Assembly: GCA_020628815.1 (NCBI GenBank)
Contig: JAHDEN010000006.1
Coordinates: 1 to 64,000, forward strand
Direction of reading: 5' to 3'
DNA from: Chloroflexota bacterium
GTDB taxonomy: Bacteria; Chloroflexota; Anaerolineae; Promineifilales; Promineifilaceae
DNA length: 64,000 bases
Shown here: in pieces, positions 1 to 64,000 of the stretch
Numbering within the stretch: the first letter of the stretch is position 1
How the letters are laid out: every line of letters starts with the position of its first letter
Position numbers and translations under genes: made by a program
Notes under the pieces: model-generated
Told to the model about the DNA's origin: nothing
Database searches by the model: none
What the model saw: only the letters and a program-made list of their open reading frames with translations

Positions 1-26
1 CTTAGCCGTTGGGAGCGTTTAAAACG

Positions 27-545
27 ATGAAGTATATAACGACAATTGATGGCACAGAATTCACAATTGAGTGGAATGAATCTGGGCAAGTTTTGGTTGA
101 TGGCGAGCCGTATAATGTTTCCTTGAACAGTTTGGGCAATGGGGACATGGTTTCGATGATTTTTAACAATCGTTCAATCGAGGCGGTTGTAAACTCGGCC
201 GAGCGTGACCGTTGGGAACTTTTGCTGAACGGAGAAAATTATGATGTGCGTGTGCAAGATGAACGTGCATATCGTTTGGCTCGCGCCCGTGGTGAACTGG
301 AAGGCGATTCCGGCCTAGTTCCCACCAAATCCCCCATGCCGGGTGTGATTGTGAATGTCTTGGTTAATGTGGGGCAGGCCGTTAAAAAGGGTGAAACTCT
401 AGTTATTCTTGAATCGATGAAGATGGAGAATGAGTTAAAAGCGACACTTGACGGCACCGTGCAAGAAATCATGGTTGAAGCTGGTGCGACGGTTGAGAAA
501 GGGGCGGTTTTGGTTACTGTAGGTGACGAAGAGGTCGCTGAGTAA
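27..545 (+). CDS. Biotin/lipoyl-attachment domain protein (acyl-CoA carboxylase / biotin carboxyl carrier subunit)
   Basis: C-terminal biotinyl domain with ESMKMENELKA (biotinylation motif). ORF track begins at TTG 9; ATG at 27 is the likelier start. Confidence 0.85.
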   Translation: MKYITTIDGTEFTIEWNESGQVLVDGEPYNVSLNSLGNGDMVSMIFNNRSIEAVVNSAERDRWELLLNGENYDVRVQDERAYRLARARGELEGDSGLVPTKSPMPGVIVNVLVNVGQAVKKGETLVILESMKMENELKATLDGTVQEIMVEAGATVEKGAVLVTVGDEEVAE

Positions 546-561
546 AGTGACTAAAGAGATA

Positions 562-630
562 GTCATTCCCAGGAAGGTGGGAATCTAGTGTCCCGAATGG
601 CGCTGGATACCTGTCTACGCAGGTATGACG
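562..630. repeat. 69-bp dispersed palindromic (REP-like) repeat, copy 1
   Basis: GTCATTCCCAGGAAGGTGGGAATCTAGTGTCCCGAATGGCGCTGGATACCTGTCTACGCAGGTATGACG; two hairpins; aligns end to end with 25672-25740. Confidence 0.8.
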
Positions 631-680
631 TTATCGGCCGAAGCGCCGTCTGTACGCTTTAAAGATCACAAAATTTATAA

Positions 681-716
681 AGCCCAATCCCGTTTTCAGG
701 ATTGGGCTTTTTTTTT
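681..716 (+). terminator. Rho-independent terminator
   Basis: AGCCCAATCC-cgttttca-GGATTGGGCT followed by a T run. Confidence 0.9.
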
Positions 717-719
717 GCG

Positions 720-1847
720 CTAAAGTTCTATGTCGCTACCCAACCGACGCGCGACAAATTGATACATGTCCCAAATGGTTCCTTCAAAATCGTCGGGAGC
801 TAGGAAGTTGGACCCCAAATAGCGACTTTTTAACCCCTTTTGTAGGGTTTCCAGTTTTTCTTTGTCTTCTTCATTAAACTCGCGACACAATTTCACATAG
901 TCAATTGCGGATTGGTCATCTGGTTGAGCCGTTGAGATGACGCCCCAGCGAATGGCGACCTGATCTGGCCCGGCCGGGCGTAAGCACATGTAAACACAGG
1001 CGTTTGTTGCCAACCCGATCACATGGTTGGGGTTGATGGCAAACATGGGGGACTGCCGAGTTTCTTCTTTGGTTAGCCCTCCAGGATAGGGGAGCCGCTC
1101 TGGGTAATTGGGGTTGTATTTGGCCCAATAGCCGGTGTAGTAATCATCATGGGGCATTTTGACACACAGGGATGTCGGGGTAATCGGGTGCAATGTTTTG
1201 ACATGGGTTGGACTTAGGTGGTATCCCTCCATAAAGTTTTCGGCCAAACATTTCCAGTTGCAGTCCCAAATTGTTTCTTCCCCAAACACAAAGTTCCGCT
1301 CACCCATTTTGTAGTTTTGGATGATTTCTTCAATCCCGCCAAGCTGTTCTGCGAGCGGCGGGGCGTTGCCGTCTAAGTTTACGTAGATGAACCCTTGCCA
1401 AATTTCTGTGGCAAAGTTGGGCAAGGTGCAGTTAGCTTTTTCAAATCCTTTAACTTGATCCATTAGCGGAGCGTTTTGCAAACGGCCGGATGAATCGTAG
1501 ACCCACGCATGGTAGCCACAGATGAACTTTTTGCGATTGCCCGTGCCTTGGGCCAAGATGTTCCCACGGTGGCGGCAAACGTTTGACAAGATGCGAACTT
1601 CGCCGTGTTCATCTCGCAGGACAATCATCTGTTCGCCCACTAATTCGGTGGTGAAATAATCGCCCGGATTTGGAATTTCACCCGTATGCCCAACGCAGAC
1701 CCACTCTTTGCGAAAAATATGCTCTTCTTCAAGGGCTAAAAATTCGGCCGATGTGTAATAGCTGGGGGGCATTGTGCGAGCTTGATCTGCACTTAGCGAC
1801 TTGAGCTTTGTTAGCTCCTCGCGAATTTCTTGGACGGTTAAACTCAT
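720..1847 (-). CDS. Rieske (2Fe-2S) aromatic ring-hydroxylating / betaine-type oxygenase alpha subunit
   Basis: Rieske CRHRGN...CGYHAWVY motif and catalytic-domain NFMEGYHLSPTH. Confidence 0.9.
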   Translation of the reverse strand: MSLTVQEIREELTKLKSLSADQARTMPPSYYTSAEFLALEEEHIFRKEWVCVGHTGEIPNPGDYFTTELVGEQMIVLRDEHGEVRILSNVCRHRGNILAQGTGNRKKFICGYHAWVYDSSGRLQNAPLMDQVKGFEKANCTLPNFATEIWQGFIYVNLDGNAPPLAEQLGGIEEIIQNYKMGERNFVFGEETIWDCNWKCLAENFMEGYHLSPTHVKTLHPITPTSLCVKMPHDDYYTGYWAKYNPNYPERLPYPGGLTKEETRQSPMFAINPNHVIGLATNACVYMCLRPAGPDQVAIRWGVISTAQPDDQSAIDYVKLCREFNEEDKEKLETLQKGLKSRYLGSNFLAPDDFEGTIWDMYQFVARRLGSDIEL

Positions 1848-1880
1848 TTTCCTTTCCTCTTCTTCAACTGTGCCAATCTT

Positions 1881-2939
1881 TTATTTTTTAGTTCTAACGA
1901 GCGATGTGTCACGACCTCGGCCGACTTTGCGTTTGTGCCAAATTTCAAGCACAGCGATTTTGGTTGAGTGATTAAACGGCCGAGGATCAGTCACAGGATC
2001 ATCGACAATTGTGCTTTCATAGCCGGTAAAGTCAAACGGTATATCAATTTGCTCCACGAGCCGCACAAAACGATGCCCTGCCAAATCTTCAAGCTGCTGT
2101 TTGTATTCTTGCCCCGAAACAAACAGGGCATTGTTGATGGCGACAATTTGCCCACCGTTGGCAACCAAGGGGCGAAGTCGATTAATTAGCCGGCCGATAT
2201 CTTCTGCTAAATCAACTTTTCCTTTGCCGGTTTTAGAGAAAAAAGGTGGGTCTAGAATGACCAAATCGAATGGATGACCGCTTTTGTTATATTGCTTCAC
2301 CATCGAAAAGAAATCTTGGGATATGAACTCTTTTTTGTTGATGGGATATCCGTTTAGCGTGTAGCTGGTTTTGGCCACGTTCAAAAACTTTTTGTTTAAA
2401 TCGGTTTGGATAACCTGTTTTGCGCCCCCGGCCATGGCCGCAACGCCCAAGCTACCGGTGTACGCAAACGTGTTTAATACCGTTTTACCTTTGCTGTTGG
2501 TAATCAGCCACTCTCGTAGAAGGCGTGTGTCCAAATAAAAACTGGCATCCCGATTCATGGTTAGGTCAACCGAGTAGCGGACTCCGTGCTCACGGATAGA
2601 CGTGTTGGCTTTTTCTCCGTAGACTATGATCCCGTTTTTAGCTTCGGCCGACTCCCCTTTGCGCACCTTTAGCACGATGGTTTGGATCCAAGGCAGCTTG
2701 ATCATGATGAATTGCCGTGCAATCGAAACCGATTGATCACCATCGGCCGGAATTTTGGCATAGTTGTGGATTACGGCCGTTTGAGCGTAAATGTCGATGG
2801 CTAGATCTCGGCAGCCTTCGTAAAAGCCGTTGAGCAGTCTAAACGCCCCCTCGTGTTTAGGGTCTGCATCGATTAAAGGTTGTCGGGCTGTTAGCGCCAG
2901 ATTGAGGATTGTTTCTAAGTCGTTTGGGATTCCGTGCAT
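1881..2939 (-). CDS. Class I SAM-dependent methyltransferase (RlmI/RlmK-like)
   Basis: NTFAYTGSLGVAAMAGG SAM-binding region and DLVILDPPFFSKTGKG. Confidence 0.8.
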   Translation of the reverse strand: MHGIPNDLETILNLALTARQPLIDADPKHEGAFRLLNGFYEGCRDLAIDIYAQTAVIHNYAKIPADGDQSVSIARQFIMIKLPWIQTIVLKVRKGESAEAKNGIIVYGEKANTSIREHGVRYSVDLTMNRDASFYLDTRLLREWLITNSKGKTVLNTFAYTGSLGVAAMAGGAKQVIQTDLNKKFLNVAKTSYTLNGYPINKKEFISQDFFSMVKQYNKSGHPFDLVILDPPFFSKTGKGKVDLAEDIGRLINRLRPLVANGGQIVAINNALFVSGQEYKQQLEDLAGHRFVRLVEQIDIPFDFTGYESTIVDDPVTDPRPFNHSTKIAVLEIWHKRKVGRGRDTSLVRTKK

Positions 2940-3129
2940 ATGCGGCCTATTTTACCCGTTTTTTGCAGAAGGCCTTTGAAACTTTATAAATTGCATTTGG
3001 AATCAGGCTTCTAACTAATCTTAGGGAGTGTCATACCCACCTGCACGAGTATGACACAGCCACAAAGGAGTGGGGCTCATAAATGTTACACAGCTCTATT
3101 TACTTGGTTCCCCAAGTGCTGAAACATTG

Positions 3130-4542
3130 CTATTCGCCGCTAAAAGCAGGGGCTCCATTTCGGTAATCTTCTAGTGCGTCACGAACTTGGTCAGCTAAAT
3201 ACTCCCGTTGGGTTTTCAGCGCTTTGACTAAATCTGCTCGGGCAAGCCGTAGCCAGTGGTAAGATGTGAGCGTTGTCCATTCTTCGAACCCTTCACCCCA
3301 CACCAGAGCCAAATATCCTAGGGCCGGAAAGATGGTGAATGCGAGTAACCCCATCCAGCCAGAGCTGAGCCAGCTACCAACAACGACGGCCAAAATGATA
3401 TAACCGATTAAGATAAACATCGCTCCAAGTATGAGCTTGACAGTGCTTATTGTTGAGGTGTCGTCTCCCATAATTCGCACAGCGACCGGCCGCGCCATGC
3501 GATAAGGGATAAAGCTGATCAAGGCACCAAATAGGGCGAATGGGAATGAGCAAATGAGAAAGGCCAATAAGCGCCACGGCCGACCTTTTGTTGCGTCTGG
3601 AATTTCAAGTTCCCAGGGGTCATCGATGCCGAGGGTGTTTAAAGCGCGAGCGTATTTGCGGGCCTCTGCCGAAAATTGCTCAAGCTGCGACGGTTGATTG
3701 TTTTGGATGTAGCCATAGGCATCGATCATTTCGCCGGTGAGCTCATGTTGTTCGATCAGCGGCAGGTCATCAAAATGGGGTTCAACCCAGCGGGCCACGG
3801 CCGGAATAGCGGCCAATAGCTCATTGTTTTCAGCTTGGAGGACCACCTCGTCCAAATCAGCCTTTAGCGCTTCGGTCATTTCGTGGGCCGTTTCATACGG
3901 TTTTTCTTCGTAAGACTCACGATATTTACGTATGTCGTACGGGTCGCCAATTGCGACGAGCACGCTGCTGCGGAACAGCGTTTTGTCTTCGTACCACAAT
4001 CCGACCGGGATGATCTGTAAATCATCTTGCCAGTCAGCCTCAGCTTCTGCACTTAGGGCGATACGGGCAGCACCGGTTTTGAATTCTGCTAAATATGAGT
4101 CGGAGTGGGTTTTGCCTTCTGGGAAAATGGCCATCGCGCCATGACTATGCAGGAGTCCGCGGCAAACAGAGAAGGTCCGCTCGTTTAAACTGCGCATGTT
4201 GTCTTCGTCTGTTGGCCCACCTGCCTGGCCCGAATCACGCATACGAAATATGGGGAGAGCTGCAAAGGCGCCTAAAAACAGCCGGCCGACCGGATTGCCC
4301 ATCAGGGTGCTTTTTGCCAAAAACGAAACCGGCCGTCTGGCCGCCATCATAATTAGGATTGGATCTAGCAGCCCGTTTGGATGGTTTGGAACAAATATGG
4401 CCGGTTTGTTCGGATCAATTTTTTCGGATCCATGAACTTCAAGCCGTGGATAGTAAAGTTTTACGAGCGCAAATACGATAAAACGAATGATTCTGAAAAT
4501 TGCTCGATCTGATTTTGGTAGGGATATGTCGTCAACTGACAT
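3130..4542 (-). CDS. 1-acyl-sn-glycerol-3-phosphate acyltransferase family protein (PlsC-like) with C-terminal TM region
   Basis: NHPNGLLDPI (NHxxxxD variant), FPEGKTHSD; hydrophobic C-terminal half. Confidence 0.85.
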   Translation of the reverse strand: MSVDDISLPKSDRAIFRIIRFIVFALVKLYYPRLEVHGSEKIDPNKPAIFVPNHPNGLLDPILIMMAARRPVSFLAKSTLMGNPVGRLFLGAFAALPIFRMRDSGQAGGPTDEDNMRSLNERTFSVCRGLLHSHGAMAIFPEGKTHSDSYLAEFKTGAARIALSAEAEADWQDDLQIIPVGLWYEDKTLFRSSVLVAIGDPYDIRKYRESYEEKPYETAHEMTEALKADLDEVVLQAENNELLAAIPAVARWVEPHFDDLPLIEQHELTGEMIDAYGYIQNNQPSQLEQFSAEARKYARALNTLGIDDPWELEIPDATKGRPWRLLAFLICSFPFALFGALISFIPYRMARPVAVRIMGDDTSTISTVKLILGAMFILIGYIILAVVVGSWLSSGWMGLLAFTIFPALGYLALVWGEGFEEWTTLTSYHWLRLARADLVKALKTQREYLADQVRDALEDYRNGAPAFSGE

Positions 4543-4618
4543 CGGGGTCTCTCCTGAATAAATTGATTCTACATGACTCTGTCTGTTTGAACAGGACCAT
4601 ATGAGAGATTGTCGGCCG

Positions 4619-4704
4619 GATAGGCTCCCAGAAGGGGGAGCCTTGCTCCGAGTTTGCGAGAGCCAAGCTCCGAGCTTGCAAGAGTCGCACTCCGAGTACC
4701 CGGC
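4619..4704. repeat. Short hairpin plus degenerate ~22-bp tandem repeat (3 units)
   Basis: GAGCCTTGCTCCGAGTTTGCGA / GAGCCAAGCTCCGAGCTTGCAA / GAGTCGCACTCCGAGTACCCGG, preceded by GGCTCCC...GGGAGCC. Confidence 0.65.
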
Positions 4705-4707
4705 AAA

Positions 4708-5376
4708 TTAGCTCATCCCTTGTCGAGTGACTCCATTATTGATCTTTCGTGACCAAATAAAAATGATGGGCGTCAGCACAGCTGTGGGGAGCAACCAAAC
4801 GATGAAAGCGGGCTCGAATTCGATATTGACTACAACAAAAGCGGTGATGGCCGCAATCGTTCCACCCAACATGCGGGATAGGTGTTCAGCGATCCTCTTT
4901 TTCCCTTTTGCACCCCCGTCTTGCAAAATTTGCCAGTCAACACGTGCATTCAACAAACCGATAATGCCAAACACGATAATAACAATCCCAAAGGATTCCC
5001 CTGCGATATAAGTGGCATAAAGGCCGTACAAAACCATGCCTACAAACAGTGCCAACATTGTAGGCACGACCACCTTGTCTGCTTGGCTTGGGCTGCCTCT
5101 GCGGTTGATCGCATACCGTCGGCCGATCCATGCAAAGTAAAAGCTGAAAATCGAAATAAACAGCATGGGGGGATTAAATCGGATGGCTGACATGCTTGTT
5201 CCGGTGAGAAAAATGCCCAACATTCCATAGAAAAATAGTCGGCCGGAGTAGACGTGCCATTGATGCCCAGTGTCCGCTAATTTTGAAACGATAGCGATCG
5301 CAGCTGAGAGTAAAGTCAGCGTTCCAGCAGCGATGTGAAGCAATAAAAGCGTGCTAAATAGAGAGCCTGATTCCAT
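4708..5376 (-). CDS. Multipass membrane protein, DUF2306-like
   Basis: Several hydrophobic helices; LLLLHIAAGTLTLLSAAIAI start. Confidence 0.55.
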   Translation of the reverse strand: MESGSLFSTLLLLHIAAGTLTLLSAAIAIVSKLADTGHQWHVYSGRLFFYGMLGIFLTGTSMSAIRFNPPMLFISIFSFYFAWIGRRYAINRRGSPSQADKVVVPTMLALFVGMVLYGLYATYIAGESFGIVIIVFGIIGLLNARVDWQILQDGGAKGKKRIAEHLSRMLGGTIAAITAFVVVNIEFEPAFIVWLLPTAVLTPIIFIWSRKINNGVTRQGMS

Positions 5377-5566
5377 TTTTCCTCCAATGGTTTATTGAGC
5401 TGGTAATGACGCAGCAATTTGCGGGTCGAAAATTGATTGTTCACATTTTATTCAAGGATTTTTAAATAGGCGAACTTAAAGATTCGACATGGCTTGTCTT
5501 TCTTTGTTTCTAGATCTCTCGATTTCTCGTAGAATTTTGCAGATTGTTTAATGGAGAAAAGAACTT

Positions 5567-6766
5567 ATGAGTAAACCGGATCAAATTGATGCAACATCGA
5601 TCGGCTATGCCAGCTCTCACGACGTGCTGCGTTTAAGTGCCAAGCGGTATGACCAATCCCCTTATTTGTCAAAATACATGGTAGAAGACGCGGTTTTTGG
5701 CCTGTATGCCAACCGCTTTTACCCGTTGTCGTTGGGTGATTCTGGTGACCCCGTTGAGGAATATTGGAAATTGCGTCAGGAGGCGATGCTGTACGATGTA
5801 CCGGAAAAGCCGCTTGAAATTAGGGGGCCAGATGCAGAAAAACTGCTTGAACGGGTGTTTACTCGCAAAATATCGAGCCTAAAACAGTGGCACGCTCGTT
5901 ACGCTATCGCATGTACCCCACAAGGGCATATTTTGATGGATGGGGTTTTGATCCGATTGGCGGCCGATCATTTTTGGTATGTGCAGGCTAACGGACCGTT
6001 TGAAACGTGGTTGCTGGCTCATTCGGCCGGGCTGGATGTTGAAATTCGTGATCCGCAATCTTGGGTGTTGCAGGTGCAAGGGCCAAAATCGATGGAAATC
6101 TTGGCTGCGGCAACTGACCCAACTGATCGCCCTGATTTAGCTAGCTTTGGCTACTTTCACGCCGGGATGTTTAGCTTTGGCGGGCAACTGCTGCTCGTAA
6201 CCCGAACCGGCTGGACGGGAGAAATGGGGTTTGAAATCTACAGCAATCCAGCCGTTGATCACTTGGCCTTATGGGATCATTTGATCAAAGTGGGTGAGCC
6301 GTTTGGGATGAGATTTGGCAGTTTGGAGTCGATGGGAATCCGACGGATTGAAGCGGGGATTTTAGACAATGGGACCGATATCGATACAACACTCACCCCA
6401 TTTGGGGCGGGGTTAGGTGCTTTTGTAAACTTTAGAAAAGATGAATTTGTCGGCCGGTCTGCGCTTGAAGCAGCAGACAAAACCCAGCTGCTGTTTGGAT
6501 TAGTTGCTGAGAGCGGGATTCCTAGCGCAGGCTGCCAAGTGATGGCGGCTGGAAAGAGGGTCGGCCGGATGACCACCGGCGGCTTTTCCCCAACTCTAAA
6601 AACAGGGATAGGGTATGTTCGCTTCGATCACCCATCCAGCCAGAAAGAGGGTTGGCTTAACCAGAGCGTGAGTTGGAAAGATAAAGCGGGGCAGATGCAT
6701 CAAGGAACTGTAACTCATCTGCCATTTTATGATGAAGACAAGCAAATCCCACGTGGGTTGGCATAG
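5567..6766 (+). CDS. Aminomethyltransferase family (GcvT/DmdA-like, folate-binding)
   Basis: Full-length GcvT-like architecture; RTGWTGEMGFEIY, FGAGLGAFVNFRKDEFVGRSAL. Confidence 0.85.
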   Translation: MSKPDQIDATSIGYASSHDVLRLSAKRYDQSPYLSKYMVEDAVFGLYANRFYPLSLGDSGDPVEEYWKLRQEAMLYDVPEKPLEIRGPDAEKLLERVFTRKISSLKQWHARYAIACTPQGHILMDGVLIRLAADHFWYVQANGPFETWLLAHSAGLDVEIRDPQSWVLQVQGPKSMEILAAATDPTDRPDLASFGYFHAGMFSFGGQLLLVTRTGWTGEMGFEIYSNPAVDHLALWDHLIKVGEPFGMRFGSLESMGIRRIEAGILDNGTDIDTTLTPFGAGLGAFVNFRKDEFVGRSALEAADKTQLLFGLVAESGIPSAGCQVMAAGKRVGRMTTGGFSPTLKTGIGYVRFDHPSSQKEGWLNQSVSWKDKAGQMHQGTVTHLPFYDEDKQIPRGLA

Positions 6767-6784
6767 GCACAAAGGCACTTAACG

Positions 6785-7066
6785 ATGGAATACACAGCAA
6801 ACCACATCCCAGAACAGAACCGCTATGACGTTGATTTAGGCGTAGGGCATACGGCCTTTTTAACTTATTCAGATCGTGATGGGGTGCGATACATTATGCA
6901 TACTGAGGTGCCGGCCGAATTGCGCGGCGGCGGGTATGGCAAAGTTTTGATGGAAGCGGCGTTGACAAAAATGGCGGAGGAAAAAGTAATTGTTTCGGCC
7001 GTCTGTTCCTATGCGCGGATTTACATCGAACGCCACAAAGAATGGCACCATTTGCGGGCTGCGTAG
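6785..7066 (+). CDS. GNAT-family (YjdJ-type) N-acetyltransferase
   Basis: TEVPAELRGGGYGKVLMEAAL acetyl-CoA binding motif; small 93-aa protein. Confidence 0.8.
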   Translation: MEYTANHIPEQNRYDVDLGVGHTAFLTYSDRDGVRYIMHTEVPAELRGGGYGKVLMEAALTKMAEEKVIVSAVCSYARIYIERHKEWHHLRAA

Positions 7067-7087
7067 CATGCAAATGGTGCACATTTT

Positions 7088-7141
7088 TTAGACGCTAAGG
7101 CGCGAAGACGTAAAGAAAACCCTCTGCGCCTTAGCGTCTAA
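7088..7141. repeat. Perfect 16-bp inverted repeat
   Basis: TTAGACGCTAAGGCGC ... GCGCCTTAGCGTCTAA with 22-nt spacer. Confidence 0.9.
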
Positions 7142-7201
7142 TTGGGTTGATTTTTTTACCCATCCCACAAAAACGTTAGAACCAGGATTTTCTAACTGAT
7201 G

Positions 7202-10096
7202 TTAGCGGGTTATGGTTGGCAGAAAGATGTTGTCGCCGGTGATATCTAACTTGATTACCGTGGCTGGGTCACCCAGCAAATTAAACGTGTTGAGTAGATC
7301 TAAGTTAGCTGGTTCATTGGTTGCTAGCTGTGCTTTACCCGCCATCACGGCCAAACCAAGTGTCGGATTCTCTTGGCCGTAGAGCACGTTAAAGGCACCA
7401 TCGGCCAGTTCGCTGTGACCGGTAGCTACACCCAGCCCAGTTGCTCCCCAAGCGGCAATGGCGCCGCCATCTGCTTGGCGAACAAGCTGCTCGTCTAACG
7501 TGTTAAACCGAGACGATTGAAATGAACCGGTGAAGCATGTCATCTGAATGAGCAAGGGGAGTCGGCTATTATTTTGGAGCTCAGCTACATCATCGATATG
7601 GAAAAGCCGCTCGGCCGCCCACTGATGGCGCGATGAATGGCCGTTGTACATGATCATGCCAGCCCCCCGTTGCCATTGCTCAAAAATCTTGTTTTGCACG
7701 TCCGGCACGTTGGTTGACTCTACTCCAAAGAATTGCGAAATAACGTTCCACGGCTCGCCGAGATAGGCGGTTGCTAGCGACGTGGAGGCGGCTACAAAAT
7801 CACCCGCTTCGTCATTGTTGTCCGCTACGATCAGCATGTTCTGGTTCCAAGTTCCGGCCGTCTTTACCTGCTCGTAACGCAAAATCTTGTTTACAACACC
7901 GGCAAGCTCTTCGGTCGAGTTAACGGGCAAACGACCTAAAGCCATATCTGGCACATGGTCTACTCCATCAACCGCCACCATCAAATTATCTGCGGCCGTT
8001 TCTCCAATCCACGGGTCAACTTCTGCTAAATAGGGGGGGATGTAAGTTGCCGATCCGCCCTTATGCTGTTTGGGATCGGTTGAGCCATCCCCAACCAGCA
8101 AGACCATTTCCGGCCGGGTGTCCCAATTGTGATAGGCCCACTCCAAATAATCTCGAATCGCTTCAGGTTTGGGATCACCATCACCAAATGCGTTATAAAT
8201 TTCTTCGGCCGTTTCTAAATGTGTTTGCCAACCTACATCGCCGCGGTGGTCGATAAGCTGTCCCAGTTCAGGCGAGCTGGCAAACTCTGCGGGAGCGATC
8301 ACTAGGTAAGTGGCACCTTCACCGTGGGCGCGGAGCCCGTTGATCGGGTTGATCGATTGGGCCGTCAATAACGCCGAGGTTTCCTGAACGGCATAGCGCC
8401 TGTTTGTTCGACCAGAATCACTCCAGACTGTACTCGAAGGGGTTTGTTCAATGTTTGTGAGCACGGTTGGGGAATAAGGGTCTGTCACGTCGAAAACAGA
8501 GAGAGCCGCGGTTGATGCCAATTCATAATCTTGGGCTGAACTTTCACCCAGCAATATTTCTTGCGAATCAAAGTTAGGGTATGAGGCCGCATATTCAAAT
8601 TCTAGGGCATCAAGCCAAACACCATCGATGCTTGACCCTTCGTCCATCAATTCGATTTCAACTGTGTTGGTAGCCTGTAGCACTCCGGCCGGGATTGCAA
8701 GTTTTGTTTGATCCGCCGTTTTCCCGTTCCAGCGCAGCATGCCTAACAGGGTTCCGTTTAGACGCACTGCCACAACATGATCTTCACTCAGCTCCTCATC
8801 TGGAGCGCTAGCCTGTTCGGTAAAACCGATCAAGTGGGAGGTCAAAAATGCCGGTTGTGAGCCCTCAATATTTTGTAAGTTGATTTCAGACGTAAAGGTA
8901 GGCGCTCCAGGCCGACGTAATTCGGCCCACACCCAACGGTCGCCGTCCCATCCTTCCGGCAGCCTGCCACAGCCACATTCGGCCGAGTAAAGCAGATTGT
9001 CTTCGACAATCACACGTTTGATCAGCTGGCCATCGTTGGCCGCCGAGCCAGGCGCACCTGAACGGCTAGCCATCTTTGGTGATGGGGTACTGGCGCTGTT
9101 GCTGAGTAAAAATGGGGTGCTGTCAGACCAGCGGGAATGGAATTCAGGAGCGTAAAAGGTAAAGCTTTCGCCTGCCTCAAACGTGCTGTCAGCATCGCCG
9201 TTCCACAGAATTGGAACCGGTTGGCCCAAGTGTGTGAGCCGCAATTGGGTTGGATTTAGTTGAGATAGGGAGATGCCAAAAGATTGTAGCTGCGATTGAT
9301 TGATCTCGACCATCCCTTCACCATCAATCTGAATGACCATGTCCGCCACGGTTGGGGCTGATTGGTTGGATCGGCTGCTTGACCGGCCGGGGATGGCATG
9401 TTGGCCGTTGACAACGATCTGATCGAGGGCTGTTTGAATGAATGTGGCTTTTTGTCGGCTGTGTTTTGTAATATCTGTTGGTGAGTTAGAAAAGTTGATT
9501 TCTACACGTGCATTTGGGACATAAGCGAATCCTGCATCTGGACCATCTTGAATCACAAGCGGAGAAAACGTCGCCCGGCCGATTCGGATTCCACCCATCA
9601 CGCCGATTTCTTCAACCGATACGACAGGTTGGTCAAAACCGGCCATTGGTGAGAGTGCTTCGACAAAGTCCCCTCCGATCCAATCACCAGCTTGATTGGT
9701 CAGAATCCCCTGTGGTTTAGGGGCCAGGGCGATAGTGTGCTCGCTTGAGAGCGTCTGTCCGGGATCGTGATCAACGGAAACCTGATATGAGGCATTGGCG
9801 GGGATAGCAAATGTAACGGTGTGAACGGGTAGCTGGGGGGCACCAGGTGTTTTGATATGACTAAACTGATCGATAACCGGCCGCATGCCGAAAGCCGTCG
9901 ACTCCCATTCTGGTTGGTCGGCCGACCATGAAATAACAAGCCCAGTTTCGTTAATTTGGGTGCTGGCCGGTGCAGCGGGCGTTTGGTTGGGCTGCGAGCC
10001 TTCAGCCTGCTGTTGGGCCATCCAAATAACAAGAACGAGTAGCAAGCTGATAATCAAAGGGCGGAGCCATGTGCGATAGGCGGTAGTTAATGTCAT
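7202..10096 (-). CDS. Secreted peptidase C25 (gingipain-family) protein
   Basis: N-terminal signal/TM segment; AYHNWDTRPEMVLLVGDGSTDP, MYNGHSSRHQWA (His), LIQMTCFTGSF (Cys); C-terminal NIFLPTITR. Confidence 0.85.
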   Translation of the reverse strand: MTLTTAYRTWLRPLIISLLLVLVIWMAQQQAEGSQPNQTPAAPASTQINETGLVISWSADQPEWESTAFGMRPVIDQFSHIKTPGAPQLPVHTVTFAIPANASYQVSVDHDPGQTLSSEHTIALAPKPQGILTNQAGDWIGGDFVEALSPMAGFDQPVVSVEEIGVMGGIRIGRATFSPLVIQDGPDAGFAYVPNARVEINFSNSPTDITKHSRQKATFIQTALDQIVVNGQHAIPGRSSSRSNQSAPTVADMVIQIDGEGMVEINQSQLQSFGISLSQLNPTQLRLTHLGQPVPILWNGDADSTFEAGESFTFYAPEFHSRWSDSTPFLLSNSASTPSPKMASRSGAPGSAANDGQLIKRVIVEDNLLYSAECGCGRLPEGWDGDRWVWAELRRPGAPTFTSEINLQNIEGSQPAFLTSHLIGFTEQASAPDEELSEDHVVAVRLNGTLLGMLRWNGKTADQTKLAIPAGVLQATNTVEIELMDEGSSIDGVWLDALEFEYAASYPNFDSQEILLGESSAQDYELASTAALSVFDVTDPYSPTVLTNIEQTPSSTVWSDSGRTNRRYAVQETSALLTAQSINPINGLRAHGEGATYLVIAPAEFASSPELGQLIDHRGDVGWQTHLETAEEIYNAFGDGDPKPEAIRDYLEWAYHNWDTRPEMVLLVGDGSTDPKQHKGGSATYIPPYLAEVDPWIGETAADNLMVAVDGVDHVPDMALGRLPVNSTEELAGVVNKILRYEQVKTAGTWNQNMLIVADNNDEAGDFVAASTSLATAYLGEPWNVISQFFGVESTNVPDVQNKIFEQWQRGAGMIMYNGHSSRHQWAAERLFHIDDVAELQNNSRLPLLIQMTCFTGSFQSSRFNTLDEQLVRQADGGAIAAWGATGLGVATGHSELADGAFNVLYGQENPTLGLAVMAGKAQLATNEPANLDLLNTFNLLGDPATVIKLDITGDNIFLPTITR

Positions 10097-10097
10097 A

Positions 10098-10925
10098 TTA
10101 GTTGTTTGCCAACGGGTTCACATCGATTAAGTCTGCAAACACAACGAGGCGCTGATCGTAGCGGCCGACAAAATAGTCGTAATCGCCACAAGTTACCAAG
10201 ATCAATTGATCTCCGTTGTTGCTGTTTAATATTTTTGCGTTGTCTGGGTCGGCCCAAACAAGCCTGGAAATTTTGTAGGTATATTCTTGATTGTCATAAA
10301 CATAAACAATCTCGTCATTAGGGACTAGCCCGGGCAGTTTGGCGAATGGCCCTTTGACCGGCCAAAAAGTGGTGGCGTGTCCGGCCAATATCATTGACTT
10401 TTCATCGCCCGGAAACCGGCCGCCGCCAGCCAAAAGCCCGACATCTTGGCGTAGCTCTTCAACTTGCCATTGGTTGTCGATAATGGGTACTGGCACAATC
10501 CCGCCGTTAAGGTCGATTTTGTCGATGATTAAAGTCCCGTTTTCGCTACTCCCGCTTGATGCAGTTTCTGTGGCTGCTTCAGTTTGAGTTGGGACGATTG
10601 TTGGCTCTTGGGTTGGGCTAGGCTCTGCTGAGGCCGGGGGGATGGCAGTTTCTGTTTGTGATGCGGGTGTGTTTGTTGGTGCGAGTGTGCTGACTGCAAC
10701 TGGCGCAGCTGACTGGCTGACGGCCGCTTGCTCATTATCTAGCTTGCTAGTTGTTTCGCTTTCTTTCTCAATTTCTAAGATCGCAGTTGAGGCCAAGGTG
10801 GGAATTGGCTGTAGCTCGATGGCGGCCGGTAACGTGCTAGAGCGACCGTTTGTTTGTAGGAACAAAGCGGCCACGGCAACCAGCACAAATAGCGCCAAAA
10901 TCAGCTTGATGATGGGTGATCTCAT
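10098..10925 (-). CDS. Sortase (class E/F-like)
   Basis: ILAGHATTFWPVKGPFAKLPGLVPNDEIVYVYD (catalytic His) and LILVTCGDYDYFVGRYDQRLVV (Cys/Arg); N-terminal TM and S/T/P-rich linker. Confidence 0.9.
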   Translation of the reverse strand: MRSPIIKLILALFVLVAVAALFLQTNGRSSTLPAAIELQPIPTLASTAILEIEKESETTSKLDNEQAAVSQSAAPVAVSTLAPTNTPASQTETAIPPASAEPSPTQEPTIVPTQTEAATETASSGSSENGTLIIDKIDLNGGIVPVPIIDNQWQVEELRQDVGLLAGGGRFPGDEKSMILAGHATTFWPVKGPFAKLPGLVPNDEIVYVYDNQEYTYKISRLVWADPDNAKILNSNNGDQLILVTCGDYDYFVGRYDQRLVVFADLIDVNPLANN

Positions 10926-10957
10926 CAGATAAATTTATTTAGCAAGAGGGATCAGTA

Positions 10958-10995
10958 AACATGCTGAAACCGGTTGATCTTGGAATCAGCATGTT
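10958..10995. terminator. Hairpin between sortase and upstream Pro/Thr-rich gene (weak terminator candidate)
   Basis: AACATGCTGA ... TCAGCATGTT perfect stem. Confidence 0.55.
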
Positions 10996-11008
10996 TTGAT
11001 TGGGGCGA

Positions 11009-11428
11009 TTATGATTTGCGTGCGTTAACCTGCTGCACGACAACATAAATTACAAGACTGATTATGGTCATGAGGAAGGCAAGGGTAAACAGTGATACCC
11101 AGATTGATGGCCCATATCCTAATTCTGGAATCTCTTGTGGAAATGTTGGGGTAGGGGTTGGTGGAACCGCTGTTGGGGGAGGGTTGTTGCTTTGACTAGA
11201 TGTTGTTGCGGTTGGTTCGGCCGGGGCAGGTGTAGCGGTTGGCACAGAGGGAATCGGTGTTGCTGTTGGGGGGACCGGCGTGTTTGTCGCTGGTGCAGGC
11301 TGAGCCGTTGGTGTTTCTGTAATGGCGGCTTGAACAACTTGAACTTCAGAATTTGAAACGTAAAAGCCAAATAATGCGATAACCACCGCAAGGATAGTCA
11401 TTTGAAGAACGCGATTGTGTTGAGTCAT
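11009..11428 (-). CDS. Small membrane protein: signal anchor, Pro/Thr-rich linker, C-terminal TM and basic tail
   Basis: MTQHNRVLQMTILAVVIALFGFYV..., PPTPTPT linker, PELGYGPSIWVSLFTLAFLMTIISLVIYVVVQQVNARKS. ORF track start 11491 lies in a hairpin; ATG at 11428 preferred. Confidence 0.7.
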   Translation of the reverse strand: MTQHNRVLQMTILAVVIALFGFYVSNSEVQVVQAAITETPTAQPAPATNTPVPPTATPIPSVPTATPAPAEPTATTSSQSNNPPPTAVPPTPTPTFPQEIPELGYGPSIWVSLFTLAFLMTIISLVIYVVVQQVNARKS

Positions 11429-11482
11429 AAAAAAAGTCCGCTGGCAAATTGCCAAATAAAAAGGCTTGGATTTGTGGAAAGC

Positions 11483-11517
11483 CCCGTCCATCCTGCATAA
11501 CGCTTAGAATGGACGGG
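11483..11517. terminator. Hairpin downstream of the DUF11 gene
   Basis: CCCGTCCAT ... ATGGACGGG 9-bp perfect stem. Confidence 0.5.
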
Positions 11518-11542
11518 ACCGTGAATCTAATCAGATGTCACA

Positions 11543-14500
11543 CTATGGCTTAGACACGATTGGCAAGAATACCTGCCATCCCCGACTGACTGTAACTGTA
11601 ACAGGGCCATGGATGGTTTCAACACCGCTGGTATCGATATCGACTAACCAGTAGGTGTATGTACCTGGCGCTGGAACATCATCAACAAGCGAGTAGTTGT
11701 TGCCCGGAGCCGGGCCGTTGTCGATCGTAGATGGGATCCAGCCAACCGATTGAGAATCGGTGATTCGGCCGTTGTTAGAGCGCAAAACCTTGAATCCGAA
11801 ATGGTCTATTTCTGATGCGGTTTGCCATAGTAAGGTTGCTTGACGATTGCCCGTGCGCATGCCGGTAAATGAGACAAGCTCAACGGCCGATGGCGGAACT
11901 GGGGCTGGAACTTGGATGATTTCAAAGTCAGAGTCATCCTCGTCATTGGGGTCTTGGTCATTGGTGACATCGTCGTCGTTAATCGTGTCTGAATCACCGC
12001 TATCATCAGTTGGGTCAGAGTCGTTGTCGTCTCCGCTGTCCTCGATGATGTCCGCCACATTTTTGATGGCTTGTGACTCGCTCACGATTGTGGCAACGAT
12101 GGTGAAAATCGCCATTTCGCCTGGGGCTAGATTTGTTCCAGTCCAGATGATTTCACCACTTTGCCCCAATGGGGGTGCTGATGTGGCTGCAGGATTAACT
12201 GACACTAAAGTTAATTCAGCTGGCAATTTGTCTGCAACTTTGTATTCACCACTATCAAGCTCACCTTGGTTCATGACAGTGATCTGATACGTAATCTCTT
12301 GGCCGATTGTGTATGGGCCAGTTGATACGATCTCTTTGATCAATGCAAGGTCATATTCACCCAAGACGATTTCTTCAAAGTCAGAGTCGTCCTCGTCGTT
12401 CGGGTCTTGGTCGTTGGTGACGTCATCGTCGTCAAAGGTGTCAGAGTTGTCAGAATCATCGGTAGGATCAGAGTCGTCATCCTCACCGCTATCAGCGGTG
12501 ATCTCAGCCGTATTCTTGATTGGGCTACCAGGTGCAGGTGCTGCATCGATGCGAGCAACTAAGGTAAATACAGCGATGTCGCCGGGTGCTAGATTTGTTG
12601 CGTCCCATGTAATTGTTCCGCTGCTGCCAACGGCCGGGCTGCTGGTGGCTGCTGGGCTGGCAGAAACAAAGACGAGTTCTGCTGGCAGATTATCTTCAAC
12701 GGTGTAATCACCACTGTTGATGTCACCCTGATTCATCACTTCGATTTGATAGGTGATCTCTTGGCCAAGCTGATAAGGTCCGGCCGAGACGATTTTCTTA
12801 ACCAGTGCCAAGTCATATTCCGCAACTGGGACAAACTCAAAGTCAGAGTCGTCTTCGTCGTTCGGGTCCTGGTCATTGGTGACATCATCGTCGTTAAAGG
12901 TGTCATCTTCATCAGAGTTGTCAGTTGGATCAGAGTCATCGTCTTCTCCACTGTCAGCCGTGATTTCAGCGATGTTTTTGATTGGTGCGGTTGGTAATGA
13001 GGCGAGCTCAGCCGTGATGGTGAAGGTCACCATGTCTCCAGCGGCTAGATTGGTGCTGTCCCATGAGACAGTCCCGCTGGTGCCAACGGCCGGAGCCGTG
13101 GTTGCCGCTGGGTTAGCCGAGACAAAGGTCAATTCGGCCGGAAGCGTATCTTCAACGGTGAAATCACCACTGTTTGTTTGACCCTGGTTCATGACCATAA
13201 CATTAAAGGTGATTTGATCGCCAACTGCGAATGGACCAGGTGAGACCAGCCGCTTGATCAGGGCTAAGTCATATTCAGCGATGGGGACAAACTCAAAGTC
13301 CGAGTCATCCTCGTCGTTGGGGTCTTGGTCATTGGTGACATCGTCATCGTTAAAGGTGTCATCTTCGTCTGAATTGTCAGCTGGATCAGAGTCATCGTCG
13401 TTTCCGCTGTCAGCCGTGATTTCCGCGATATTTTTGATCGGGGTCGCTGGGATAGAGGCAAGTTCAGCCGTGATGGTGAAGGTCACCATGTCTCCAGCAG
13501 CCAGATTGGTACTGTCCCATGAGACAATCCCGCTGGTACCAACGGCCGGAGCTGTGGTTGCCGCAGGATTCGCTGAGACGAAGGTCAATTCGGCCGGGAG
13601 TGTATCCTCAACGGTGAAATCACCACTGTTTGTTTGACCCTGATTCATCACCACAACGTTAAAGGTGATTTGATCGCCAACTGCGAATGGACCGGTTGAA
13701 ACAATCCGCTTGATCAAAGCTAAGTCATATTCAGCGATGGGGACAAACTCAAAGTCAGAGTCATCTTCGTCGTTGTCGTCTTTGTCATTGGTGACGTCAT
13801 CGTCGTTAAAGGTGTCGTCTTCGTCAGAATTGTCAGCTGGATCAGAGTCATCGTCGTTTCCGCTGTCAGCTGTAATTTCTGCGATGTTTTTGATCGGTGC
13901 GGTCGAGAATGCTGCGAGTTCAGCCGTAATGGTGAAGGTCACCATATCGCCAGCGGCCAAGTCGGTGCTGTCCCATGAGACGACACCGCTAGTGCCAACG
14001 ACCGGAGCCGTTGTGGCGACAGGGTCGGCAGAGACAAAGGTCAATTCGGCCGGAAGCGTATCTTCAACAGTGAAGTCTCCACTGTTTACGGTCCCTTGGT
14101 TCATGACCACAATAGAGAATGTAACTTGATCGCCAACATCAAATGGACCTGTTGAAACAAGTCGCTTGATAAGGGCTAAGTCGTATTCACCTACAACAAT
14201 CTCTTCAAAGTCAGAGTCGTCTTCGTCGTTGTCGTCTTTGTCATTGGTGACGTCATCGTCGTTAAAGGTGTCATCTTCGTCTGAATTATCAGTTGGGTCA
14301 GAGTCGTCGTCTTCTCCACTGTCAGACGTAATTTCTGCAATGTTTTTGATCGGGCCGGTTGGCAGCGAATCGATTTCGGCCGTAACGGTGAAAGTCACAA
14401 TTTCGCCAGGGATTAAGTTGGTGCCGGTCCAAGTGATGACACCCGTAGAGCCAAAGCCTGGATCAATCGTCGCTGCAGGGTTTGCAGACACAAAGGTCAG

Positions 14501-16402
14501 CTCCGGCGGTAAGGTGTCAGCTACGGTGTACTCACCACTATCCACGCCACCCTGATTCATAACCAAGATGTTAAAGGTGACTTGATCACCAACTTGGTAA
14601 GGGCCGGTTGAAGCCACACGTTTGATCAATGCCAAGTCATAATTTCCAGGCATGAGTCGATACAGGTAATCTTCTACCTCGCCGTCTGGGGCGGGGCCAT
14701 CCGGGCCAAGATCATCGGCCGTGCTCAAGCGGAACCGAACACCAAGATCTGTATCAACAGCCGCTCCTGCAGGAACGGTAAAGGTCATGGGGACCTCAAG
14801 GTCAGTTGAGCCGGTCGGGATGGTGGTGCTAATGACTTCGTTGGGGCCGTCAAAGCTGCCGTCGCCGTTCCAGTCTACGAAGGCGTAGAAGAATGCATCT
14901 TGCCCTGTATTGTTGGTGACTGAACCTGTAAAGACTGCGGTATCACCAATTTTGGGGACTGGCGGGAGTTCAATGCCATCTTCGTCATCACCATTGGCGT
15001 CATCACCTGTGGCTGTTGCGTTTGGTTGTCCATCAAGTTCATCGTCAACAATTGGGCCAATGCCTAAAGTTGGGATAATAGGATGGCTTGGTCCCGGGGT
15101 TCCGGTAGAGTCGGTGTTGTAAATGCCATCGGGCAAGTCACCCCAGTCGGCCGGTGGCGGCAATGGGATCAAGAACGCAGTTCCCAAAATATCACCACTG
15201 ATTCCTGCTTGGGTAGAGCCTGGCTCCCGAACCGATTCCGCTTGGATACAAGCCCACTCATCGCCCGTGTTTAATGTAATTGCGTCTGGCTCAACAACTT
15301 CGTCCCATTCAGTTCCTAAAGAACTGTTCCAAATCGATTCATACCCGGTTCGGATTTGAGTCCCGCTGTTCACGATCGTTCCGGCTGGTCCGGAGCCGTC
15401 AGCGCTATTAACGGTTGGAGGAGTTCCTGTGCCGGTTAGATAGAAGAGTCGCCCACCACGGAAAGGGGATGCGGCATTGGCTTGTCCAGACATGATCGCA
15501 GCGATATCAACTTGAGTTGCGGCCGGAACAGTTGGGAAGGTAACACAAACTAAATCTGAATAATTACCTGCGTAAGGCTGATCTTGGACTTCGTAAAACC
15601 AGTCTAAACCGGTGTGAAAGGCTACTTTGCCATAATCGAATTCGAGACATTCGTGGAATACATGAATCCCAACACCGTAGATTTCACTATTGTTTACGTC
15701 AGGATCTGACTCATCAGGCAAAGGCAGAACAACTCCCGAAATGGCGATGTTATTTACTCCGGCCGTCCAATCCGCGTCAAACTGCGTGGTGACGTCAATG
15801 AGTGCATTGCGCCGATAAAACGCTCGGCTGTCGGCGGCAGGGTTGACAGAGTCAAAACGGCCCCAATATTGATCGGTAATCGTAAAGTTGTTGCTCCCGT
15901 TCCCGTTAATGTCAATGTTTAGATCGGGATCGAAGTTTGGAATATTGTTGCCAGCGTCAACGACTGACTGTTCACCACGCCAGCGCATGTACCATTCAAC
16001 ATATGCTCCATGAATGATAGGCTTGCTCCCGTTTGAACAAGCAGGGACGTCTACGTCAAAGTTGTCGGCCACTGTATCTTCAAAGAAGGACTTGCCCCCA
16101 ACAGCAATATCGACCCGGCCGGTAAAGGCCACATACTCTGTTAGCGGCGTGTCGATATTGTCGGTGCCAGTAGGTAAAGATGAAACAAGAATGCCGTTAA
16201 TGTCATTAATGGCCGAAACATCTGGATTGTCGTTAGATGCTTCTAATGTACTTGTTTCTTCAGCGCTTGCTGTTAACACGCCAAAAGTAACCGGCAAAAA
16301 CAATCCCAGCATAAACACCAAGGGGAGAATTGTTAAATGCCGTTTATTGTTTTTTACGCGATTTGGATACGAGGAGGTAAACTGCTTTGGTTGGATGGTC
16401 AT
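11543..16402 (-). CDS. Large secreted DUF11/GEVED repeat protein with Asp-rich linkers
   Basis: Signal peptide; GEVED-like segment (DWNGDGSFDGPNEVI...GEVEDYLYR); six DUF11 repeats starting xYDLAL(I/V)K; C-terminal VFLPIVSKP. Confidence 0.9.
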   Translation of the reverse strand: MTIQPKQFTSSYPNRVKNNKRHLTILPLVFMLGLFLPVTFGVLTASAEETSTLEASNDNPDVSAINDINGILVSSLPTGTDNIDTPLTEYVAFTGRVDIAVGGKSFFEDTVADNFDVDVPACSNGSKPIIHGAYVEWYMRWRGEQSVVDAGNNIPNFDPDLNIDINGNGSNNFTITDQYWGRFDSVNPAADSRAFYRRNALIDVTTQFDADWTAGVNNIAISGVVLPLPDESDPDVNNSEIYGVGIHVFHECLEFDYGKVAFHTGLDWFYEVQDQPYAGNYSDLVCVTFPTVPAATQVDIAAIMSGQANAASPFRGGRLFYLTGTGTPPTVNSADGSGPAGTIVNSGTQIRTGYESIWNSSLGTEWDEVVEPDAITLNTGDEWACIQAESVREPGSTQAGISGDILGTAFLIPLPPPADWGDLPDGIYNTDSTGTPGPSHPIIPTLGIGPIVDDELDGQPNATATGDDANGDDEDGIELPPVPKIGDTAVFTGSVTNNTGQDAFFYAFVDWNGDGSFDGPNEVISTTIPTGSTDLEVPMTFTVPAGAAVDTDLGVRFRLSTADDLGPDGPAPDGEVEDYLYRLMPGNYDLALIKRVASTGPYQVGDQVTFNILVMNQGGVDSGEYTVADTLPPELTFVSANPAATIDPGFGSTGVITWTGTNLIPGEIVTFTVTAEIDSLPTGPIKNIAEITSDSGEDDDSDPTDNSDEDDTFNDDDVTNDKDDNDEDDSDFEEIVVGEYDLALIKRLVSTGPFDVGDQVTFSIVVMNQGTVNSGDFTVEDTLPAELTFVSADPVATTAPVVGTSGVVSWDSTDLAAGDMVTFTITAELAAFSTAPIKNIAEITADSGNDDDSDPADNSDEDDTFNDDDVTNDKDDNDEDDSDFEFVPIAEYDLALIKRIVSTGPFAVGDQITFNVVVMNQGQTNSGDFTVEDTLPAELTFVSANPAATTAPAVGTSGIVSWDSTNLAAGDMVTFTITAELASIPATPIKNIAEITADSGNDDDSDPADNSDEDDTFNDDDVTNDQDPNDEDDSDFEFVPIAEYDLALIKRLVSPGPFAVGDQITFNVMVMNQGQTNSGDFTVEDTLPAELTFVSANPAATTAPAVGTSGTVSWDSTNLAAGDMVTFTITAELASLPTAPIKNIAEITADSGEDDDSDPTDNSDEDDTFNDDDVTNDQDPNDEDDSDFEFVPVAEYDLALVKKIVSAGPYQLGQEITYQIEVMNQGDINSGDYTVEDNLPAELVFVSASPAATSSPAVGSSGTITWDATNLAPGDIAVFTLVARIDAAPAPGSPIKNTAEITADSGEDDDSDPTDDSDNSDTFDDDDVTNDQDPNDEDDSDFEEIVLGEYDLALIKEIVSTGPYTIGQEITYQITVMNQGELDSGEYKVADKLPAELTLVSVNPAATSAPPLGQSGEIIWTGTNLAPGEMAIFTIVATIVSESQAIKNVADIIEDSGDDNDSDPTDDSGDSDTINDDDVTNDQDPNDEDDSDFEIIQVPAPVPPSAVELVSFTGMRTGNRQATLLWQTASEIDHFGFKVLRSNNGRITDSQSVGWIPSTIDNGPAPGNNYSLVDDVPAPGTYTYWLVDIDTSGVETIHGPVTVTVSRGWQVFLPIVSKP
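12342..14650 (-). repeat. Intragenic tandem repeats of ~456 bp (DUF11 plus Asp-rich linker)
   Basis: Reverse complement of the EYDLAL codons recurs near 12351, 12811, 13266, 13723, 14179 and 14635 (spacing 455-460 bp). Confidence 0.9.
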
Positions 16403-16880
16403 AATGCTTTACCTTCGATTTTGAATCGTAAATTTATATTTTTCATTGGGTCCATTCATCCTGCTTTTTTATTGGTTCTTCTCTGATTTTATTTCAGAAG
16501 CCCGATATATTCCAACATTATGCAAAGTTACTAGGACATTAGTATAGCATCATAATTGGATATGAAATTTAAATCAGGTGGGGTAACTACGTATTTTTAT
16601 TTAAATATCTTGTGTTAAGCAGGTTATAGAATGCAATTATAAGTCGGTTAGAAACTTCTCGTAGTCAACTGTTCTTGATTGCACCCCTGAGAAATAAGTA
16701 GGTTAAATAGATGCCTGCTTTTATAGAATTGTAGACGAATGAACTCGATTTTAGGTTTAGTATTTGTTTGAAAAGCTTCGCTCGCACTTGTTTGCACTTA
16801 GACATAAACCAGCTGTTTTAGGTGCGTAGGTAATCTATAAGTCACATCGTTTAATTCCAAAATTAGGATACGCTTGAATC

Positions 16881-16912
16881 AGCCACACCAAATAATTGAG
16901 TGTGGCTTTTTT
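16881..16912 (+). terminator. Rho-independent terminator lying inside the over-extended MFS ORF
   Basis: AGCCACAC-caaataattga-GTGTGGCTTTTTTA. Confidence 0.85.
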
Positions 16913-16930
16913 ATTTTCTACGAGAACTCT

Positions 16931-18205
16931 ATGAACCAAATCCGATCATTTTGGAGCCAAGCGAAGAACGCGCCCCCAAACATCAAATATTTTATGTTTA
17001 CAGTGCTGGCCTATGGGATTGCCGTTGAAGGCATTAGCCAAGTGCTATTAAACCTATATTTGCTGCGTTTAGGATATGGCACTGAATTTATCGGGACGCT
17101 AAATTCGGCCGGGCTGTTTGTTTTCGCCTTGGTGAGCCTTCCAATTGGGGCGGTGCAGCGTGTTACAAGCAGGCAAATGCTTGTGATTGGGCTGATTTTG
17201 TCGGCAATCGGAAACATTGGTCTCCCTTTGGCTCCATTTATGGCGGCCGACCCATCATTTGTTCTCATCGCTTTTCGGATCATAGGGATGATTGGGCTGA
17301 GCTGTTACTTCGTCCACCAAATGCCGTTTTCAATGGAAATCACCTCGCCAGAATGGCACAGCCGAATTATGTCGGTCACGATGGCAATGTTTTCGATGGC
17401 CGCCTTTTTGGGTAGCTGGGTAGGTGGCTTGCTCCCGGAATTTTTTAGCCGCATGTTAACCATCCCTATTGATAACCCGTGGCCCTTCCAAATTTCGATG
17501 CTAATGGCTACGTTGCTTGTGATTCCGGCGATTTTTATGACGATGCGGATTACCGAAACGGCGGTTGCTGAATCTAATGTGGCCCAAGAGCCGGCCGAAT
17601 CACGATCAATGTGGCAGGCTGTCCGGCCGATTCTTGGCCTAGTTGCACTCATCATCGTGATTCGTGCGGTTCAAACCAGCGGTGTGGGTGTCATGCTTAC
17701 CTTTTCCAACGTCTATTTTGACGACGCGCTCAATGTGCCCACCGGCCGGATCGGTTTTATTAGCGGCTTTGGCCGTTTGATGGGGGTTCCCATGTCGCTG
17801 ACCATTCCGTGGATGATGCGCCGTTTTGGCAGCTTCCATTTTGTGTTTATCGCTTTGGGAGCCATCGCAATCCTCTTGATCCCGATGGCACTAATCCCAT
17901 TTTGGCCGGTGGCGGCCGTCGCCTTAATCGCCATTAACAGCATGGGAGGCTGGCGCTATCTGTCATTCCTGACCTTTACGATGTCCCAAGTTTCAGAAAA
18001 GCAGCGTAGCCTCATATCAGGTGCAGGAGAGATGGCGATTGGGGCAGGTTTTGGAACCGCTTCTTTTGTGGGCGGTTATATCATCGCGTGGTATGGATAT
18101 AGAGAGCTGTTTTTGTTTGGGGCAGCGATGACACTGATTGGAATAGCTCTTTTTTGGATTGCGTTTCGCAAACGGGCGGCCGGGTCAGTTAAAATAGCGA
18201 TTTGA
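16931..18205 (+). CDS. MFS transporter
   Basis: 12-TM-like hydrophobic protein. ORF starts at TTG 16874 but ATG 16931 is the likely start because a terminator occupies 16881-16912. Confidence 0.85.
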   Translation: MNQIRSFWSQAKNAPPNIKYFMFTVLAYGIAVEGISQVLLNLYLLRLGYGTEFIGTLNSAGLFVFALVSLPIGAVQRVTSRQMLVIGLILSAIGNIGLPLAPFMAADPSFVLIAFRIIGMIGLSCYFVHQMPFSMEITSPEWHSRIMSVTMAMFSMAAFLGSWVGGLLPEFFSRMLTIPIDNPWPFQISMLMATLLVIPAIFMTMRITETAVAESNVAQEPAESRSMWQAVRPILGLVALIIVIRAVQTSGVGVMLTFSNVYFDDALNVPTGRIGFISGFGRLMGVPMSLTIPWMMRRFGSFHFVFIALGAIAILLIPMALIPFWPVAAVALIAINSMGGWRYLSFLTFTMSQVSEKQRSLISGAGEMAIGAGFGTASFVGGYIIAWYGYRELFLFGAAMTLIGIALFWIAFRKRAAGSVKIAI

Positions 18206-18215
18206 GGTAAAAAGT

Positions 18216-18791
18216 ATGAAACTGTTCAAATTAGCCATGTTTATTTTTGTGGGTGCATTTGCAGTCGGCTGTGGCCCCTTTGGCGATGATTACGAGCCGG
18301 CTGCGTTCACCGTTGATGGAGATCAAGCTGTTATGAACGGGGTGATTGACGGAACGACCCCCGGCCGGGTTGAAGATCTTATTGCAGACTATCCCGAGGT
18401 GGCTTTGATCATCATGCAGGATGTTCCTGGATCCGACAATGACGAGGCGAACATCGAAGCGGCCCGTCTTGTGCGCAGCCATGGGTATGCCACCCATGTT
18501 CCGGCCGATGGTGAGATCGCGTCAGGCGGGGTTGATTTTTTCTTGGCTGGAGTTGAGCGCAGCTATGCAGACGGGGCAAAGTTTGGGGTCCACTCATGGG
18601 CGGCTGGGTCAGGTGAAACCGGGGCTGACATACCGCAAGATGATCCTGAGCACGAGCTATATCTTGATTATTATGCAGAGATGGGTGTGGCGGCCGACTT
18701 TTATTGGTTTACGCTGGATGCGGCTCCGGCCGAAAGCATCCATTGGATGACGGCTGACGAGCTGGTTTTGTACGAGTTTGCCACTAAATGA
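18216..18791 (+). CDS. Small lipoprotein with ClpP/SppA-like (COG3904-like) fold
   Basis: Lipobox FAVGC; VNGVIDGTTPGRVEDLI..ALIIMQDVPGS...GVHSWA pattern. Confidence 0.55.
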   Translation: MKLFKLAMFIFVGAFAVGCGPFGDDYEPAAFTVDGDQAVMNGVIDGTTPGRVEDLIADYPEVALIIMQDVPGSDNDEANIEAARLVRSHGYATHVPADGEIASGGVDFFLAGVERSYADGAKFGVHSWAAGSGETGADIPQDDPEHELYLDYYAEMGVAADFYWFTLDAAPAESIHWMTADELVLYEFATK

Positions 18792-18794
18792 TAA

Positions 18795-19829
18795 CTATCC
18801 GGCTTCGCTAAATTCTTGAGATAGCTGATCGATGAGCCCTTTGGCCGTGGGTAGATCATTGATTTTCGAAACACCCACGCCCGAATACATCCCCAAAGCT
18901 GAGACATTGCCCGTCATTCCGACAACCGGGGTCAGCTCTTGATACCGTTCAATCGGGGAACCGTCTGGCTCATACGCCACAATCTCATGTTCGTTGGGGC
19001 GTTGGCCGGGTTGTGGACAGCCTGCCGCTTCCCACATTTCAACGCTGTCGTTGCGCAAGATGCGATGGGTCGCGTGTTCCCATCCTTTGTTGAGGCAAAC
19101 GGTGAAAACGGTTGAATCTTGCCCTGCATTTAACAGCGCCTGTTTGTAATCAGCGTGGGCCAAACTTTCTTGGGTCGCGACAAAGCGAGTCCCCATCACC
19201 GCTCCGGCCGCCCCTAAATTGAGCATGTGGCGCACATCGTGGCCGGTTGTGATTCCACCCGCGACCAAGACCGGCATAGAGCCTGAAACTGAGAGCACCT
19301 GGGCCAACGTTTTCTCCAGCGGTTGAGAGGCTTGAACATGGCCCCCAGCTTCTACACCTTGGCAGACAAGATAATCTGCCCCTAAGTCGATGGCCGCTTT
19401 TGCGCCAGCTCCGCTCGTGACTTGAATCCCCATCTTTGCACCTGAGCTGTGGACTTGAGCAACCTGCTCTGGCGTGGGAACGCCCCAAGAAAATTGAACG
19501 GCCGGTACGCCAAGCTCAAGCACAGCTTCTAACGATCTCGGCTTAAAATTGAGCACGTAGTTGACGTAGAAAGCCTCATTTGTTCCCGCTTGAACCTGTT
19601 TAACCATGTCGCAAGCACTTTCGGCCGAATCCCAAGTGAGTGGGAGCGAGGCCAACGCCCCTGCGTTAGCGACGGCGACGGCGAGGTCAACTCCGGCCGG
19701 GCCAGCGATTGACGCTTGGATAATAGGGACGTCTAGGTTGAACCAAGAGCAAAATGTTTGGGCTTGTGGGTTAAGAGCGGTTGATTGGTCGGATCGGCTG
19801 GTTGTCATAATTTTTAGATGGCGTTTCAA
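18795..19829 (-). CDS. Nitronate monooxygenase family (2-nitropropane dioxygenase-like)
   Basis: GADYLVCQGVEAGGHV, PVLVAGGITTGHDVRHMLNLGAAGAVMGTRFVAT. Confidence 0.9.
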   Translation of the reverse strand: MKRHLKIMTTSRSDQSTALNPQAQTFCSWFNLDVPIIQASIAGPAGVDLAVAVANAGALASLPLTWDSAESACDMVKQVQAGTNEAFYVNYVLNFKPRSLEAVLELGVPAVQFSWGVPTPEQVAQVHSSGAKMGIQVTSGAGAKAAIDLGADYLVCQGVEAGGHVQASQPLEKTLAQVLSVSGSMPVLVAGGITTGHDVRHMLNLGAAGAVMGTRFVATQESLAHADYKQALLNAGQDSTVFTVCLNKGWEHATHRILRNDSVEMWEAAGCPQPGQRPNEHEIVAYEPDGSPIERYQELTPVVGMTGNVSALGMYSGVGVSKINDLPTAKGLIDQLSQEFSEAG

Positions 19830-19858
19830 ATTGTTAGCGGTACACTTTGCGGCTGATT

Positions 19859-21418
19859 ATGACCGAAGAAACCTCACCATCCAAATCAAAAACGGGAGCG
19901 CGTAAGCGGAGGCAGAGACGAGGGGGCAGCGATGCATCGACCCCGCCAAAAGTGAACCCGGCCGTCCCTGGCACGTTAGGGGGGCGCTACCAACCCATCC
20001 CACAGAATGAGCTGCCCAAGTTGGACGGTGCGATACGCCACGTTTTGATTGAAACGGGGCTGAGTGAAGCGCCACCGATTGTGATTGAAACGATCACGGC
20101 TCACGGGGGCACCTTAAGCGATGACGGCCGCATCTGTTTTTCGGCCGACCTAATCGACCGGTTTTTGGCCGAGTACAAACGAGATTGGACCCTGCACGGA
20201 CAAGCGGCCGAGCATGATTTGCTGCTTTCAGGCCAGCGGGTCTATTTGGGTACAGGGGGTGCTGCGCCGCAGGTGGTTGATCTTGAAACCGGCCGATACC
20301 GTGATTCAACGCTGCAAGATTTGTACGATGCGGCTCGCCTGTGCGACACGCTCGACAACGTCCACTTTTTTAGCCGGTCGCTGGTCGCACGTGACATGCC
20401 AACCTCTTTATTGATGGACGTGAACACCGCTTATGCTGCGTTGAGTGGGACTCAAAAACATGTGTTTACCAGCATCACAGATCCTGAAAATGTCGCTCCT
20501 GTAGCGGAGCTGTGCTATTTGATTGCTGGCTCTCGCGAGGCGTTTGAGCAACGGCCGTTTATCTCGCTTAATATCAATCATGTGGTGCCCCCATTGCGCT
20601 ACCATGCGGAATCGATTGGGGTGATGGCGGAGGCGGTTAAGCGGGGGATTCCGGTCCATTGCAACGTGTTTAGCCAAGTGGGGGCTTCAACCCCGGTGAC
20701 GCTGGCGGGGGCGATTGTGCAAAACACGGCGGAGAGTTTGGCCGGTATGATCTTTGCGTGGCTGATTAACCCAGATGCCAAGGCGATCATGGGGCTGCGG
20801 CCGATGTTGACCGATTTGCGCACCGGCGGCATGAGCGGCGGCAGCGGCGAGCAGGCGTTGGTGATGGCCGCATCAGCACAAATGGCTGGGTTTTATAACC
20901 TGCCAAATTCCTGCATTGCGGGGGCGACTGACAGCAAACTGGCTGATGCACAGAGCGGTTATGAAAAAGGATCAACAGTTACGATGGCGGCGTTAGTGGG
21001 GTCAAACTTGGTCACGCAGGCGGCCGGGATGCACGCAGGGCTAATGGCGGTTGCGTTTGAAAGTTATGTTATCGATAACGATATGTTGGGTGGGGTGATG
21101 CGGTCGCTCAGCCCGTTTGAGGTGACAGACACAACAATGGCGACCAACATGATCGATGAGATTGTGCGGGGAGAAGGGCATTTCTTGGGCCATGCTGAAA
21201 CATATAAACGGATGGCGAGCGATTTTTTGTACCCTGATCTGGCTGATCGCAGATCTCCGGCCGAGTGGGAGGAGGCTGGCTCGAAAGATATTCGGGAAGT
21301 GGCGAAAGAGAAGGCCCGTCAGATTTTAGCTACCTATTTCCCGAGCCATATCCCGGCCGAGGTAGATGCAAAGATTCGGGATAAGTTTGATATTCGATTA
21401 AAAAGAAGGGATAGGTAA
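19859..21418 (+). CDS. Trimethylamine methyltransferase (MttB) family protein, non-pyrrolysine type
   Basis: MttB-like length and motifs (GMSGGSGEQALVMAASAQMAGFYNLPNSCIAG, DAQSGYEKG); uninterrupted ORF. ATG 19859 preferred over TTG 19847. Confidence 0.85.
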   Translation: MTEETSPSKSKTGARKRRQRRGGSDASTPPKVNPAVPGTLGGRYQPIPQNELPKLDGAIRHVLIETGLSEAPPIVIETITAHGGTLSDDGRICFSADLIDRFLAEYKRDWTLHGQAAEHDLLLSGQRVYLGTGGAAPQVVDLETGRYRDSTLQDLYDAARLCDTLDNVHFFSRSLVARDMPTSLLMDVNTAYAALSGTQKHVFTSITDPENVAPVAELCYLIAGSREAFEQRPFISLNINHVVPPLRYHAESIGVMAEAVKRGIPVHCNVFSQVGASTPVTLAGAIVQNTAESLAGMIFAWLINPDAKAIMGLRPMLTDLRTGGMSGGSGEQALVMAASAQMAGFYNLPNSCIAGATDSKLADAQSGYEKGSTVTMAALVGSNLVTQAAGMHAGLMAVAFESYVIDNDMLGGVMRSLSPFEVTDTTMATNMIDEIVRGEGHFLGHAETYKRMASDFLYPDLADRRSPAEWEEAGSKDIREVAKEKARQILATYFPSHIPAEVDAKIRDKFDIRLKRRDR

Positions 21419-21420
21419 CG

Positions 21421-22350
21421 ATGAAAATAATGGTATTCGGAGCCGGATCGATGGGATCGATCTATGCGGCGTTGATGGCCTCGTCTGAAAACGGGGGCAA
21501 CGAAGTGTGGGCCGTGGACCAATGGCAAGACCATGTCGATGCGATCAACACACACGGTCTACGTGTGGAGGGGGCCAGCGGAGACCGTACGGTCAAAACG
21601 ATACAAGCCACCACAAATGCGGCCGATGCCGGGCCGTGTGACCTCTATATCATTGCGACAAAAGCGGATGGGGTGCGAGCTGCGGCCGAAGCTGTGTCAC
21701 AAACGATGCGGCCGGACTCGCTGGTGCTAACGATCCAGAATGGATTGGGGGCGGGTGAACGGATCGCAGAGTTTATGCCGACCGAGAACGTGCTGTTGGG
21801 AGTAGCGGCCGGTTTTGGGGCATCGATGCGCGGGCCGGGGCACGCCCATCACAACGACATGAACTTGATCCGGCTGGGTGAAATGAATGGCGGAATGACT
21901 GACAGGCTCCAGATGCTGACCCAGCTGTGGCAGGATGCTGGGTTTAACGCCAAAGCGTTTGCTGACATTAATCAACTGATCTGGGAAAAGTACCTGTGCA
22001 ACATCACCACGGCCGGGCCGTGTACGGTGTTTGATTGTACGTTGGGAGAACTACAGGCAAACCCGATGTGGTGGAAAATAGCCTTAGGCTGTGCAACCGA
22101 GGCGTTTGAATTAGGCAAGGCGCAGAAGATCAACTTTAGCTTTGATGATCATATCGAGTATGTGACCAATTTTGTGGATCGGATGCCGAACGCCCGGCCG
22201 TCGATGTTGCTTGATCACCATGCAAAACGACGCTCAGAGATCGGGGCGATTAACGGGATGGCGTCTGAATTAGGGGAACGGTTGGGGATTCCAACTCCAT
22301 ACAACGATGTGGTGAGCGCGATTGTGCGACGGGCCGAAGAAAAATTCTAG
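21421..22350 (+). CDS. 2-dehydropantoate 2-reductase / ketopantoate reductase family
   Basis: GAGSMGSIYAALMA Rossmann motif; ATKADGVRAAAEAV; LTIQNGLGAGERI. Confidence 0.85.
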   Translation: MKIMVFGAGSMGSIYAALMASSENGGNEVWAVDQWQDHVDAINTHGLRVEGASGDRTVKTIQATTNAADAGPCDLYIIATKADGVRAAAEAVSQTMRPDSLVLTIQNGLGAGERIAEFMPTENVLLGVAAGFGASMRGPGHAHHNDMNLIRLGEMNGGMTDRLQMLTQLWQDAGFNAKAFADINQLIWEKYLCNITTAGPCTVFDCTLGELQANPMWWKIALGCATEAFELGKAQKINFSFDDHIEYVTNFVDRMPNARPSMLLDHHAKRRSEIGAINGMASELGERLGIPTPYNDVVSAIVRRAEEKF

Positions 22351-22371
22351 ACGTTCTGCAGGTGTAAATAC

Positions 22372-23235
22372 ATGAAAATAGCTAGTTTTAAAATTAATAA
22401 TCAAACAGGGTTTGGCGTTGTCGTTGATGGCGCAGTGGTTCCGGCTAGTGCTGAGTTTGCCCAAACCTACCCAACGGTGCGGGATGTGTTGACGGCCGAT
22501 GCGCTAGATCAACTGGCGGCCGATTGTGCCCAATCCCATCAGAAAATTGGGCTGGACAAAGTGCAACTGCTGCCACCTATCACCAACCCTGGCCGGATAT
22601 TTTGCGTCGGGATCAACTATGCCAAACGGTACCCGGTGGCGAACGAAGAGGGTGAGTTCCCGTTTATGCCGCCGCCCGAAAACATTATTTTGTTTGCCAA
22701 GCTTGATGGGACACTTGTAGGCCACGGCCAGCCGCTGGAGATTCCAGCTGGCGAAGCGGCCGAGACGTTTGATTACGAAGGGGAGATTACGGTGGTGATT
22801 GGCAAAGGGGGGCGGCATATCGCGGCCGAGAATGCGTTTGAGCATATCGCTGGATACACCATTATGAACGATGGGAGTGTGCGGGGCTGGCAAAAGCACA
22901 GCGTGCATGCGGGCAAAAACTTTGCCAATTCGGGCGGATGTGGCCCGTGGATGGTCACGGCCGATGAAATTGATGATCCGTTTGCCATGACGTTGCAGAC
23001 CCGTTTAAACGGAGAGCTGGTACAAAACACGGTAGCCAGCGAGATGGTATTTGGCATTCCCGAATTGATCGCTTATATCTCGCACACGATAGATTTGCGG
23101 CCGGGGGATCTCATCGCCACCGGGTCGCCAGAGGGGTCGGGCGGTAGCCGCAAGCCGCAGCGCTTTTTGCGTGCCGGTGACGATTTAGCAATCTCGGTTT
23201 CTGGTATTGGGACACTGAAAAACCGTGTGGGTTAG
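22372..23235 (+). CDS. Fumarylacetoacetate hydrolase family protein
   Basis: FCVGINYAKRYP, FDYEGEITVVIGKGGRHI, GDLIATGSPEGSG. Confidence 0.9.
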   Translation: MKIASFKINNQTGFGVVVDGAVVPASAEFAQTYPTVRDVLTADALDQLAADCAQSHQKIGLDKVQLLPPITNPGRIFCVGINYAKRYPVANEEGEFPFMPPPENIILFAKLDGTLVGHGQPLEIPAGEAAETFDYEGEITVVIGKGGRHIAAENAFEHIAGYTIMNDGSVRGWQKHSVHAGKNFANSGGCGPWMVTADEIDDPFAMTLQTRLNGELVQNTVASEMVFGIPELIAYISHTIDLRPGDLIATGSPEGSGGSRKPQRFLRAGDDLAISVSGIGTLKNRVG

Positions 23236-23723
23236 ATGGGGGTCGAGTTGTCGACTATTTCAGCGATCTCGGCCGGATCTAAATCTTCATTCATCTGTTC
23301 AATGCGCCAGAATTCTTCTTCGGTAAACAAGTAGCCTTCATCGTTTAGATTTTGGTTGCGCTGTAGCACCCGTTTTAAGCGTATCTCGGCCGGGCATTCG
23401 ACCCAAACCAGCTTAAATTGATAGCCTATTCTTGCAGCCTCTTTTCGTACTCCGTCTCGCATCGGTTTGGTGCCAAAGCCTTCTAAAACCAAATCGATGC
23501 CCAAACTGTGTAGCTGTTTGGCCTGTGTCCAAATGAGGGTGTCCATGCGTTTGCAGCAGTCCGCAAAATCAAGCGTTTCGATGTTGTTTCCATAGGCTTT
23601 GACCAGCAGCTCGTCGTGTGAAAGATAAAAGGCTGGCAGGTTGGCCGCCATTTTTTTTGCGATGGTGCTTTTGCCTGCGCCGGTGTGGCCGGTGATTAAG
23701 GTTAGGGTGGGTGATCGATTCAT
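23232..23723 (-). CDS. P-loop (AAA/zeta-toxin-like) small kinase
   Basis: LITGHTGAGKSTIAKKMA. ATG 23723 (MNRSPTLT) preferred; the upstream extension overlaps the divergent gene start. Confidence 0.7.
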   Translation of the reverse strand: MNRSPTLTLITGHTGAGKSTIAKKMAANLPAFYLSHDELLVKAYGNNIETLDFADCCKRMDTLIWTQAKQLHSLGIDLVLEGFGTKPMRDGVRKEAARIGYQFKLVWVECPAEIRLKRVLQRNQNLNDEGYLFTEEEFWRIEQMNEDLDPAEIAEIVDNSTPI

Positions 23724-23873
23724 TTGTTTGTACGATTTTTTAGATTGACTGATAATTCTGCTGATAAAAATTTGTACTATCAATTTGCTATATCTGTAAC
23801 TTACCCACGGCTGCAAATTAGAGCAAATTGGTTGTTGCAAGGATGATAAACACCTTCTGAAAGGAGACTTCCC

Positions 23874-24887
23874 ATGACACGTTATCTTTCTCAAGAACAA
23901 CTTGAATTTTTTGACCGAAACGGCTATTTAATTGTCGAAAATGTGATCGATAGTGCGACGCTCAATGCGTTATGGTCCGAATATGATCAACAGCTCAACC
24001 ATGCGGCCGAGATCCTCGTCCAGCAAGGTAAGCTGAGCCAGAGCTATGCTGGGCTGGCTTTTGGAGAGAGGTATTGTGCGATTATGGCCGAAGCGCCTGA
24101 AGCGTTTCAGCATTTAGAAATCTGTTACCCGCTTGAAAATCACAACTTTCCGGCCGATGTGCCAATCCACACTGGTCCGGCCGTTTTTAACTTGCTCACC
24201 CATCCAAATTTGCTCGATGCGGTTGAGTCAATTATCGGACCTGAGATTTCTAGCAATCCGGTGCAACACGCCCGCATAAAACCACCGTTTCGGGATGTGC
24301 ATGATCAGGTGGCGGCCAATTCATACATCGGCCGGACCACATGGCACCAAGATCAGGGTGCACTTTTGGATGAGGCGAATGAGTCCCAAGTGCTGACAAC
24401 GTGGGTTGCGGTTACGGATGCACCTGAGGAGCGGGGGTGTATGGTGGTGATTCCCGGCAGCCATAAGAAAAATGAGCTAACCGTTCATTGCCCCGGCAAA
24501 GGGGTCACCTCTGAAAACTTTATCCCAGAAAAATTGTTAGGGGATGATAAAGGGAACCGAGAAATGGTGACGATGCCGTGCAAAGCGGGAGATGTTGTGA
24601 TTTTGCACCAGTTTGTGGAACATGCGGCACTACCAAATCAAACCGATATGATCCGCTGGAGTTTTGATCTACGCTGGAACCCGACAGGGCATCCGTCCGG
24701 CCGACCAGCGTTCCCAAGCTTTGTTGCCCGTAGCCGCAAAAGCCCCGAAAGTGAACTGCGAGACTACAAAGTGTGGGGAGATCTTTGGCATTCCGCAAAG
24801 GATCGTATTGTGAGCGGGGATTACAGCGGCCAAGTGTTTAACGAAGATCGCTGGAAGAAATATACGGACGCGCCGGTTTGCGCTTAA
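23874..24887 (+). CDS. Phytanoyl-CoA dioxygenase (PhyH) family protein
   Basis: TTWHQDQGALLDE (HxD), PGSHK, HQFVEHAALPN. Confidence 0.9.
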   Translation: MTRYLSQEQLEFFDRNGYLIVENVIDSATLNALWSEYDQQLNHAAEILVQQGKLSQSYAGLAFGERYCAIMAEAPEAFQHLEICYPLENHNFPADVPIHTGPAVFNLLTHPNLLDAVESIIGPEISSNPVQHARIKPPFRDVHDQVAANSYIGRTTWHQDQGALLDEANESQVLTTWVAVTDAPEERGCMVVIPGSHKKNELTVHCPGKGVTSENFIPEKLLGDDKGNREMVTMPCKAGDVVILHQFVEHAALPNQTDMIRWSFDLRWNPTGHPSGRPAFPSFVARSRKSPESELRDYKVWGDLWHSAKDRIVSGDYSGQVFNEDRWKKYTDAPVCA

Positions 24888-24903
24888 ATTTAAGGAGAAA
24901 AAT

Positions 24904-25626
24904 GTGCTCTTGAAAGCTGCGTTAAACGGCAATCGAACTGTGCAAGATTGCCGTTTGGTTCCGATTACTCCAGAACAGCTTGCAACCGATGCGCAAGCGG
25001 CCGTTGCTTTGGGTGTTGGCGCAATCCATGTTCATCCGCGTGATAAGGATGGATTGGAAAGTCTGCGCTGGGAGGACATTGAACCGGCTCTGCTCGCCAT
25101 TCGTGAGGCTTGCCCGGGCACGCCGATCGGGATTAGTTCCCGTAAGGGGATAACTGAGACGGCGGCCGAGCGATTTGAACTTGTGTCTGATTGGAAAGAA
25201 ACCTTAGATTTTGTCTCGGTTAATTTTCATGAGGCGGGATCGGTTGAGGTGGCGCGTAAGCTGCTGGACTTAAACATTGGTGTAGAAGCCGGATTGTTTA
25301 CCCCGCAGGCGGCCGAAAATCTGGTGCAAAGTGGGCTGGCTGAAGCCTGTCTGCGCATCATGTTTGAACCGGTTGACCCGTTGCTTGAGGATGCTTTGAA
25401 GACGGTAAACCAGATTGAGGAAATCCTTGATCGTGCCAAAATCGCCAATTCATCCCGCCTTTTGCATGGATTTGACGCAACCGCGTGGGACCTTGTCGCA
25501 GAAGCCAAAAATCGAGGCTATGATACGCGGATTGGACTAGAAGATACGTTGTTTTTGCCAAATGGAAATGCGGCCGAAGGCAACGTTGATCTTGTGTTAG
25601 CAGCCAAGGAACTTCTAACGATTTAA
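24904..25626 (+). CDS. 3-keto-5-aminohexanoate cleavage protein (BKACE) family
   Basis: KAALNGNRT, GAIHVHPRDKDG, RLLHGFDATAWDLV. GTG start after AAGGAG. Confidence 0.85.
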   Translation: MLLKAALNGNRTVQDCRLVPITPEQLATDAQAAVALGVGAIHVHPRDKDGLESLRWEDIEPALLAIREACPGTPIGISSRKGITETAAERFELVSDWKETLDFVSVNFHEAGSVEVARKLLDLNIGVEAGLFTPQAAENLVQSGLAEACLRIMFEPVDPLLEDALKTVNQIEEILDRAKIANSSRLLHGFDATAWDLVAEAKNRGYDTRIGLEDTLFLPNGNAAEGNVDLVLAAKELLTI

Positions 25627-25671
25627 TCTATCACTCTGTAACAAATGTGTTTTTAAAGAGCCTAAAAGAGC

Positions 25672-25740
25672 GTCGTTCCTGCGACGGCAGGAATCTAGTG
25701 CCAGACCGAGCGCTGGATACCCGCCTTCGCGGGTATAACG
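25672..25740. repeat. 69-bp dispersed palindromic (REP-like) repeat, copy 2
   Basis: GTCGTTCCTGCGACGGCAGGAATCTAGTGCCAGACCGAGCGCTGGATACCCGCCTTCGCGGGTATAACG; aligns to 562-630. Confidence 0.8.
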
Positions 25741-25812
25741 GTCCCAACTAGAATTGGGGAATATAAATGCTACAGAGTAGTGTGCTAAACAAAATTTTCT
25801 AAAGGGTAAAAA

Positions 25813-26709
25813 ATGCGCTATCAATTTTATACATGTGATGTTTTTACAGATGTTCGATTTGGAGGCAATCCTCTGGCTGTTTTCCCCGATGCCCGAGGTT
25901 TGTCGGCCGAGCAAATGCAGAAAATCGCTCGAGAGATCAACTATTCTGAAACGACGTTTGTTTTCCCGGCCGAACAAGGCAACACCCGTAAAGTCCGCAT
26001 TTTTACCCCGATGATCGAGGTCCCTTTTGCAGGGCATCCAAATGTGGGGACGGCGTTTACGTTGGCATCAACGGGCGAGCTGGGTGAGATTGAAGAGACG
26101 ACGGAAATTGTGTTTGAGGAAGAGGCTGGGCTTGTACCGATCACGATTCGAAAAGAAGCTGGAAAGCCGATTTGGTGTGAGCTTAAAGCGCCTGAGTCGG
26201 TCAGCATCGGCCGGATGATTTCGGCCGAAAAAGCTGCCCAAGCGCTTTCATTGAAACCGGAAGAAATTGCGACGGCCAATCACCGGCCGCAAGTCGCCTC
26301 TGTCGGTCTGCCATTTTTGATTGTGGAATTACGAGATATCGATGCGCTGGAGCGGGCTCAAGCCAATGTGGCCCGTTTGCGCGAGCTAAAAGGAGTCGGT
26401 ATCACACCGGACATCCACTTGTACGTTCAAACCGGCGATGAGTTTGACCTGCGCACTCGGATGTTCGCCCCGTTGGACAACGTCCCTGAAGACCCGGCAA
26501 CCGGTTCTGCAAACTGCGCTTTGGTCGGGATGTTAACCGCCATCAACCCGGAAAAGAGCGGTGATTTTAGTTGGCACATTGCCCAAGGGTTCGAGATGGG
26601 TCGGCCGAGTATTTTAGATGCTCGAACCACAAAACAGGATGGGACAGTCACTGGTGTTTGGGTTGCGGGGAGCAGTGTGATGGTGGCTGAAGGGACGATT
26701 GAAATTTGA
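25813..26709 (+). CDS. PhzF family isomerase
   Basis: FGGNPLAVFPDA, NYSETTFVFP, TPMIEVPFAGHPNVGTAF, EDPATGSANCAL. Confidence 0.93.
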   Translation: MRYQFYTCDVFTDVRFGGNPLAVFPDARGLSAEQMQKIAREINYSETTFVFPAEQGNTRKVRIFTPMIEVPFAGHPNVGTAFTLASTGELGEIEETTEIVFEEEAGLVPITIRKEAGKPIWCELKAPESVSIGRMISAEKAAQALSLKPEEIATANHRPQVASVGLPFLIVELRDIDALERAQANVARLRELKGVGITPDIHLYVQTGDEFDLRTRMFAPLDNVPEDPATGSANCALVGMLTAINPEKSGDFSWHIAQGFEMGRPSILDARTTKQDGTVTGVWVAGSSVMVAEGTIEI

Positions 26710-26812
26710 ATGGATAAGGATAGAAGATAGGGATAGGGAGCCTGTTTTAACTTTGGCAAGAGGGCAATTATTACGCATGTAACGTTCGATCCCTATTCCC
26801 TGTCCCTATCGA
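26710..26812. repeat. Imperfect inverted repeat with simple-sequence arms between convergent genes
   Basis: AAGATAGGGATAGGGAG ... ATCCCTATTCCCTGTCCCTATCG. Confidence 0.6.
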
Positions 26813-26813
26813 C

Positions 26814-28754
26814 TTATTCATTAAGCAACGCAATCGGGAAATAAATCTTGACCAAGAGATTTTGTGGATTCTCCGGTTCTTCTGTGGGTGATGATGTGGG
26901 AATTACGGTGGGCGTTTGGGTAAATACCGGCGTCGCATCTGGTTGTACCGTGCCTTCAATTGTCGCTGTAGCCGTCGCGGTAGCTGTACTAGTTGGGTTA
27001 GGCGTGGCTGTGCTAACGGCCGTTGGCGTCTCTTCTGGGATTTGGGTGGGAGCAACCGTTGGTGTGTTTATTGGGAGCGGTGTCGATTCGATAACCTCTT
27101 GAGTCGGCGTTGGTGTTTGTGTCAAAGTTGATGTTTCTGTTGGTTCGGGTGTCGGGGTTAATGTTGACGTGGCGGTTGGGGTATTAACCGGCGTGTTGGT
27201 GGGGGTGTTAGTCGGTGTATTTGTCGGGATGCTGGTCGCCGTGCTGGTTGGCTCAGGTGTTGGTGTATCTTCCTGAGGTGGCGCGGCCGTAGGACAGTCA
27301 CCGCCAGGCTTACTAGAGTTTTTGTTGTCAGCATCAACGTAAATGTCATCAAAATACAGCGTGCCACCAGCTTGCCCCGTCCGGCCAAAGAATGACCTTA
27401 ATGCGCTTGAACCGCCGTTACGGAAGTCAAACGTTGTTTTGCCATCGGCCGAAATCGTTGTCCGTGCGTCATATTGCCCACCCCGGGCAAACACGCGGTA
27501 CTCGTTTGTTTGATTGTCCATCTCGATCCAAACGCAATACCATGTTTCATCCTGAAATACTTGGCTACTGCCTAAGTACGCGTTTTCGCTTCTAACTCGA
27601 AACTTGCCCGCATCGCTCGGCTGACCACCCACTTGAGTCTCAAAGTTTTCCCAAACAGTTGGCACTTTTAGGTCGGATCCGCCGCCGAAACCATCTACCG
27701 AGCCGGTGCGCCTCATCCTAAAAAACAAGGTTCCGTCGTACGGATTGCGAATTTCTTGCGGAAACAGCTTGCTACTTTGCTGATCTTTCCCGGTCAAAGA
27801 AACGACTCGGCCGGAACCATCATTGGGATCAGAAACAACTTGAACACCGCTTGTAGCACTCCATCCATTTTTGGCGTTTAAGCTACCAAGTGACACCCCA
27901 TTAAAATTATCGATTAATTTCCAGCCTCCCTCTGACGGGGGCTGAAGGTTGTCGTTTTGTTCGCAGTGGCCGGCTGCAACAGTTGTGTTAAAGCCACTTG
28001 AATCAACATAGATATCATCGATGTATAACTCACCACCGTTTGAACCGGTGCGGCTGAAGAACGTTTTAAGGGATTGCGATCCTCCATTTCGAAAGTCGAA
28101 TGAGTCGTTGTCTCCTACAAGGACGGGAACTCGGGTGTCGTACCCTCCGCCCCTTGCGTAAACTTTGTAGCTGTTTGAACCATTATCAACTTCTAGCCAA
28201 ATGCAGTGCCAGACCTCTTGGTACAACGTGGTTAGCCCGCCTGAAATCGAGCCGCCGTCTCTGATAAGCAGTTGCCCCCCGGTGGCCGGTTGTGCCCCGA
28301 CCTGAACTTCAAAGTCAGACCAGTTTGATGGGTTTGAAACATCTGATCCACCTGCAAATGCGTCGAGGCTCTCAATTTGCCGCATCCGAAAGAAAATTGT
28401 CCCTTGGCCTTCATCAGGGATGGCGTTCGCAAATGGTTTAAAGGAATATTCATCGCTGCCGGATAGCGCCATGACTTGGCCCGAGCCAGACACTGGATCT
28501 GCTTCGACCTTCACTTTGCTCGTAGAGGTCCAGCCATTTCTGCCATTTAGGGCTCCGTGGGATAACCCTGAAAAGTTGTCGACTAATTCCCATCCAGCCA
28601 AGTTGGCAGATGCACTTTGACCGGCCGAAGATGAGTCTGCGCTTGGTTCAGCATTTAATGACCCCGCAGAAATTAAGAAGATGGCGAAAAGAGCGGCCGA
28701 TAACTTCCACAGGATCGCCCCTTTGCTCCTTTTCAGAATTGAATTCAAACCCAT
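26814..28754 (-). CDS. Secreted protein with two tandem ConA/LamG-like domains and a Pro/Thr-rich stalk
   Basis: Signal peptide (MGLNSILKRSKGAILWKLSAALFAIFLISAGSLNA); duplicated WxLIDNF.G.S.G.L..NGW...LYxDDIYVD; TPTPEPT stalk; C-terminal KIYFPIALLNE. Confidence 0.75.
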   Translation of the reverse strand: MGLNSILKRSKGAILWKLSAALFAIFLISAGSLNAEPSADSSSAGQSASANLAGWELVDNFSGLSHGALNGRNGWTSTSKVKVEADPVSGSGQVMALSGSDEYSFKPFANAIPDEGQGTIFFRMRQIESLDAFAGGSDVSNPSNWSDFEVQVGAQPATGGQLLIRDGGSISGGLTTLYQEVWHCIWLEVDNGSNSYKVYARGGGYDTRVPVLVGDNDSFDFRNGGSQSLKTFFSRTGSNGGELYIDDIYVDSSGFNTTVAAGHCEQNDNLQPPSEGGWKLIDNFNGVSLGSLNAKNGWSATSGVQVVSDPNDGSGRVVSLTGKDQQSSKLFPQEIRNPYDGTLFFRMRRTGSVDGFGGGSDLKVPTVWENFETQVGGQPSDAGKFRVRSENAYLGSSQVFQDETWYCVWIEMDNQTNEYRVFARGGQYDARTTISADGKTTFDFRNGGSSALRSFFGRTGQAGGTLYFDDIYVDADNKNSSKPGGDCPTAAPPQEDTPTPEPTSTATSIPTNTPTNTPTNTPVNTPTATSTLTPTPEPTETSTLTQTPTPTQEVIESTPLPINTPTVAPTQIPEETPTAVSTATPNPTSTATATATATIEGTVQPDATPVFTQTPTVIPTSSPTEEPENPQNLLVKIYFPIALLNE

Positions 28755-28960
28755 AATTTCCTTTCCTTTTTCCCTTTTTTTGATTGGGCAGCTCGGTTTT
28801 TCCCTAATGAAAAGTTTGTCCTGTTTTGACAATTGTCACAGACTTTCTGAGCTACCTCTGTAGGATATATGAAAGTGAAAGGATCGTAAAAGCGATGATC
28901 AAATGTTGATTGATTCTACCCCCTTTTGAGAAGATAAATTTATGATCACAGCGGAAATAA

Positions 28961-28988
28961 AAAAGCAGACCATTTCTGATCTGCTTTT
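28961..28988 (-). terminator. Rho-independent terminator after S-formylglutathione hydrolase gene
   Basis: AAAAGCAGA-tcagaaatggTCTGCTTTTTTATTT on the minus strand. Confidence 0.8.
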
Positions 28989-29016
28989 AAGCTACTTTAG
29001 TATGACCTTGTACAAG

Positions 29017-29865
29017 TTACTTTAAGGCATCTGCGTGAAAAGCGATGTGCTCGCCGATAAAAGATGCGATGAAGTAGAAGCTGTGGTCGTATGCAGCCCG
29101 GAGTCTGGCCTTGAGCGGGTAACCAATCTTTGAGCAGGTATTCACAAAAAGCTCGTAGTTAAGTTGCTCCACCAAAAAGCCGTCGGCGTCACCTTGGTCG
29201 ATCAACATCGGCATTTTCTCTGCCCCGTTTTGTACCAAATGATGTGCATCATACTCGAGCCATGCATCCCGATCATCTCCCAGATAGTTGCTGAACGCTT
29301 TCTCCCCCCATGGACATTGAGTAGGGGCGCAGATGGGTGCAAATGCGGATACCGATTTAAACCGGCCGGGATTTTTTAGTGCAATCGTCAATGCCCCATG
29401 TCCCCCCATCGAATGACCAAAGATGCTTTCTTTGCCTTTGATTGTGGGGAAGTTGGCCTGAACTGCCTCTGGCAGTTCGTTGACGATGTAGTCATACATG
29501 TTGTAATGGCCCGACCAAGGCTCTTGGGTAGCGTTCACATAGAAGCCAGCACCTGTGCCAAAGTCCCAATGGTCATCTTCCCCTTCGATACCGGCCCCAC
29601 GTGGGCTGGTATCCGGGACGACGAGCATAACGCCGTGCTCAGCCGCATAGCGCATTGCACCTGCTTTTGTGACAAAGTTTTCGTGAGTACAGGTTAATCC
29701 CGACAGCCAATACAAAACGGGTACCGGCCCCGTTTCCGCCTGTGGGGGCAGATAGACGGCGAAGGTCATTGGACAGGCGCAAGCGGCCGAATCGTGGGTG
29801 TATACCTCGAGCCAGCCGCCAAAGCTGCGGGTGTTTGATTTTTGTGTTAGTTCAGTATGTGACAT
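29017..29865 (-). CDS. fghA: S-formylglutathione hydrolase
   Basis: YWLSGLTCTHENFVTKAG, FGHSMGGHGAL, QGDADGFL. Confidence 0.95.
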   Translation of the reverse strand: MSHTELTQKSNTRSFGGWLEVYTHDSAACACPMTFAVYLPPQAETGPVPVLYWLSGLTCTHENFVTKAGAMRYAAEHGVMLVVPDTSPRGAGIEGEDDHWDFGTGAGFYVNATQEPWSGHYNMYDYIVNELPEAVQANFPTIKGKESIFGHSMGGHGALTIALKNPGRFKSVSAFAPICAPTQCPWGEKAFSNYLGDDRDAWLEYDAHHLVQNGAEKMPMLIDQGDADGFLVEQLNYELFVNTCSKIGYPLKARLRAAYDHSFYFIASFIGEHIAFHADALK

Positions 29866-29869
29866 GCAA

Positions 29870-29974
29870 AAGATAGAGATAGAGGATAGAGAGTGGTGCT
29901 AATGAAAATTTTGTCGCTAAAACAAAAAAGATTTCGGCCACTGCTCGCTATCCCTATCTCTTTTCTCTATCCTT
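29870..29974. repeat. Imperfect inverted repeat with simple-sequence arms between fghA and adhC
   Basis: AAAGATAGAGATAGAGGATAGAGAGTGG ... CCACTGCTCGCTATCCCTATCTCTTTTCTCTATCC. Confidence 0.6.
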
Positions 29975-29975
29975 T

Positions 29976-31118
<1,143 letters not shown>

Positions 31119-31172
31119 TTAACTCGTCCGGTCATATTTTCCCTGAAAAAACAGGTTGTGCCATGTCAAAAA

Positions 31173-31913
31173 TCAGACGTTCATCTCACTATCAGGTTTG
31201 TACTGATGGATGAGGGTGGCCAGTGCACTCACTTTCTCTGGGTCAAGCTCATAAAACGACCGGCTAATTCCGGTAGCGACTAAGAAGTAGTCAACCCACG
31301 GCAAAAACTGGTAGGCATTCTCGGCCGTTATGCCGCTGGCAATGGCCAACGGTTTGGGGTGGATGGCTTTTTTCATCGCCTTGATTTTGTCGATCTGAGC
31401 CACTTCTCCCGTGGCGACACCGCTTGTTGTCACAACGTCCATATACGTTTTGGCGATGGTCGCTGCCCGGCCAACGGCGCTCGTACTTACCGGCCGCTGA
31501 TATTTGAAAGCAACTCCACCAAAATACAACCCATCCCAGCCAGATTTAACCCGTGCCGCATTGATTAGAATCGCAGCAGGCTGAGCACCTTGGCGTTCAT
31601 CAATTTCAGCATTGTCGACCCAAACGGCCGAAACTTGAGGGGTAAGATGTTGAAAAACTTCAACTGCCGGTAGATCGAGGCAGTTCACTCCGATCAGCTT
31701 GTTTGGAAAGGTGGCCGCAACGGCCGAATGGATACGCAATAGGCCGGTGAATGATAGGTCACGCTCCCCAGCTTGGTTTTCATGGTTAACCAGAAAAACT
31801 CCATCACAGCCAGCCTGAAACGCGATGGCCGCATTGTCAACCGCTTGCTGTTCGTTCAGGACATGGATCACAGGGAAGAGCTTTTTGGGATGTTGCATAT
31901 TAAATTGCTCCAT
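31173..31913 (-). CDS. BtpA/SgcQ-like TIM-barrel family protein
   Basis: IGVNCLD, WDGLYFGGVAFKYQ, VVTTSGVATGEVAQIDKI, PLAIASGITAENA. Confidence 0.6.
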   Translation of the reverse strand: MEQFNMQHPKKLFPVIHVLNEQQAVDNAAIAFQAGCDGVFLVNHENQAGERDLSFTGLLRIHSAVAATFPNKLIGVNCLDLPAVEVFQHLTPQVSAVWVDNAEIDERQGAQPAAILINAARVKSGWDGLYFGGVAFKYQRPVSTSAVGRAATIAKTYMDVVTTSGVATGEVAQIDKIKAMKKAIHPKPLAIASGITAENAYQFLPWVDYFLVATGISRSFYELDPEKVSALATLIHQYKPDSEMNV

Positions 31914-32742
31914 AATGTTGGATTGTTTTTGCGGCTTGTTTTGCTCCAGCTTTTAGAGAATCTTGAATCGATGCACCTTGGAAGTAGGCGACGGTAAAGG
32001 CTGCTTGAAATGAATCTCCGCAGCCGGTTGTGTCAACAATCTTCGCAACCGGAATAGCTTGTTGATGCAAAAGCTCTGAATCTGCGATCGCCACACTCCC
32101 TTTGTCGCCCAGTGTAACCACAAATTGAACGGTTGGGTGCTGCTGCGCCAGTTGCAGAAACCGGTCTACTGTCGTTTGATCACCGCTAACAAAGGCTAAA
32201 TCGATATGTTTTAAATAGGGGATAATCTCATCATCCCGGCCGTTGTAATCAAACCAATCTCCAAAATCAACCACTTTTTTCCCGGCAAACGGTAAATCTC
32301 GAATCACCGCATTAAACGTTTCTTTGGTGTACGAAATATCAAAACGAGAAACCACAATGTCGTGCAGCTGTACAAATGCTAAATCGGCCGCAGATGGTTT
32401 GTAGTGGGCCAGAACGTGTTGATGATAGCTATTGGGTGGGAAAAAGCGCTCTCCGTTTTCGAGTACAACAATCTCACAATGGGCCGTTTTGCCTGGCACA
32501 ACAGAAATGTGAGACGTGTCGATCCCTTCTTGCTCTAGCTTCCCCAAAATCATCTCACCGTTGGTATCATTGCCCACAACGCTGACCATAGAAACGGTTT
32601 CGGCTCCGCACCGTTTGGCCTGCACCGCAAAATTGAGGGATATGCCCCCTACAAATGTTTGGTTGATGGCTGGGTAAAAGTCGGCCGTTGTCTCCCCTAC
32701 AGATACAAGTTTCAGCATCGGCTTAGGGGAGTCTGTTTTCAT
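31900..32742 (-). CDS. PfkB family carbohydrate kinase
   Basis: GGISLNFAVQAKRCGAETVSMVSVVGNDTNGE, VDTTGCGDSFQAAF. Confidence 0.9.
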   Translation of the reverse strand: MKTDSPKPMLKLVSVGETTADFYPAINQTFVGGISLNFAVQAKRCGAETVSMVSVVGNDTNGEMILGKLEQEGIDTSHISVVPGKTAHCEIVVLENGERFFPPNSYHQHVLAHYKPSAADLAFVQLHDIVVSRFDISYTKETFNAVIRDLPFAGKKVVDFGDWFDYNGRDDEIIPYLKHIDLAFVSGDQTTVDRFLQLAQQHPTVQFVVTLGDKGSVAIADSELLHQQAIPVAKIVDTTGCGDSFQAAFTVAYFQGASIQDSLKAGAKQAAKTIQHYGAI

Positions 32743-33196
32743 CTAACCAAGTTGCCAGTTTTTTTAAATCAGAGCTGAACTGTTCAAGCTCATCGGCCGA
32801 CCACGCTTCAAACCATTGGATAATATCTGGACCCAAATCCTTCATCACGCTCCCAATCGCTTGGTATCCGGCCGGGGTAATCGACACATACTTTTTCCGA
32901 GAATCCTGCTCATCTTTGCGGGTTTCAACCAGTCCCGACTTTGACAGCTTCTGCACAATTTTTGTGATCGCTGGCTGGTTAAGCTCTAACGCATTGGTTA
33001 AATCAGATACCGACTCGTTTTTGTCCTGATGTCGGGCCAAGTGGTTGAGAAGGGCGAATTGGGAATCAGTTAGTCCGCTGCGACTAAACAGCTTGTTCAT
33101 GCGTGATTCAAACAGCTGCGTAGTGATACTCATTTGAGTCGCAAATTTGACGAGTTGGTCTGGTGAAATCATGAATTTAGAAATAGGGGTTGACAA
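32723..33196 (-). CDS. MarR family transcriptional regulator
   Basis: SQFALLNHLARHQ..SVSDLTNALELNQPAITKIVQKLSKSGLVETRKDEQDSRKKYVSITPAG winged helix; exact start uncertain. Confidence 0.92.
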   Translation of the reverse strand: MSTPISKFMISPDQLVKFATQMSITTQLFESRMNKLFSRSGLTDSQFALLNHLARHQDKNESVSDLTNALELNQPAITKIVQKLSKSGLVETRKDEQDSRKKYVSITPAGYQAIGSVMKDLGPDIIQWFEAWSADELEQFSSDLKKLATWLDENRLP

Positions 33197-33232
33197 AGCA
33201 TTCCTGGGAATGCATATTGTATTCCAAGGAAT
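33190..33232 (+). promoter_or_regulatory. Promoter with two ATTCC-NN-GGAAT operator-like dyads
   Basis: TTGACA (33190-33195), 17-nt spacer, CATATT (33213-33218); dyads 33200-33211 and 33221-33232, 21 bp centre to centre. Confidence 0.65.
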
Positions 33233-33290
33233 TCAAATTGAGAATTCCTGCACACAAAAAATAAAAATAATTCACAAAAAGGATAATCTC

Positions 33291-33917
33291 ATGTTAAAAA
33301 AATTCTATCACACCATCACTCAAAAGACTTTAAGCCTGCACTGGGCTGCTCATTTAGCTTTGGCTGTAATTTCATTTGGACTATACCGAGGAACAAACAT
33401 TATTCTCGATGCGAGCTATGCGCGTTCAAAATTTCCGGTTCCATTTACTGAAGGGCAAACCAGCTTTGATGGAGCTCAAATTAAAGAATGGTACGGTTTC
33501 ATGATCGAGCAGGGGACATTGGGCATTTACTGGCAGACTCAGATTATCGATTTTACGTTTATCGCCTCGGTAATCGTTATGGGATTGTTGCTACCATCGT
33601 TTATAGCCCGCTTGCATAAAGACGGCTCTTGGCTACAGCGGATCACGATGTGGTGTACGGTAATTATGCCCTTAGGTGCAATGTTCGATGCGATCGAGAA
33701 TCTATTTTCGTTTGTGATGTTGGCCCGGCCGGAAACGTTCTCTAATTGGCTCGCCATCCCATATTCAACCTTTGCAGTTCTAAAATTTGCAGCATTGGGC
33801 ACATCGATCAGCTGGATTATGATCTCATTGGTTTTGGCTGGATTATTGGCAGCATGGCGCTGGATACGCCAGCCTAAAGCAAATTCGGCCGGACTTGGTC
33901 AAATCATTTCAGGCTAG
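33291..33917 (+). CDS. Membrane protein, hypothetical (divergent from MarR gene)
   Basis: Several hydrophobic helices; ATG 33291 after AAAAAGGA. Earlier TTG 33147 would run through the promoter. Confidence 0.7.
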   Translation: MLKKFYHTITQKTLSLHWAAHLALAVISFGLYRGTNIILDASYARSKFPVPFTEGQTSFDGAQIKEWYGFMIEQGTLGIYWQTQIIDFTFIASVIVMGLLLPSFIARLHKDGSWLQRITMWCTVIMPLGAMFDAIENLFSFVMLARPETFSNWLAIPYSTFAVLKFAALGTSISWIMISLVLAGLLAAWRWIRQPKANSAGLGQIISG

Positions 33918-33940
33918 TCTCAAACGAACCTTTGCTTTTC

Positions 33941-33967
33941 AAAAGGCGCACCCGGGTGCGCCTTTTT
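33941..33967. terminator. Bidirectional terminator
   Basis: AAAAGGCGCACCCGGGTGCGCCTTTTT perfect palindrome between convergent genes. Confidence 0.9.
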
Positions 33968-33991
33968 GTTTGTCACAGCAGGACCTTTTAA

Positions 33992-35662
33992 TTAATTCGA
34001 AGTCCAGTGTGATTTCGCTTTTTCGTAGGCAACATCCGCCACTTGTTTGCCCAAAATTCGGCCGTTTAGATCGCCTTCAGCAAAGTGAATGCCCCCATAA
34101 AGCCGAGAAAGCCCCGCTTCATCGGCGGCATCTTGAAACGTTTCCCATTGCAACACAATGACGCTAGAAGGGCTCTTTTCAAATAGATTGCCGTTAACCG
34201 GAACGATATGTTGACCGAGTAAGTCAGGCACCCCATCATGATTAAAATCTGAGTGGTATAGAACCGTTTCTCCATCATAATATCGGTTTGACCCAGTAAA
34301 GCGGGTGAACACTTCAGCCGCGGCTGCGCTAAAAGCAGAATGGCCAGAAACATATTCAGGGAATGGTGGTGTCACAAAATCTGACTGCTGGTATGGAGCC
34401 CATACCTCACCCAAAATCATTTGGGTTCCCCGGTTTGGTCCACCCCAAGCTTCAATCATTTCTCCTGAATATTTATGATGGATGGCAGAAACCGGCCGAA
34501 CATAGTCAAAATGCCGTTTCGCTTCCCACGCTGCAATGCCTGCATCAAACAAGGCACAGTTCAGCGAGAAATAAAATTTGATATCTTGATCCAAACTGTG
34601 ATGATCACGTTCTGAGATACCGTGCGCCAATGCGTTCCAATGCCCCGGAGGGGTTTCAGATCGTGGGCCATCTGCCCAATATTCAGCGATCACTTTGTGT
34701 TCATCGGTTAGATTTGCACTCAGAACGACAACTTCATCTAGCTGCATTTGGAAGATTGCGTCATTACTGCCCCGATTGCCTCGGGCATCGATGTAGGGTT
34801 CTTCAGAGCCGGGCAATGGCGGTGCAGGCGGCCGGTATTGGTTTCCAGACTCCAAAGCAAAGGGGGACACGGCACCCCAATGGGGGGTTGTAAATGTTTG
34901 ATCAAAAAAGGTGATCGGATCACCGAGTACGATGACCGGGTTGCTAAATTCATCGATTGCCACACCGGTTGGCACACGCAATGGTTGCCAGCGAGTTGGG
35001 TCGTAACCGGCCGTGCCGGGTAAATTCCTGTCTGGAGCATTGGTTGCGGTATAAGGCTCAGGCAAAAAATCAGAGGTCATGTCGACATAATCATTGTCTT
35101 CATTCGCACCATCAAACTTTCTTGAGTCAATCACAGATTGGGCCGCAAAAAGCCCCACATCTGTGGCGAGCATCGGTGAATTCACTTCAAAGTCTGGTTC
35201 GTACCCTTGAACCGCCAGCATGTGTGAAAAAGAGCCGGTGTTTTTCTCAAATTCAGGATACAAATGCACTAAAGTGTGATAAGCCGCCTGAGCAACGGCC
35301 GCTGTTTGATTTTCAACCGTTCGTTCCGATTCAACCCGCCGCATCCCATCCACCATAGCAACCGGCTCGGCCGTACCGTCATAGGCGGACCATGCATCAA
35401 ACATCGCCGTGTGCACCATAAAGAGCGATCTTGTAATCACTGTTGGCCTTGATGGATCTTGGCGGATCGCTGCTAGCGCAAGCTCGTTCCATTGCACAAC
35501 GATACTCGGCTGATAGGGTGTGTAATTCGTCTCTGCAGCAACATCTAAGGATGCACCTGGAGCAGCATCTTCGGCCGGCTGGCCAGCACAAGATGCAACC
35601 CAAAAAACAGAAACAATCAGAAGTAGAAAAGTAAAAATTTTTTTAAAATTTAGATTAACCAT
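33992..35662 (-). CDS. Vanadium-dependent haloperoxidase-like / PAP2-superfamily lipoprotein
   Basis: Lipobox VASCAG; FPEYVSGHSAFSAAAAEVFTRFTG motif; RVGGIHFAEGD-like region. Confidence 0.75.
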   Translation of the reverse strand: MVNLNFKKIFTFLLLIVSVFWVASCAGQPAEDAAPGASLDVAAETNYTPYQPSIVVQWNELALAAIRQDPSRPTVITRSLFMVHTAMFDAWSAYDGTAEPVAMVDGMRRVESERTVENQTAAVAQAAYHTLVHLYPEFEKNTGSFSHMLAVQGYEPDFEVNSPMLATDVGLFAAQSVIDSRKFDGANEDNDYVDMTSDFLPEPYTATNAPDRNLPGTAGYDPTRWQPLRVPTGVAIDEFSNPVIVLGDPITFFDQTFTTPHWGAVSPFALESGNQYRPPAPPLPGSEEPYIDARGNRGSNDAIFQMQLDEVVVLSANLTDEHKVIAEYWADGPRSETPPGHWNALAHGISERDHHSLDQDIKFYFSLNCALFDAGIAAWEAKRHFDYVRPVSAIHHKYSGEMIEAWGGPNRGTQMILGEVWAPYQQSDFVTPPFPEYVSGHSAFSAAAAEVFTRFTGSNRYYDGETVLYHSDFNHDGVPDLLGQHIVPVNGNLFEKSPSSVIVLQWETFQDAADEAGLSRLYGGIHFAEGDLNGRILGKQVADVAYEKAKSHWTSN

Positions 35663-35973
35663 AAGAATTTATTGAAATCTGTAACATTTGCCGCACCTCT
35701 TACGACTGCTGCCGTAGGGAGGTGACTAAATTAGTTTAAATTCTGAATTTTAGAAAAGCAATCAGATTTGTGATTTGTAAGTCTCTCGCCCAAATTAACG
35801 TACTCGGTACCCTCTTACATTCATCAGGAAATTTTTAAAAAAACGCCAAATGAACCTATATTAGTTTTATAGATCGGTTTTGACCGGTTTGTAATGAATA
35901 AATAGAAAAAAATAGTGATCTGCTATGGTGATAATGGGTGACCTTAATATCGATCTCAAGTAAAATTAAATCT

Positions 35974-38046
35974 ATGTCTCTCGCACGCATGCTCGCACCC
36001 AAGTCCGCAGTTTTTATTGGCGGAGAAGACCTTGTCCCAATCATTGAGTCTACTCGTCAAAACCGATTCTCAGGTGAATTGTTTGTTGTTAATCAAGTTG
36101 ATAAAACATTAGCCGGGATAGATTGTTATTCAACAGTCGAACAACTTCCCTCATCACCAGATTTAGCTTATGTAGATGGAGCCGGAAATACGATTGTAGA
36201 ACTGGTGCAAGCCTTAGCTGATAATCGTTGTGGTGGCGTAATTGTGAGCGGGGGGTTTGAACCGGATCTTGGTGAAAAATGGCAAAGAATTCGAGAGGCG
36301 GCCGGAGATATGCCGGTATTGGGGCCAAATTCTATGGGTTTTGCAAACTTTGCTGACCAGTCCGTTTTTATCCAAGGGCACATTGCAGAGTTTCAGGGGA
36401 CACCGAACGGCGTAGCTGCAATCGGATACGGATCATCTATTTCATCAGACTTTTTTATGGCTGATCGCTCTTTGCCGTTGACCTATGCGTTTGGAATGGG
36501 GGACCAAGCGGTATTAAAACCGGCCGATATTCTTGATCATGTCATCGATGACGACCGTGTATCTGCCATCTTTTTATATCTAGAATCTGTTTACGATGTG
36601 CCAGCACTTAGCAAGGCCGCTTTAAAAGCGGTCCGAAAAGGGCTGCCGGTAGTCGTTGTCAGAGGTGGACGAACCATCTCAGGCGGTCGTGCGGCTCATA
36701 CTCCGATCGAATCCCTTCAAGGGGAAGACGGCGCAATTACCGCTTTGTTTAACCGCCTCGGGTTTATCCAGTGCTCTACAACTGAAGAAGCGATTGAGAC
36801 GTTGAAGATGCTGATCTTCACCGGCCGTCCACTCGGCAGACGGTTAACCGTAAGCGCCAGCTCTTCTAGCTTTGCGGTTATGGGCGCTGATAAAGCTGAG
36901 TCAGTTGGGTTAACAATCGAAGAGATTTCTGAAGAACTTTCAAATGAACTTCAGCCTTTGCTACCCAAGAATACAACTCCTAATAACCCGCTGGTTCTTT
37001 CTCCAGAAAAACAATTGAACACAGCTGATGCGCGTGAAATTTTCAAAACACTTTTCAAGAATAATGCTGAACTTGCGGTTCAAATCATGTGCTTTCCGGC
37101 CGACAAATCTGTTGATCCGGCTGCGTGGATTGAGCTGGCAACCGCGTTTGCCCAAGAAGCGGCCGAGCAGCAGCTCCCCTGTGCCTTTGTAAATACGCTC
37201 CCCGAAACGCTACCCAAAGCGGTGCGCGAGCAGATGATTGAAAACGGCATGGCTCCGTTGCAGGGGCTTGCACACGGCATGCAGGCGATTATCAACGCAT
37301 TTAAATTTATCGACCAAGAGATTCGTCTGGCTCAGTTGCCATCAGCGGCCATTAAAATGCCAGAACCGATTACGATTCAAAAATACCTGCAGCTAGACGA
37401 GGCTCAGGGCAAGCAGGCGCTCAATCGCATCGGGATATGGGTTCCACAAGCTGTGGTTATTCAAGATGGCAGCACCATGGAGCTGGATGATTTGCGGTAT
37501 CCGGTTGTTGTTAAAGCACTTTCACCAAAACTAACTCACAAAACAGAATTAGGGGCTATCAAGCTAAACATCGCCAACGAGACACAAGCGCGTCAAGCGA
37601 TTTTTGACATGAACGGATGGGTAGAGTCTATTCAACCCACCGGGTTTTTGATTGAAGAAATGGTGATCGACGGGATCGGGGAACTGCTTATTGGTGTGCG
37701 TCATATCCCGACGATTGGTCAAGTGCTAACGATTGCGGTGGGCGGGATGAGTGTTGAACTCATCCAAGATGTTGCCACCTTGCTGTTGCCCACATCTAGC
37801 TCAGAAATCGAATATGCCTTGCGCAGCTTAAAGCTGTTTCCAATTTTTGAAGGCTGGCGGGGCAGACCGGCCGCTGATCTTGACGCGGTTGTTGAATCAA
37901 TCGCAACTGTCGCTACATATGCGGTTGCTCAGCGTCAGCGCCTATTTGCACTTGAAATCAATCCGCTCATCGTCAGACCTGCACCACACCCGCCCGTCGC
38001 CGTTGATGTTGTCTTGCAGCTGGGCGAGCAGATTTCCCTTGGATAA
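35974..38046 (+). CDS. NDP-forming acyl-CoA synthetase / acetate-CoA ligase family protein
   Basis: CoA-binding N-terminus (LAPKSAVFIGG), succinyl-CoA ligase-like core, ATP-grasp C-terminus (YPVVVKALSPKLTHKTELGAIKLNI). ORF extends upstream to 35938. Confidence 0.85.
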   Translation: MSLARMLAPKSAVFIGGEDLVPIIESTRQNRFSGELFVVNQVDKTLAGIDCYSTVEQLPSSPDLAYVDGAGNTIVELVQALADNRCGGVIVSGGFEPDLGEKWQRIREAAGDMPVLGPNSMGFANFADQSVFIQGHIAEFQGTPNGVAAIGYGSSISSDFFMADRSLPLTYAFGMGDQAVLKPADILDHVIDDDRVSAIFLYLESVYDVPALSKAALKAVRKGLPVVVVRGGRTISGGRAAHTPIESLQGEDGAITALFNRLGFIQCSTTEEAIETLKMLIFTGRPLGRRLTVSASSSSFAVMGADKAESVGLTIEEISEELSNELQPLLPKNTTPNNPLVLSPEKQLNTADAREIFKTLFKNNAELAVQIMCFPADKSVDPAAWIELATAFAQEAAEQQLPCAFVNTLPETLPKAVREQMIENGMAPLQGLAHGMQAIINAFKFIDQEIRLAQLPSAAIKMPEPITIQKYLQLDEAQGKQALNRIGIWVPQAVVIQDGSTMELDDLRYPVVVKALSPKLTHKTELGAIKLNIANETQARQAIFDMNGWVESIQPTGFLIEEMVIDGIGELLIGVRHIPTIGQVLTIAVGGMSVELIQDVATLLLPTSSSEIEYALRSLKLFPIFEGWRGRPAADLDAVVESIATVATYAVAQRQRLFALEINPLIVRPAPHPPVAVDVVLQLGEQISLG

Positions 38047-38113
38047 AAGCCTAGAATCAACTCTTATCCTATATGAAACCTATGCACCTTTTTAACATTG
38101 TTGTTAAAGTTGC

Positions 38114-39562
38114 ATGATGGAAAAAGCAAAGACAGATCCATCAACCTCCTCAAGAACTCAAAATCCAAACCAACTTTTATACAGCCTCATGATCCCCGGC
38201 ATTATCTTGCCCTTAGCTGGTTGGATGTTTTCGGTTTCAGTTCCGATTATCCGCTCTGAATTCCAAATCGAGGCCGACACCGCAGCATGGATTGTGACAG
38301 CTTTTTCATTGCCCTTTATGCTTATCATGCCGGTCTACGGCCGCTTAAGTGATGGGTTGGGAAAACGGCGCTTGCTTTTAATGGGGATAACCATCTATTC
38401 AATTGGAACATTTTTTGCTTTTCAATCAAACTCACTTCAATCTCTCATCATTGCGCGCATTGTTCAGGGGATAGGCATTGGGGGAACTTTACCACTTACT
38501 TTGGCGCTAATTACCGAAGTTTTTTCACCCGATGAACGTGGAAAAGCGATGGGGCTGTTCAGCACCGTTGGGCCGATAACGGGGGTTGTCGGTCCCATTC
38601 TGGCTGGGTATATCGTGGCCCGATGGGGGTGGCGCATGGCTTTTACGCCGCCACTTTTTGTGGGAATCCTGTCAATTGCGGCCGTTTATTTTTTGATACC
38701 GAGCAGTGGTAAAAAAATCGACTTTCAGTATCTTAAAAAGTTTGACTGGGGCGGCGTTGTGTTGCTGGCACTCTGTTTGACAGGGTTGTTGTTTTATCTC
38801 TCTAGTCGGCCGATAACCGGAGTAGATTCTCTGCAAGATTGGCGACTTTTGTTAGCCACCTTGGTCTTTGCCAGCCTGTTTGTTTGGTATGAGGGACGTC
38901 AGCTAAACCCGTTCATTCGTATAGGCATTTTGTCTAATCGTGCTCTTTCCTTTGGCTCAGCCTGTGCTTTGGTGCGCATGATTTTGCTCAGTGGTGGATT
39001 TGGCTTTCTCATGCCGCAATATCTTAATAGTGTGTATCAGCTAACGCCTGAACAAACAGGGTATTATCTTATGCTGAATCCGGCCGCGATGATTTTGTTT
39101 GTACGGCTTGGTGGGGGCTGGGCTGATCGAGTCGGCAGCCAGCGTATTACCATGACAGGCTTCTCGATCATCGGAATATCCCTATTCTGGATTACCCGTC
39201 TCCCTTTTGGCGATGTCGCTGACTTTCAACGCTGGACCATAGTCATCCCCATTATTTTGTTTGGGATAGGGGCCGGGCTTATGTTAGCCGCCTTGCATCG
39301 GGCCGCTCTAAACGATGTTTCTGAGGATGAGATGGGCTCAGCGTCTGGGATTTACAGCATGATCCGCTTTTTGGGTTCTGCGCTGGGGGCTGCAATTGGC
39401 GGGATTTTGTTGCAATATTTTGAAGGTCGTTACCCAGGAAATGCTAGTTTGGCATTCCAGTCTGTTTACACATGGTTTATCGCGTTTGCCGTCATCGGAT
39501 TTGGATTCTCGTCGCTGCTGCCGGGGGCTGCTAATTTGCCAGATGGGGGGCAAGCTGGATGA
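38114..39562 (+). CDS. MFS transporter (DHA2/EmrB-like)
   Basis: ADTAAWIVTAFSLPFMLIMPVYGRLSDGLGKRRLLLMG; 14-TM-like profile. Confidence 0.9.
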   Translation: MMEKAKTDPSTSSRTQNPNQLLYSLMIPGIILPLAGWMFSVSVPIIRSEFQIEADTAAWIVTAFSLPFMLIMPVYGRLSDGLGKRRLLLMGITIYSIGTFFAFQSNSLQSLIIARIVQGIGIGGTLPLTLALITEVFSPDERGKAMGLFSTVGPITGVVGPILAGYIVARWGWRMAFTPPLFVGILSIAAVYFLIPSSGKKIDFQYLKKFDWGGVVLLALCLTGLLFYLSSRPITGVDSLQDWRLLLATLVFASLFVWYEGRQLNPFIRIGILSNRALSFGSACALVRMILLSGGFGFLMPQYLNSVYQLTPEQTGYYLMLNPAAMILFVRLGGGWADRVGSQRITMTGFSIIGISLFWITRLPFGDVADFQRWTIVIPIILFGIGAGLMLAALHRAALNDVSEDEMGSASGIYSMIRFLGSALGAAIGGILLQYFEGRYPGNASLAFQSVYTWFIAFAVIGFGFSSLLPGAANLPDGGQAG

Positions 39563-40791
39563 AGAACTGGCTAGCCATAGGAATTGGAGTTAAAAGGTGG
39601 ATCTTGGCACTGGCTGCTGGCTCGATCCTGCTGGGAGTTGGCCTCGTTGGTTTGACCGCTTGGTTGGCGAATCGATTTTATTTAATCCCACTTTCTGCTT
39701 TCGAAACGCTCGCTTCTCGTTGGGCCATATGCGCCGCATTAATTTTGATCGGCGTTGTTGCCTGTACCTTGTCGGTCATTAATCTGATCAGGGTGTTTTT
39801 GTCCCCTTTTTCAGAGCTAGATAAAAGTTTCGCGGTTGAGCTACTTAATCACCGGAAAAAAGAAGTTGGCCCAAAAATTGTGGCGATTGGCGGCGGCACC
39901 GGCCTATCAAACTTGCTTCGAGGGCTGGTTCAATATACAAGTAATATCACAGCGATTGTGACTGTGGCGGATGATGGGGGAAGCAGCGGCCGGCTGCGGC
40001 GTGAGTTCGGCATGTTGCCCCCGGGTGATTTCCGTAACAATATCGCGGCTCTGTCACGAGATGAGACATTGATGACTCAACTTCTTCAATATCGCTTTGG
40101 TGGTGCTGGGGAAGGGCTAAGCGGTCACGCATTTGGCAATCTGCTGATCACCGCATTGGTGGGTTTAACAGGCAGTTTTGAGGATGCATTGCTGGCAACT
40201 AAACGTGTCTTGTCGATTCGGGGGCAAGTCCTCCCATCCACGCTGACGCCGGTTACACTAACGGCCGATGTTGAGGTTGATGGGAAGCTGAAAAAAGTGA
40301 TAGGGGAGTCTGCAATCAGCCATGAAAACGGGATAATCAGGAAAATCGAAATTGAACCACAGACTGTGCGTGCGTATCCGGCCGCAATTCAAGCGATATT
40401 AGCGGCCGATATAGTTGTGCTTGGCCCCGGAAGCCTATTTACCAGCATTATCCCCAATCTGCTTATAAAAGATATTTCTCGGGCGATTGAAAGCCGCCGA
40501 GGTAAGGTTGTCTATGTGTGCAACGTCTCCTCTCAAGCGGGCGAAACAGACAACTATTCTGTATCTGACCACGTTTCACGCTTAAGCGAATACATCGCGG
40601 CTGAAAAAATAGACCTTGTTGTCGCCAATAATCGGCTCGTCAGCTTGCCCCCGGCCAGCCAGAGTCAGCCTGTTCGGCTAGACCATGTTTCGAACATTAA
40701 AGTGCTAGAAGCTGACCTGATTGATGACGAGAAACCTTGGCGTCATGATTGTCATAAGTTGGCGGCCACAATTGTTTCTATTTTGCAGTGA
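39559..40791 (+). CDS. yvcK: YvcK/CofD-like gluconeogenesis factor with N-terminal TM region
   Basis: VAIGGGTGLSNLLRGLVQYTSNITAIVTVADDGGSSGRLRREFGMLPPGDFRNN; ATGA overlap with the upstream gene. Confidence 0.93.
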   Translation: MKNWLAIGIGVKRWILALAAGSILLGVGLVGLTAWLANRFYLIPLSAFETLASRWAICAALILIGVVACTLSVINLIRVFLSPFSELDKSFAVELLNHRKKEVGPKIVAIGGGTGLSNLLRGLVQYTSNITAIVTVADDGGSSGRLRREFGMLPPGDFRNNIAALSRDETLMTQLLQYRFGGAGEGLSGHAFGNLLITALVGLTGSFEDALLATKRVLSIRGQVLPSTLTPVTLTADVEVDGKLKKVIGESAISHENGIIRKIEIEPQTVRAYPAAIQAILAADIVVLGPGSLFTSIIPNLLIKDISRAIESRRGKVVYVCNVSSQAGETDNYSVSDHVSRLSEYIAAEKIDLVVANNRLVSLPPASQSQPVRLDHVSNIKVLEADLIDDEKPWRHDCHKLAATIVSILQ

Positions 40792-40891
40792 AATTGTAGC
40801 TTGAATCAGGTATACTATCACTCGTTAGGGAGTCCTTTTCCACCCATACAGCCCATGTTAAAAATAACATTTATTTTCGGAGGCATTTTAA

Positions 40892-41908
40892 ATGGCAATT
40901 AAAGTTGGCATTAACGGATTTGGCCGGATTGGCCGTCAGGTTTATAAAGTAATTTACGAACGTTATTCAGACGTTCTTGATGTAGAGGCTATCAATGACT
41001 TGGCCCCTGTAGCGACAAACGCGCACATGTTGAAGTACGATTCAACTTACGGCCGTTTCCCGGGTGAGATCGAAGTCAAAGACGACAATCTTTACATTGA
41101 TGGGAATCTGATGAAGAGCTACGCAGAGCGCAACCCGGCAAGTTTGCCATGGGGCGAGCTTGGTGTTGATATCGTTCTGGAATGTACCGGAATCTTCCGT
41201 TCACGTGAAAAAGCTGCAGCTCACTTAGAAGCTGGCGCTAAAAAAGTAATTATCTCTGCACCAGGTAGCGGCGCTGTTGATGGAACATTTTGCATGGGCG
41301 TGAACCACGAAGAGTACGATTCTGCAAGCCAGCACGTGATCTCTAACGCGAGCTGTACCACAAACTGTTTGGCCCCTGTCGCAAAAGTTCTCAACGATTC
41401 ATTTGGAATTGATAGCGGAATCATGTCTACGATCCATGCTGTGACCAACGGTCAAGCGATCTTGGACGTAGCTGGTAAAGATTTGCGTCGGGCTCGTACC
41501 GCATTCGCAAACATCATTCCAACCACCACAGGTGCAGCCAAAGCGATTTCTTTGGTTATCCCAGACCTTGAAGGCAAGTTGGATGGTATGGCGTACCGCG
41601 TTCCTGTTGTGACCGGTTCTGTCGTGGACTTGGTTGTTAAGCTGAACAAAGATGTGTCGGCCGAAGAAGTGAATGCAGCTCTAAAAGCTGGATCTGATTC
41701 AGACGGCTGGTTAGGCACAGTACTCGATTACAGCGACGAACCATTGGTTTCTTCTGACTACATCGGCGCACCAGCATCATCAACCGTTGATGCCCTGTCT
41801 ACCAACAAAATTGGTGATATGGTTAAGGTTGTAACCTGGTATGACAATGAGTGGGGATATTCAAACCGCTTAGCAGACTTGGCAACCTACGTTGCTAGCA
41901 AATTATAA
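40892..41908 (+). CDS. gap: Glyceraldehyde-3-phosphate dehydrogenase, type I
   Basis: [41 protein letters not shown]. Confidence 0.98.
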
Positions 41909-41928
41909 TTCTGCTGAAAAATAAAACT

Positions 41929-41964
41929 AAAGGCCCTGTGAGTTTGACTCATGGGGCCTTTTTT
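41929..41964 (+). terminator. Rho-independent terminator downstream of gap
   Basis: AAAGGCCC-tgtgagtttgactcatg-GGGCCTTTTTT. Confidence 0.85.
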
Positions 41965-41968
41965 GATT

Positions 41969-42274
41969 ATGGAACTAAAAGATCTTGAAGCTAAAATGCA
42001 TCAGTTTGTTGCCAGCAAGGGCTGGTACGATGCCGATTCAAAAAAAGAGCAGTCGCCTAAAAATTTGGCAATTTCTTTGGTTTTAGAGGCGAGCGAAGTA
42101 CTAGAGCATTTTCAGTGGGTAGACACGGTTAAAGACAAACAGGCATTGGCAGGGGAACTTGCTGATGTCGGGTTGTATTTGCTCCAATTGGCCAGTGTGA
42201 CCGGCATTGATCTTGAGCAGGCGATTCTGGAAAAGCTTGAAGTTAATCGGGATCGGAACTGGCCGGATCCTTGA
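41969..42274 (+). CDS. MazG-like nucleotide pyrophosphohydrolase
   Basis: NLAISLVLEASEVLEHFQWV...LAGELADVGLYLLQLA; start moved to ATG 41969, past the terminator. Confidence 0.88.
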   Translation: MELKDLEAKMHQFVASKGWYDADSKKEQSPKNLAISLVLEASEVLEHFQWVDTVKDKQALAGELADVGLYLLQLASVTGIDLEQAILEKLEVNRDRNWPDP

Positions 42275-42467
42275 TGGCTACACCCGCTTCGTCTAGAAGC
42301 AAGGTTTGCTCTTCTGTGGTCAATTTTGACTCTTTTAAATCAAACCTAAACGGTGCGGTACGCTCTTCTTTCCAATAATTAAGCTCTCCCCAAACTTCGG
42401 CCGGTGTTCGGCCGTGGAATCTTAATTTTGCGTCGTGCCATCTGGCCCAAAGTACAAGTGGTTTCAT
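42243..42467 (-). CDS. Small conserved-looking hypothetical protein
   Basis: 74-aa ORF overlapping the 3-prime end of the MazG-like gene antiparallel. Confidence 0.45.
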   Translation of the reverse strand: MKPLVLWARWHDAKLRFHGRTPAEVWGELNYWKEERTAPFRFDLKESKLTTEEQTLLLDEAGVAIKDPASSDPD

Positions 42468-42476
42468 CTGATTGGT

Positions 42477-44237
42477 TTATCCGTATTGCTCAAATATGCG
42501 TCTATACGTAGGTTCCTTCAACATTAGCTCTTCATGCTTGCCGGCCGACGTTAATTTCCCATTGCGCAAAACTAAAACAAGGTCGGCCCAGCGAATTTGT
42601 GATAGCCGATGGGTAATTAAAAAAGTTGTTTGGCGTGATGCTGCCAAGCTGATCGCCTGCTGAATTCGGTCTTCGGTTGCACTATCAACCGCACTCGTCG
42701 AGTCATCTAAAATAAGAATGTGCGGGCTGGCCAAGAACGCCCGTGCCAGAGCCAACCTTTGGCGCTGCCCGCCAGAAAGCGTAACCCCTCGTTCCCCAAT
42801 GACGGTATCGTACCCTTCGGGGAAAGTTAGGATAAAGTCGTGGGCCTGAGCCGCTTTTGATGCTTCCAGCACTTCTTCTTCTGTTGCATCATGATTTCCA
42901 AATGATATGTTTTCACGAATCGAACGGGAAAATAAAAAGATGTCCTGTTCAATAATCGAAATCTGGCTTCTTAATGAGTCTAGCTTCCAATCTGCAACAT
43001 TAACCCCATCAACGTATACGCTCCCATTTTCAGGGTCATACGTGCGATTGATTAGTCTGGCTAGGGTACTTTTGCCTGAGCCCGTTTGCCCCACGATGGC
43101 AACCGTTTGCCCGGGCTGAACTTCAAACGTCACATTTTCAAGAACCGGCTTGCCCGGGATATAAGCAAAGTCAACGTTTTCAAATTTGACACCGCCCTTA
43201 ATGTTCGCTTCGTGCCCAGACGCATTTTCATCTAGCTTGGTTTCCGTATTAATCAACTCTAGCACCCGTTTTGCGCCTGCGTAGCCACGCGCAAGGGCCG
43301 AGTAGGCGAAGATAGAAATAAATACCGGAAATCCAAAGAGGGAGAGCAATCCCATGTATGCGATGATGTCACCAATTGAAATGGCGCCGTTTTGAAACAG
43401 GATGAGTGCGTGGGTAAGCCCGGCCGCGTTTGTGACTCCCCAAATTAGCAGGGGCAAAAATCGAGCTTCTACTTGCCCTTGGTGAACAACCGCATCACGG
43501 TAGTGGGTTGCGTTTGTATTGAACAGGTCCACCTCTTGCTGTTCAGTCGCGGTTGCTTTCACGATTTCAATTCCGTCTAAGGCTTCTGCCAAACGGCCGT
43601 TCATTTTGCCAAATGCAGACCTAGCTGTGGTCGCTATCGGTTGCAGTGTTCGCATGTAACGGACCAGCACTAAAGCGTAGGCGATAACAAACAACAGCGG
43701 GGCGAGAATGAGTGAGTTGTGATACCTAGGAGCAAAGATCACCGGCATGAGCATGAAAAAGCTCGATCCGGAAATAAGATTGACTCCAGGGCTGAACATC
43801 AAGCCCATTTCGCGCACATCGTTCGTCGCCCGTGCCATGGTGTCTCCAACCGGCTGTTTGCCGTGAAACGTCATGCTTTTTCCCAGTAGGCTTATGTATA
43901 AATCTTCGCGTGAATCCCGCTCAACCCGTTGCCCCAATAGCTCGCTGCAAAAATTCCGGCCGAACTGCAAAAACGCGCGTGTCGTCTGGCTTGCGATAAT
44001 CATGAGCGACGCAAACAAAATCCGATTTAGGTTGGGAGGATCAGCCAAGGCTGCATCAAATGCAATGCCTGTAAATAATGGCAAAAAAGCGGCCCCAACG
44101 GCGTTACCGGCCGCACCGAGAATCATAATGATAAACGGTACAAAGTTTCGGCCGACCTGATTTAATATCCATTTGCTTGCGGATGAATGATTGGTTTTTC
44201 GATCGATGTCTACGACAAATTCAGCTTGTGCACTCAT
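42477..44237 (-). CDS. ABC transporter, fused permease/ATP-binding (multidrug/lipid-type exporter)
   Basis: GQTGSGKSTLARLINR, LSGGQRQRLALARAFLASPHILILDDSTSAVDSATE. Confidence 0.95.
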   Translation of the reverse strand: MSAQAEFVVDIDRKTNHSSASKWILNQVGRNFVPFIIMILGAAGNAVGAAFLPLFTGIAFDAALADPPNLNRILFASLMIIASQTTRAFLQFGRNFCSELLGQRVERDSREDLYISLLGKSMTFHGKQPVGDTMARATNDVREMGLMFSPGVNLISGSSFFMLMPVIFAPRYHNSLILAPLLFVIAYALVLVRYMRTLQPIATTARSAFGKMNGRLAEALDGIEIVKATATEQQEVDLFNTNATHYRDAVVHQGQVEARFLPLLIWGVTNAAGLTHALILFQNGAISIGDIIAYMGLLSLFGFPVFISIFAYSALARGYAGAKRVLELINTETKLDENASGHEANIKGGVKFENVDFAYIPGKPVLENVTFEVQPGQTVAIVGQTGSGKSTLARLINRTYDPENGSVYVDGVNVADWKLDSLRSQISIIEQDIFLFSRSIRENISFGNHDATEEEVLEASKAAQAHDFILTFPEGYDTVIGERGVTLSGGQRQRLALARAFLASPHILILDDSTSAVDSATEDRIQQAISLAASRQTTFLITHRLSQIRWADLVLVLRNGKLTSAGKHEELMLKEPTYRRIFEQYG

Positions 44238-44328
44238 ATAAACTTAAGTATCCGATCCTAATAAACGAAGGGCAAGGATCATTGAGAAAAACAGACTCGA
44301 AACTAATAGAAGGGCAACAAAAAAGCCG

Positions 44329-44371
44329 GGTCATAGCAAGACGAAAGATCTAATCTTGCTTTGACCCGGCT
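44329..44371 (-). terminator. Rho-independent terminator after RmlA-like gene
   Basis: AGCCGGGTCA..GCAAGA...TCTTGC..TGACCCGGCT with minus-strand T run. Confidence 0.88.
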
Positions 44372-44396
44372 CATGGGTGTATTTCCTGTCAGGTAA

Positions 44397-45470
44397 CTAC
44401 AAAATGTTGAGTTTTGAGTTGTCGCCCAAGGTAAATTTGTGAGTTTTCGGTTTGCTTGGGGACTTTTTGATTTCCACTTTAAAGCCGATCAAGCTATCTT
44501 GAATCCGGCCGTCGATGCCTTTAATCTCACATTTGCCCAGTACCATCGAATGTTCGATCTCCGCATCTTCGATAACTGCATCGTGGTAAATGCTTGTGTA
44601 CGGCCCCACATAACTATTTTCGATTCGGGTATTTTCACCGATGATGGCCGGTCCGCGCACAATACTGTTGATAATTTGCGCCCCTTTTTCAACCGTAACC
44701 CGATGGTCAACCGTGCTGTTTTCATCGACGAACCCTTCGATCTTGTGCACGATCTCATCCAGCACTAGGTCATTGGCCTCGATCATGTCATCTTTTTTAC
44801 CCGTGTCGATCCACCAACCGGTATGTACATAAGGGTGTACAACTTTGCCGTTGGTTACCAACCATTGAATCGCGTCTGTAATTTCAAGTTCACCACGGGC
44901 CGATGGTTTGATCGCATGCGTGGCGTCGTGAATCGTTTTGTCAAACATATAAATGCCAACTAGGGCCAGATCGCTGGGTGGAACTTTAGGCTTTTCAACG
45001 AGTCGTTCAATGTTCCCATCTTCACCGATTACGGCCACACCAAATTGGACCGGATTAGGCACTTTGGTTAGCACGATTTGGCTATTCCAGTCGCTGTGAG
45101 CAAACTGTTCAATAAGTGGGCTAATGCCACCCTGCAACACATTGTCACCTAAAAACATGACGAACTTGTCGTCACCCAGAAAGTCTTGAGACACTTTAAC
45201 CGCATGAGCTAATCCCAGCGGGGCATCTTGGATGATATACGTGACCTTGACGCCAAATTTTGACCCATCACCTACAGCCTGCTTAATCTGCTCCCCTCTG
45301 CTCCCCACGTTAATCACGATGCCAATTTCATCGATTTTGGCATCTCTGATTGTTTCGATAACACGAAAGAGCACAGGTTTGTTTGCAACTGGAATGAGCT
45401 GTTTAGCGCTCGTAAAGGTTAAGGGTTGCAAACGTGTCCCTTTCCCACCACTAAGAATTAATCCTTTCAT
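44397..45470 (-). CDS. Glucose-1-phosphate thymidylyltransferase, long form (RmlA/StrD-like)
   Basis: MKGLILSGGKGTRLQPLTFTSAKQLIPVANKPV; C-terminal left-handed beta-helix-like segment. Confidence 0.93.
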   Translation of the reverse strand: MKGLILSGGKGTRLQPLTFTSAKQLIPVANKPVLFRVIETIRDAKIDEIGIVINVGSRGEQIKQAVGDGSKFGVKVTYIIQDAPLGLAHAVKVSQDFLGDDKFVMFLGDNVLQGGISPLIEQFAHSDWNSQIVLTKVPNPVQFGVAVIGEDGNIERLVEKPKVPPSDLALVGIYMFDKTIHDATHAIKPSARGELEITDAIQWLVTNGKVVHPYVHTGWWIDTGKKDDMIEANDLVLDEIVHKIEGFVDENSTVDHRVTVEKGAQIINSIVRGPAIIGENTRIENSYVGPYTSIYHDAVIEDAEIEHSMVLGKCEIKGIDGRIQDSLIGFKVEIKKSPSKPKTHKFTLGDNSKLNIL

Positions 45471-45575
45471 AGGTTACTTTTTACCTTTGTATATTGTCTA
45501 TGTGAGTAACTTGGTTTCACGTCAATTCTTGCTGGATGGGTCCAAGAAAGGGGAAGCCTTGCATGATTGTTGAAT

Positions 45576-46217
45576 TTAATACTCACCAAATCCAGCTTCG
45601 GATTCGGCATTAATTAAGGTTGCACCGATGATTCGTACATTGGCTTTGGCCAGCGTTTCTTTGGCCTGTGTCGCTTGATCACGATTTGTGTTGCCAGAGT
45701 TAATGACCAGCAGTGCACCGTCTACGCGTGAGCCGAGCACGGCCGCATCTGAAACCGCATTGATGGGTGGTGCATTAAAAATGAGCATATCATAATTTGC
45801 ACCAAGCTGGTCTAACAACTGCTGTAACGCACTTGAACCGAGCAAGTCGGCCGGATTTGGCGCTTTTTGCCCACCAGTTAAGATCTTGAGCGAGTCGATG
45901 CCTGAATCCTGAAGTGGAATATCTCCATCGGCCGCCACAAGTGCGTCGGTCAGGCCGGGCTGCTGTGTGACATTAAAAAGCTGGCTGATCGAAGGGCGAC
46001 GAAGGTCCGCCTCGATCAAAACCGTCTTTTTGCCACCCTGAGCCATGGTTACAGCGAGATTGGCGGCTGTCTGTGCAACTTCCGTATCTGGAGTCGGTGA
46101 CGTTACTACTAAAGATTTTATAGGATCATCGAGGCTATAAAAAGAGAGATTTGTACGTAGAGTTCGATATGCTTCGCTTTTCTGCGAGGATGGATCTGTT
46201 AATGTGATAAGTGACAT
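45576..46217 (-). CDS. CpsD/CapB-type BY-kinase-like protein with degenerate nucleotide-binding motifs
   Basis: SEAYRTLRTNL, VLIEADLRRPSISQLFNV, NPADLLGS, AAVLGSRVDGALLV; Walker A replaced by SPTPDTEVAQTAAN. Confidence 0.85.
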   Translation of the reverse strand: MSLITLTDPSSQKSEAYRTLRTNLSFYSLDDPIKSLVVTSPTPDTEVAQTAANLAVTMAQGGKKTVLIEADLRRPSISQLFNVTQQPGLTDALVAADGDIPLQDSGIDSLKILTGGQKAPNPADLLGSSALQQLLDQLGANYDMLIFNAPPINAVSDAAVLGSRVDGALLVINSGNTNRDQATQAKETLAKANVRIIGATLINAESEAGFGEY

Positions 46218-46220
46218 GCT

Positions 46221-46871
46221 TTAACCTCTTGGAATTGTCCCGATGACAGGAATATCGAGATGTTTTTCAATATCCTCTTTGCGGCGCAAAATGCCACTGT
46301 CGATCCATTCGAGCAAGAAGACGATAATGACCCCAACCAGCGCACCAAACACGGCACCCGCCATTGTGTTAACCCTGACGTTGGGCGTTTGCCCTGACTG
46401 TCGCGGATCATCAACAAGCTCGACATTAATGCGGTCTTCTTTGCGAAGTTGAGCATTGTTTGAATCAACCCACTGAATGAGCAAGTTGCCCCATGTGCGT
46501 GCGATATCATTAGCGTTTTGCAGTTCAGAGTCTCGAACCTCTAGCTGAATGATAAAGCTCGATTCATCGGCCGAAATGCCAACATTCCCTTTTAGTTGAT
46601 CAGGAGTCATATCTAACCCCAATTCATCAATGACCTTTTGCGCACGTTTTGTACTGTCCATCCATTGTGTGTAGTTTCTGAGCAGCAACTTTACAGTTTG
46701 GGTCAAACCAAAGTCTGTACGAGAAGGTGATACTAAAATTTTGACCGTTGATTCATACTCAACCGGCTGCATACGGCTGTATCCATACGCAGTTCCGGCC
46801 GTAATAATGGCTAAAACTATTAGCACCCAGCCTCTCTGGCGCAGTATCCGAAAATAATCCTTTAATTCCAT
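46221..46871 (-). CDS. Wzz/YveK-type polysaccharide chain-length / co-polymerase protein
   Basis: MELKDYFRILRQRGWVLIVLAIITAGTAYG; C-terminal TM GAVFGALVGVIIVFLLEWID. Confidence 0.88.
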   Translation of the reverse strand: MELKDYFRILRQRGWVLIVLAIITAGTAYGYSRMQPVEYESTVKILVSPSRTDFGLTQTVKLLLRNYTQWMDSTKRAQKVIDELGLDMTPDQLKGNVGISADESSFIIQLEVRDSELQNANDIARTWGNLLIQWVDSNNAQLRKEDRINVELVDDPRQSGQTPNVRVNTMAGAVFGALVGVIIVFLLEWIDSGILRRKEDIEKHLDIPVIGTIPRG

Positions 46872-46988
46872 AAGCGTTAATGACTGAAGAGAAAATGATA
46901 AAAAACCAACTTGTAATTGGAAAAATCATTTTCTATTCAGTTGTGAAGGAACGGTTCAAAAGCAGGGAAACTTGTTTTATTCTCGTTC

Positions 46989-48128
46989 CTAATTTTCTCC
47001 AATTAAATTTGAAGAACCGGTGTTTGCCCCCCGGTGTTCCTCAAATTTCTGCTCAATAAACGAGTTGAGCTTTTGTTTAAAAAGTTCGGTATCAAACTGG
47101 TCAGCATGTTTTTTGATCTGATCAGGATTCCAAGTCAGTGTTTCAAAATGTTCGATCGCCTCAGTCATACCGGCAACCGTTTGCTCGGTAAACAAAACCC
47201 CGGTTTTGTTGGGCAGAACGGTATCAAGTGCGCCACCTGCTGCGTAAGCGATCACCGGCCGACCGGCCGCCATCGCCTGAATCGGCGCAATACCAAAATC
47301 CTCTTCACCCGGCCAAATAAACGCTTTGGCCTTCGCCATCACACTGGGCAGCTCTTCATCAGAAACAAAGCCTAGAAAGTTGACATTGCGATTGGCCAGA
47401 TACTCTAACCTGTCACGGTCACGCCCGCTGCCAGCGATATAGAGCGGTTTTTTCAACTTGTTAAAGGCTTCAATTAGTAAATCTAAGCGACGATAGGGGA
47501 CTAAGCGGCCGACAAAAAGATAATAGTCTTCGACTTCTGTTAGCTGTCCAACAGGTTCAAACCGGGTCGTGTCGACGGGTGGATAAATGATAACCGCGTC
47601 CCGCTTGTAATACTTGACGATTCGGCGTCGCACAGCCTCTGAAATCGCAATGAACGCATCAACCCGGTCAGCTGCTAGCCTGTCCCATACACGCAAATAA
47701 TGCAGAAACGGAATAAGGCCTCGTTGGACCCAAATATTCATGTTCTCTTGTTCTGTGTATTGATTATACCGCCAAAGATACCGGGTAGGGGTAAGGCAAT
47801 AGCAAACGTGCAGTGTTTCAGGCTCTGTGATTATCCCATGACAAAATCCGCTTTTGTTGCTTAAAACCATGTCAAAGCCGCGGAAATCAAACGCGTCAAA
47901 CGCCATCGGGTATAAGGGGAAATAAATTTGTTGGATACGCTGAGCAAATGGTAGGCGATTGATGAAGCTGGTGTGTATGTCCCAATCGTGCCAATGGTTT
48001 GGCATTTTTGACTTGTAATAAATTGAGGTATACAAAGGAGCTTGTGGATACATATCCACAAGGACTTCTAAAACGTCCTCTGCGCCTCCTATCTGGTTTA
48101 GCCAATCATGCACAAGGGCAGTTTTCAT
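46989..48128 (-). CDS. Glycosyltransferase family 4
   Basis: VHDWLNQIGGAEDVLEVL, LFVGRLVPYRRLDLLIEAFNKL, EEDFGIAPIQAMAAGRPVIAYAAGG. Confidence 0.92.
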   Translation of the reverse strand: MKTALVHDWLNQIGGAEDVLEVLVDMYPQAPLYTSIYYKSKMPNHWHDWDIHTSFINRLPFAQRIQQIYFPLYPMAFDAFDFRGFDMVLSNKSGFCHGIITEPETLHVCYCLTPTRYLWRYNQYTEQENMNIWVQRGLIPFLHYLRVWDRLAADRVDAFIAISEAVRRRIVKYYKRDAVIIYPPVDTTRFEPVGQLTEVEDYYLFVGRLVPYRRLDLLIEAFNKLKKPLYIAGSGRDRDRLEYLANRNVNFLGFVSDEELPSVMAKAKAFIWPGEEDFGIAPIQAMAAGRPVIAYAAGGALDTVLPNKTGVLFTEQTVAGMTEAIEHFETLTWNPDQIKKHADQFDTELFKQKLNSFIEQKFEEHRGANTGSSNLIGEN

Positions 48129-48379
48129 AGCAATAACTTAGCCGGGAAATATCGCATTGCTCCATTTCGTGAAATCACCCTCTCGGGAAACGACTTTTCG
48201 CTGTTCCGCTTTTCTCCTACCAAAATTCGACTTGTGATTATAGTTGCATCATAGGGCGATTCAAACTGATGTAGGAGAATCATAACGAACCAGTACCATT
48301 ATTAGATAGAAAAGGTATGCTAAAATCGGCTGTATCACGAGATAGCTGACCATATATCGAATAAATTATAGGATTCTAA

Positions 48380-49369
48380 ATGACACATATTTTTGTAAAT
48401 GCACCCTTTCCAGAATACTTATTAAAGAAGATAAAAGGTGTGTCGCGGGAAATTGTGGTGGAGCCATTTAGCTTAGCCGATAAGCAATGGCCAGACGGTT
48501 TTATGACGGAAGCGGAGATAATTTATACCAATTCGGTTGTGCCAAAAGCTGAGAGCTCCCCAAACTTAAGATGGGTTCAAAGCCATTGGGCGGGGATTCG
48601 TGATTTACGTGAACGGCCGATATGGGATCTGGACACAATTATCACCTCTGCAAGCGGTGTGAATGCCAGCAATGTTGCCCAATACGTTTTTTCAAAGATC
48701 CTGTTTTTTGCGTTTCAGCTTGGGCCACAACAAACGGCTCAATCCGGTCACGCTTCTGGTGGATTCTCTCCCATTGATTTGCGTGGAAAAACACTTGGCA
48801 TTGTTGGCTACGGCAGTGTCGGCCGTGAAATCGCCCGGGTCGCGAAAACATTTGGTATGGATGTGTTGGCATCTAAGCGGAACTTGCGTAAGACGAGCGA
48901 AAACGGTTTTAGGTTAGAGGGTACCGGTGATCCTGAAGGGATTTTGCCCTTGCGCCTGTATCCGGGCGAAGCGACACGTTCGATGATTGCTGAATGTGAT
49001 TTTGTGGTGATCTCCGTCCCTTTGACTGAAAAAACAGATGGGTTGATTAATGAGAACATGTTTAAGGCGATGAAACCGACCTCGTATATCATCAATGTCT
49101 CTCGCGGCCGGGTGGTAAACGAAGCTGCGTTAATTCAGGCTTTGTCAAAAGGATGGATTGCAGGGGCTGCCCTAGATGGGTTGAGCAACGAAATACTGTC
49201 TCAGCAGAGCCAGCTATATAAGTTGCCCAATGTTTTCATTACGCCAAATTTAGCCGGACAGACGGAAAACTATAACGACCGGGTAGTCGATTTGTTTTGC
49301 GAAAATGTGCGTCGCTATTTAGTAGGGGAACCGCTCTTAAACGTCATCAACCGGGAAAACGGTTATTAA
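48380..49369 (+). CDS. D-2-hydroxyacid dehydrogenase family protein
   Basis: LGIVGYGSVGREIARVAKTFGMDV, NVSRGRVVNEAALIQAL. Confidence 0.9.
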   Translation: MTHIFVNAPFPEYLLKKIKGVSREIVVEPFSLADKQWPDGFMTEAEIIYTNSVVPKAESSPNLRWVQSHWAGIRDLRERPIWDLDTIITSASGVNASNVAQYVFSKILFFAFQLGPQQTAQSGHASGGFSPIDLRGKTLGIVGYGSVGREIARVAKTFGMDVLASKRNLRKTSENGFRLEGTGDPEGILPLRLYPGEATRSMIAECDFVVISVPLTEKTDGLINENMFKAMKPTSYIINVSRGRVVNEAALIQALSKGWIAGAALDGLSNEILSQQSQLYKLPNVFITPNLAGQTENYNDRVVDLFCENVRRYLVGEPLLNVINRENGY

Positions 49370-49893
49370 ACCCGGCTGTAAAACAGGGTTTCAAACGGGT
49401 AGGCGTGTTTTTCATCGGCCGGATGTGGGATCGCTTTATCTACGGACCATCGGGAGCTATCAAAGGTCGGGAACCATGTGTCCCCATCAATTTCGGCATC
49501 TACTTTTGTCAACACCATGTGGGTGAGCAGTGGCAAAAAGAGGCTGTAAATCACACCGCCACCGCCGATAATAATCTCTTTTTCCTCTACAAAATTATTT
49601 TTCGCCTGCTCAAGCGCCTGTTCCACTGTCAGTGCGGTTAAACATCCCTCGGCCGCATAGCTTGCATCACGTGTGAGAATAATGTTGGTTCGTTTTGGCA
49701 GCGGCCGGCCGATGGACTCATACGTTTTGCGCCCCATAATAATCGGCCGGTGAACGGTCAGCCTCTTAAATGATTTTAGATCGTCGGGCAAACGCCAAGG
49801 GAGATCGTTGTTGGCTCCAATGACCCCATTTTTATCCATCGCAGCAACTGCGATCACTTTAATCCCGCTTAAATTTGGCACGTTCATAGACAA
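49366..49893 (-). CDS. folA: Dihydrofolate reductase
   Basis: VAAMDKNGVIGANNDLPWRLPDDLKSFKRLT, IMGRKTYESIGRPLPKRTNIILTR. Confidence 0.96.
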   Translation of the reverse strand: MSMNVPNLSGIKVIAVAAMDKNGVIGANNDLPWRLPDDLKSFKRLTVHRPIIMGRKTYESIGRPLPKRTNIILTRDASYAAEGCLTALTVEQALEQAKNNFVEEKEIIIGGGGVIYSLFLPLLTHMVLTKVDAEIDGDTWFPTFDSSRWSVDKAIPHPADEKHAYPFETLFYSRV

Positions 49894-49895
49894 GG

Positions 49896-50690
49896 CTATA
49901 CAGCGATTGGGGCTTTGATATTTTTCTCTGCCACATAATTTTCAAGTTTAAAATCTTCGTATTTAAAATCGAAAATCGAGGTGACTTCAGGATTGATCCA
50001 CATGGTTGGTAGTGGGTGCGGATCACGAGTTAGCTGCAGCTCTGCTTGCTCAAAATGATTGGCATACAGATGCGCATCACCAAGCGTGTGTACAAAATCG
50101 CCTGGTTCATAGCCACATACTTGCGCCAGCATCATGGTTAACAGGGCGTATGATGCGATATTAAATGGAACGCCTAAAAAGATGTCTGCACTGCGCTGAT
50201 ACAGTTGGCATGAGAGCTTCCCATCCCCAACATAAAATTGGAACAAGCAGTGGCAGGGAGGAAGGGCCATGTTATCGATTTCAGCGACATTCCACGCATT
50301 AACAATGTGGCGACGAGAATTTGGATTGTTGGTTAGGCCGTTAACCAGATTTTCGATCTGGTCGATATGCTGCCCGTCTGGTGTGGGCCATGAGCGCCAT
50401 TGGGTGCCGTACACGGGTCCAAGATCTCCATTTTCATCAGCCCACTCATCCCAAATTGAAACACCGTTCTCTTTTAGATAGCGGACATTGCTGTCCCCTT
50501 TTAAGAACCAGAGTAATTCGTGAATGATCGAACGGAGGTGTAGTTTTTTGGTGGTTGTTACCGGAAAGCCTTCTGAAAGGTCGAAGCGCATTTGGTGGCC
50601 AAAAATACTGCGTGTGCCTGTACCTGTGCGGTCTCCTTTATCGGTCCCGTTATCTAGCACATGCTCCATCAGGTCTAAATATTGTTGCAT
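49896..50690 (-). CDS. thyA: Thymidylate synthase
   Basis: [52 protein letters not shown]. Confidence 0.98.
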
Positions 50691-50830
50691 TTGGTTTTCC
50701 TCTCGGCCGGTAAATCAGGCGATATTTGATTGTTGTCATGTTACAACAGTTGTTGAGGAATTACAACAATTGGAACCTTAAAATATAGCTCCTGCTTACT
50801 GATAGAAGAGGGGGGATTTTTTGCTGATGG

Positions 50831-51550
50831 TTAAGCGAGTAATGCCTTGTGGGCTGCAACCAAATCGGCCATGCTGTTAAATTTAAAATCGACCGGTGGC
50901 ATTTCACCCGGATTCATAGTGGCGCCAAAGCCATCTTGGTTGTGGCGACGGTAGATCCAGCAGTTGGCTAGCCCGTTTCGTTTGCCGGGCACATGGTCAT
51001 GGAACAGGCTCTCGGCCGTGTGCAAAATGTCGGCCGCCTCGATGCCATTGTTTTTTAGATGGCGAAGCATGTATTCAAAGTTTGCGTCTTGCGGTTTGTA
51101 GCTGCCAATGTCTTGAGCGGTAAAAATCGCATCAAACTCGACATGTAATTTGGCATTGCTGTCGGCAAAGCTTTGGTTGTCTACATTTGACAGGATAACA
51201 AGTTTGAAATGTTTTTTGAGATACTGCAGAGATTCGGCCGAATCATCAAACGCTGGCCAATATTTGACCGACTGCCCATAAATCTGACACTCTTCCCAAG
51301 ATGATGGGGTTTCCCATTCTTCGGAGAGCCGTTTATAAACCAGCGACAAAATTTCGGGGTAGAGCTTCCAAGGGGTTTGTGCCTGCTGACCAGATTCATG
51401 CCGGGCATGCGCCTCTAGTATTTGATCACGCGTTAGTTCACGTGGCACACGGCTCGTGAGGGGTTCGAGTGCGGCCACCATGCCGCTCTCCCAGTCGATT
51501 AATGTTCCGTAGCAATCAAATGTTAATGCTTTAAAATCTGTTAGTTTCAT
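50831..51550 (-). CDS. HAD hydrolase, haloacid dehalogenase type II
   Basis: ALTFDCYGTLIDWESG, VILSNVDN, GLANCWIYRR; likely start at MKLTDFKAL. Confidence 0.88.
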   Translation of the reverse strand: MKLTDFKALTFDCYGTLIDWESGMVAALEPLTSRVPRELTRDQILEAHARHESGQQAQTPWKLYPEILSLVYKRLSEEWETPSSWEECQIYGQSVKYWPAFDDSAESLQYLKKHFKLVILSNVDNQSFADSNAKLHVEFDAIFTAQDIGSYKPQDANFEYMLRHLKNNGIEAADILHTAESLFHDHVPGKRNGLANCWIYRRHNQDGFGATMNPGEMPPVDFKFNSMADLVAAHKALLA

Positions 51551-51581
51551 CTTTTTCTCCGCTTTTTTGTTTGCGTCACTC

Positions 51582-52103
51582 TTATTGCTCAAACAATTCC
51601 GGCCGGGCTTTGATCATCGCCCGCAGCAGCTTGCCACCATTAATCATGCGGGGATGGATGAGAAACCCCGGCGCCAACATGCCGCGTGAAAGACCGATCG
51701 CCCAGAAAAAAGGATTCAGGTCTTTGACCCCAATCCCATAAATTTGAGTCACCAAGTTCGACGGCGGCAGGCTGACTTTTGAAATCTCATCCCACGTAAA
51801 CCAACGGCTGGTAAATAAATAGGTTTCAATCTGAAAACCATCTTGCCGTTTATAGATGGTTGGGTATGTAATATGGATACAGGCTGCAAAGAAGGTTGCA
51901 AGCACCAAGCCGCCCAGCGCTGCGAACCAAAATACGCTAGGGATCACTTTCTGCCCCGCTTCGTTGACCCAGTCGGCCGATGTTAAGTTTTGCCACGATA
52001 CAAATGTGACCCCCAGCGATGCCAAAATAATTAGCAATGGGGCCACGATTGCGATCGTGCGATATTGAACCGGATATTTATAGACTTCGATTTTGTCGCT
52101 CAT
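51582..52103 (-). CDS. Membrane protein, hypothetical (PH-domain-like)
   Basis: Two TM segments followed by a beta-rich region. Confidence 0.5.
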   Translation of the reverse strand: MSDKIEVYKYPVQYRTIAIVAPLLIILASLGVTFVSWQNLTSADWVNEAGQKVIPSVFWFAALGGLVLATFFAACIHITYPTIYKRQDGFQIETYLFTSRWFTWDEISKVSLPPSNLVTQIYGIGVKDLNPFFWAIGLSRGMLAPGFLIHPRMINGGKLLRAMIKARPELFEQ

Positions 52104-52160
52104 AGTTTTCCTTTTTGATCTTATGCTCGACGGGTGGGATCGTCTTGGTTGATTCGAGAA

Positions 52161-52982
52161 TTAATTCTCAGGTGAACCTTTTTTCAATAAGCCAAAATGA
52201 TACAGTGCGTGGGGAATTCCGTCTTGGTCATTTGTTAAAGTCACATAATCGGCCGCTGATTTTGCGGCCGGTGTTCCATTTCCCATAGCGATGCCGGTGC
52301 CTGCCTTCGACAAAAACTCAATATCATTGTCTCCGTCTCCAAACGCGATCATTTCTTCAGCCGTGATACCCAACCGCTTTAAAGCACGCTCGACCCCATC
52401 CCCTTTAGAAGAACCGGCCGGAACAATTTCGAGCACAGTCTCTAGGCTAAAGACAAAGTGGGCGAGATCCCCAAAATGGGTGATTAAATCCGCTTTCAAC
52501 TGCTCTAAATCAGGTCGCTCTCCTTTGATTAAAATCTTTTGAAAAGGGAGATGGTTGGCCAGTTGATCGGCCGAACCTGTGGCGATGGGGTAGGGTTCGT
52601 GATGATCGGTCAAGAACCGATCAAATGACGAGGGGCGGATGGTAAATAGTCCATCGATGTTGTAGATCACAAAATCAAATGCATCTGTTTTTGCCTCTAG
52701 CAGTTGAACCGCTTTGCGCGAAATTTCATCGGGTAAGCTATTTTGGTATGCGATGGTGTCATTCTGATCGAGAATGGTTAACCCCTGAGAAAAGACTCCC
52801 CAAGTTTGTAACCCCAGTTCCTTTTTGACCTCAACGGCCGAAAACGGCGTTTTGCCTGTCGCAATCATCAGCTGGATGCCGTTTGCCATGACCTCTTTGA
52901 GCGCGGAAAGCGTCGTTTGTGAAATCTGATGATCAGAATTGAGCAGGGTACCGTCTAAATCTAAAGCGATTAATTTGATCAT
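52161..52982 (-). CDS. Cof-type HAD-IIB hydrolase
   Basis: IALDLDGTLLNSDHQIS, GDGDNDIEFLSKAGTGIAMGNG. Confidence 0.93.
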   Translation of the reverse strand: MIKLIALDLDGTLLNSDHQISQTTLSALKEVMANGIQLMIATGKTPFSAVEVKKELGLQTWGVFSQGLTILDQNDTIAYQNSLPDEISRKAVQLLEAKTDAFDFVIYNIDGLFTIRPSSFDRFLTDHHEPYPIATGSADQLANHLPFQKILIKGERPDLEQLKADLITHFGDLAHFVFSLETVLEIVPAGSSKGDGVERALKRLGITAEEMIAFGDGDNDIEFLSKAGTGIAMGNGTPAAKSAADYVTLTNDQDGIPHALYHFGLLKKGSPEN

Positions 52983-52988
52983 AAAGTT

Positions 52989-53840
52989 TTAAGCAGGCTT
53001 TTTCCAGTCTGTACTAAATCCCGCATCTAATAGAGTCTCAACTGCAACATCAAAATAATTGCCAACATCTTTCACCCCGTGCGAGTCATCACCGGGTACA
53101 ACTGCGATTCCTTGTTTTTTGGCATATTCTAAGATCGGCTTGGAAATATATGGCTCAGGCTGACCTTTTTTGAGTGCGCGTAAATTGAGGTCGAGAATAA
53201 GATTTTTTTCAGCAATAAGTTCCAGGTTGCGTGTTATTCGCTTCCAAACTTCAGGATGCTGTAATTGAGTCTGGTAATTCGGGTCATTTAAACGAATTAG
53301 ATCAAAGTGGCTGACAACGGGTGGGCTTAAAGCGTGTATCAGCTCAAACTGCCGGTCAAAATAATCTATGTAGAGTTTCGGCAAGCCACCTGATAGGGAG
53401 ATGGCTTGATTAAATAAATCGCGTGGACCATCGATTAGCACATCATGAACATGATGAAGGGAACCGATAAAATAATCCGGTTGATGCGTGCTGATAGTTT
53501 CCTGAATATATGATTCGTATCCCAGATAAAACTCGGTTTCGAAGCCGACAAGGATTTCAATTTGATTTGAGTATTTCGCCTTTAATTCTTTCGCAGTTTT
53601 AAAGTAGTCGGCAAAGCGTGCTTGCTCTCCTTTGGCATCAAATCCAGCTTCAGCTTCTTCTGGGTACAAATGCCGGTCTTCTTTAGCCGCCATATGCTCG
53701 GTTAAACCAACCCATGTAAAACCCTGCCGAATGTACTCCAGCACAATATCTTCTAACGTGTCGACGGCATGACAACAAAATTGGCCACTGTGCCCGCCAT
53801 GCACAGAAACTTTTCGGATACTTTCTTGGTTCACATCCAT
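52989..53840 (-). CDS. PHP-domain histidinol-phosphatase family
   Basis: VHGGHSGQFC, GLTEHM, GFETEFYLGYE, GDDSHG. Confidence 0.82.
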   Translation of the reverse strand: MDVNQESIRKVSVHGGHSGQFCCHAVDTLEDIVLEYIRQGFTWVGLTEHMAAKEDRHLYPEEAEAGFDAKGEQARFADYFKTAKELKAKYSNQIEILVGFETEFYLGYESYIQETISTHQPDYFIGSLHHVHDVLIDGPRDLFNQAISLSGGLPKLYIDYFDRQFELIHALSPPVVSHFDLIRLNDPNYQTQLQHPEVWKRITRNLELIAEKNLILDLNLRALKKGQPEPYISKPILEYAKKQGIAVVPGDDSHGVKDVGNYFDVAVETLLDAGFSTDWKKPA

Positions 53841-53843
53841 TCT

Positions 53844-54713
53844 CTATTTGCTAAAGTTTGATTCAAAATCAGCATAAAAATTTGCCGGCATTTTGATCGG
53901 GCTACCTGTTTCTAAATTGACCCAAACGTATAGACAGCGCGCCCGAACCAGTAAAGAATCATCAGCCGAATTGCGTATTTCATGATGCCTAATCGCCGTG
54001 GCTCTGCGCTTGTCTGAGACCCATGTGCGTAAATAAAAACGGTCATCAATCCCGGCCGGCTTTAAGTATTCAATCCGATATTTTCGGGCAAAAATGCCAA
54101 AGCCTTCGGCCGCCATCCGGCTGGCCGTCCAGCCTAAGTTTTCACACAGCTGAAATGTCCCATTTTCGATGTAGGCCAACCAGCCAGCATTGTTCACGTG
54201 ACCATTTGGATCCAAGTCACGCCACTCAGGCGCAAGCTCGATTTTAGGGGTGTATTCAGCATAAGGGGGTGGCTTTGGGAATTTTGAACGTTCAACCCGA
54301 TCTGGCCCCCCGTTTAGTTTTAAAAACCGCTCCGCTACTTCATTTGGTATGATGGCCGGTAGCCCTGTGTCCCGCCGCGCATAAACCCAATCTGTCCAAG
54401 CCCGCGCCACAGGTTTGCCCGGGTCACCTTTGTGAAAATCATAGAGTCTGAGCGAGCGAACGCGGCGAAAATCCGTCACCCATGTGTTGATATGAACGGT
54501 GTCGCGAAATTCGAGTGGACTTAAAAATTCCACCTCGGTTTCTCGTGTAATCCACACATATTCAGACTCGTTTGAACGGGTGTTGTCGAGATTGTGGCTG
54601 TCAGCGGCCGAAAACGCCGCATACCCCATGTATCTAAAATAATTAGCGTGATTAACATGACCGTATGGGTCACATTCATCGTAGCGGATTGGCAAGGTTA
54701 CTGTATGAGTCAT
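53844..54713 (-). CDS. Acyl-CoA thioesterase, duplicated 4HBT hotdog
   Basis: Two hotdog halves: RYDECDPYGHVNHANYFRYM and WRDLDPNGHVNNAGWLAYIENG. Confidence 0.88.
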   Translation of the reverse strand: MTHTVTLPIRYDECDPYGHVNHANYFRYMGYAAFSAADSHNLDNTRSNESEYVWITRETEVEFLSPLEFRDTVHINTWVTDFRRVRSLRLYDFHKGDPGKPVARAWTDWVYARRDTGLPAIIPNEVAERFLKLNGGPDRVERSKFPKPPPYAEYTPKIELAPEWRDLDPNGHVNNAGWLAYIENGTFQLCENLGWTASRMAAEGFGIFARKYRIEYLKPAGIDDRFYLRTWVSDKRRATAIRHHEIRNSADDSLLVRARCLYVWVNLETGSPIKMPANFYADFESNFSK

Positions 54714-54805
54714 ATCATTCAGAAGCGAGCGAAAATAAAATTTGGTGTAGTTGAGATCGCATTAAATACAATTTTATAGAGTTAGCCCCGTTAAGCTAAA
54801 GATTT

Positions 54806-56194
54806 ATGAGAAAAAGGATTTATCAAGTTGTTCAAGTTTTGACTTTAGGGCTCATCATCTTTCTCGTAGCCTGTAGAAATCAAGACTTAGCACCGGCCGA
54901 TTTAACAATAGTACCTCCCAGCGGAGAAAGCACAACGGATGCTGTACAAGTACCCGTTCCATTGCCTACGGCCCGGCCGATGAGCACCAAGCTCGAATTT
55001 ATGGCTGATGGCTTTTTCTCCCCATTGGGGATGGCGGCTCCAAACGATGGAACCGGCCGGCTATTTGTTTATGATCAAGCTGGCTACATTTGGGTGCTGC
55101 AACCCGGTGATGACCAACAATTTGAACGTTTGCCCGAACCGTTGCTTGATCTGCGTGAGAAGATGGTCCCCCTCGTAGACGGATACGATGAACGCGGTTT
55201 TTTGGGGCTTGCCCTGCATCCCGATTTTACGGAGAACGGCCGGCTCTTTGTCTACTATTCCGCCCCGCTTGATCTTGATGACGAAGGATTCGACCACGCC
55301 AGCCATCTGTCGGAATTTTTTATTCCAGCAGGTAAAAATAAGGCGGACCCATCAACTGAACAAGTTATCATGCAGATCAATCAGCCGACCCCTGCACACA
55401 ATGGGGGTGACTTGGCCTTTGGTCCAGACGAATACCTCTACATCGCGTTAGGTGATGGTGGTCCGGGGCATGACCCAGGCAACCGGGCGCAAGACTTGAA
55501 TCAGCTGTTTGGCAAGATATTGCGCATCGATATTGATTCCGCTTCTGATCAAGTTTATGGGATTCCGGCTGATAATCCTTTTGCTAACAGTGGTGGATTG
55601 CCCGAAATTTATGCATATGGCTTCCGCAACCCGTTCCGGATTTCATTTGATGCGGCCGGTTCCAATCAGCTTTTTGTCGGGGATGTGGGGCATGACAATT
55701 GGGAAGAAGTTAATCTTGTTGTACCTGGTGGTAATTATGGCTGGAGTGTTCGAGAGGGCACCGGCTGCTTTTCACCCCCAACTGCCCGCAATCCCATCAC
55801 AAATTGCGCAGACCGTGGCGAGGATGGAAACCGATTGCAACAACCCTTTGCTGCGTACGATCACGTAGCAGGCGCGGCCATCATTGGTGGGTATGTCTAT
55901 CGCGGGGACCTGATAGACAATTTGGAGGGTTCGTATATCTTCGCAGATTGGGGCTGGCAATCGGGCAAGCTGTTCGCCACATCGATTCCAATATCTGAAT
56001 ACACCCCCGAGTTTCCCAACTATTGGCCGATTCAAGAACTCAAATTAGACGAAAATGGAGAACAGCTAGAAGGGAGGCATGTTTTAGGTTTTGGGCAAGA
56101 TACGGAGAAAGAACTGTTTCTTTTTACCTCAAAATCCCTTTCCCCCCTCAAAAATCGTGGGGAGATGTTTAAACTGATGCCTTCAGAGAGGTGA
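54806..56194 (+). CDS. PQQ-dependent sugar dehydrogenase-like lipoprotein (glucose/sorbosone dehydrogenase family)
   Basis: Lipobox FLVACRN; GFLGLALHPDF, AHNGGDLAFGPDEYLYIALGDGG, EIYAYGFRNPFRISFD, NYGWSVREG. Confidence 0.92.
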   Translation: MRKRIYQVVQVLTLGLIIFLVACRNQDLAPADLTIVPPSGESTTDAVQVPVPLPTARPMSTKLEFMADGFFSPLGMAAPNDGTGRLFVYDQAGYIWVLQPGDDQQFERLPEPLLDLREKMVPLVDGYDERGFLGLALHPDFTENGRLFVYYSAPLDLDDEGFDHASHLSEFFIPAGKNKADPSTEQVIMQINQPTPAHNGGDLAFGPDEYLYIALGDGGPGHDPGNRAQDLNQLFGKILRIDIDSASDQVYGIPADNPFANSGGLPEIYAYGFRNPFRISFDAAGSNQLFVGDVGHDNWEEVNLVVPGGNYGWSVREGTGCFSPPTARNPITNCADRGEDGNRLQQPFAAYDHVAGAAIIGGYVYRGDLIDNLEGSYIFADWGWQSGKLFATSIPISEYTPEFPNYWPIQELKLDENGEQLEGRHVLGFGQDTEKELFLFTSKSLSPLKNRGEMFKLMPSER

Positions 56195-56552
56195 GCCAGT
56201 CGCTAGCTAAATTCAATCCTGCAACAATGAAACCGGTACAGAGATCGGCATTTCAAGCAGGATCTGAGCCATCCCTTTGCCCAGTGGATCAAATCGCAAT
56301 GACGATGTGCCACCCCCGTCCAGAGCCTCGGTCATCACAAAGTTGAATGCATTTAGACCTGGTAGCTCGTAACGAGTGACTTCACCTTCAACCAAATGAG
56401 CCAAATATGCCTTGACTCGTTCGGCCGTCAATTCTTGCCGCAGCACCGGCACAAGTTCGGCCGTGCGCGCCACAATCCCCACATTGCAAATATCCCCTTT
56501 GTCACCACTGCGACCGTAGGCGATGTCTAAAAGCGTCAACTCGTGAACCCCA

Positions 56553-56638
56553 TCTATTGCCCATTGGTTGCTTTGCTTACTCACGGAACTGCGTTCCGTC
56601 AAGCCCAACGAAGTTGGGCCACTGTCTATTGCCCATTG
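56553..56638. repeat. In-frame palindromic element flanked by 14-bp direct repeats
   Basis: TCTATTGCCCATTG at 56553-56566 and 56625-56638 (72 bp apart); hairpins GGAACTGCGTTCC (56585-56597) and GCCCAACGAAGTTGGGC (56603-56619). Confidence 0.8.
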
Positions 56639-56881
56639 CCCATTTGGGGCAGACGGGAGTTCGCTATCAACTAACTCGCTTTCGAATGGCGTATCATCTA
56701 CCAAAACGGTCACAAACTCTCTAGGAACCAGCATGGAGTGCACCCGAATCAACGGCATCGGCCGAGGCAGCCCGGACCCGCCCCCAATCAAGCTTTGCGC
56801 CATACTCAAAGCGCTCGATCTCTCGGGCAAAAAAGCCCAACGCCTCCTTTTTATCGTGATGGGCTGACAGCTTCATCACTA

Positions 56882-56912
56882 CCTCACGTGAATGCTTTGC
56901 ATTCGCGTGAGG
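56882..56912. repeat. Long hairpin inside AtuA-like coding sequence
   Basis: CCTCACGTGAATGC-TTT-GCATTCGCGTGAGG, one mismatch in 14 bp. Confidence 0.8.
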
Positions 56913-58135
56913 CCCAAACTGATGCTCCGCCCCGATAATCTCTATCGAGGTTTTTCTGAAATCGTCCCATCCCAGCAAAGGAAAAACCCGCTGCATGCGA
57001 GCGATTAGCGATTCAGCCACACGCTGCGCCTTTTGCGCCGCATCCCGGCCGGTGATCATCAGCAAAAATGTGAGCCTGTACCCATCTATTTCAAGTGTGC
57101 AGGCTTTATACTTTTCAGGCGGCGCGTATCCTTTAGCTCCCTCAACCTTGACTCGATTTTCGCCAATTTCGGTTAGCCGCACATCGGCAAAATCGCAGGT
57201 CACATCTGGCAGCATGTATTCACGCGGATTGCCGATTTCATACAGAATTTGCTCTGTCACGCTGGCGGTATTGACCAGCCCGTCGGTCCCGGCCGCTTTT
57301 GTGAGCACAAACGACCCATCCGCTTCACATTCCGCAATCGGATAGCCGATATTGACCCAGCTTTCAACGTCTTTCCAGTCAGTCATTAACCCACCGGTTG
57401 ACTGCGGTCCACATTCTAAAAGATGGCCGACAAGCGACCCTTGGGCAAGTTTATCAAGTTCATCAGGCTGCCAGCCAAACTCATGAATCAGCGGCCCCAG
57501 CATCAGAGCGCTATCAACCACCCGGCCGGTGATCACTACATCTGCTCCGTCACTTAACGCCTTGGCGATTGGGAATGCGCCCAAATAGGCGTTCATCGCC
57601 AAAACTCGTTCCGGCAGAGGGGTGTCGTGGGCCATTTCGCGCACGTCGGCCGCTCTCAAGTCTTCGAGCTTGGGCATCAGGTTATCACCCTCAACCACAC
57701 TCACCTTCAGCTCGATTCCCTGTTCTTCGGCGATGGCTCTAAGCGCGTTGGCGGCCGCCTGTGGATTTATACCGCCCGCATTGGTCACCACTCGTATCCC
57801 CTGCTTGCGAATCGCTTTTAAGTTCCGCTTCAAAATCGGATTGATGAAATCATAAGCATATCCCATCTCAGGGTTTTTCATTTTCGCACGGGTGAGGATC
57901 GCCATGGTGACCTCGGCCAATGCTTCATACACGATGTAGTCGAGGTTCCCATCCATTAAAAGTTGAGCAGTTGCGAGAGACGAGTCTCCCCATGCTCCAG
58001 CTGCACCTGCGATTCGAATTGTTTTGTTCATAAACAGTTTCAACCTCTTCCCTACAGAAGAATTAATTTAAGTAAGATATCGCCAGTAGATTCCCTCTAA
58101 TTTTTACTGATACAAAAAACAGGAAGGAAATAGTT

Positions 58136-58627
58136 TTGACGACCGAGAAAACTAATAAAAGTAGCCAGATTAATGTTGGAGATACCGCTCCTGATTTCAC
58201 ACTTGAAGATTCTGAAGGGAATTTTCATTCATTATCTTCCCTAGCCAATCAACGAGCCGTTGTCTTGGTGTTTTATCGAGGCGATTGGTGCCCATATTGC
58301 CAAATCCAACTGCATAAATTGGGTGCTCATGAAGATTCATTTTTGCAGAACGGTGCGCAAGTTTTGGCCATATCACCACAAAAGCATGAACTAAACCAAG
58401 CTTTTGCTGAGAAGCGAAACGTTCCGTTTCCAATTCTTTGGGACAAGGAGCAATCTGTAATCAATAAATGGGGGCTGTGTCATGAACTTGATGAACATCA
58501 AGAACACATTCCTCATCCTACTACTTACATTATCGGGGCTGGAAATAAAGTTTTATGGCGGAAGTTAGGAGCCAACGCCGCTGACCGGCCGGAGCCTGAT
58601 GAAATTCTGGCTGCTTTGCCAGCTTAA
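58136..58627 (+). CDS. Peroxiredoxin (AhpC/TSA family)
   Basis: VGDTAPDFTLEDSEGN, FYRGDWCPYCQIQL; TTG start after AGGAAGGA. Confidence 0.92.
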   Translation: MTTEKTNKSSQINVGDTAPDFTLEDSEGNFHSLSSLANQRAVVLVFYRGDWCPYCQIQLHKLGAHEDSFLQNGAQVLAISPQKHELNQAFAEKRNVPFPILWDKEQSVINKWGLCHELDEHQEHIPHPTTYIIGAGNKVLWRKLGANAADRPEPDEILAALPA

Positions 58628-59727
58628 ATAATCCCCTTTTCCAAAATTTCTATCGCGTGATTGGCCAGTGCATGTACCACGTCTCCGGCCGGGCGGATTT
58701 CGTTGATCATGCCGACACCTTGTCCCGCCACACCCGGATTCACATCGACGCGACCCTGAGCATCGGCCGCCCGCATAATCGGATCGGTCATCGCCAACTG
58801 TTGGTGCATGGGCAACGGCTCTAGTCCCGAATTAGCCGCCTCGCTAACCCACAAGCCATCGATCACACGAGCCCGTTTGCCGGTAAAATGTTTAGATAAA
58901 GCCGTCCCCGTCTCTTTGGTGCGGATCAGCATCTCTTTTTGACCTTTGCTCAAACGGGCTTCGTCGGTGGCTAAAAAGGCACTGCCGCACCAGACACCCT
59001 GAGCCCCAAGCGCCATCGCTGCAACAACCTGCCGGCCGTCCATGATCGAGCCTGCACCCAAAACGGGGATTTTGCCCTGAACCACGTCAACCACCTGTGG
59101 AATCAGCGCCATCGTGCCGACAATGGCGTTATGACCGCCGCCGTCGTGCCCTTGAGCCACCACAAAATCAACCCCGCTGGCCAGTGACTTTTCAGCATGG
59201 CGTACCGCCCCTACAACTACACCAACTTTCATGTCTAGATCCAGCTCTTTAGCCCGATCAATCAAATAACCTGGATCACCAATCCCAGCGACATAAACCG
59301 GAACTTTCATCTCTAAGATCATCTCTAGCTGTTCTTTGATAAAAACCGGGTCAAAGATGGGGATGTCAACTTCAGGCAAGTCGCCCAGATCGTATTTGTC
59401 GGCAAATTGCTCCACAAACTCTTGATGTTCCTGTGGCAACTTCACATCTAACTTGATGGGGTTATTCAGATTCCCCTGCGTGACGCTGAACGGAATAAGC
59501 GTGTCGATTCCAAATGGTTTGTCTGTCATTTCACGGACCTGCAAGATCCATTGACGCAGTTCTTCTGGTTCAACAAAAGCGCCGCCTAAAACACCTAGCC
59601 CGCCCGCCTCAGATACGGCCGCAGCCAACTCCGGCCCAGCGGGTGAAACCATGCCACCCATCCCGGCCGAAAAAATGGGGTATTCAATCCCGAACATGTC
59701 ACAAATTGGAGTGTGGAGCTTTTTCAT
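58624..59727 (-). CDS. Nitronate monooxygenase family (2-nitropropane dioxygenase-like)
   Basis: YPIFSAGMGGMVSPAGPELAAAVSEAGGLGVLGG, VAQGHDGGGHN, VLGAGSIMDGRQVVAAMALGAQGVWCGSAFLAT. Confidence 0.93.
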   Translation of the reverse strand: MKKLHTPICDMFGIEYPIFSAGMGGMVSPAGPELAAAVSEAGGLGVLGGAFVEPEELRQWILQVREMTDKPFGIDTLIPFSVTQGNLNNPIKLDVKLPQEHQEFVEQFADKYDLGDLPEVDIPIFDPVFIKEQLEMILEMKVPVYVAGIGDPGYLIDRAKELDLDMKVGVVVGAVRHAEKSLASGVDFVVAQGHDGGGHNAIVGTMALIPQVVDVVQGKIPVLGAGSIMDGRQVVAAMALGAQGVWCGSAFLATDEARLSKGQKEMLIRTKETGTALSKHFTGKRARVIDGLWVSEAANSGLEPLPMHQQLAMTDPIMRAADAQGRVDVNPGVAGQGVGMINEIRPAGDVVHALANHAIEILEKGII

Positions 59728-59743
59728 TAGTTTTTCGGTTGGT

Positions 59744-59809
59744 CAGTTTGTCAGTGCGCTTCGCTTTCAGTCTTCTGAAATACTGAGAAACTGAACCACT
59801 GACTAACTG
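59744..59809. repeat. Imperfect inverted repeat at gene boundary
   Basis: CAGTTTGTCAGTG ... CACTGACTAACTG, one mismatch in 13 bp. Confidence 0.7.
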
Positions 59810-61737
59810 ATAACGATCATCAATTCCTTCGGCTGCATTTGTTGCCCTTCGGAAATCAAAATTTCTTCAACAGCCCCGTCAAATGGGGCGGGGATGGGGT
59901 GTTCCATTTTCATCGCTTCAAGGATCAGTAATGTGTCCCCTTTTGCAACGCTGTCGCCGACAGCCACGTTTAGCCGCATCACCGCCCCCGGCATCGGGGC
60001 GATAATTCGGCCGCTGCTGGCCCCATCGCCGCTTTCAGGCGGTGCCAGTAGAGAGTCGCTAAACAGCTGGGTATTCCGGCCGATTTGCAGCCATAAATCC
60101 CCATCTTGTTCAAACGCATACATCGCACTGGTTCTCAACCCATCCTGCTCAAAGGTGACTGAATGGGGTAATTGCTCAAGAATCTCGAGCGCAAGCCCAT
60201 CTTCCCCGACTTGAACGTCGTAGACGTTTTTGAACAAGCTGCTGACCGATACCAGCTCATCCCCAAACCGAACCGTGGTCGGCCGGGTACCCAAATTGCT
60301 GAGTAATACACCGGTTGCTTGCGGCTGTTGGCGGCTGTACAAAACGGCCGCTAAGGCTTTCATTTGGTCGGATGGCGGTTCAGCTTGTGTTGAACTGGGC
60401 CAATGTTCAGCGATAAAGCTCGTGGTGGCTTCGCCGGCCGCAAATACCGGGTGATCATTCGTTTCGATCAAGAACTCACGATTGGTCTGTAAGCCGAAGA
60501 CGGCCGTTTGTTTGAGTGCTCGGCTGAGTCTGCGTTGCGCTACTTCTCGCGTTGGGCCGTGGGCGATAATTTTAGCGATCATCGCATCGTAAAACGGGGT
60601 AATTTCCATCCCAGATTTTAGGCCATGATCAACCCGAATCCCTTCACCGCTGGGCGGTTGCCAGTGCAAAACCGGCCCAATGCTGGGCAAAAATTGATTG
60701 ATTGGGTCTTCCGCATACAGGCGGACTTCAATCGCATGGCCGTTCAGCTCGATTTCGTCTTGTGTCAGCGGCAGTGGCTTCCCTTCAGCTACAGCGATTT
60801 GCCACGCAACCAAATCTTGGCCCGTAATCATCTCGGTGACAGGGTGTTCAACCTGCAAACGGGTGTTCATCTCGATAAAGAAAAATTCACCCGATTGGTC
60901 AAGCAAAAACTCAACCGTACCGGCCCCCACATAATTGACAGCTTCGGCCGCTTCAACGGCCGCCGTGCCAAGCTTTTGGCGCAAATCTCCGTTTACAGCA
61001 GGGCTAGGAGCTTCTTCAAATACTTTTTGGTGTCGGCGTTGAATCGAACAGTCCCGCTCGCCCAGATGGATGATATTGCCATGGGAGTCACCAAAAACCT
61101 GCACTTCAATATGGCGTGGGTTGACTATCGCTTTTTCTAGCAACAATTCGGCCGAGCCAAACGCATTTTCTGATTCTGACTTGGCACTTTCAACTGCAGA
61201 TGCCAAGTCGCTAGGATTTTGCACCAAGCGCATTCCACGGCCGCCTCCGCCAGAAGCTGCTTTGACCATGACCGGGTAGCCGATCTCGGCCGCCGCCTTA
61301 GCAAAGTTTTCGGCCGACTGATCATCCCCGCTGTAACCCGGCACCGTAGGGACGTTGCTGTTAGCAATCGCACCTTTCGCAGCCGCTTTATTCCCCATGA
61401 TTCTCATTGATTCCGGATTTGGCCCAATCCACGTGATGTCTGATTTGATGACCAGTTCGGCAAAATCGGCGTTTTCGCTCAAAAAGCCGTAGCCAGGATG
61501 AATCGCGTCAGCCCCAGATCGCACGGCCGCATCCAACACCCGTTCCATGTTCAGATAAGATTCCCCAATGTCAGCCGGACCAAGCCGTACGGCCACATCT
61601 GCCAGAGAGACATGAGGCGCGTTTGAATCAGCGTCTGAAAACACAGCCACCGTTTCATATCCCAATTTCTGGGCCGTTTTGATAATCCGAACGGCGATTT
61701 CGCCACGGTTTGCTACTAATATTTTTGAAATGCTCAT
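59803..61737 (-). CDS. Acyl-CoA carboxylase alpha subunit (biotin carboxylase plus BCCP; MCC/GCC/PCC type)
   Basis: KILVANRGEIAVRIIKTA, MVKAASGGGGRGMR, FIEMNTRLQVEHPVTEMITG, ILEAMKMEHPI. Confidence 0.95.
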   Translation of the reverse strand: MSISKILVANRGEIAVRIIKTAQKLGYETVAVFSDADSNAPHVSLADVAVRLGPADIGESYLNMERVLDAAVRSGADAIHPGYGFLSENADFAELVIKSDITWIGPNPESMRIMGNKAAAKGAIANSNVPTVPGYSGDDQSAENFAKAAAEIGYPVMVKAASGGGGRGMRLVQNPSDLASAVESAKSESENAFGSAELLLEKAIVNPRHIEVQVFGDSHGNIIHLGERDCSIQRRHQKVFEEAPSPAVNGDLRQKLGTAAVEAAEAVNYVGAGTVEFLLDQSGEFFFIEMNTRLQVEHPVTEMITGQDLVAWQIAVAEGKPLPLTQDEIELNGHAIEVRLYAEDPINQFLPSIGPVLHWQPPSGEGIRVDHGLKSGMEITPFYDAMIAKIIAHGPTREVAQRRLSRALKQTAVFGLQTNREFLIETNDHPVFAAGEATTSFIAEHWPSSTQAEPPSDQMKALAAVLYSRQQPQATGVLLSNLGTRPTTVRFGDELVSVSSLFKNVYDVQVGEDGLALEILEQLPHSVTFEQDGLRTSAMYAFEQDGDLWLQIGRNTQLFSDSLLAPPESGDGASSGRIIAPMPGAVMRLNVAVGDSVAKGDTLLILEAMKMEHPIPAPFDGAVEEILISEGQQMQPKELMIVIS

Positions 61738-61791
61738 AGTTTCATTGAAGTGGAAATAGTTCGTCAATCAAAAATCGTAAATCGTCAATTG

Positions 61792-62592
61792 TCATTCTTT
61801 CTCCCACCGCTCAGATACTTCATCCTGCACCAAGCGGCGCTGAATCCCGGCCGGAATCCAGTTGCGTAGCGCATAGATCAGGCGCATTTTGCGGCCGGAG
61901 ACAACGAACGTTTTCTTTGCTTCAAACGCTCTCCACACATCATCAGCGACCTCTTCGGCCGTGGTCGCCGCCAATCCTTCAAACGTTTTAACATAGTCCA
62001 TCTCGGCCGCCTGTTTGAACGGCGTGTTGCTAATGGCGGCCGGTAAAACCGCCATTACCCGCACGCTTTTTTCTTGCATGATCATCTCTTCTTGCAAACA
62101 CTGGCTAAAGTGGGCCACAAACGCTTTGGTCGATGCGTAAACAGAAAATTTAGGGACGTGGGTGACGGCCGAATTTGAAGCGATATTGATAATCGTCCCG
62201 TCGTCACGTGGCACCATCACCTGCAAGAACAGTTTGGTTAACTTGTAAACATTCAAAATGTTTAGATTAATCATCGTCAGCTCTTTTTCCATTTCTGTGC
62301 GATGGAAATAGCCGAACACCCCAATCCCAGCATTGTTGATTAGCACATCGACAACCCGATTCTGGTCTTCGACCCAATCAAACACCTTTTGCGCCCCATC
62401 TTCTTGCGCCAAGTCAACGGTGAGCGTTTCGATTTTGACATCTTTGTACAGCGATTCTAGCTCCGCTTTTTTGGAAGCAAGCTCATCTGCCAACAGGGAG
62501 GCCCACATGATGCGATAGCCGTCGGCCGCAAATTTTTTCGAGATTTCGAACCCGATCCCGCTGGAACCGCCCGTGATTAAAACTGTTTTCAT
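61792..62592 (-). CDS. SDR family oxidoreductase
   Basis: VLITGGSSGIGFEISKKF, LINNAGIGVFG, NIASNSAVTHVPKFSVYASTKAFV. Confidence 0.92.
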   Translation of the reverse strand: MKTVLITGGSSGIGFEISKKFAADGYRIMWASLLADELASKKAELESLYKDVKIETLTVDLAQEDGAQKVFDWVEDQNRVVDVLINNAGIGVFGYFHRTEMEKELTMINLNILNVYKLTKLFLQVMVPRDDGTIINIASNSAVTHVPKFSVYASTKAFVAHFSQCLQEEMIMQEKSVRVMAVLPAAISNTPFKQAAEMDYVKTFEGLAATTAEEVADDVWRAFEAKKTFVVSGRKMRLIYALRNWIPAGIQRRLVQDEVSERWEKE

Positions 62593-62595
62593 AAT

Positions 62596-62652
62596 TCTGT
62601 TGGGCAGGCATCCCTGCCTGCCATAAATTAAACAGGCAAGGATGCCTGTTCA
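62596..62652. repeat. Nested inverted repeat between SDR and carboxyltransferase genes
   Basis: AGGCATCCCTGCCTG ... CAGGCAAGGATGCCT; each half is itself hairpin-prone. Confidence 0.7.
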
Positions 62653-62664
62653 ACGGAAAATATT

Positions 62665-63981
62665 TTACATGCGGGCCACACCAAAGGAATTGGGAAACAG
62701 TGTTCTTCTGTTTGCTTCATCGGCCGTGGCTAACAAAAATGCCAACACCTTGCGCGTGTCACGTGGATCAATGATCCCGTCATCCATGAGCCAGCCCGAT
62801 GTGAAAAACGCATCTGACTGACTGTTGAACACCCGAATAATCTCTTTTTCCTGCGCTTCCAACATTTCTGGTGGGATGGTTTGTCCTCGGCGGGCCGCGC
62901 TCCCTTCCATCACAATGCGCATGGTGGTCGCCGCCTGTTCGCCACCCATGACACCCGTTTGAGCATTGGGCCAACTTAGCAAAAAGTCAGGCTCATACGC
63001 CCGGCCGCACATCCCATAGTTGCCCGCGCCAAAACTGGCACCAATCATCAGCGTGAATTTCGGGACGGTCGCATTGCTCACCGCCTGGATCATTTTTGAA
63101 CCGTGTTTAATCATCCCGCCCTGTTCATAAACGGTGCCAACCATGTAGCCGGTTGTGTTTTGCAAAAAGATAAGCGGGGTGTTTGACTGGCAGTTGAGCT
63201 GGATAAATTGGGCCACTTTTGTCGCCCCTTCGTTGTCGATCGGCCCGTTGTTCCCGATAAACGCGCACGGGTAGCCGTGGATGTTCGCCTGAACACAGAC
63301 GGTTGCGCTACCGTAGCGGCTCTTGAATTCGAGCAGATCAGAATCATCCACAATGCGGGCGATGACCTCTTTGACGTCGTAAGGCTGGCGATAGTCAACC
63401 GGCACAATACCGGCCAACTCATCTGCGCTGTGTCGTGGTTCTCTAAAGGATGGGGTTTGGCGTGGCTGAGCCGTTTTGGTGTGCCAGTTTAATTTTTGCA
63501 CGACCTCACGCCCCAACCGGATGCCGTCGGTGTCGTTTTCGGCCAAATATTCAACCAATCCAGAAATAGTGGCGTGCATCTCTGCTCCGCCTAAATCGGC
63601 CGCATTCGCCTCTTCACCCGTTGCCGCTTTCACCAGTGGGGGACCGGCCAAAAACGCCTGACCCCGGCCGCGCACGCCGATCACCACGTCGCTCATGCCG
63701 GGAAAATAGGCGCCACCGGCGGTTGACGAGCCGTGCAAAACGGTAATCACCGGACATCCGGCCGCGCTTAATTTAGCAAAGTTGCGGAACAGCGCACCCC
63801 CTTGAATAAACAGTTGAACCCGATATTCAAGCAGGTTGGCTCCGGCGCTTTCAACCAGATGGATAAACGGCAGTTTTTGTTCTAGCGCAATATCTTGGCA
63901 GCGTTGGATTTTGGCCCCACCAATTTCAGAGATGGCCCCTGCATTGATGCCGCTATCGGTCGCCACGATCATGCAGCGCAC
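62665..63981 (-). CDS. Acyl-CoA carboxylase carboxyltransferase (beta) subunit, N-terminus beyond window
   Basis: GGAYFPGMSDVVIGVRGRGQAFLAGPPLVKAATGEE, GMCGRAYEPDFLLSWPNAQTGVMGGEQAATTM; MCC/GCC-like. ORF reaches the window edge. Confidence 0.93.
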   Translation of the reverse strand: MRCMIVATDSGINAGAISEIGGAKIQRCQDIALEQKLPFIHLVESAGANLLEYRVQLFIQGGALFRNFAKLSAAGCPVITVLHGSSTAGGAYFPGMSDVVIGVRGRGQAFLAGPPLVKAATGEEANAADLGGAEMHATISGLVEYLAENDTDGIRLGREVVQKLNWHTKTAQPRQTPSFREPRHSADELAGIVPVDYRQPYDVKEVIARIVDDSDLLEFKSRYGSATVCVQANIHGYPCAFIGNNGPIDNEGATKVAQFIQLNCQSNTPLIFLQNTTGYMVGTVYEQGGMIKHGSKMIQAVSNATVPKFTLMIGASFGAGNYGMCGRAYEPDFLLSWPNAQTGVMGGEQAATTMRIVMEGSAARRGQTIPPEMLEAQEKEIIRVFNSQSDAFFTSGWLMDDGIIDPRDTRKVLAFLLATADEANRRTLFPNSFGVARM

Positions 63982-64000
63982 CCCGTTAACAAAGCCGATG

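Follow-up and report, generated by a model that had tools for sequence, protein, structure and literature searches.

Why does the hexamer CGGCCG recur so densely along this stretch of DNA, and what keeps it there? The window, meaning the whole 64,000-bp stretch that was analysed (49.2% GC), contains 238 copies, alike on both strands, or about one per 269 bp, whereas the runner-up palindromic hexamer occurs 47 times. The original prediction, that the word is extremely over-abundant, is confirmed, and the excess is stronger than first noted; the 24 copies counted by eye between 19801 and 23400 are the exact number. In the whole genome (6.5 Mb) CGGCCG is found 22,240 times, about every 290 bp or 3,400 per Mb, compared with 1,218 copies of the reversed control GCCGGC.

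The excess persists under each null model. In the window, the ratio of observed to expected copies (O/E) is 16.8 by composition, 12.3 under a first-order, 6.4 under a second-order and 3.4 under a third-order Markov model, the higher orders giving lower values because they absorb CGGCCG itself. A codon-preserving shuffle of the 52 window ORFs yields 35.5 ± 5.5 copies where 230 are observed (z=35), a 6.5-fold excess. When the sites are divided by codon phase, 152/49/29 are found and 22.3/8.5/4.7 after shuffling, which is about six-fold in each phase. Markov and codon-shuffle nulls had been proposed as a check, and the O/E of 3.4-16.8 and the result of the shuffle bear out both the enrichment and the claim that amino-acid or codon bias is insufficient to explain it. 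Use in all three phases was likewise predicted correctly, the cited examples being the sites at 20125, 20142 and 20552 in the ORF at 19847-21418. Equal enrichment of other G/C hexamers, named in advance as evidence to the contrary, is not seen: CCGCGG and GCCGGC stand at 0.24 and 0.55 of expectation, and GGCCGG (3.5) and GCGGCC (2.0) are raised, as would be expected of words with five bases in common with CGGCCG. Under the first-order model the remaining G/C-only hexamers of the window are close to or below expectation, except for the five-base sharers and two at 1.7-2.0. GGGCCC is absent from the window, where about 20 copies are expected, and is scarce in most of the sampled relatives.

The preference was quantified in 583 kb of the window's genome (G000), including 40 further regions, one of which (L303) had no readable bases. 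A position was called permissive if the amino acids there allow CGGCCG, which gives 2,919 positions in 412 ORFs. CGGCCG fills 62.3% of them, alike in all three codon phases (245/398, 1161/1902 and 412/619), and exceeds every other palindrome in occupancy as in window counts, the runner-up filling 24.8%. Independent codon use would lead to 8.5%, for an odds ratio of 17.6. Where five positions match and a change at the sixth is synonymous, about 90% of the hexamers are complete, at each of the six positions. Each alternative to the completing base is reduced 4-20 fold, transitions less so than transversions. A flank rule, considered on account of lower occupancy beside Ala, was rejected, given that overlapping permissive positions compete there. 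The order of amino acids is affected as well: Arg-Pro outnumbers Pro-Arg (398 versus 238), Gly-Arg outnumbers Arg-Gly (721 versus 502), and the tripeptide [SPTA]A[VADEG] is found 1,902 times versus 1,217 for its reverse, with the proviso that reversed-peptide counts are a simple control and that other sources of asymmetry are also possible.

A lack of CGGCCG in non-coding DNA had been hinted at, but the non-coding DNA of G000 holds 211 copies in 105 kb, where 10.5 are expected by composition (about 20-fold; first-order O/E 13.5). Copies are about as dense in short intergenic segments as in long ones; long ORF-free segments may conceal genes under the 120-aa cut-off, and segments below 200 bp are equally dense. 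Nine intergenic copies lie in the window (Table 1). The stretch at 16425-16870 does contain none, as had been observed, and is unremarkable, given that the non-coding density is only about 2 per kb. The pressure acts on the whole hexamer, at all six positions, in coding and non-coding DNA and in all phases, and its strength suffices to skew the order of amino acids.

Table 1. CGGCCG sites and related features of the window. Phases of the three sites in ORF 19847-21418 were derived from coordinates.
Feature	Coordinates	Strand	Basis
CGGCCG copies, whole window	1..64000	.	counts, positions; codon-shuffle null
Stretch with 24 CGGCCG	19801..23400	.	count
CGGCCG, phase nnC-GGC-CGn of ORF 19847-21418 (+)	20125..20130	.	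site list and ORF
CGGCCG, phase nCG-GCC-Gnn of ORF 19847-21418 (+)	20142..20147	.	site list and ORF
CGGCCG, phase CGG-CCG of ORF 19847-21418 (+)	20552..20557	.	site list and ORF
Intergenic CGGCCG	635..640	.	
Intergenic CGGCCG	4613..4618	.	
Intergenic CGGCCG	6912..6917	.	
Intergenic CGGCCG	6996..7001	.	
Intergenic CGGCCG	32794..32799	.	
Intergenic CGGCCG	32869..32874	.	
Intergenic CGGCCG pair, 11 bp apart (42398, 42409)	42398..42414	.	
Intergenic CGGCCG	50704..50709	.	
Overlapping CGGCCG pair, 4 bp apart (CGGCCGGCCG)	49702..49711	.	
Non-coding stretch without CGGCCG, atypical of non-coding DNA	16425..16870	.	

Copies are scattered with little structure. Counts in 5-kb blocks are near-Poisson (variance/mean 1.1), and heterogeneity of occupancy between genes is modest (chi-square 357 on 260). 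The genes of low occupancy mostly encode surface or repeat proteins, along with one TIR-adenylate kinase protein and unknowns. Among the lowest (33% of 45) is the minus-strand gene at 11543-16402, whose 1,619-aa product has six DUF11 stretches together with GEVED and Ig-like matches. By pairwise occupancy, spacing shows no clear target and no clear repulsion, and in a 2x2 test of permissive pairs the odds ratios are near 1 below 30 bp. Spacing selection was rejected, since the apparent short-range repulsion in a first test is mostly explained by reduced occupancy in places crowded with permissive positions. The pressure is site-autonomous, with little or no dependence on neighbouring copies. 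The intergenic DNA of the window also includes a repeat at 25665-25745 with two potential hairpins (DNA fold z -3.6) and a diverged second copy at 543-630; about 40 matches to it are spread over many contigs of a congener (G002), which gives it the appearance of a dispersed REP-like element.

The trait extends well beyond this genome. Across 396 surveyed genomes of the class, a density of at least one CGGCCG per kb together with a CGGCCG count at least double that of GCCGGC was found solely in one family (f1), in 26 of its 32 genomes by reading of the table. A second family of the same order (f2) has a weaker excess in samples G036-G038 and none in G035. The trait covers most sampled members of one order, and the other families of the class, including those of higher GC, are without it. 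Occupancy odds ratios, which come from samples of 4-580 kb and are rough for the small samples of G006, G008, G023, G033, G038 and G045, reach 37.9 in G020, where up to 84% of permissive positions hold the word. The window's genus spans 7-23 and most of f1 lies at 2-6; for G012, G014, G024, G030, G035 and most other families the ratio is close to 1 or lower. G020 and G034, members of one genus, differ widely (38 versus 4). In G014 (4.0 Mb), a member of the otherwise enriched family, there are only 447 copies at 1.3% occupancy, a pattern to be expected under a present or past CGGCCG restriction system. GCCGGC, in turn, is nearly missing from G017 (51 in 8.0 Mb) and G020 (132 in 4.1 Mb), which suggests restriction avoidance. 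In families f30 (G066, G099, G126) and f5 (G134, G264, G299) GCCGGC outnumbers CGGCCG by a factor of 3-6 in raw counts, for example 23,451 versus 6,866 in 3.1 Mb, which possibly marks a different highly iterated palindrome (HIP) elsewhere in the class.

Comparison of congeners shows how the sites behave over time. Against G002, with 77% identity across 24.5 kb, CGGCCG sites are intact in 71% of cases and one base off in 5.5%, compared with 21% and 38% for other hexamers; against G004 the values for CGGCCG are 58% and 13%. Where codons within CGGCCG encode the same amino acid, the codon itself is unchanged in 118 of 139 cases in G002 (62.5 expected, z 9.6) and 110 of 142 in G004 (62.3 expected, z 8.2). 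Such site-by-site conservation was rejected as proof of function, given that the 71% largely follows from high equilibrium occupancy. Of the positions that lack the word in G000 but permit it in both genomes, 55% are filled in G002 and 35% in G004, and those permissive in G000 only are 54-78% filled. With empty positions frequently occupied in a sister and lineage-specific positions filled about as often as others, the pressure is generic, with turnover, rather than bound to particular sites.

Among known systems, the cyanobacterial HIP1 (GCGATCGC) is likewise a GC-rich palindrome with thousands of copies in coding and other DNA, conserved within a clade with sporadic losses, and HIP1 and the alternate HIPs reach 300-2,700 copies per Mb (Elhai 2015, PMC4390886). 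CGGCCG differs in word, in its length of 6 bp with flanks that are not fixed, in its higher density, and in that a matching methyltransferase was not found in G000 or the congener G003. HIP1 proper was rejected because the word differs: the 583 kb of G000 contain 12 copies of GCGATCGC and 136 of CGATCG versus 2,028 of CGGCCG. The alternate HIPs GGCGCC of Calothrix PCC 7103, rCCGGy of Oscillatoria PCC 10802 and GCsGC of Cyanothece PCC 7822 are also short GC palindromes of comparable over-representation (O/E by composition about 15 for GGCGCC in Calothrix D253), but they are sporadic, occur in single strains and are each accompanied by a capable methyltransferase, whereas CGGCCG is common to an order. 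Dominant cyanobacterial palindromes accompany a methyltransferase able to modify them, and some HIP1 genomes are without a CGATCG enzyme (PMC4390886). Presence of a methyltransferase is a correlate of cyanobacterial HIPs with exceptions, outside the definition of a HIP. CGGCCG has the descriptive features, as it is the top palindrome by far, is found genome-wide and does not derive from codon use, and the HIP1-like reading is supported. DNA uptake sequences of Neisseriaceae and Pasteurellaceae are also very abundant words that spread within a clade and are common to related species, but they are 9-12 bp long, directional and sparser, whereas CGGCCG is a 6-bp palindrome without a spacing rule. 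EagI and Eco52I recognise CGGCCG, but a restriction-modification target is usually one that genomes avoid, not enrich, and G014 seems to be a case of this for CGGCCG. A literature search found no paper tying CGGCCG to such a pattern.

An orphan CGGCCG/GGCC methyltransferase had been suggested. The window's genome, which is 77% complete, has one PF00145 match, only marginal PF01555 matches and no PF02086 match. The PF00145 protein aligns through its target recognition region with PDB 3lx6, which we take to be a Dcm of CCWGG specificity, and the observed-to-expected ratio of CCWGG is 0.33 for G000, 0.18 for G002 and 0.27 for G020, versus 1.5 for G003, which is without the gene. By its target region and the depletion of CCWGG, the sole DNA cytosine methyltransferase detected in G000 looks Dcm-like and CCWGG-specific, and for this genome the suggestion is not supported. 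Its close orthologues are restricted to G000, G004, G020 and G027 plus a fragment in G002; in G027 a vsr gene adjoins and the surrounding region holds one CGGCCG in 4 kb, suggesting a recent arrival. This enzyme was rejected as the driver of CGGCCG, given its restricted orthologues and a target domain and CCWGG depletion that point to CCWGG. The enriched congener G003 (94% complete, odds ratio 7.3) has no match to PF00145 (C5), PF02086 (D12) or PF01555 (N6/N4). Many relatives do carry C5, D12 or N6/N4 methyltransferases of unassigned target, and no one family recurs in every enriched genome. No cognate CGGCCG cytosine methyltransferase was detected in G000 or G003, an absence that is strong rather than final, since metagenome bins can lose methyltransferase genes and one may have been missed in the less complete G000. 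Vsr (PF03852) is absent from the window's genus and most of the order, and Vsr-type very short patch repair, which acts at one T:G mismatch position, was rejected on that ground and because all six positions are affected. Phosphorothioation by Dnd was rejected too, as dndC (TIGR03183) is absent from G000-G004 and G020.

The original prediction as a whole is therefore partly supported, and the cause of the pressure has to be weighed. We lean, at slightly less than even confidence, towards CGGCCG as an order-wide HIP under hexamer-level pressure, exerted by weak selection or biased repair through a putative CGGCCG-binding protein. We hold evenly balanced the statement that the HIP is order-wide, independent of methylation, and kept by a putative chromosomal protein that recognises the sequence or by a conversion process specific to the hexamer. 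By inference we favour a recognising protein, since the pressure reaches every position of the hexamer. Such a trans-acting protein, conserved in the order, may be a nucleoid-organising, segregation or repair factor; each copy of the word would be slightly advantageous through it, or repair would favour CGGCCG. With an odds ratio of about 18, the scaled bias per site would then be near ln 18 = 2.9, and differences between species would reflect changed strength of the factor or population size. The equilibrium data fit selection as well as biased mutation or repair and cannot separate them. Two observations speak against the leaning towards a binding protein: a pure constant-selection equilibrium alone does not predict that transitions are less reduced than transversions, and the strongest odds ratios (the window's genus and G020) coincide with the main occurrence of the Dcm-like enzyme, although this coincidence involves two lineages only.

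That weaker reduction of transitions, as if mutation supply matters, fits a bias of mutation or repair alone, in which hexamer-specific repair or conversion turns near-matches into CGGCCG and the word itself brings no benefit; so do site autonomy, the lack of spacing and the similar action in coding and non-coding DNA. This explanation is nonetheless rather unlikely, with effects on all six positions and all alternatives that go beyond any single known mismatch correction, and with no Vsr in the genus or in most of the order. We know of no enzyme that performs hexamer-specific conversion to CGGCCG, and such an enzyme would itself be new. Similarly improbable is the model of Elhai, in which a CGGCCG or GGCC cytosine methyltransferase is present and its target is built up and preserved by methyl-directed mismatch repair. 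It draws on the pairing of every dominant cyanobacterial palindrome with a capable methyltransferase (PMC4390886), on the existence of GGCC m4C enzymes (PMC6560206), on the methyltransferases of unassigned target in relatives, and on the point that one specificity could come from different, non-homologous enzymes. Against it stand the Dcm-like target domain of the sole PF00145 match in G000, the depletion of CCWGG where that gene is present, and G003, enriched without any of the three families, none of which is found in all enriched genomes. Much less probable is an uptake signal, preferred by the transformation machinery and spread by recombination, a role also raised in the original prediction: the word is very abundant, common to related species and of high turnover, but known uptake words are longer and sparser, a 6-bp word every 290 bp discriminates little, and there is neither repulsion or regularity at the kilobase scale of fragments nor an intergenic preference. 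That the excess is an artefact of composition, whether of GC content, codon use or amino acids, can be dismissed almost with certainty. CGGCCG is a G/C-only word that often falls in Ala, Pro, Gly and Arg codons, but the codon shuffle and the reversed-word control refute such an origin, and the 20-fold non-coding excess and the higher-GC families without one also speak against it.

HIP1 has long been known, its function is not agreed, and the leading model links it to methyltransferases. The case of CGGCCG appears to uncouple such a palindrome from methylation. It provides a second clade with a different word, in which congeners of unequal strength, such as G020 and G034, offer independent contrasts. 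CGGCCG is also a DNA-level signal strong enough to mark protein sequence, and it affects analyses of codon usage, gene transfer and selection in these bacteria.
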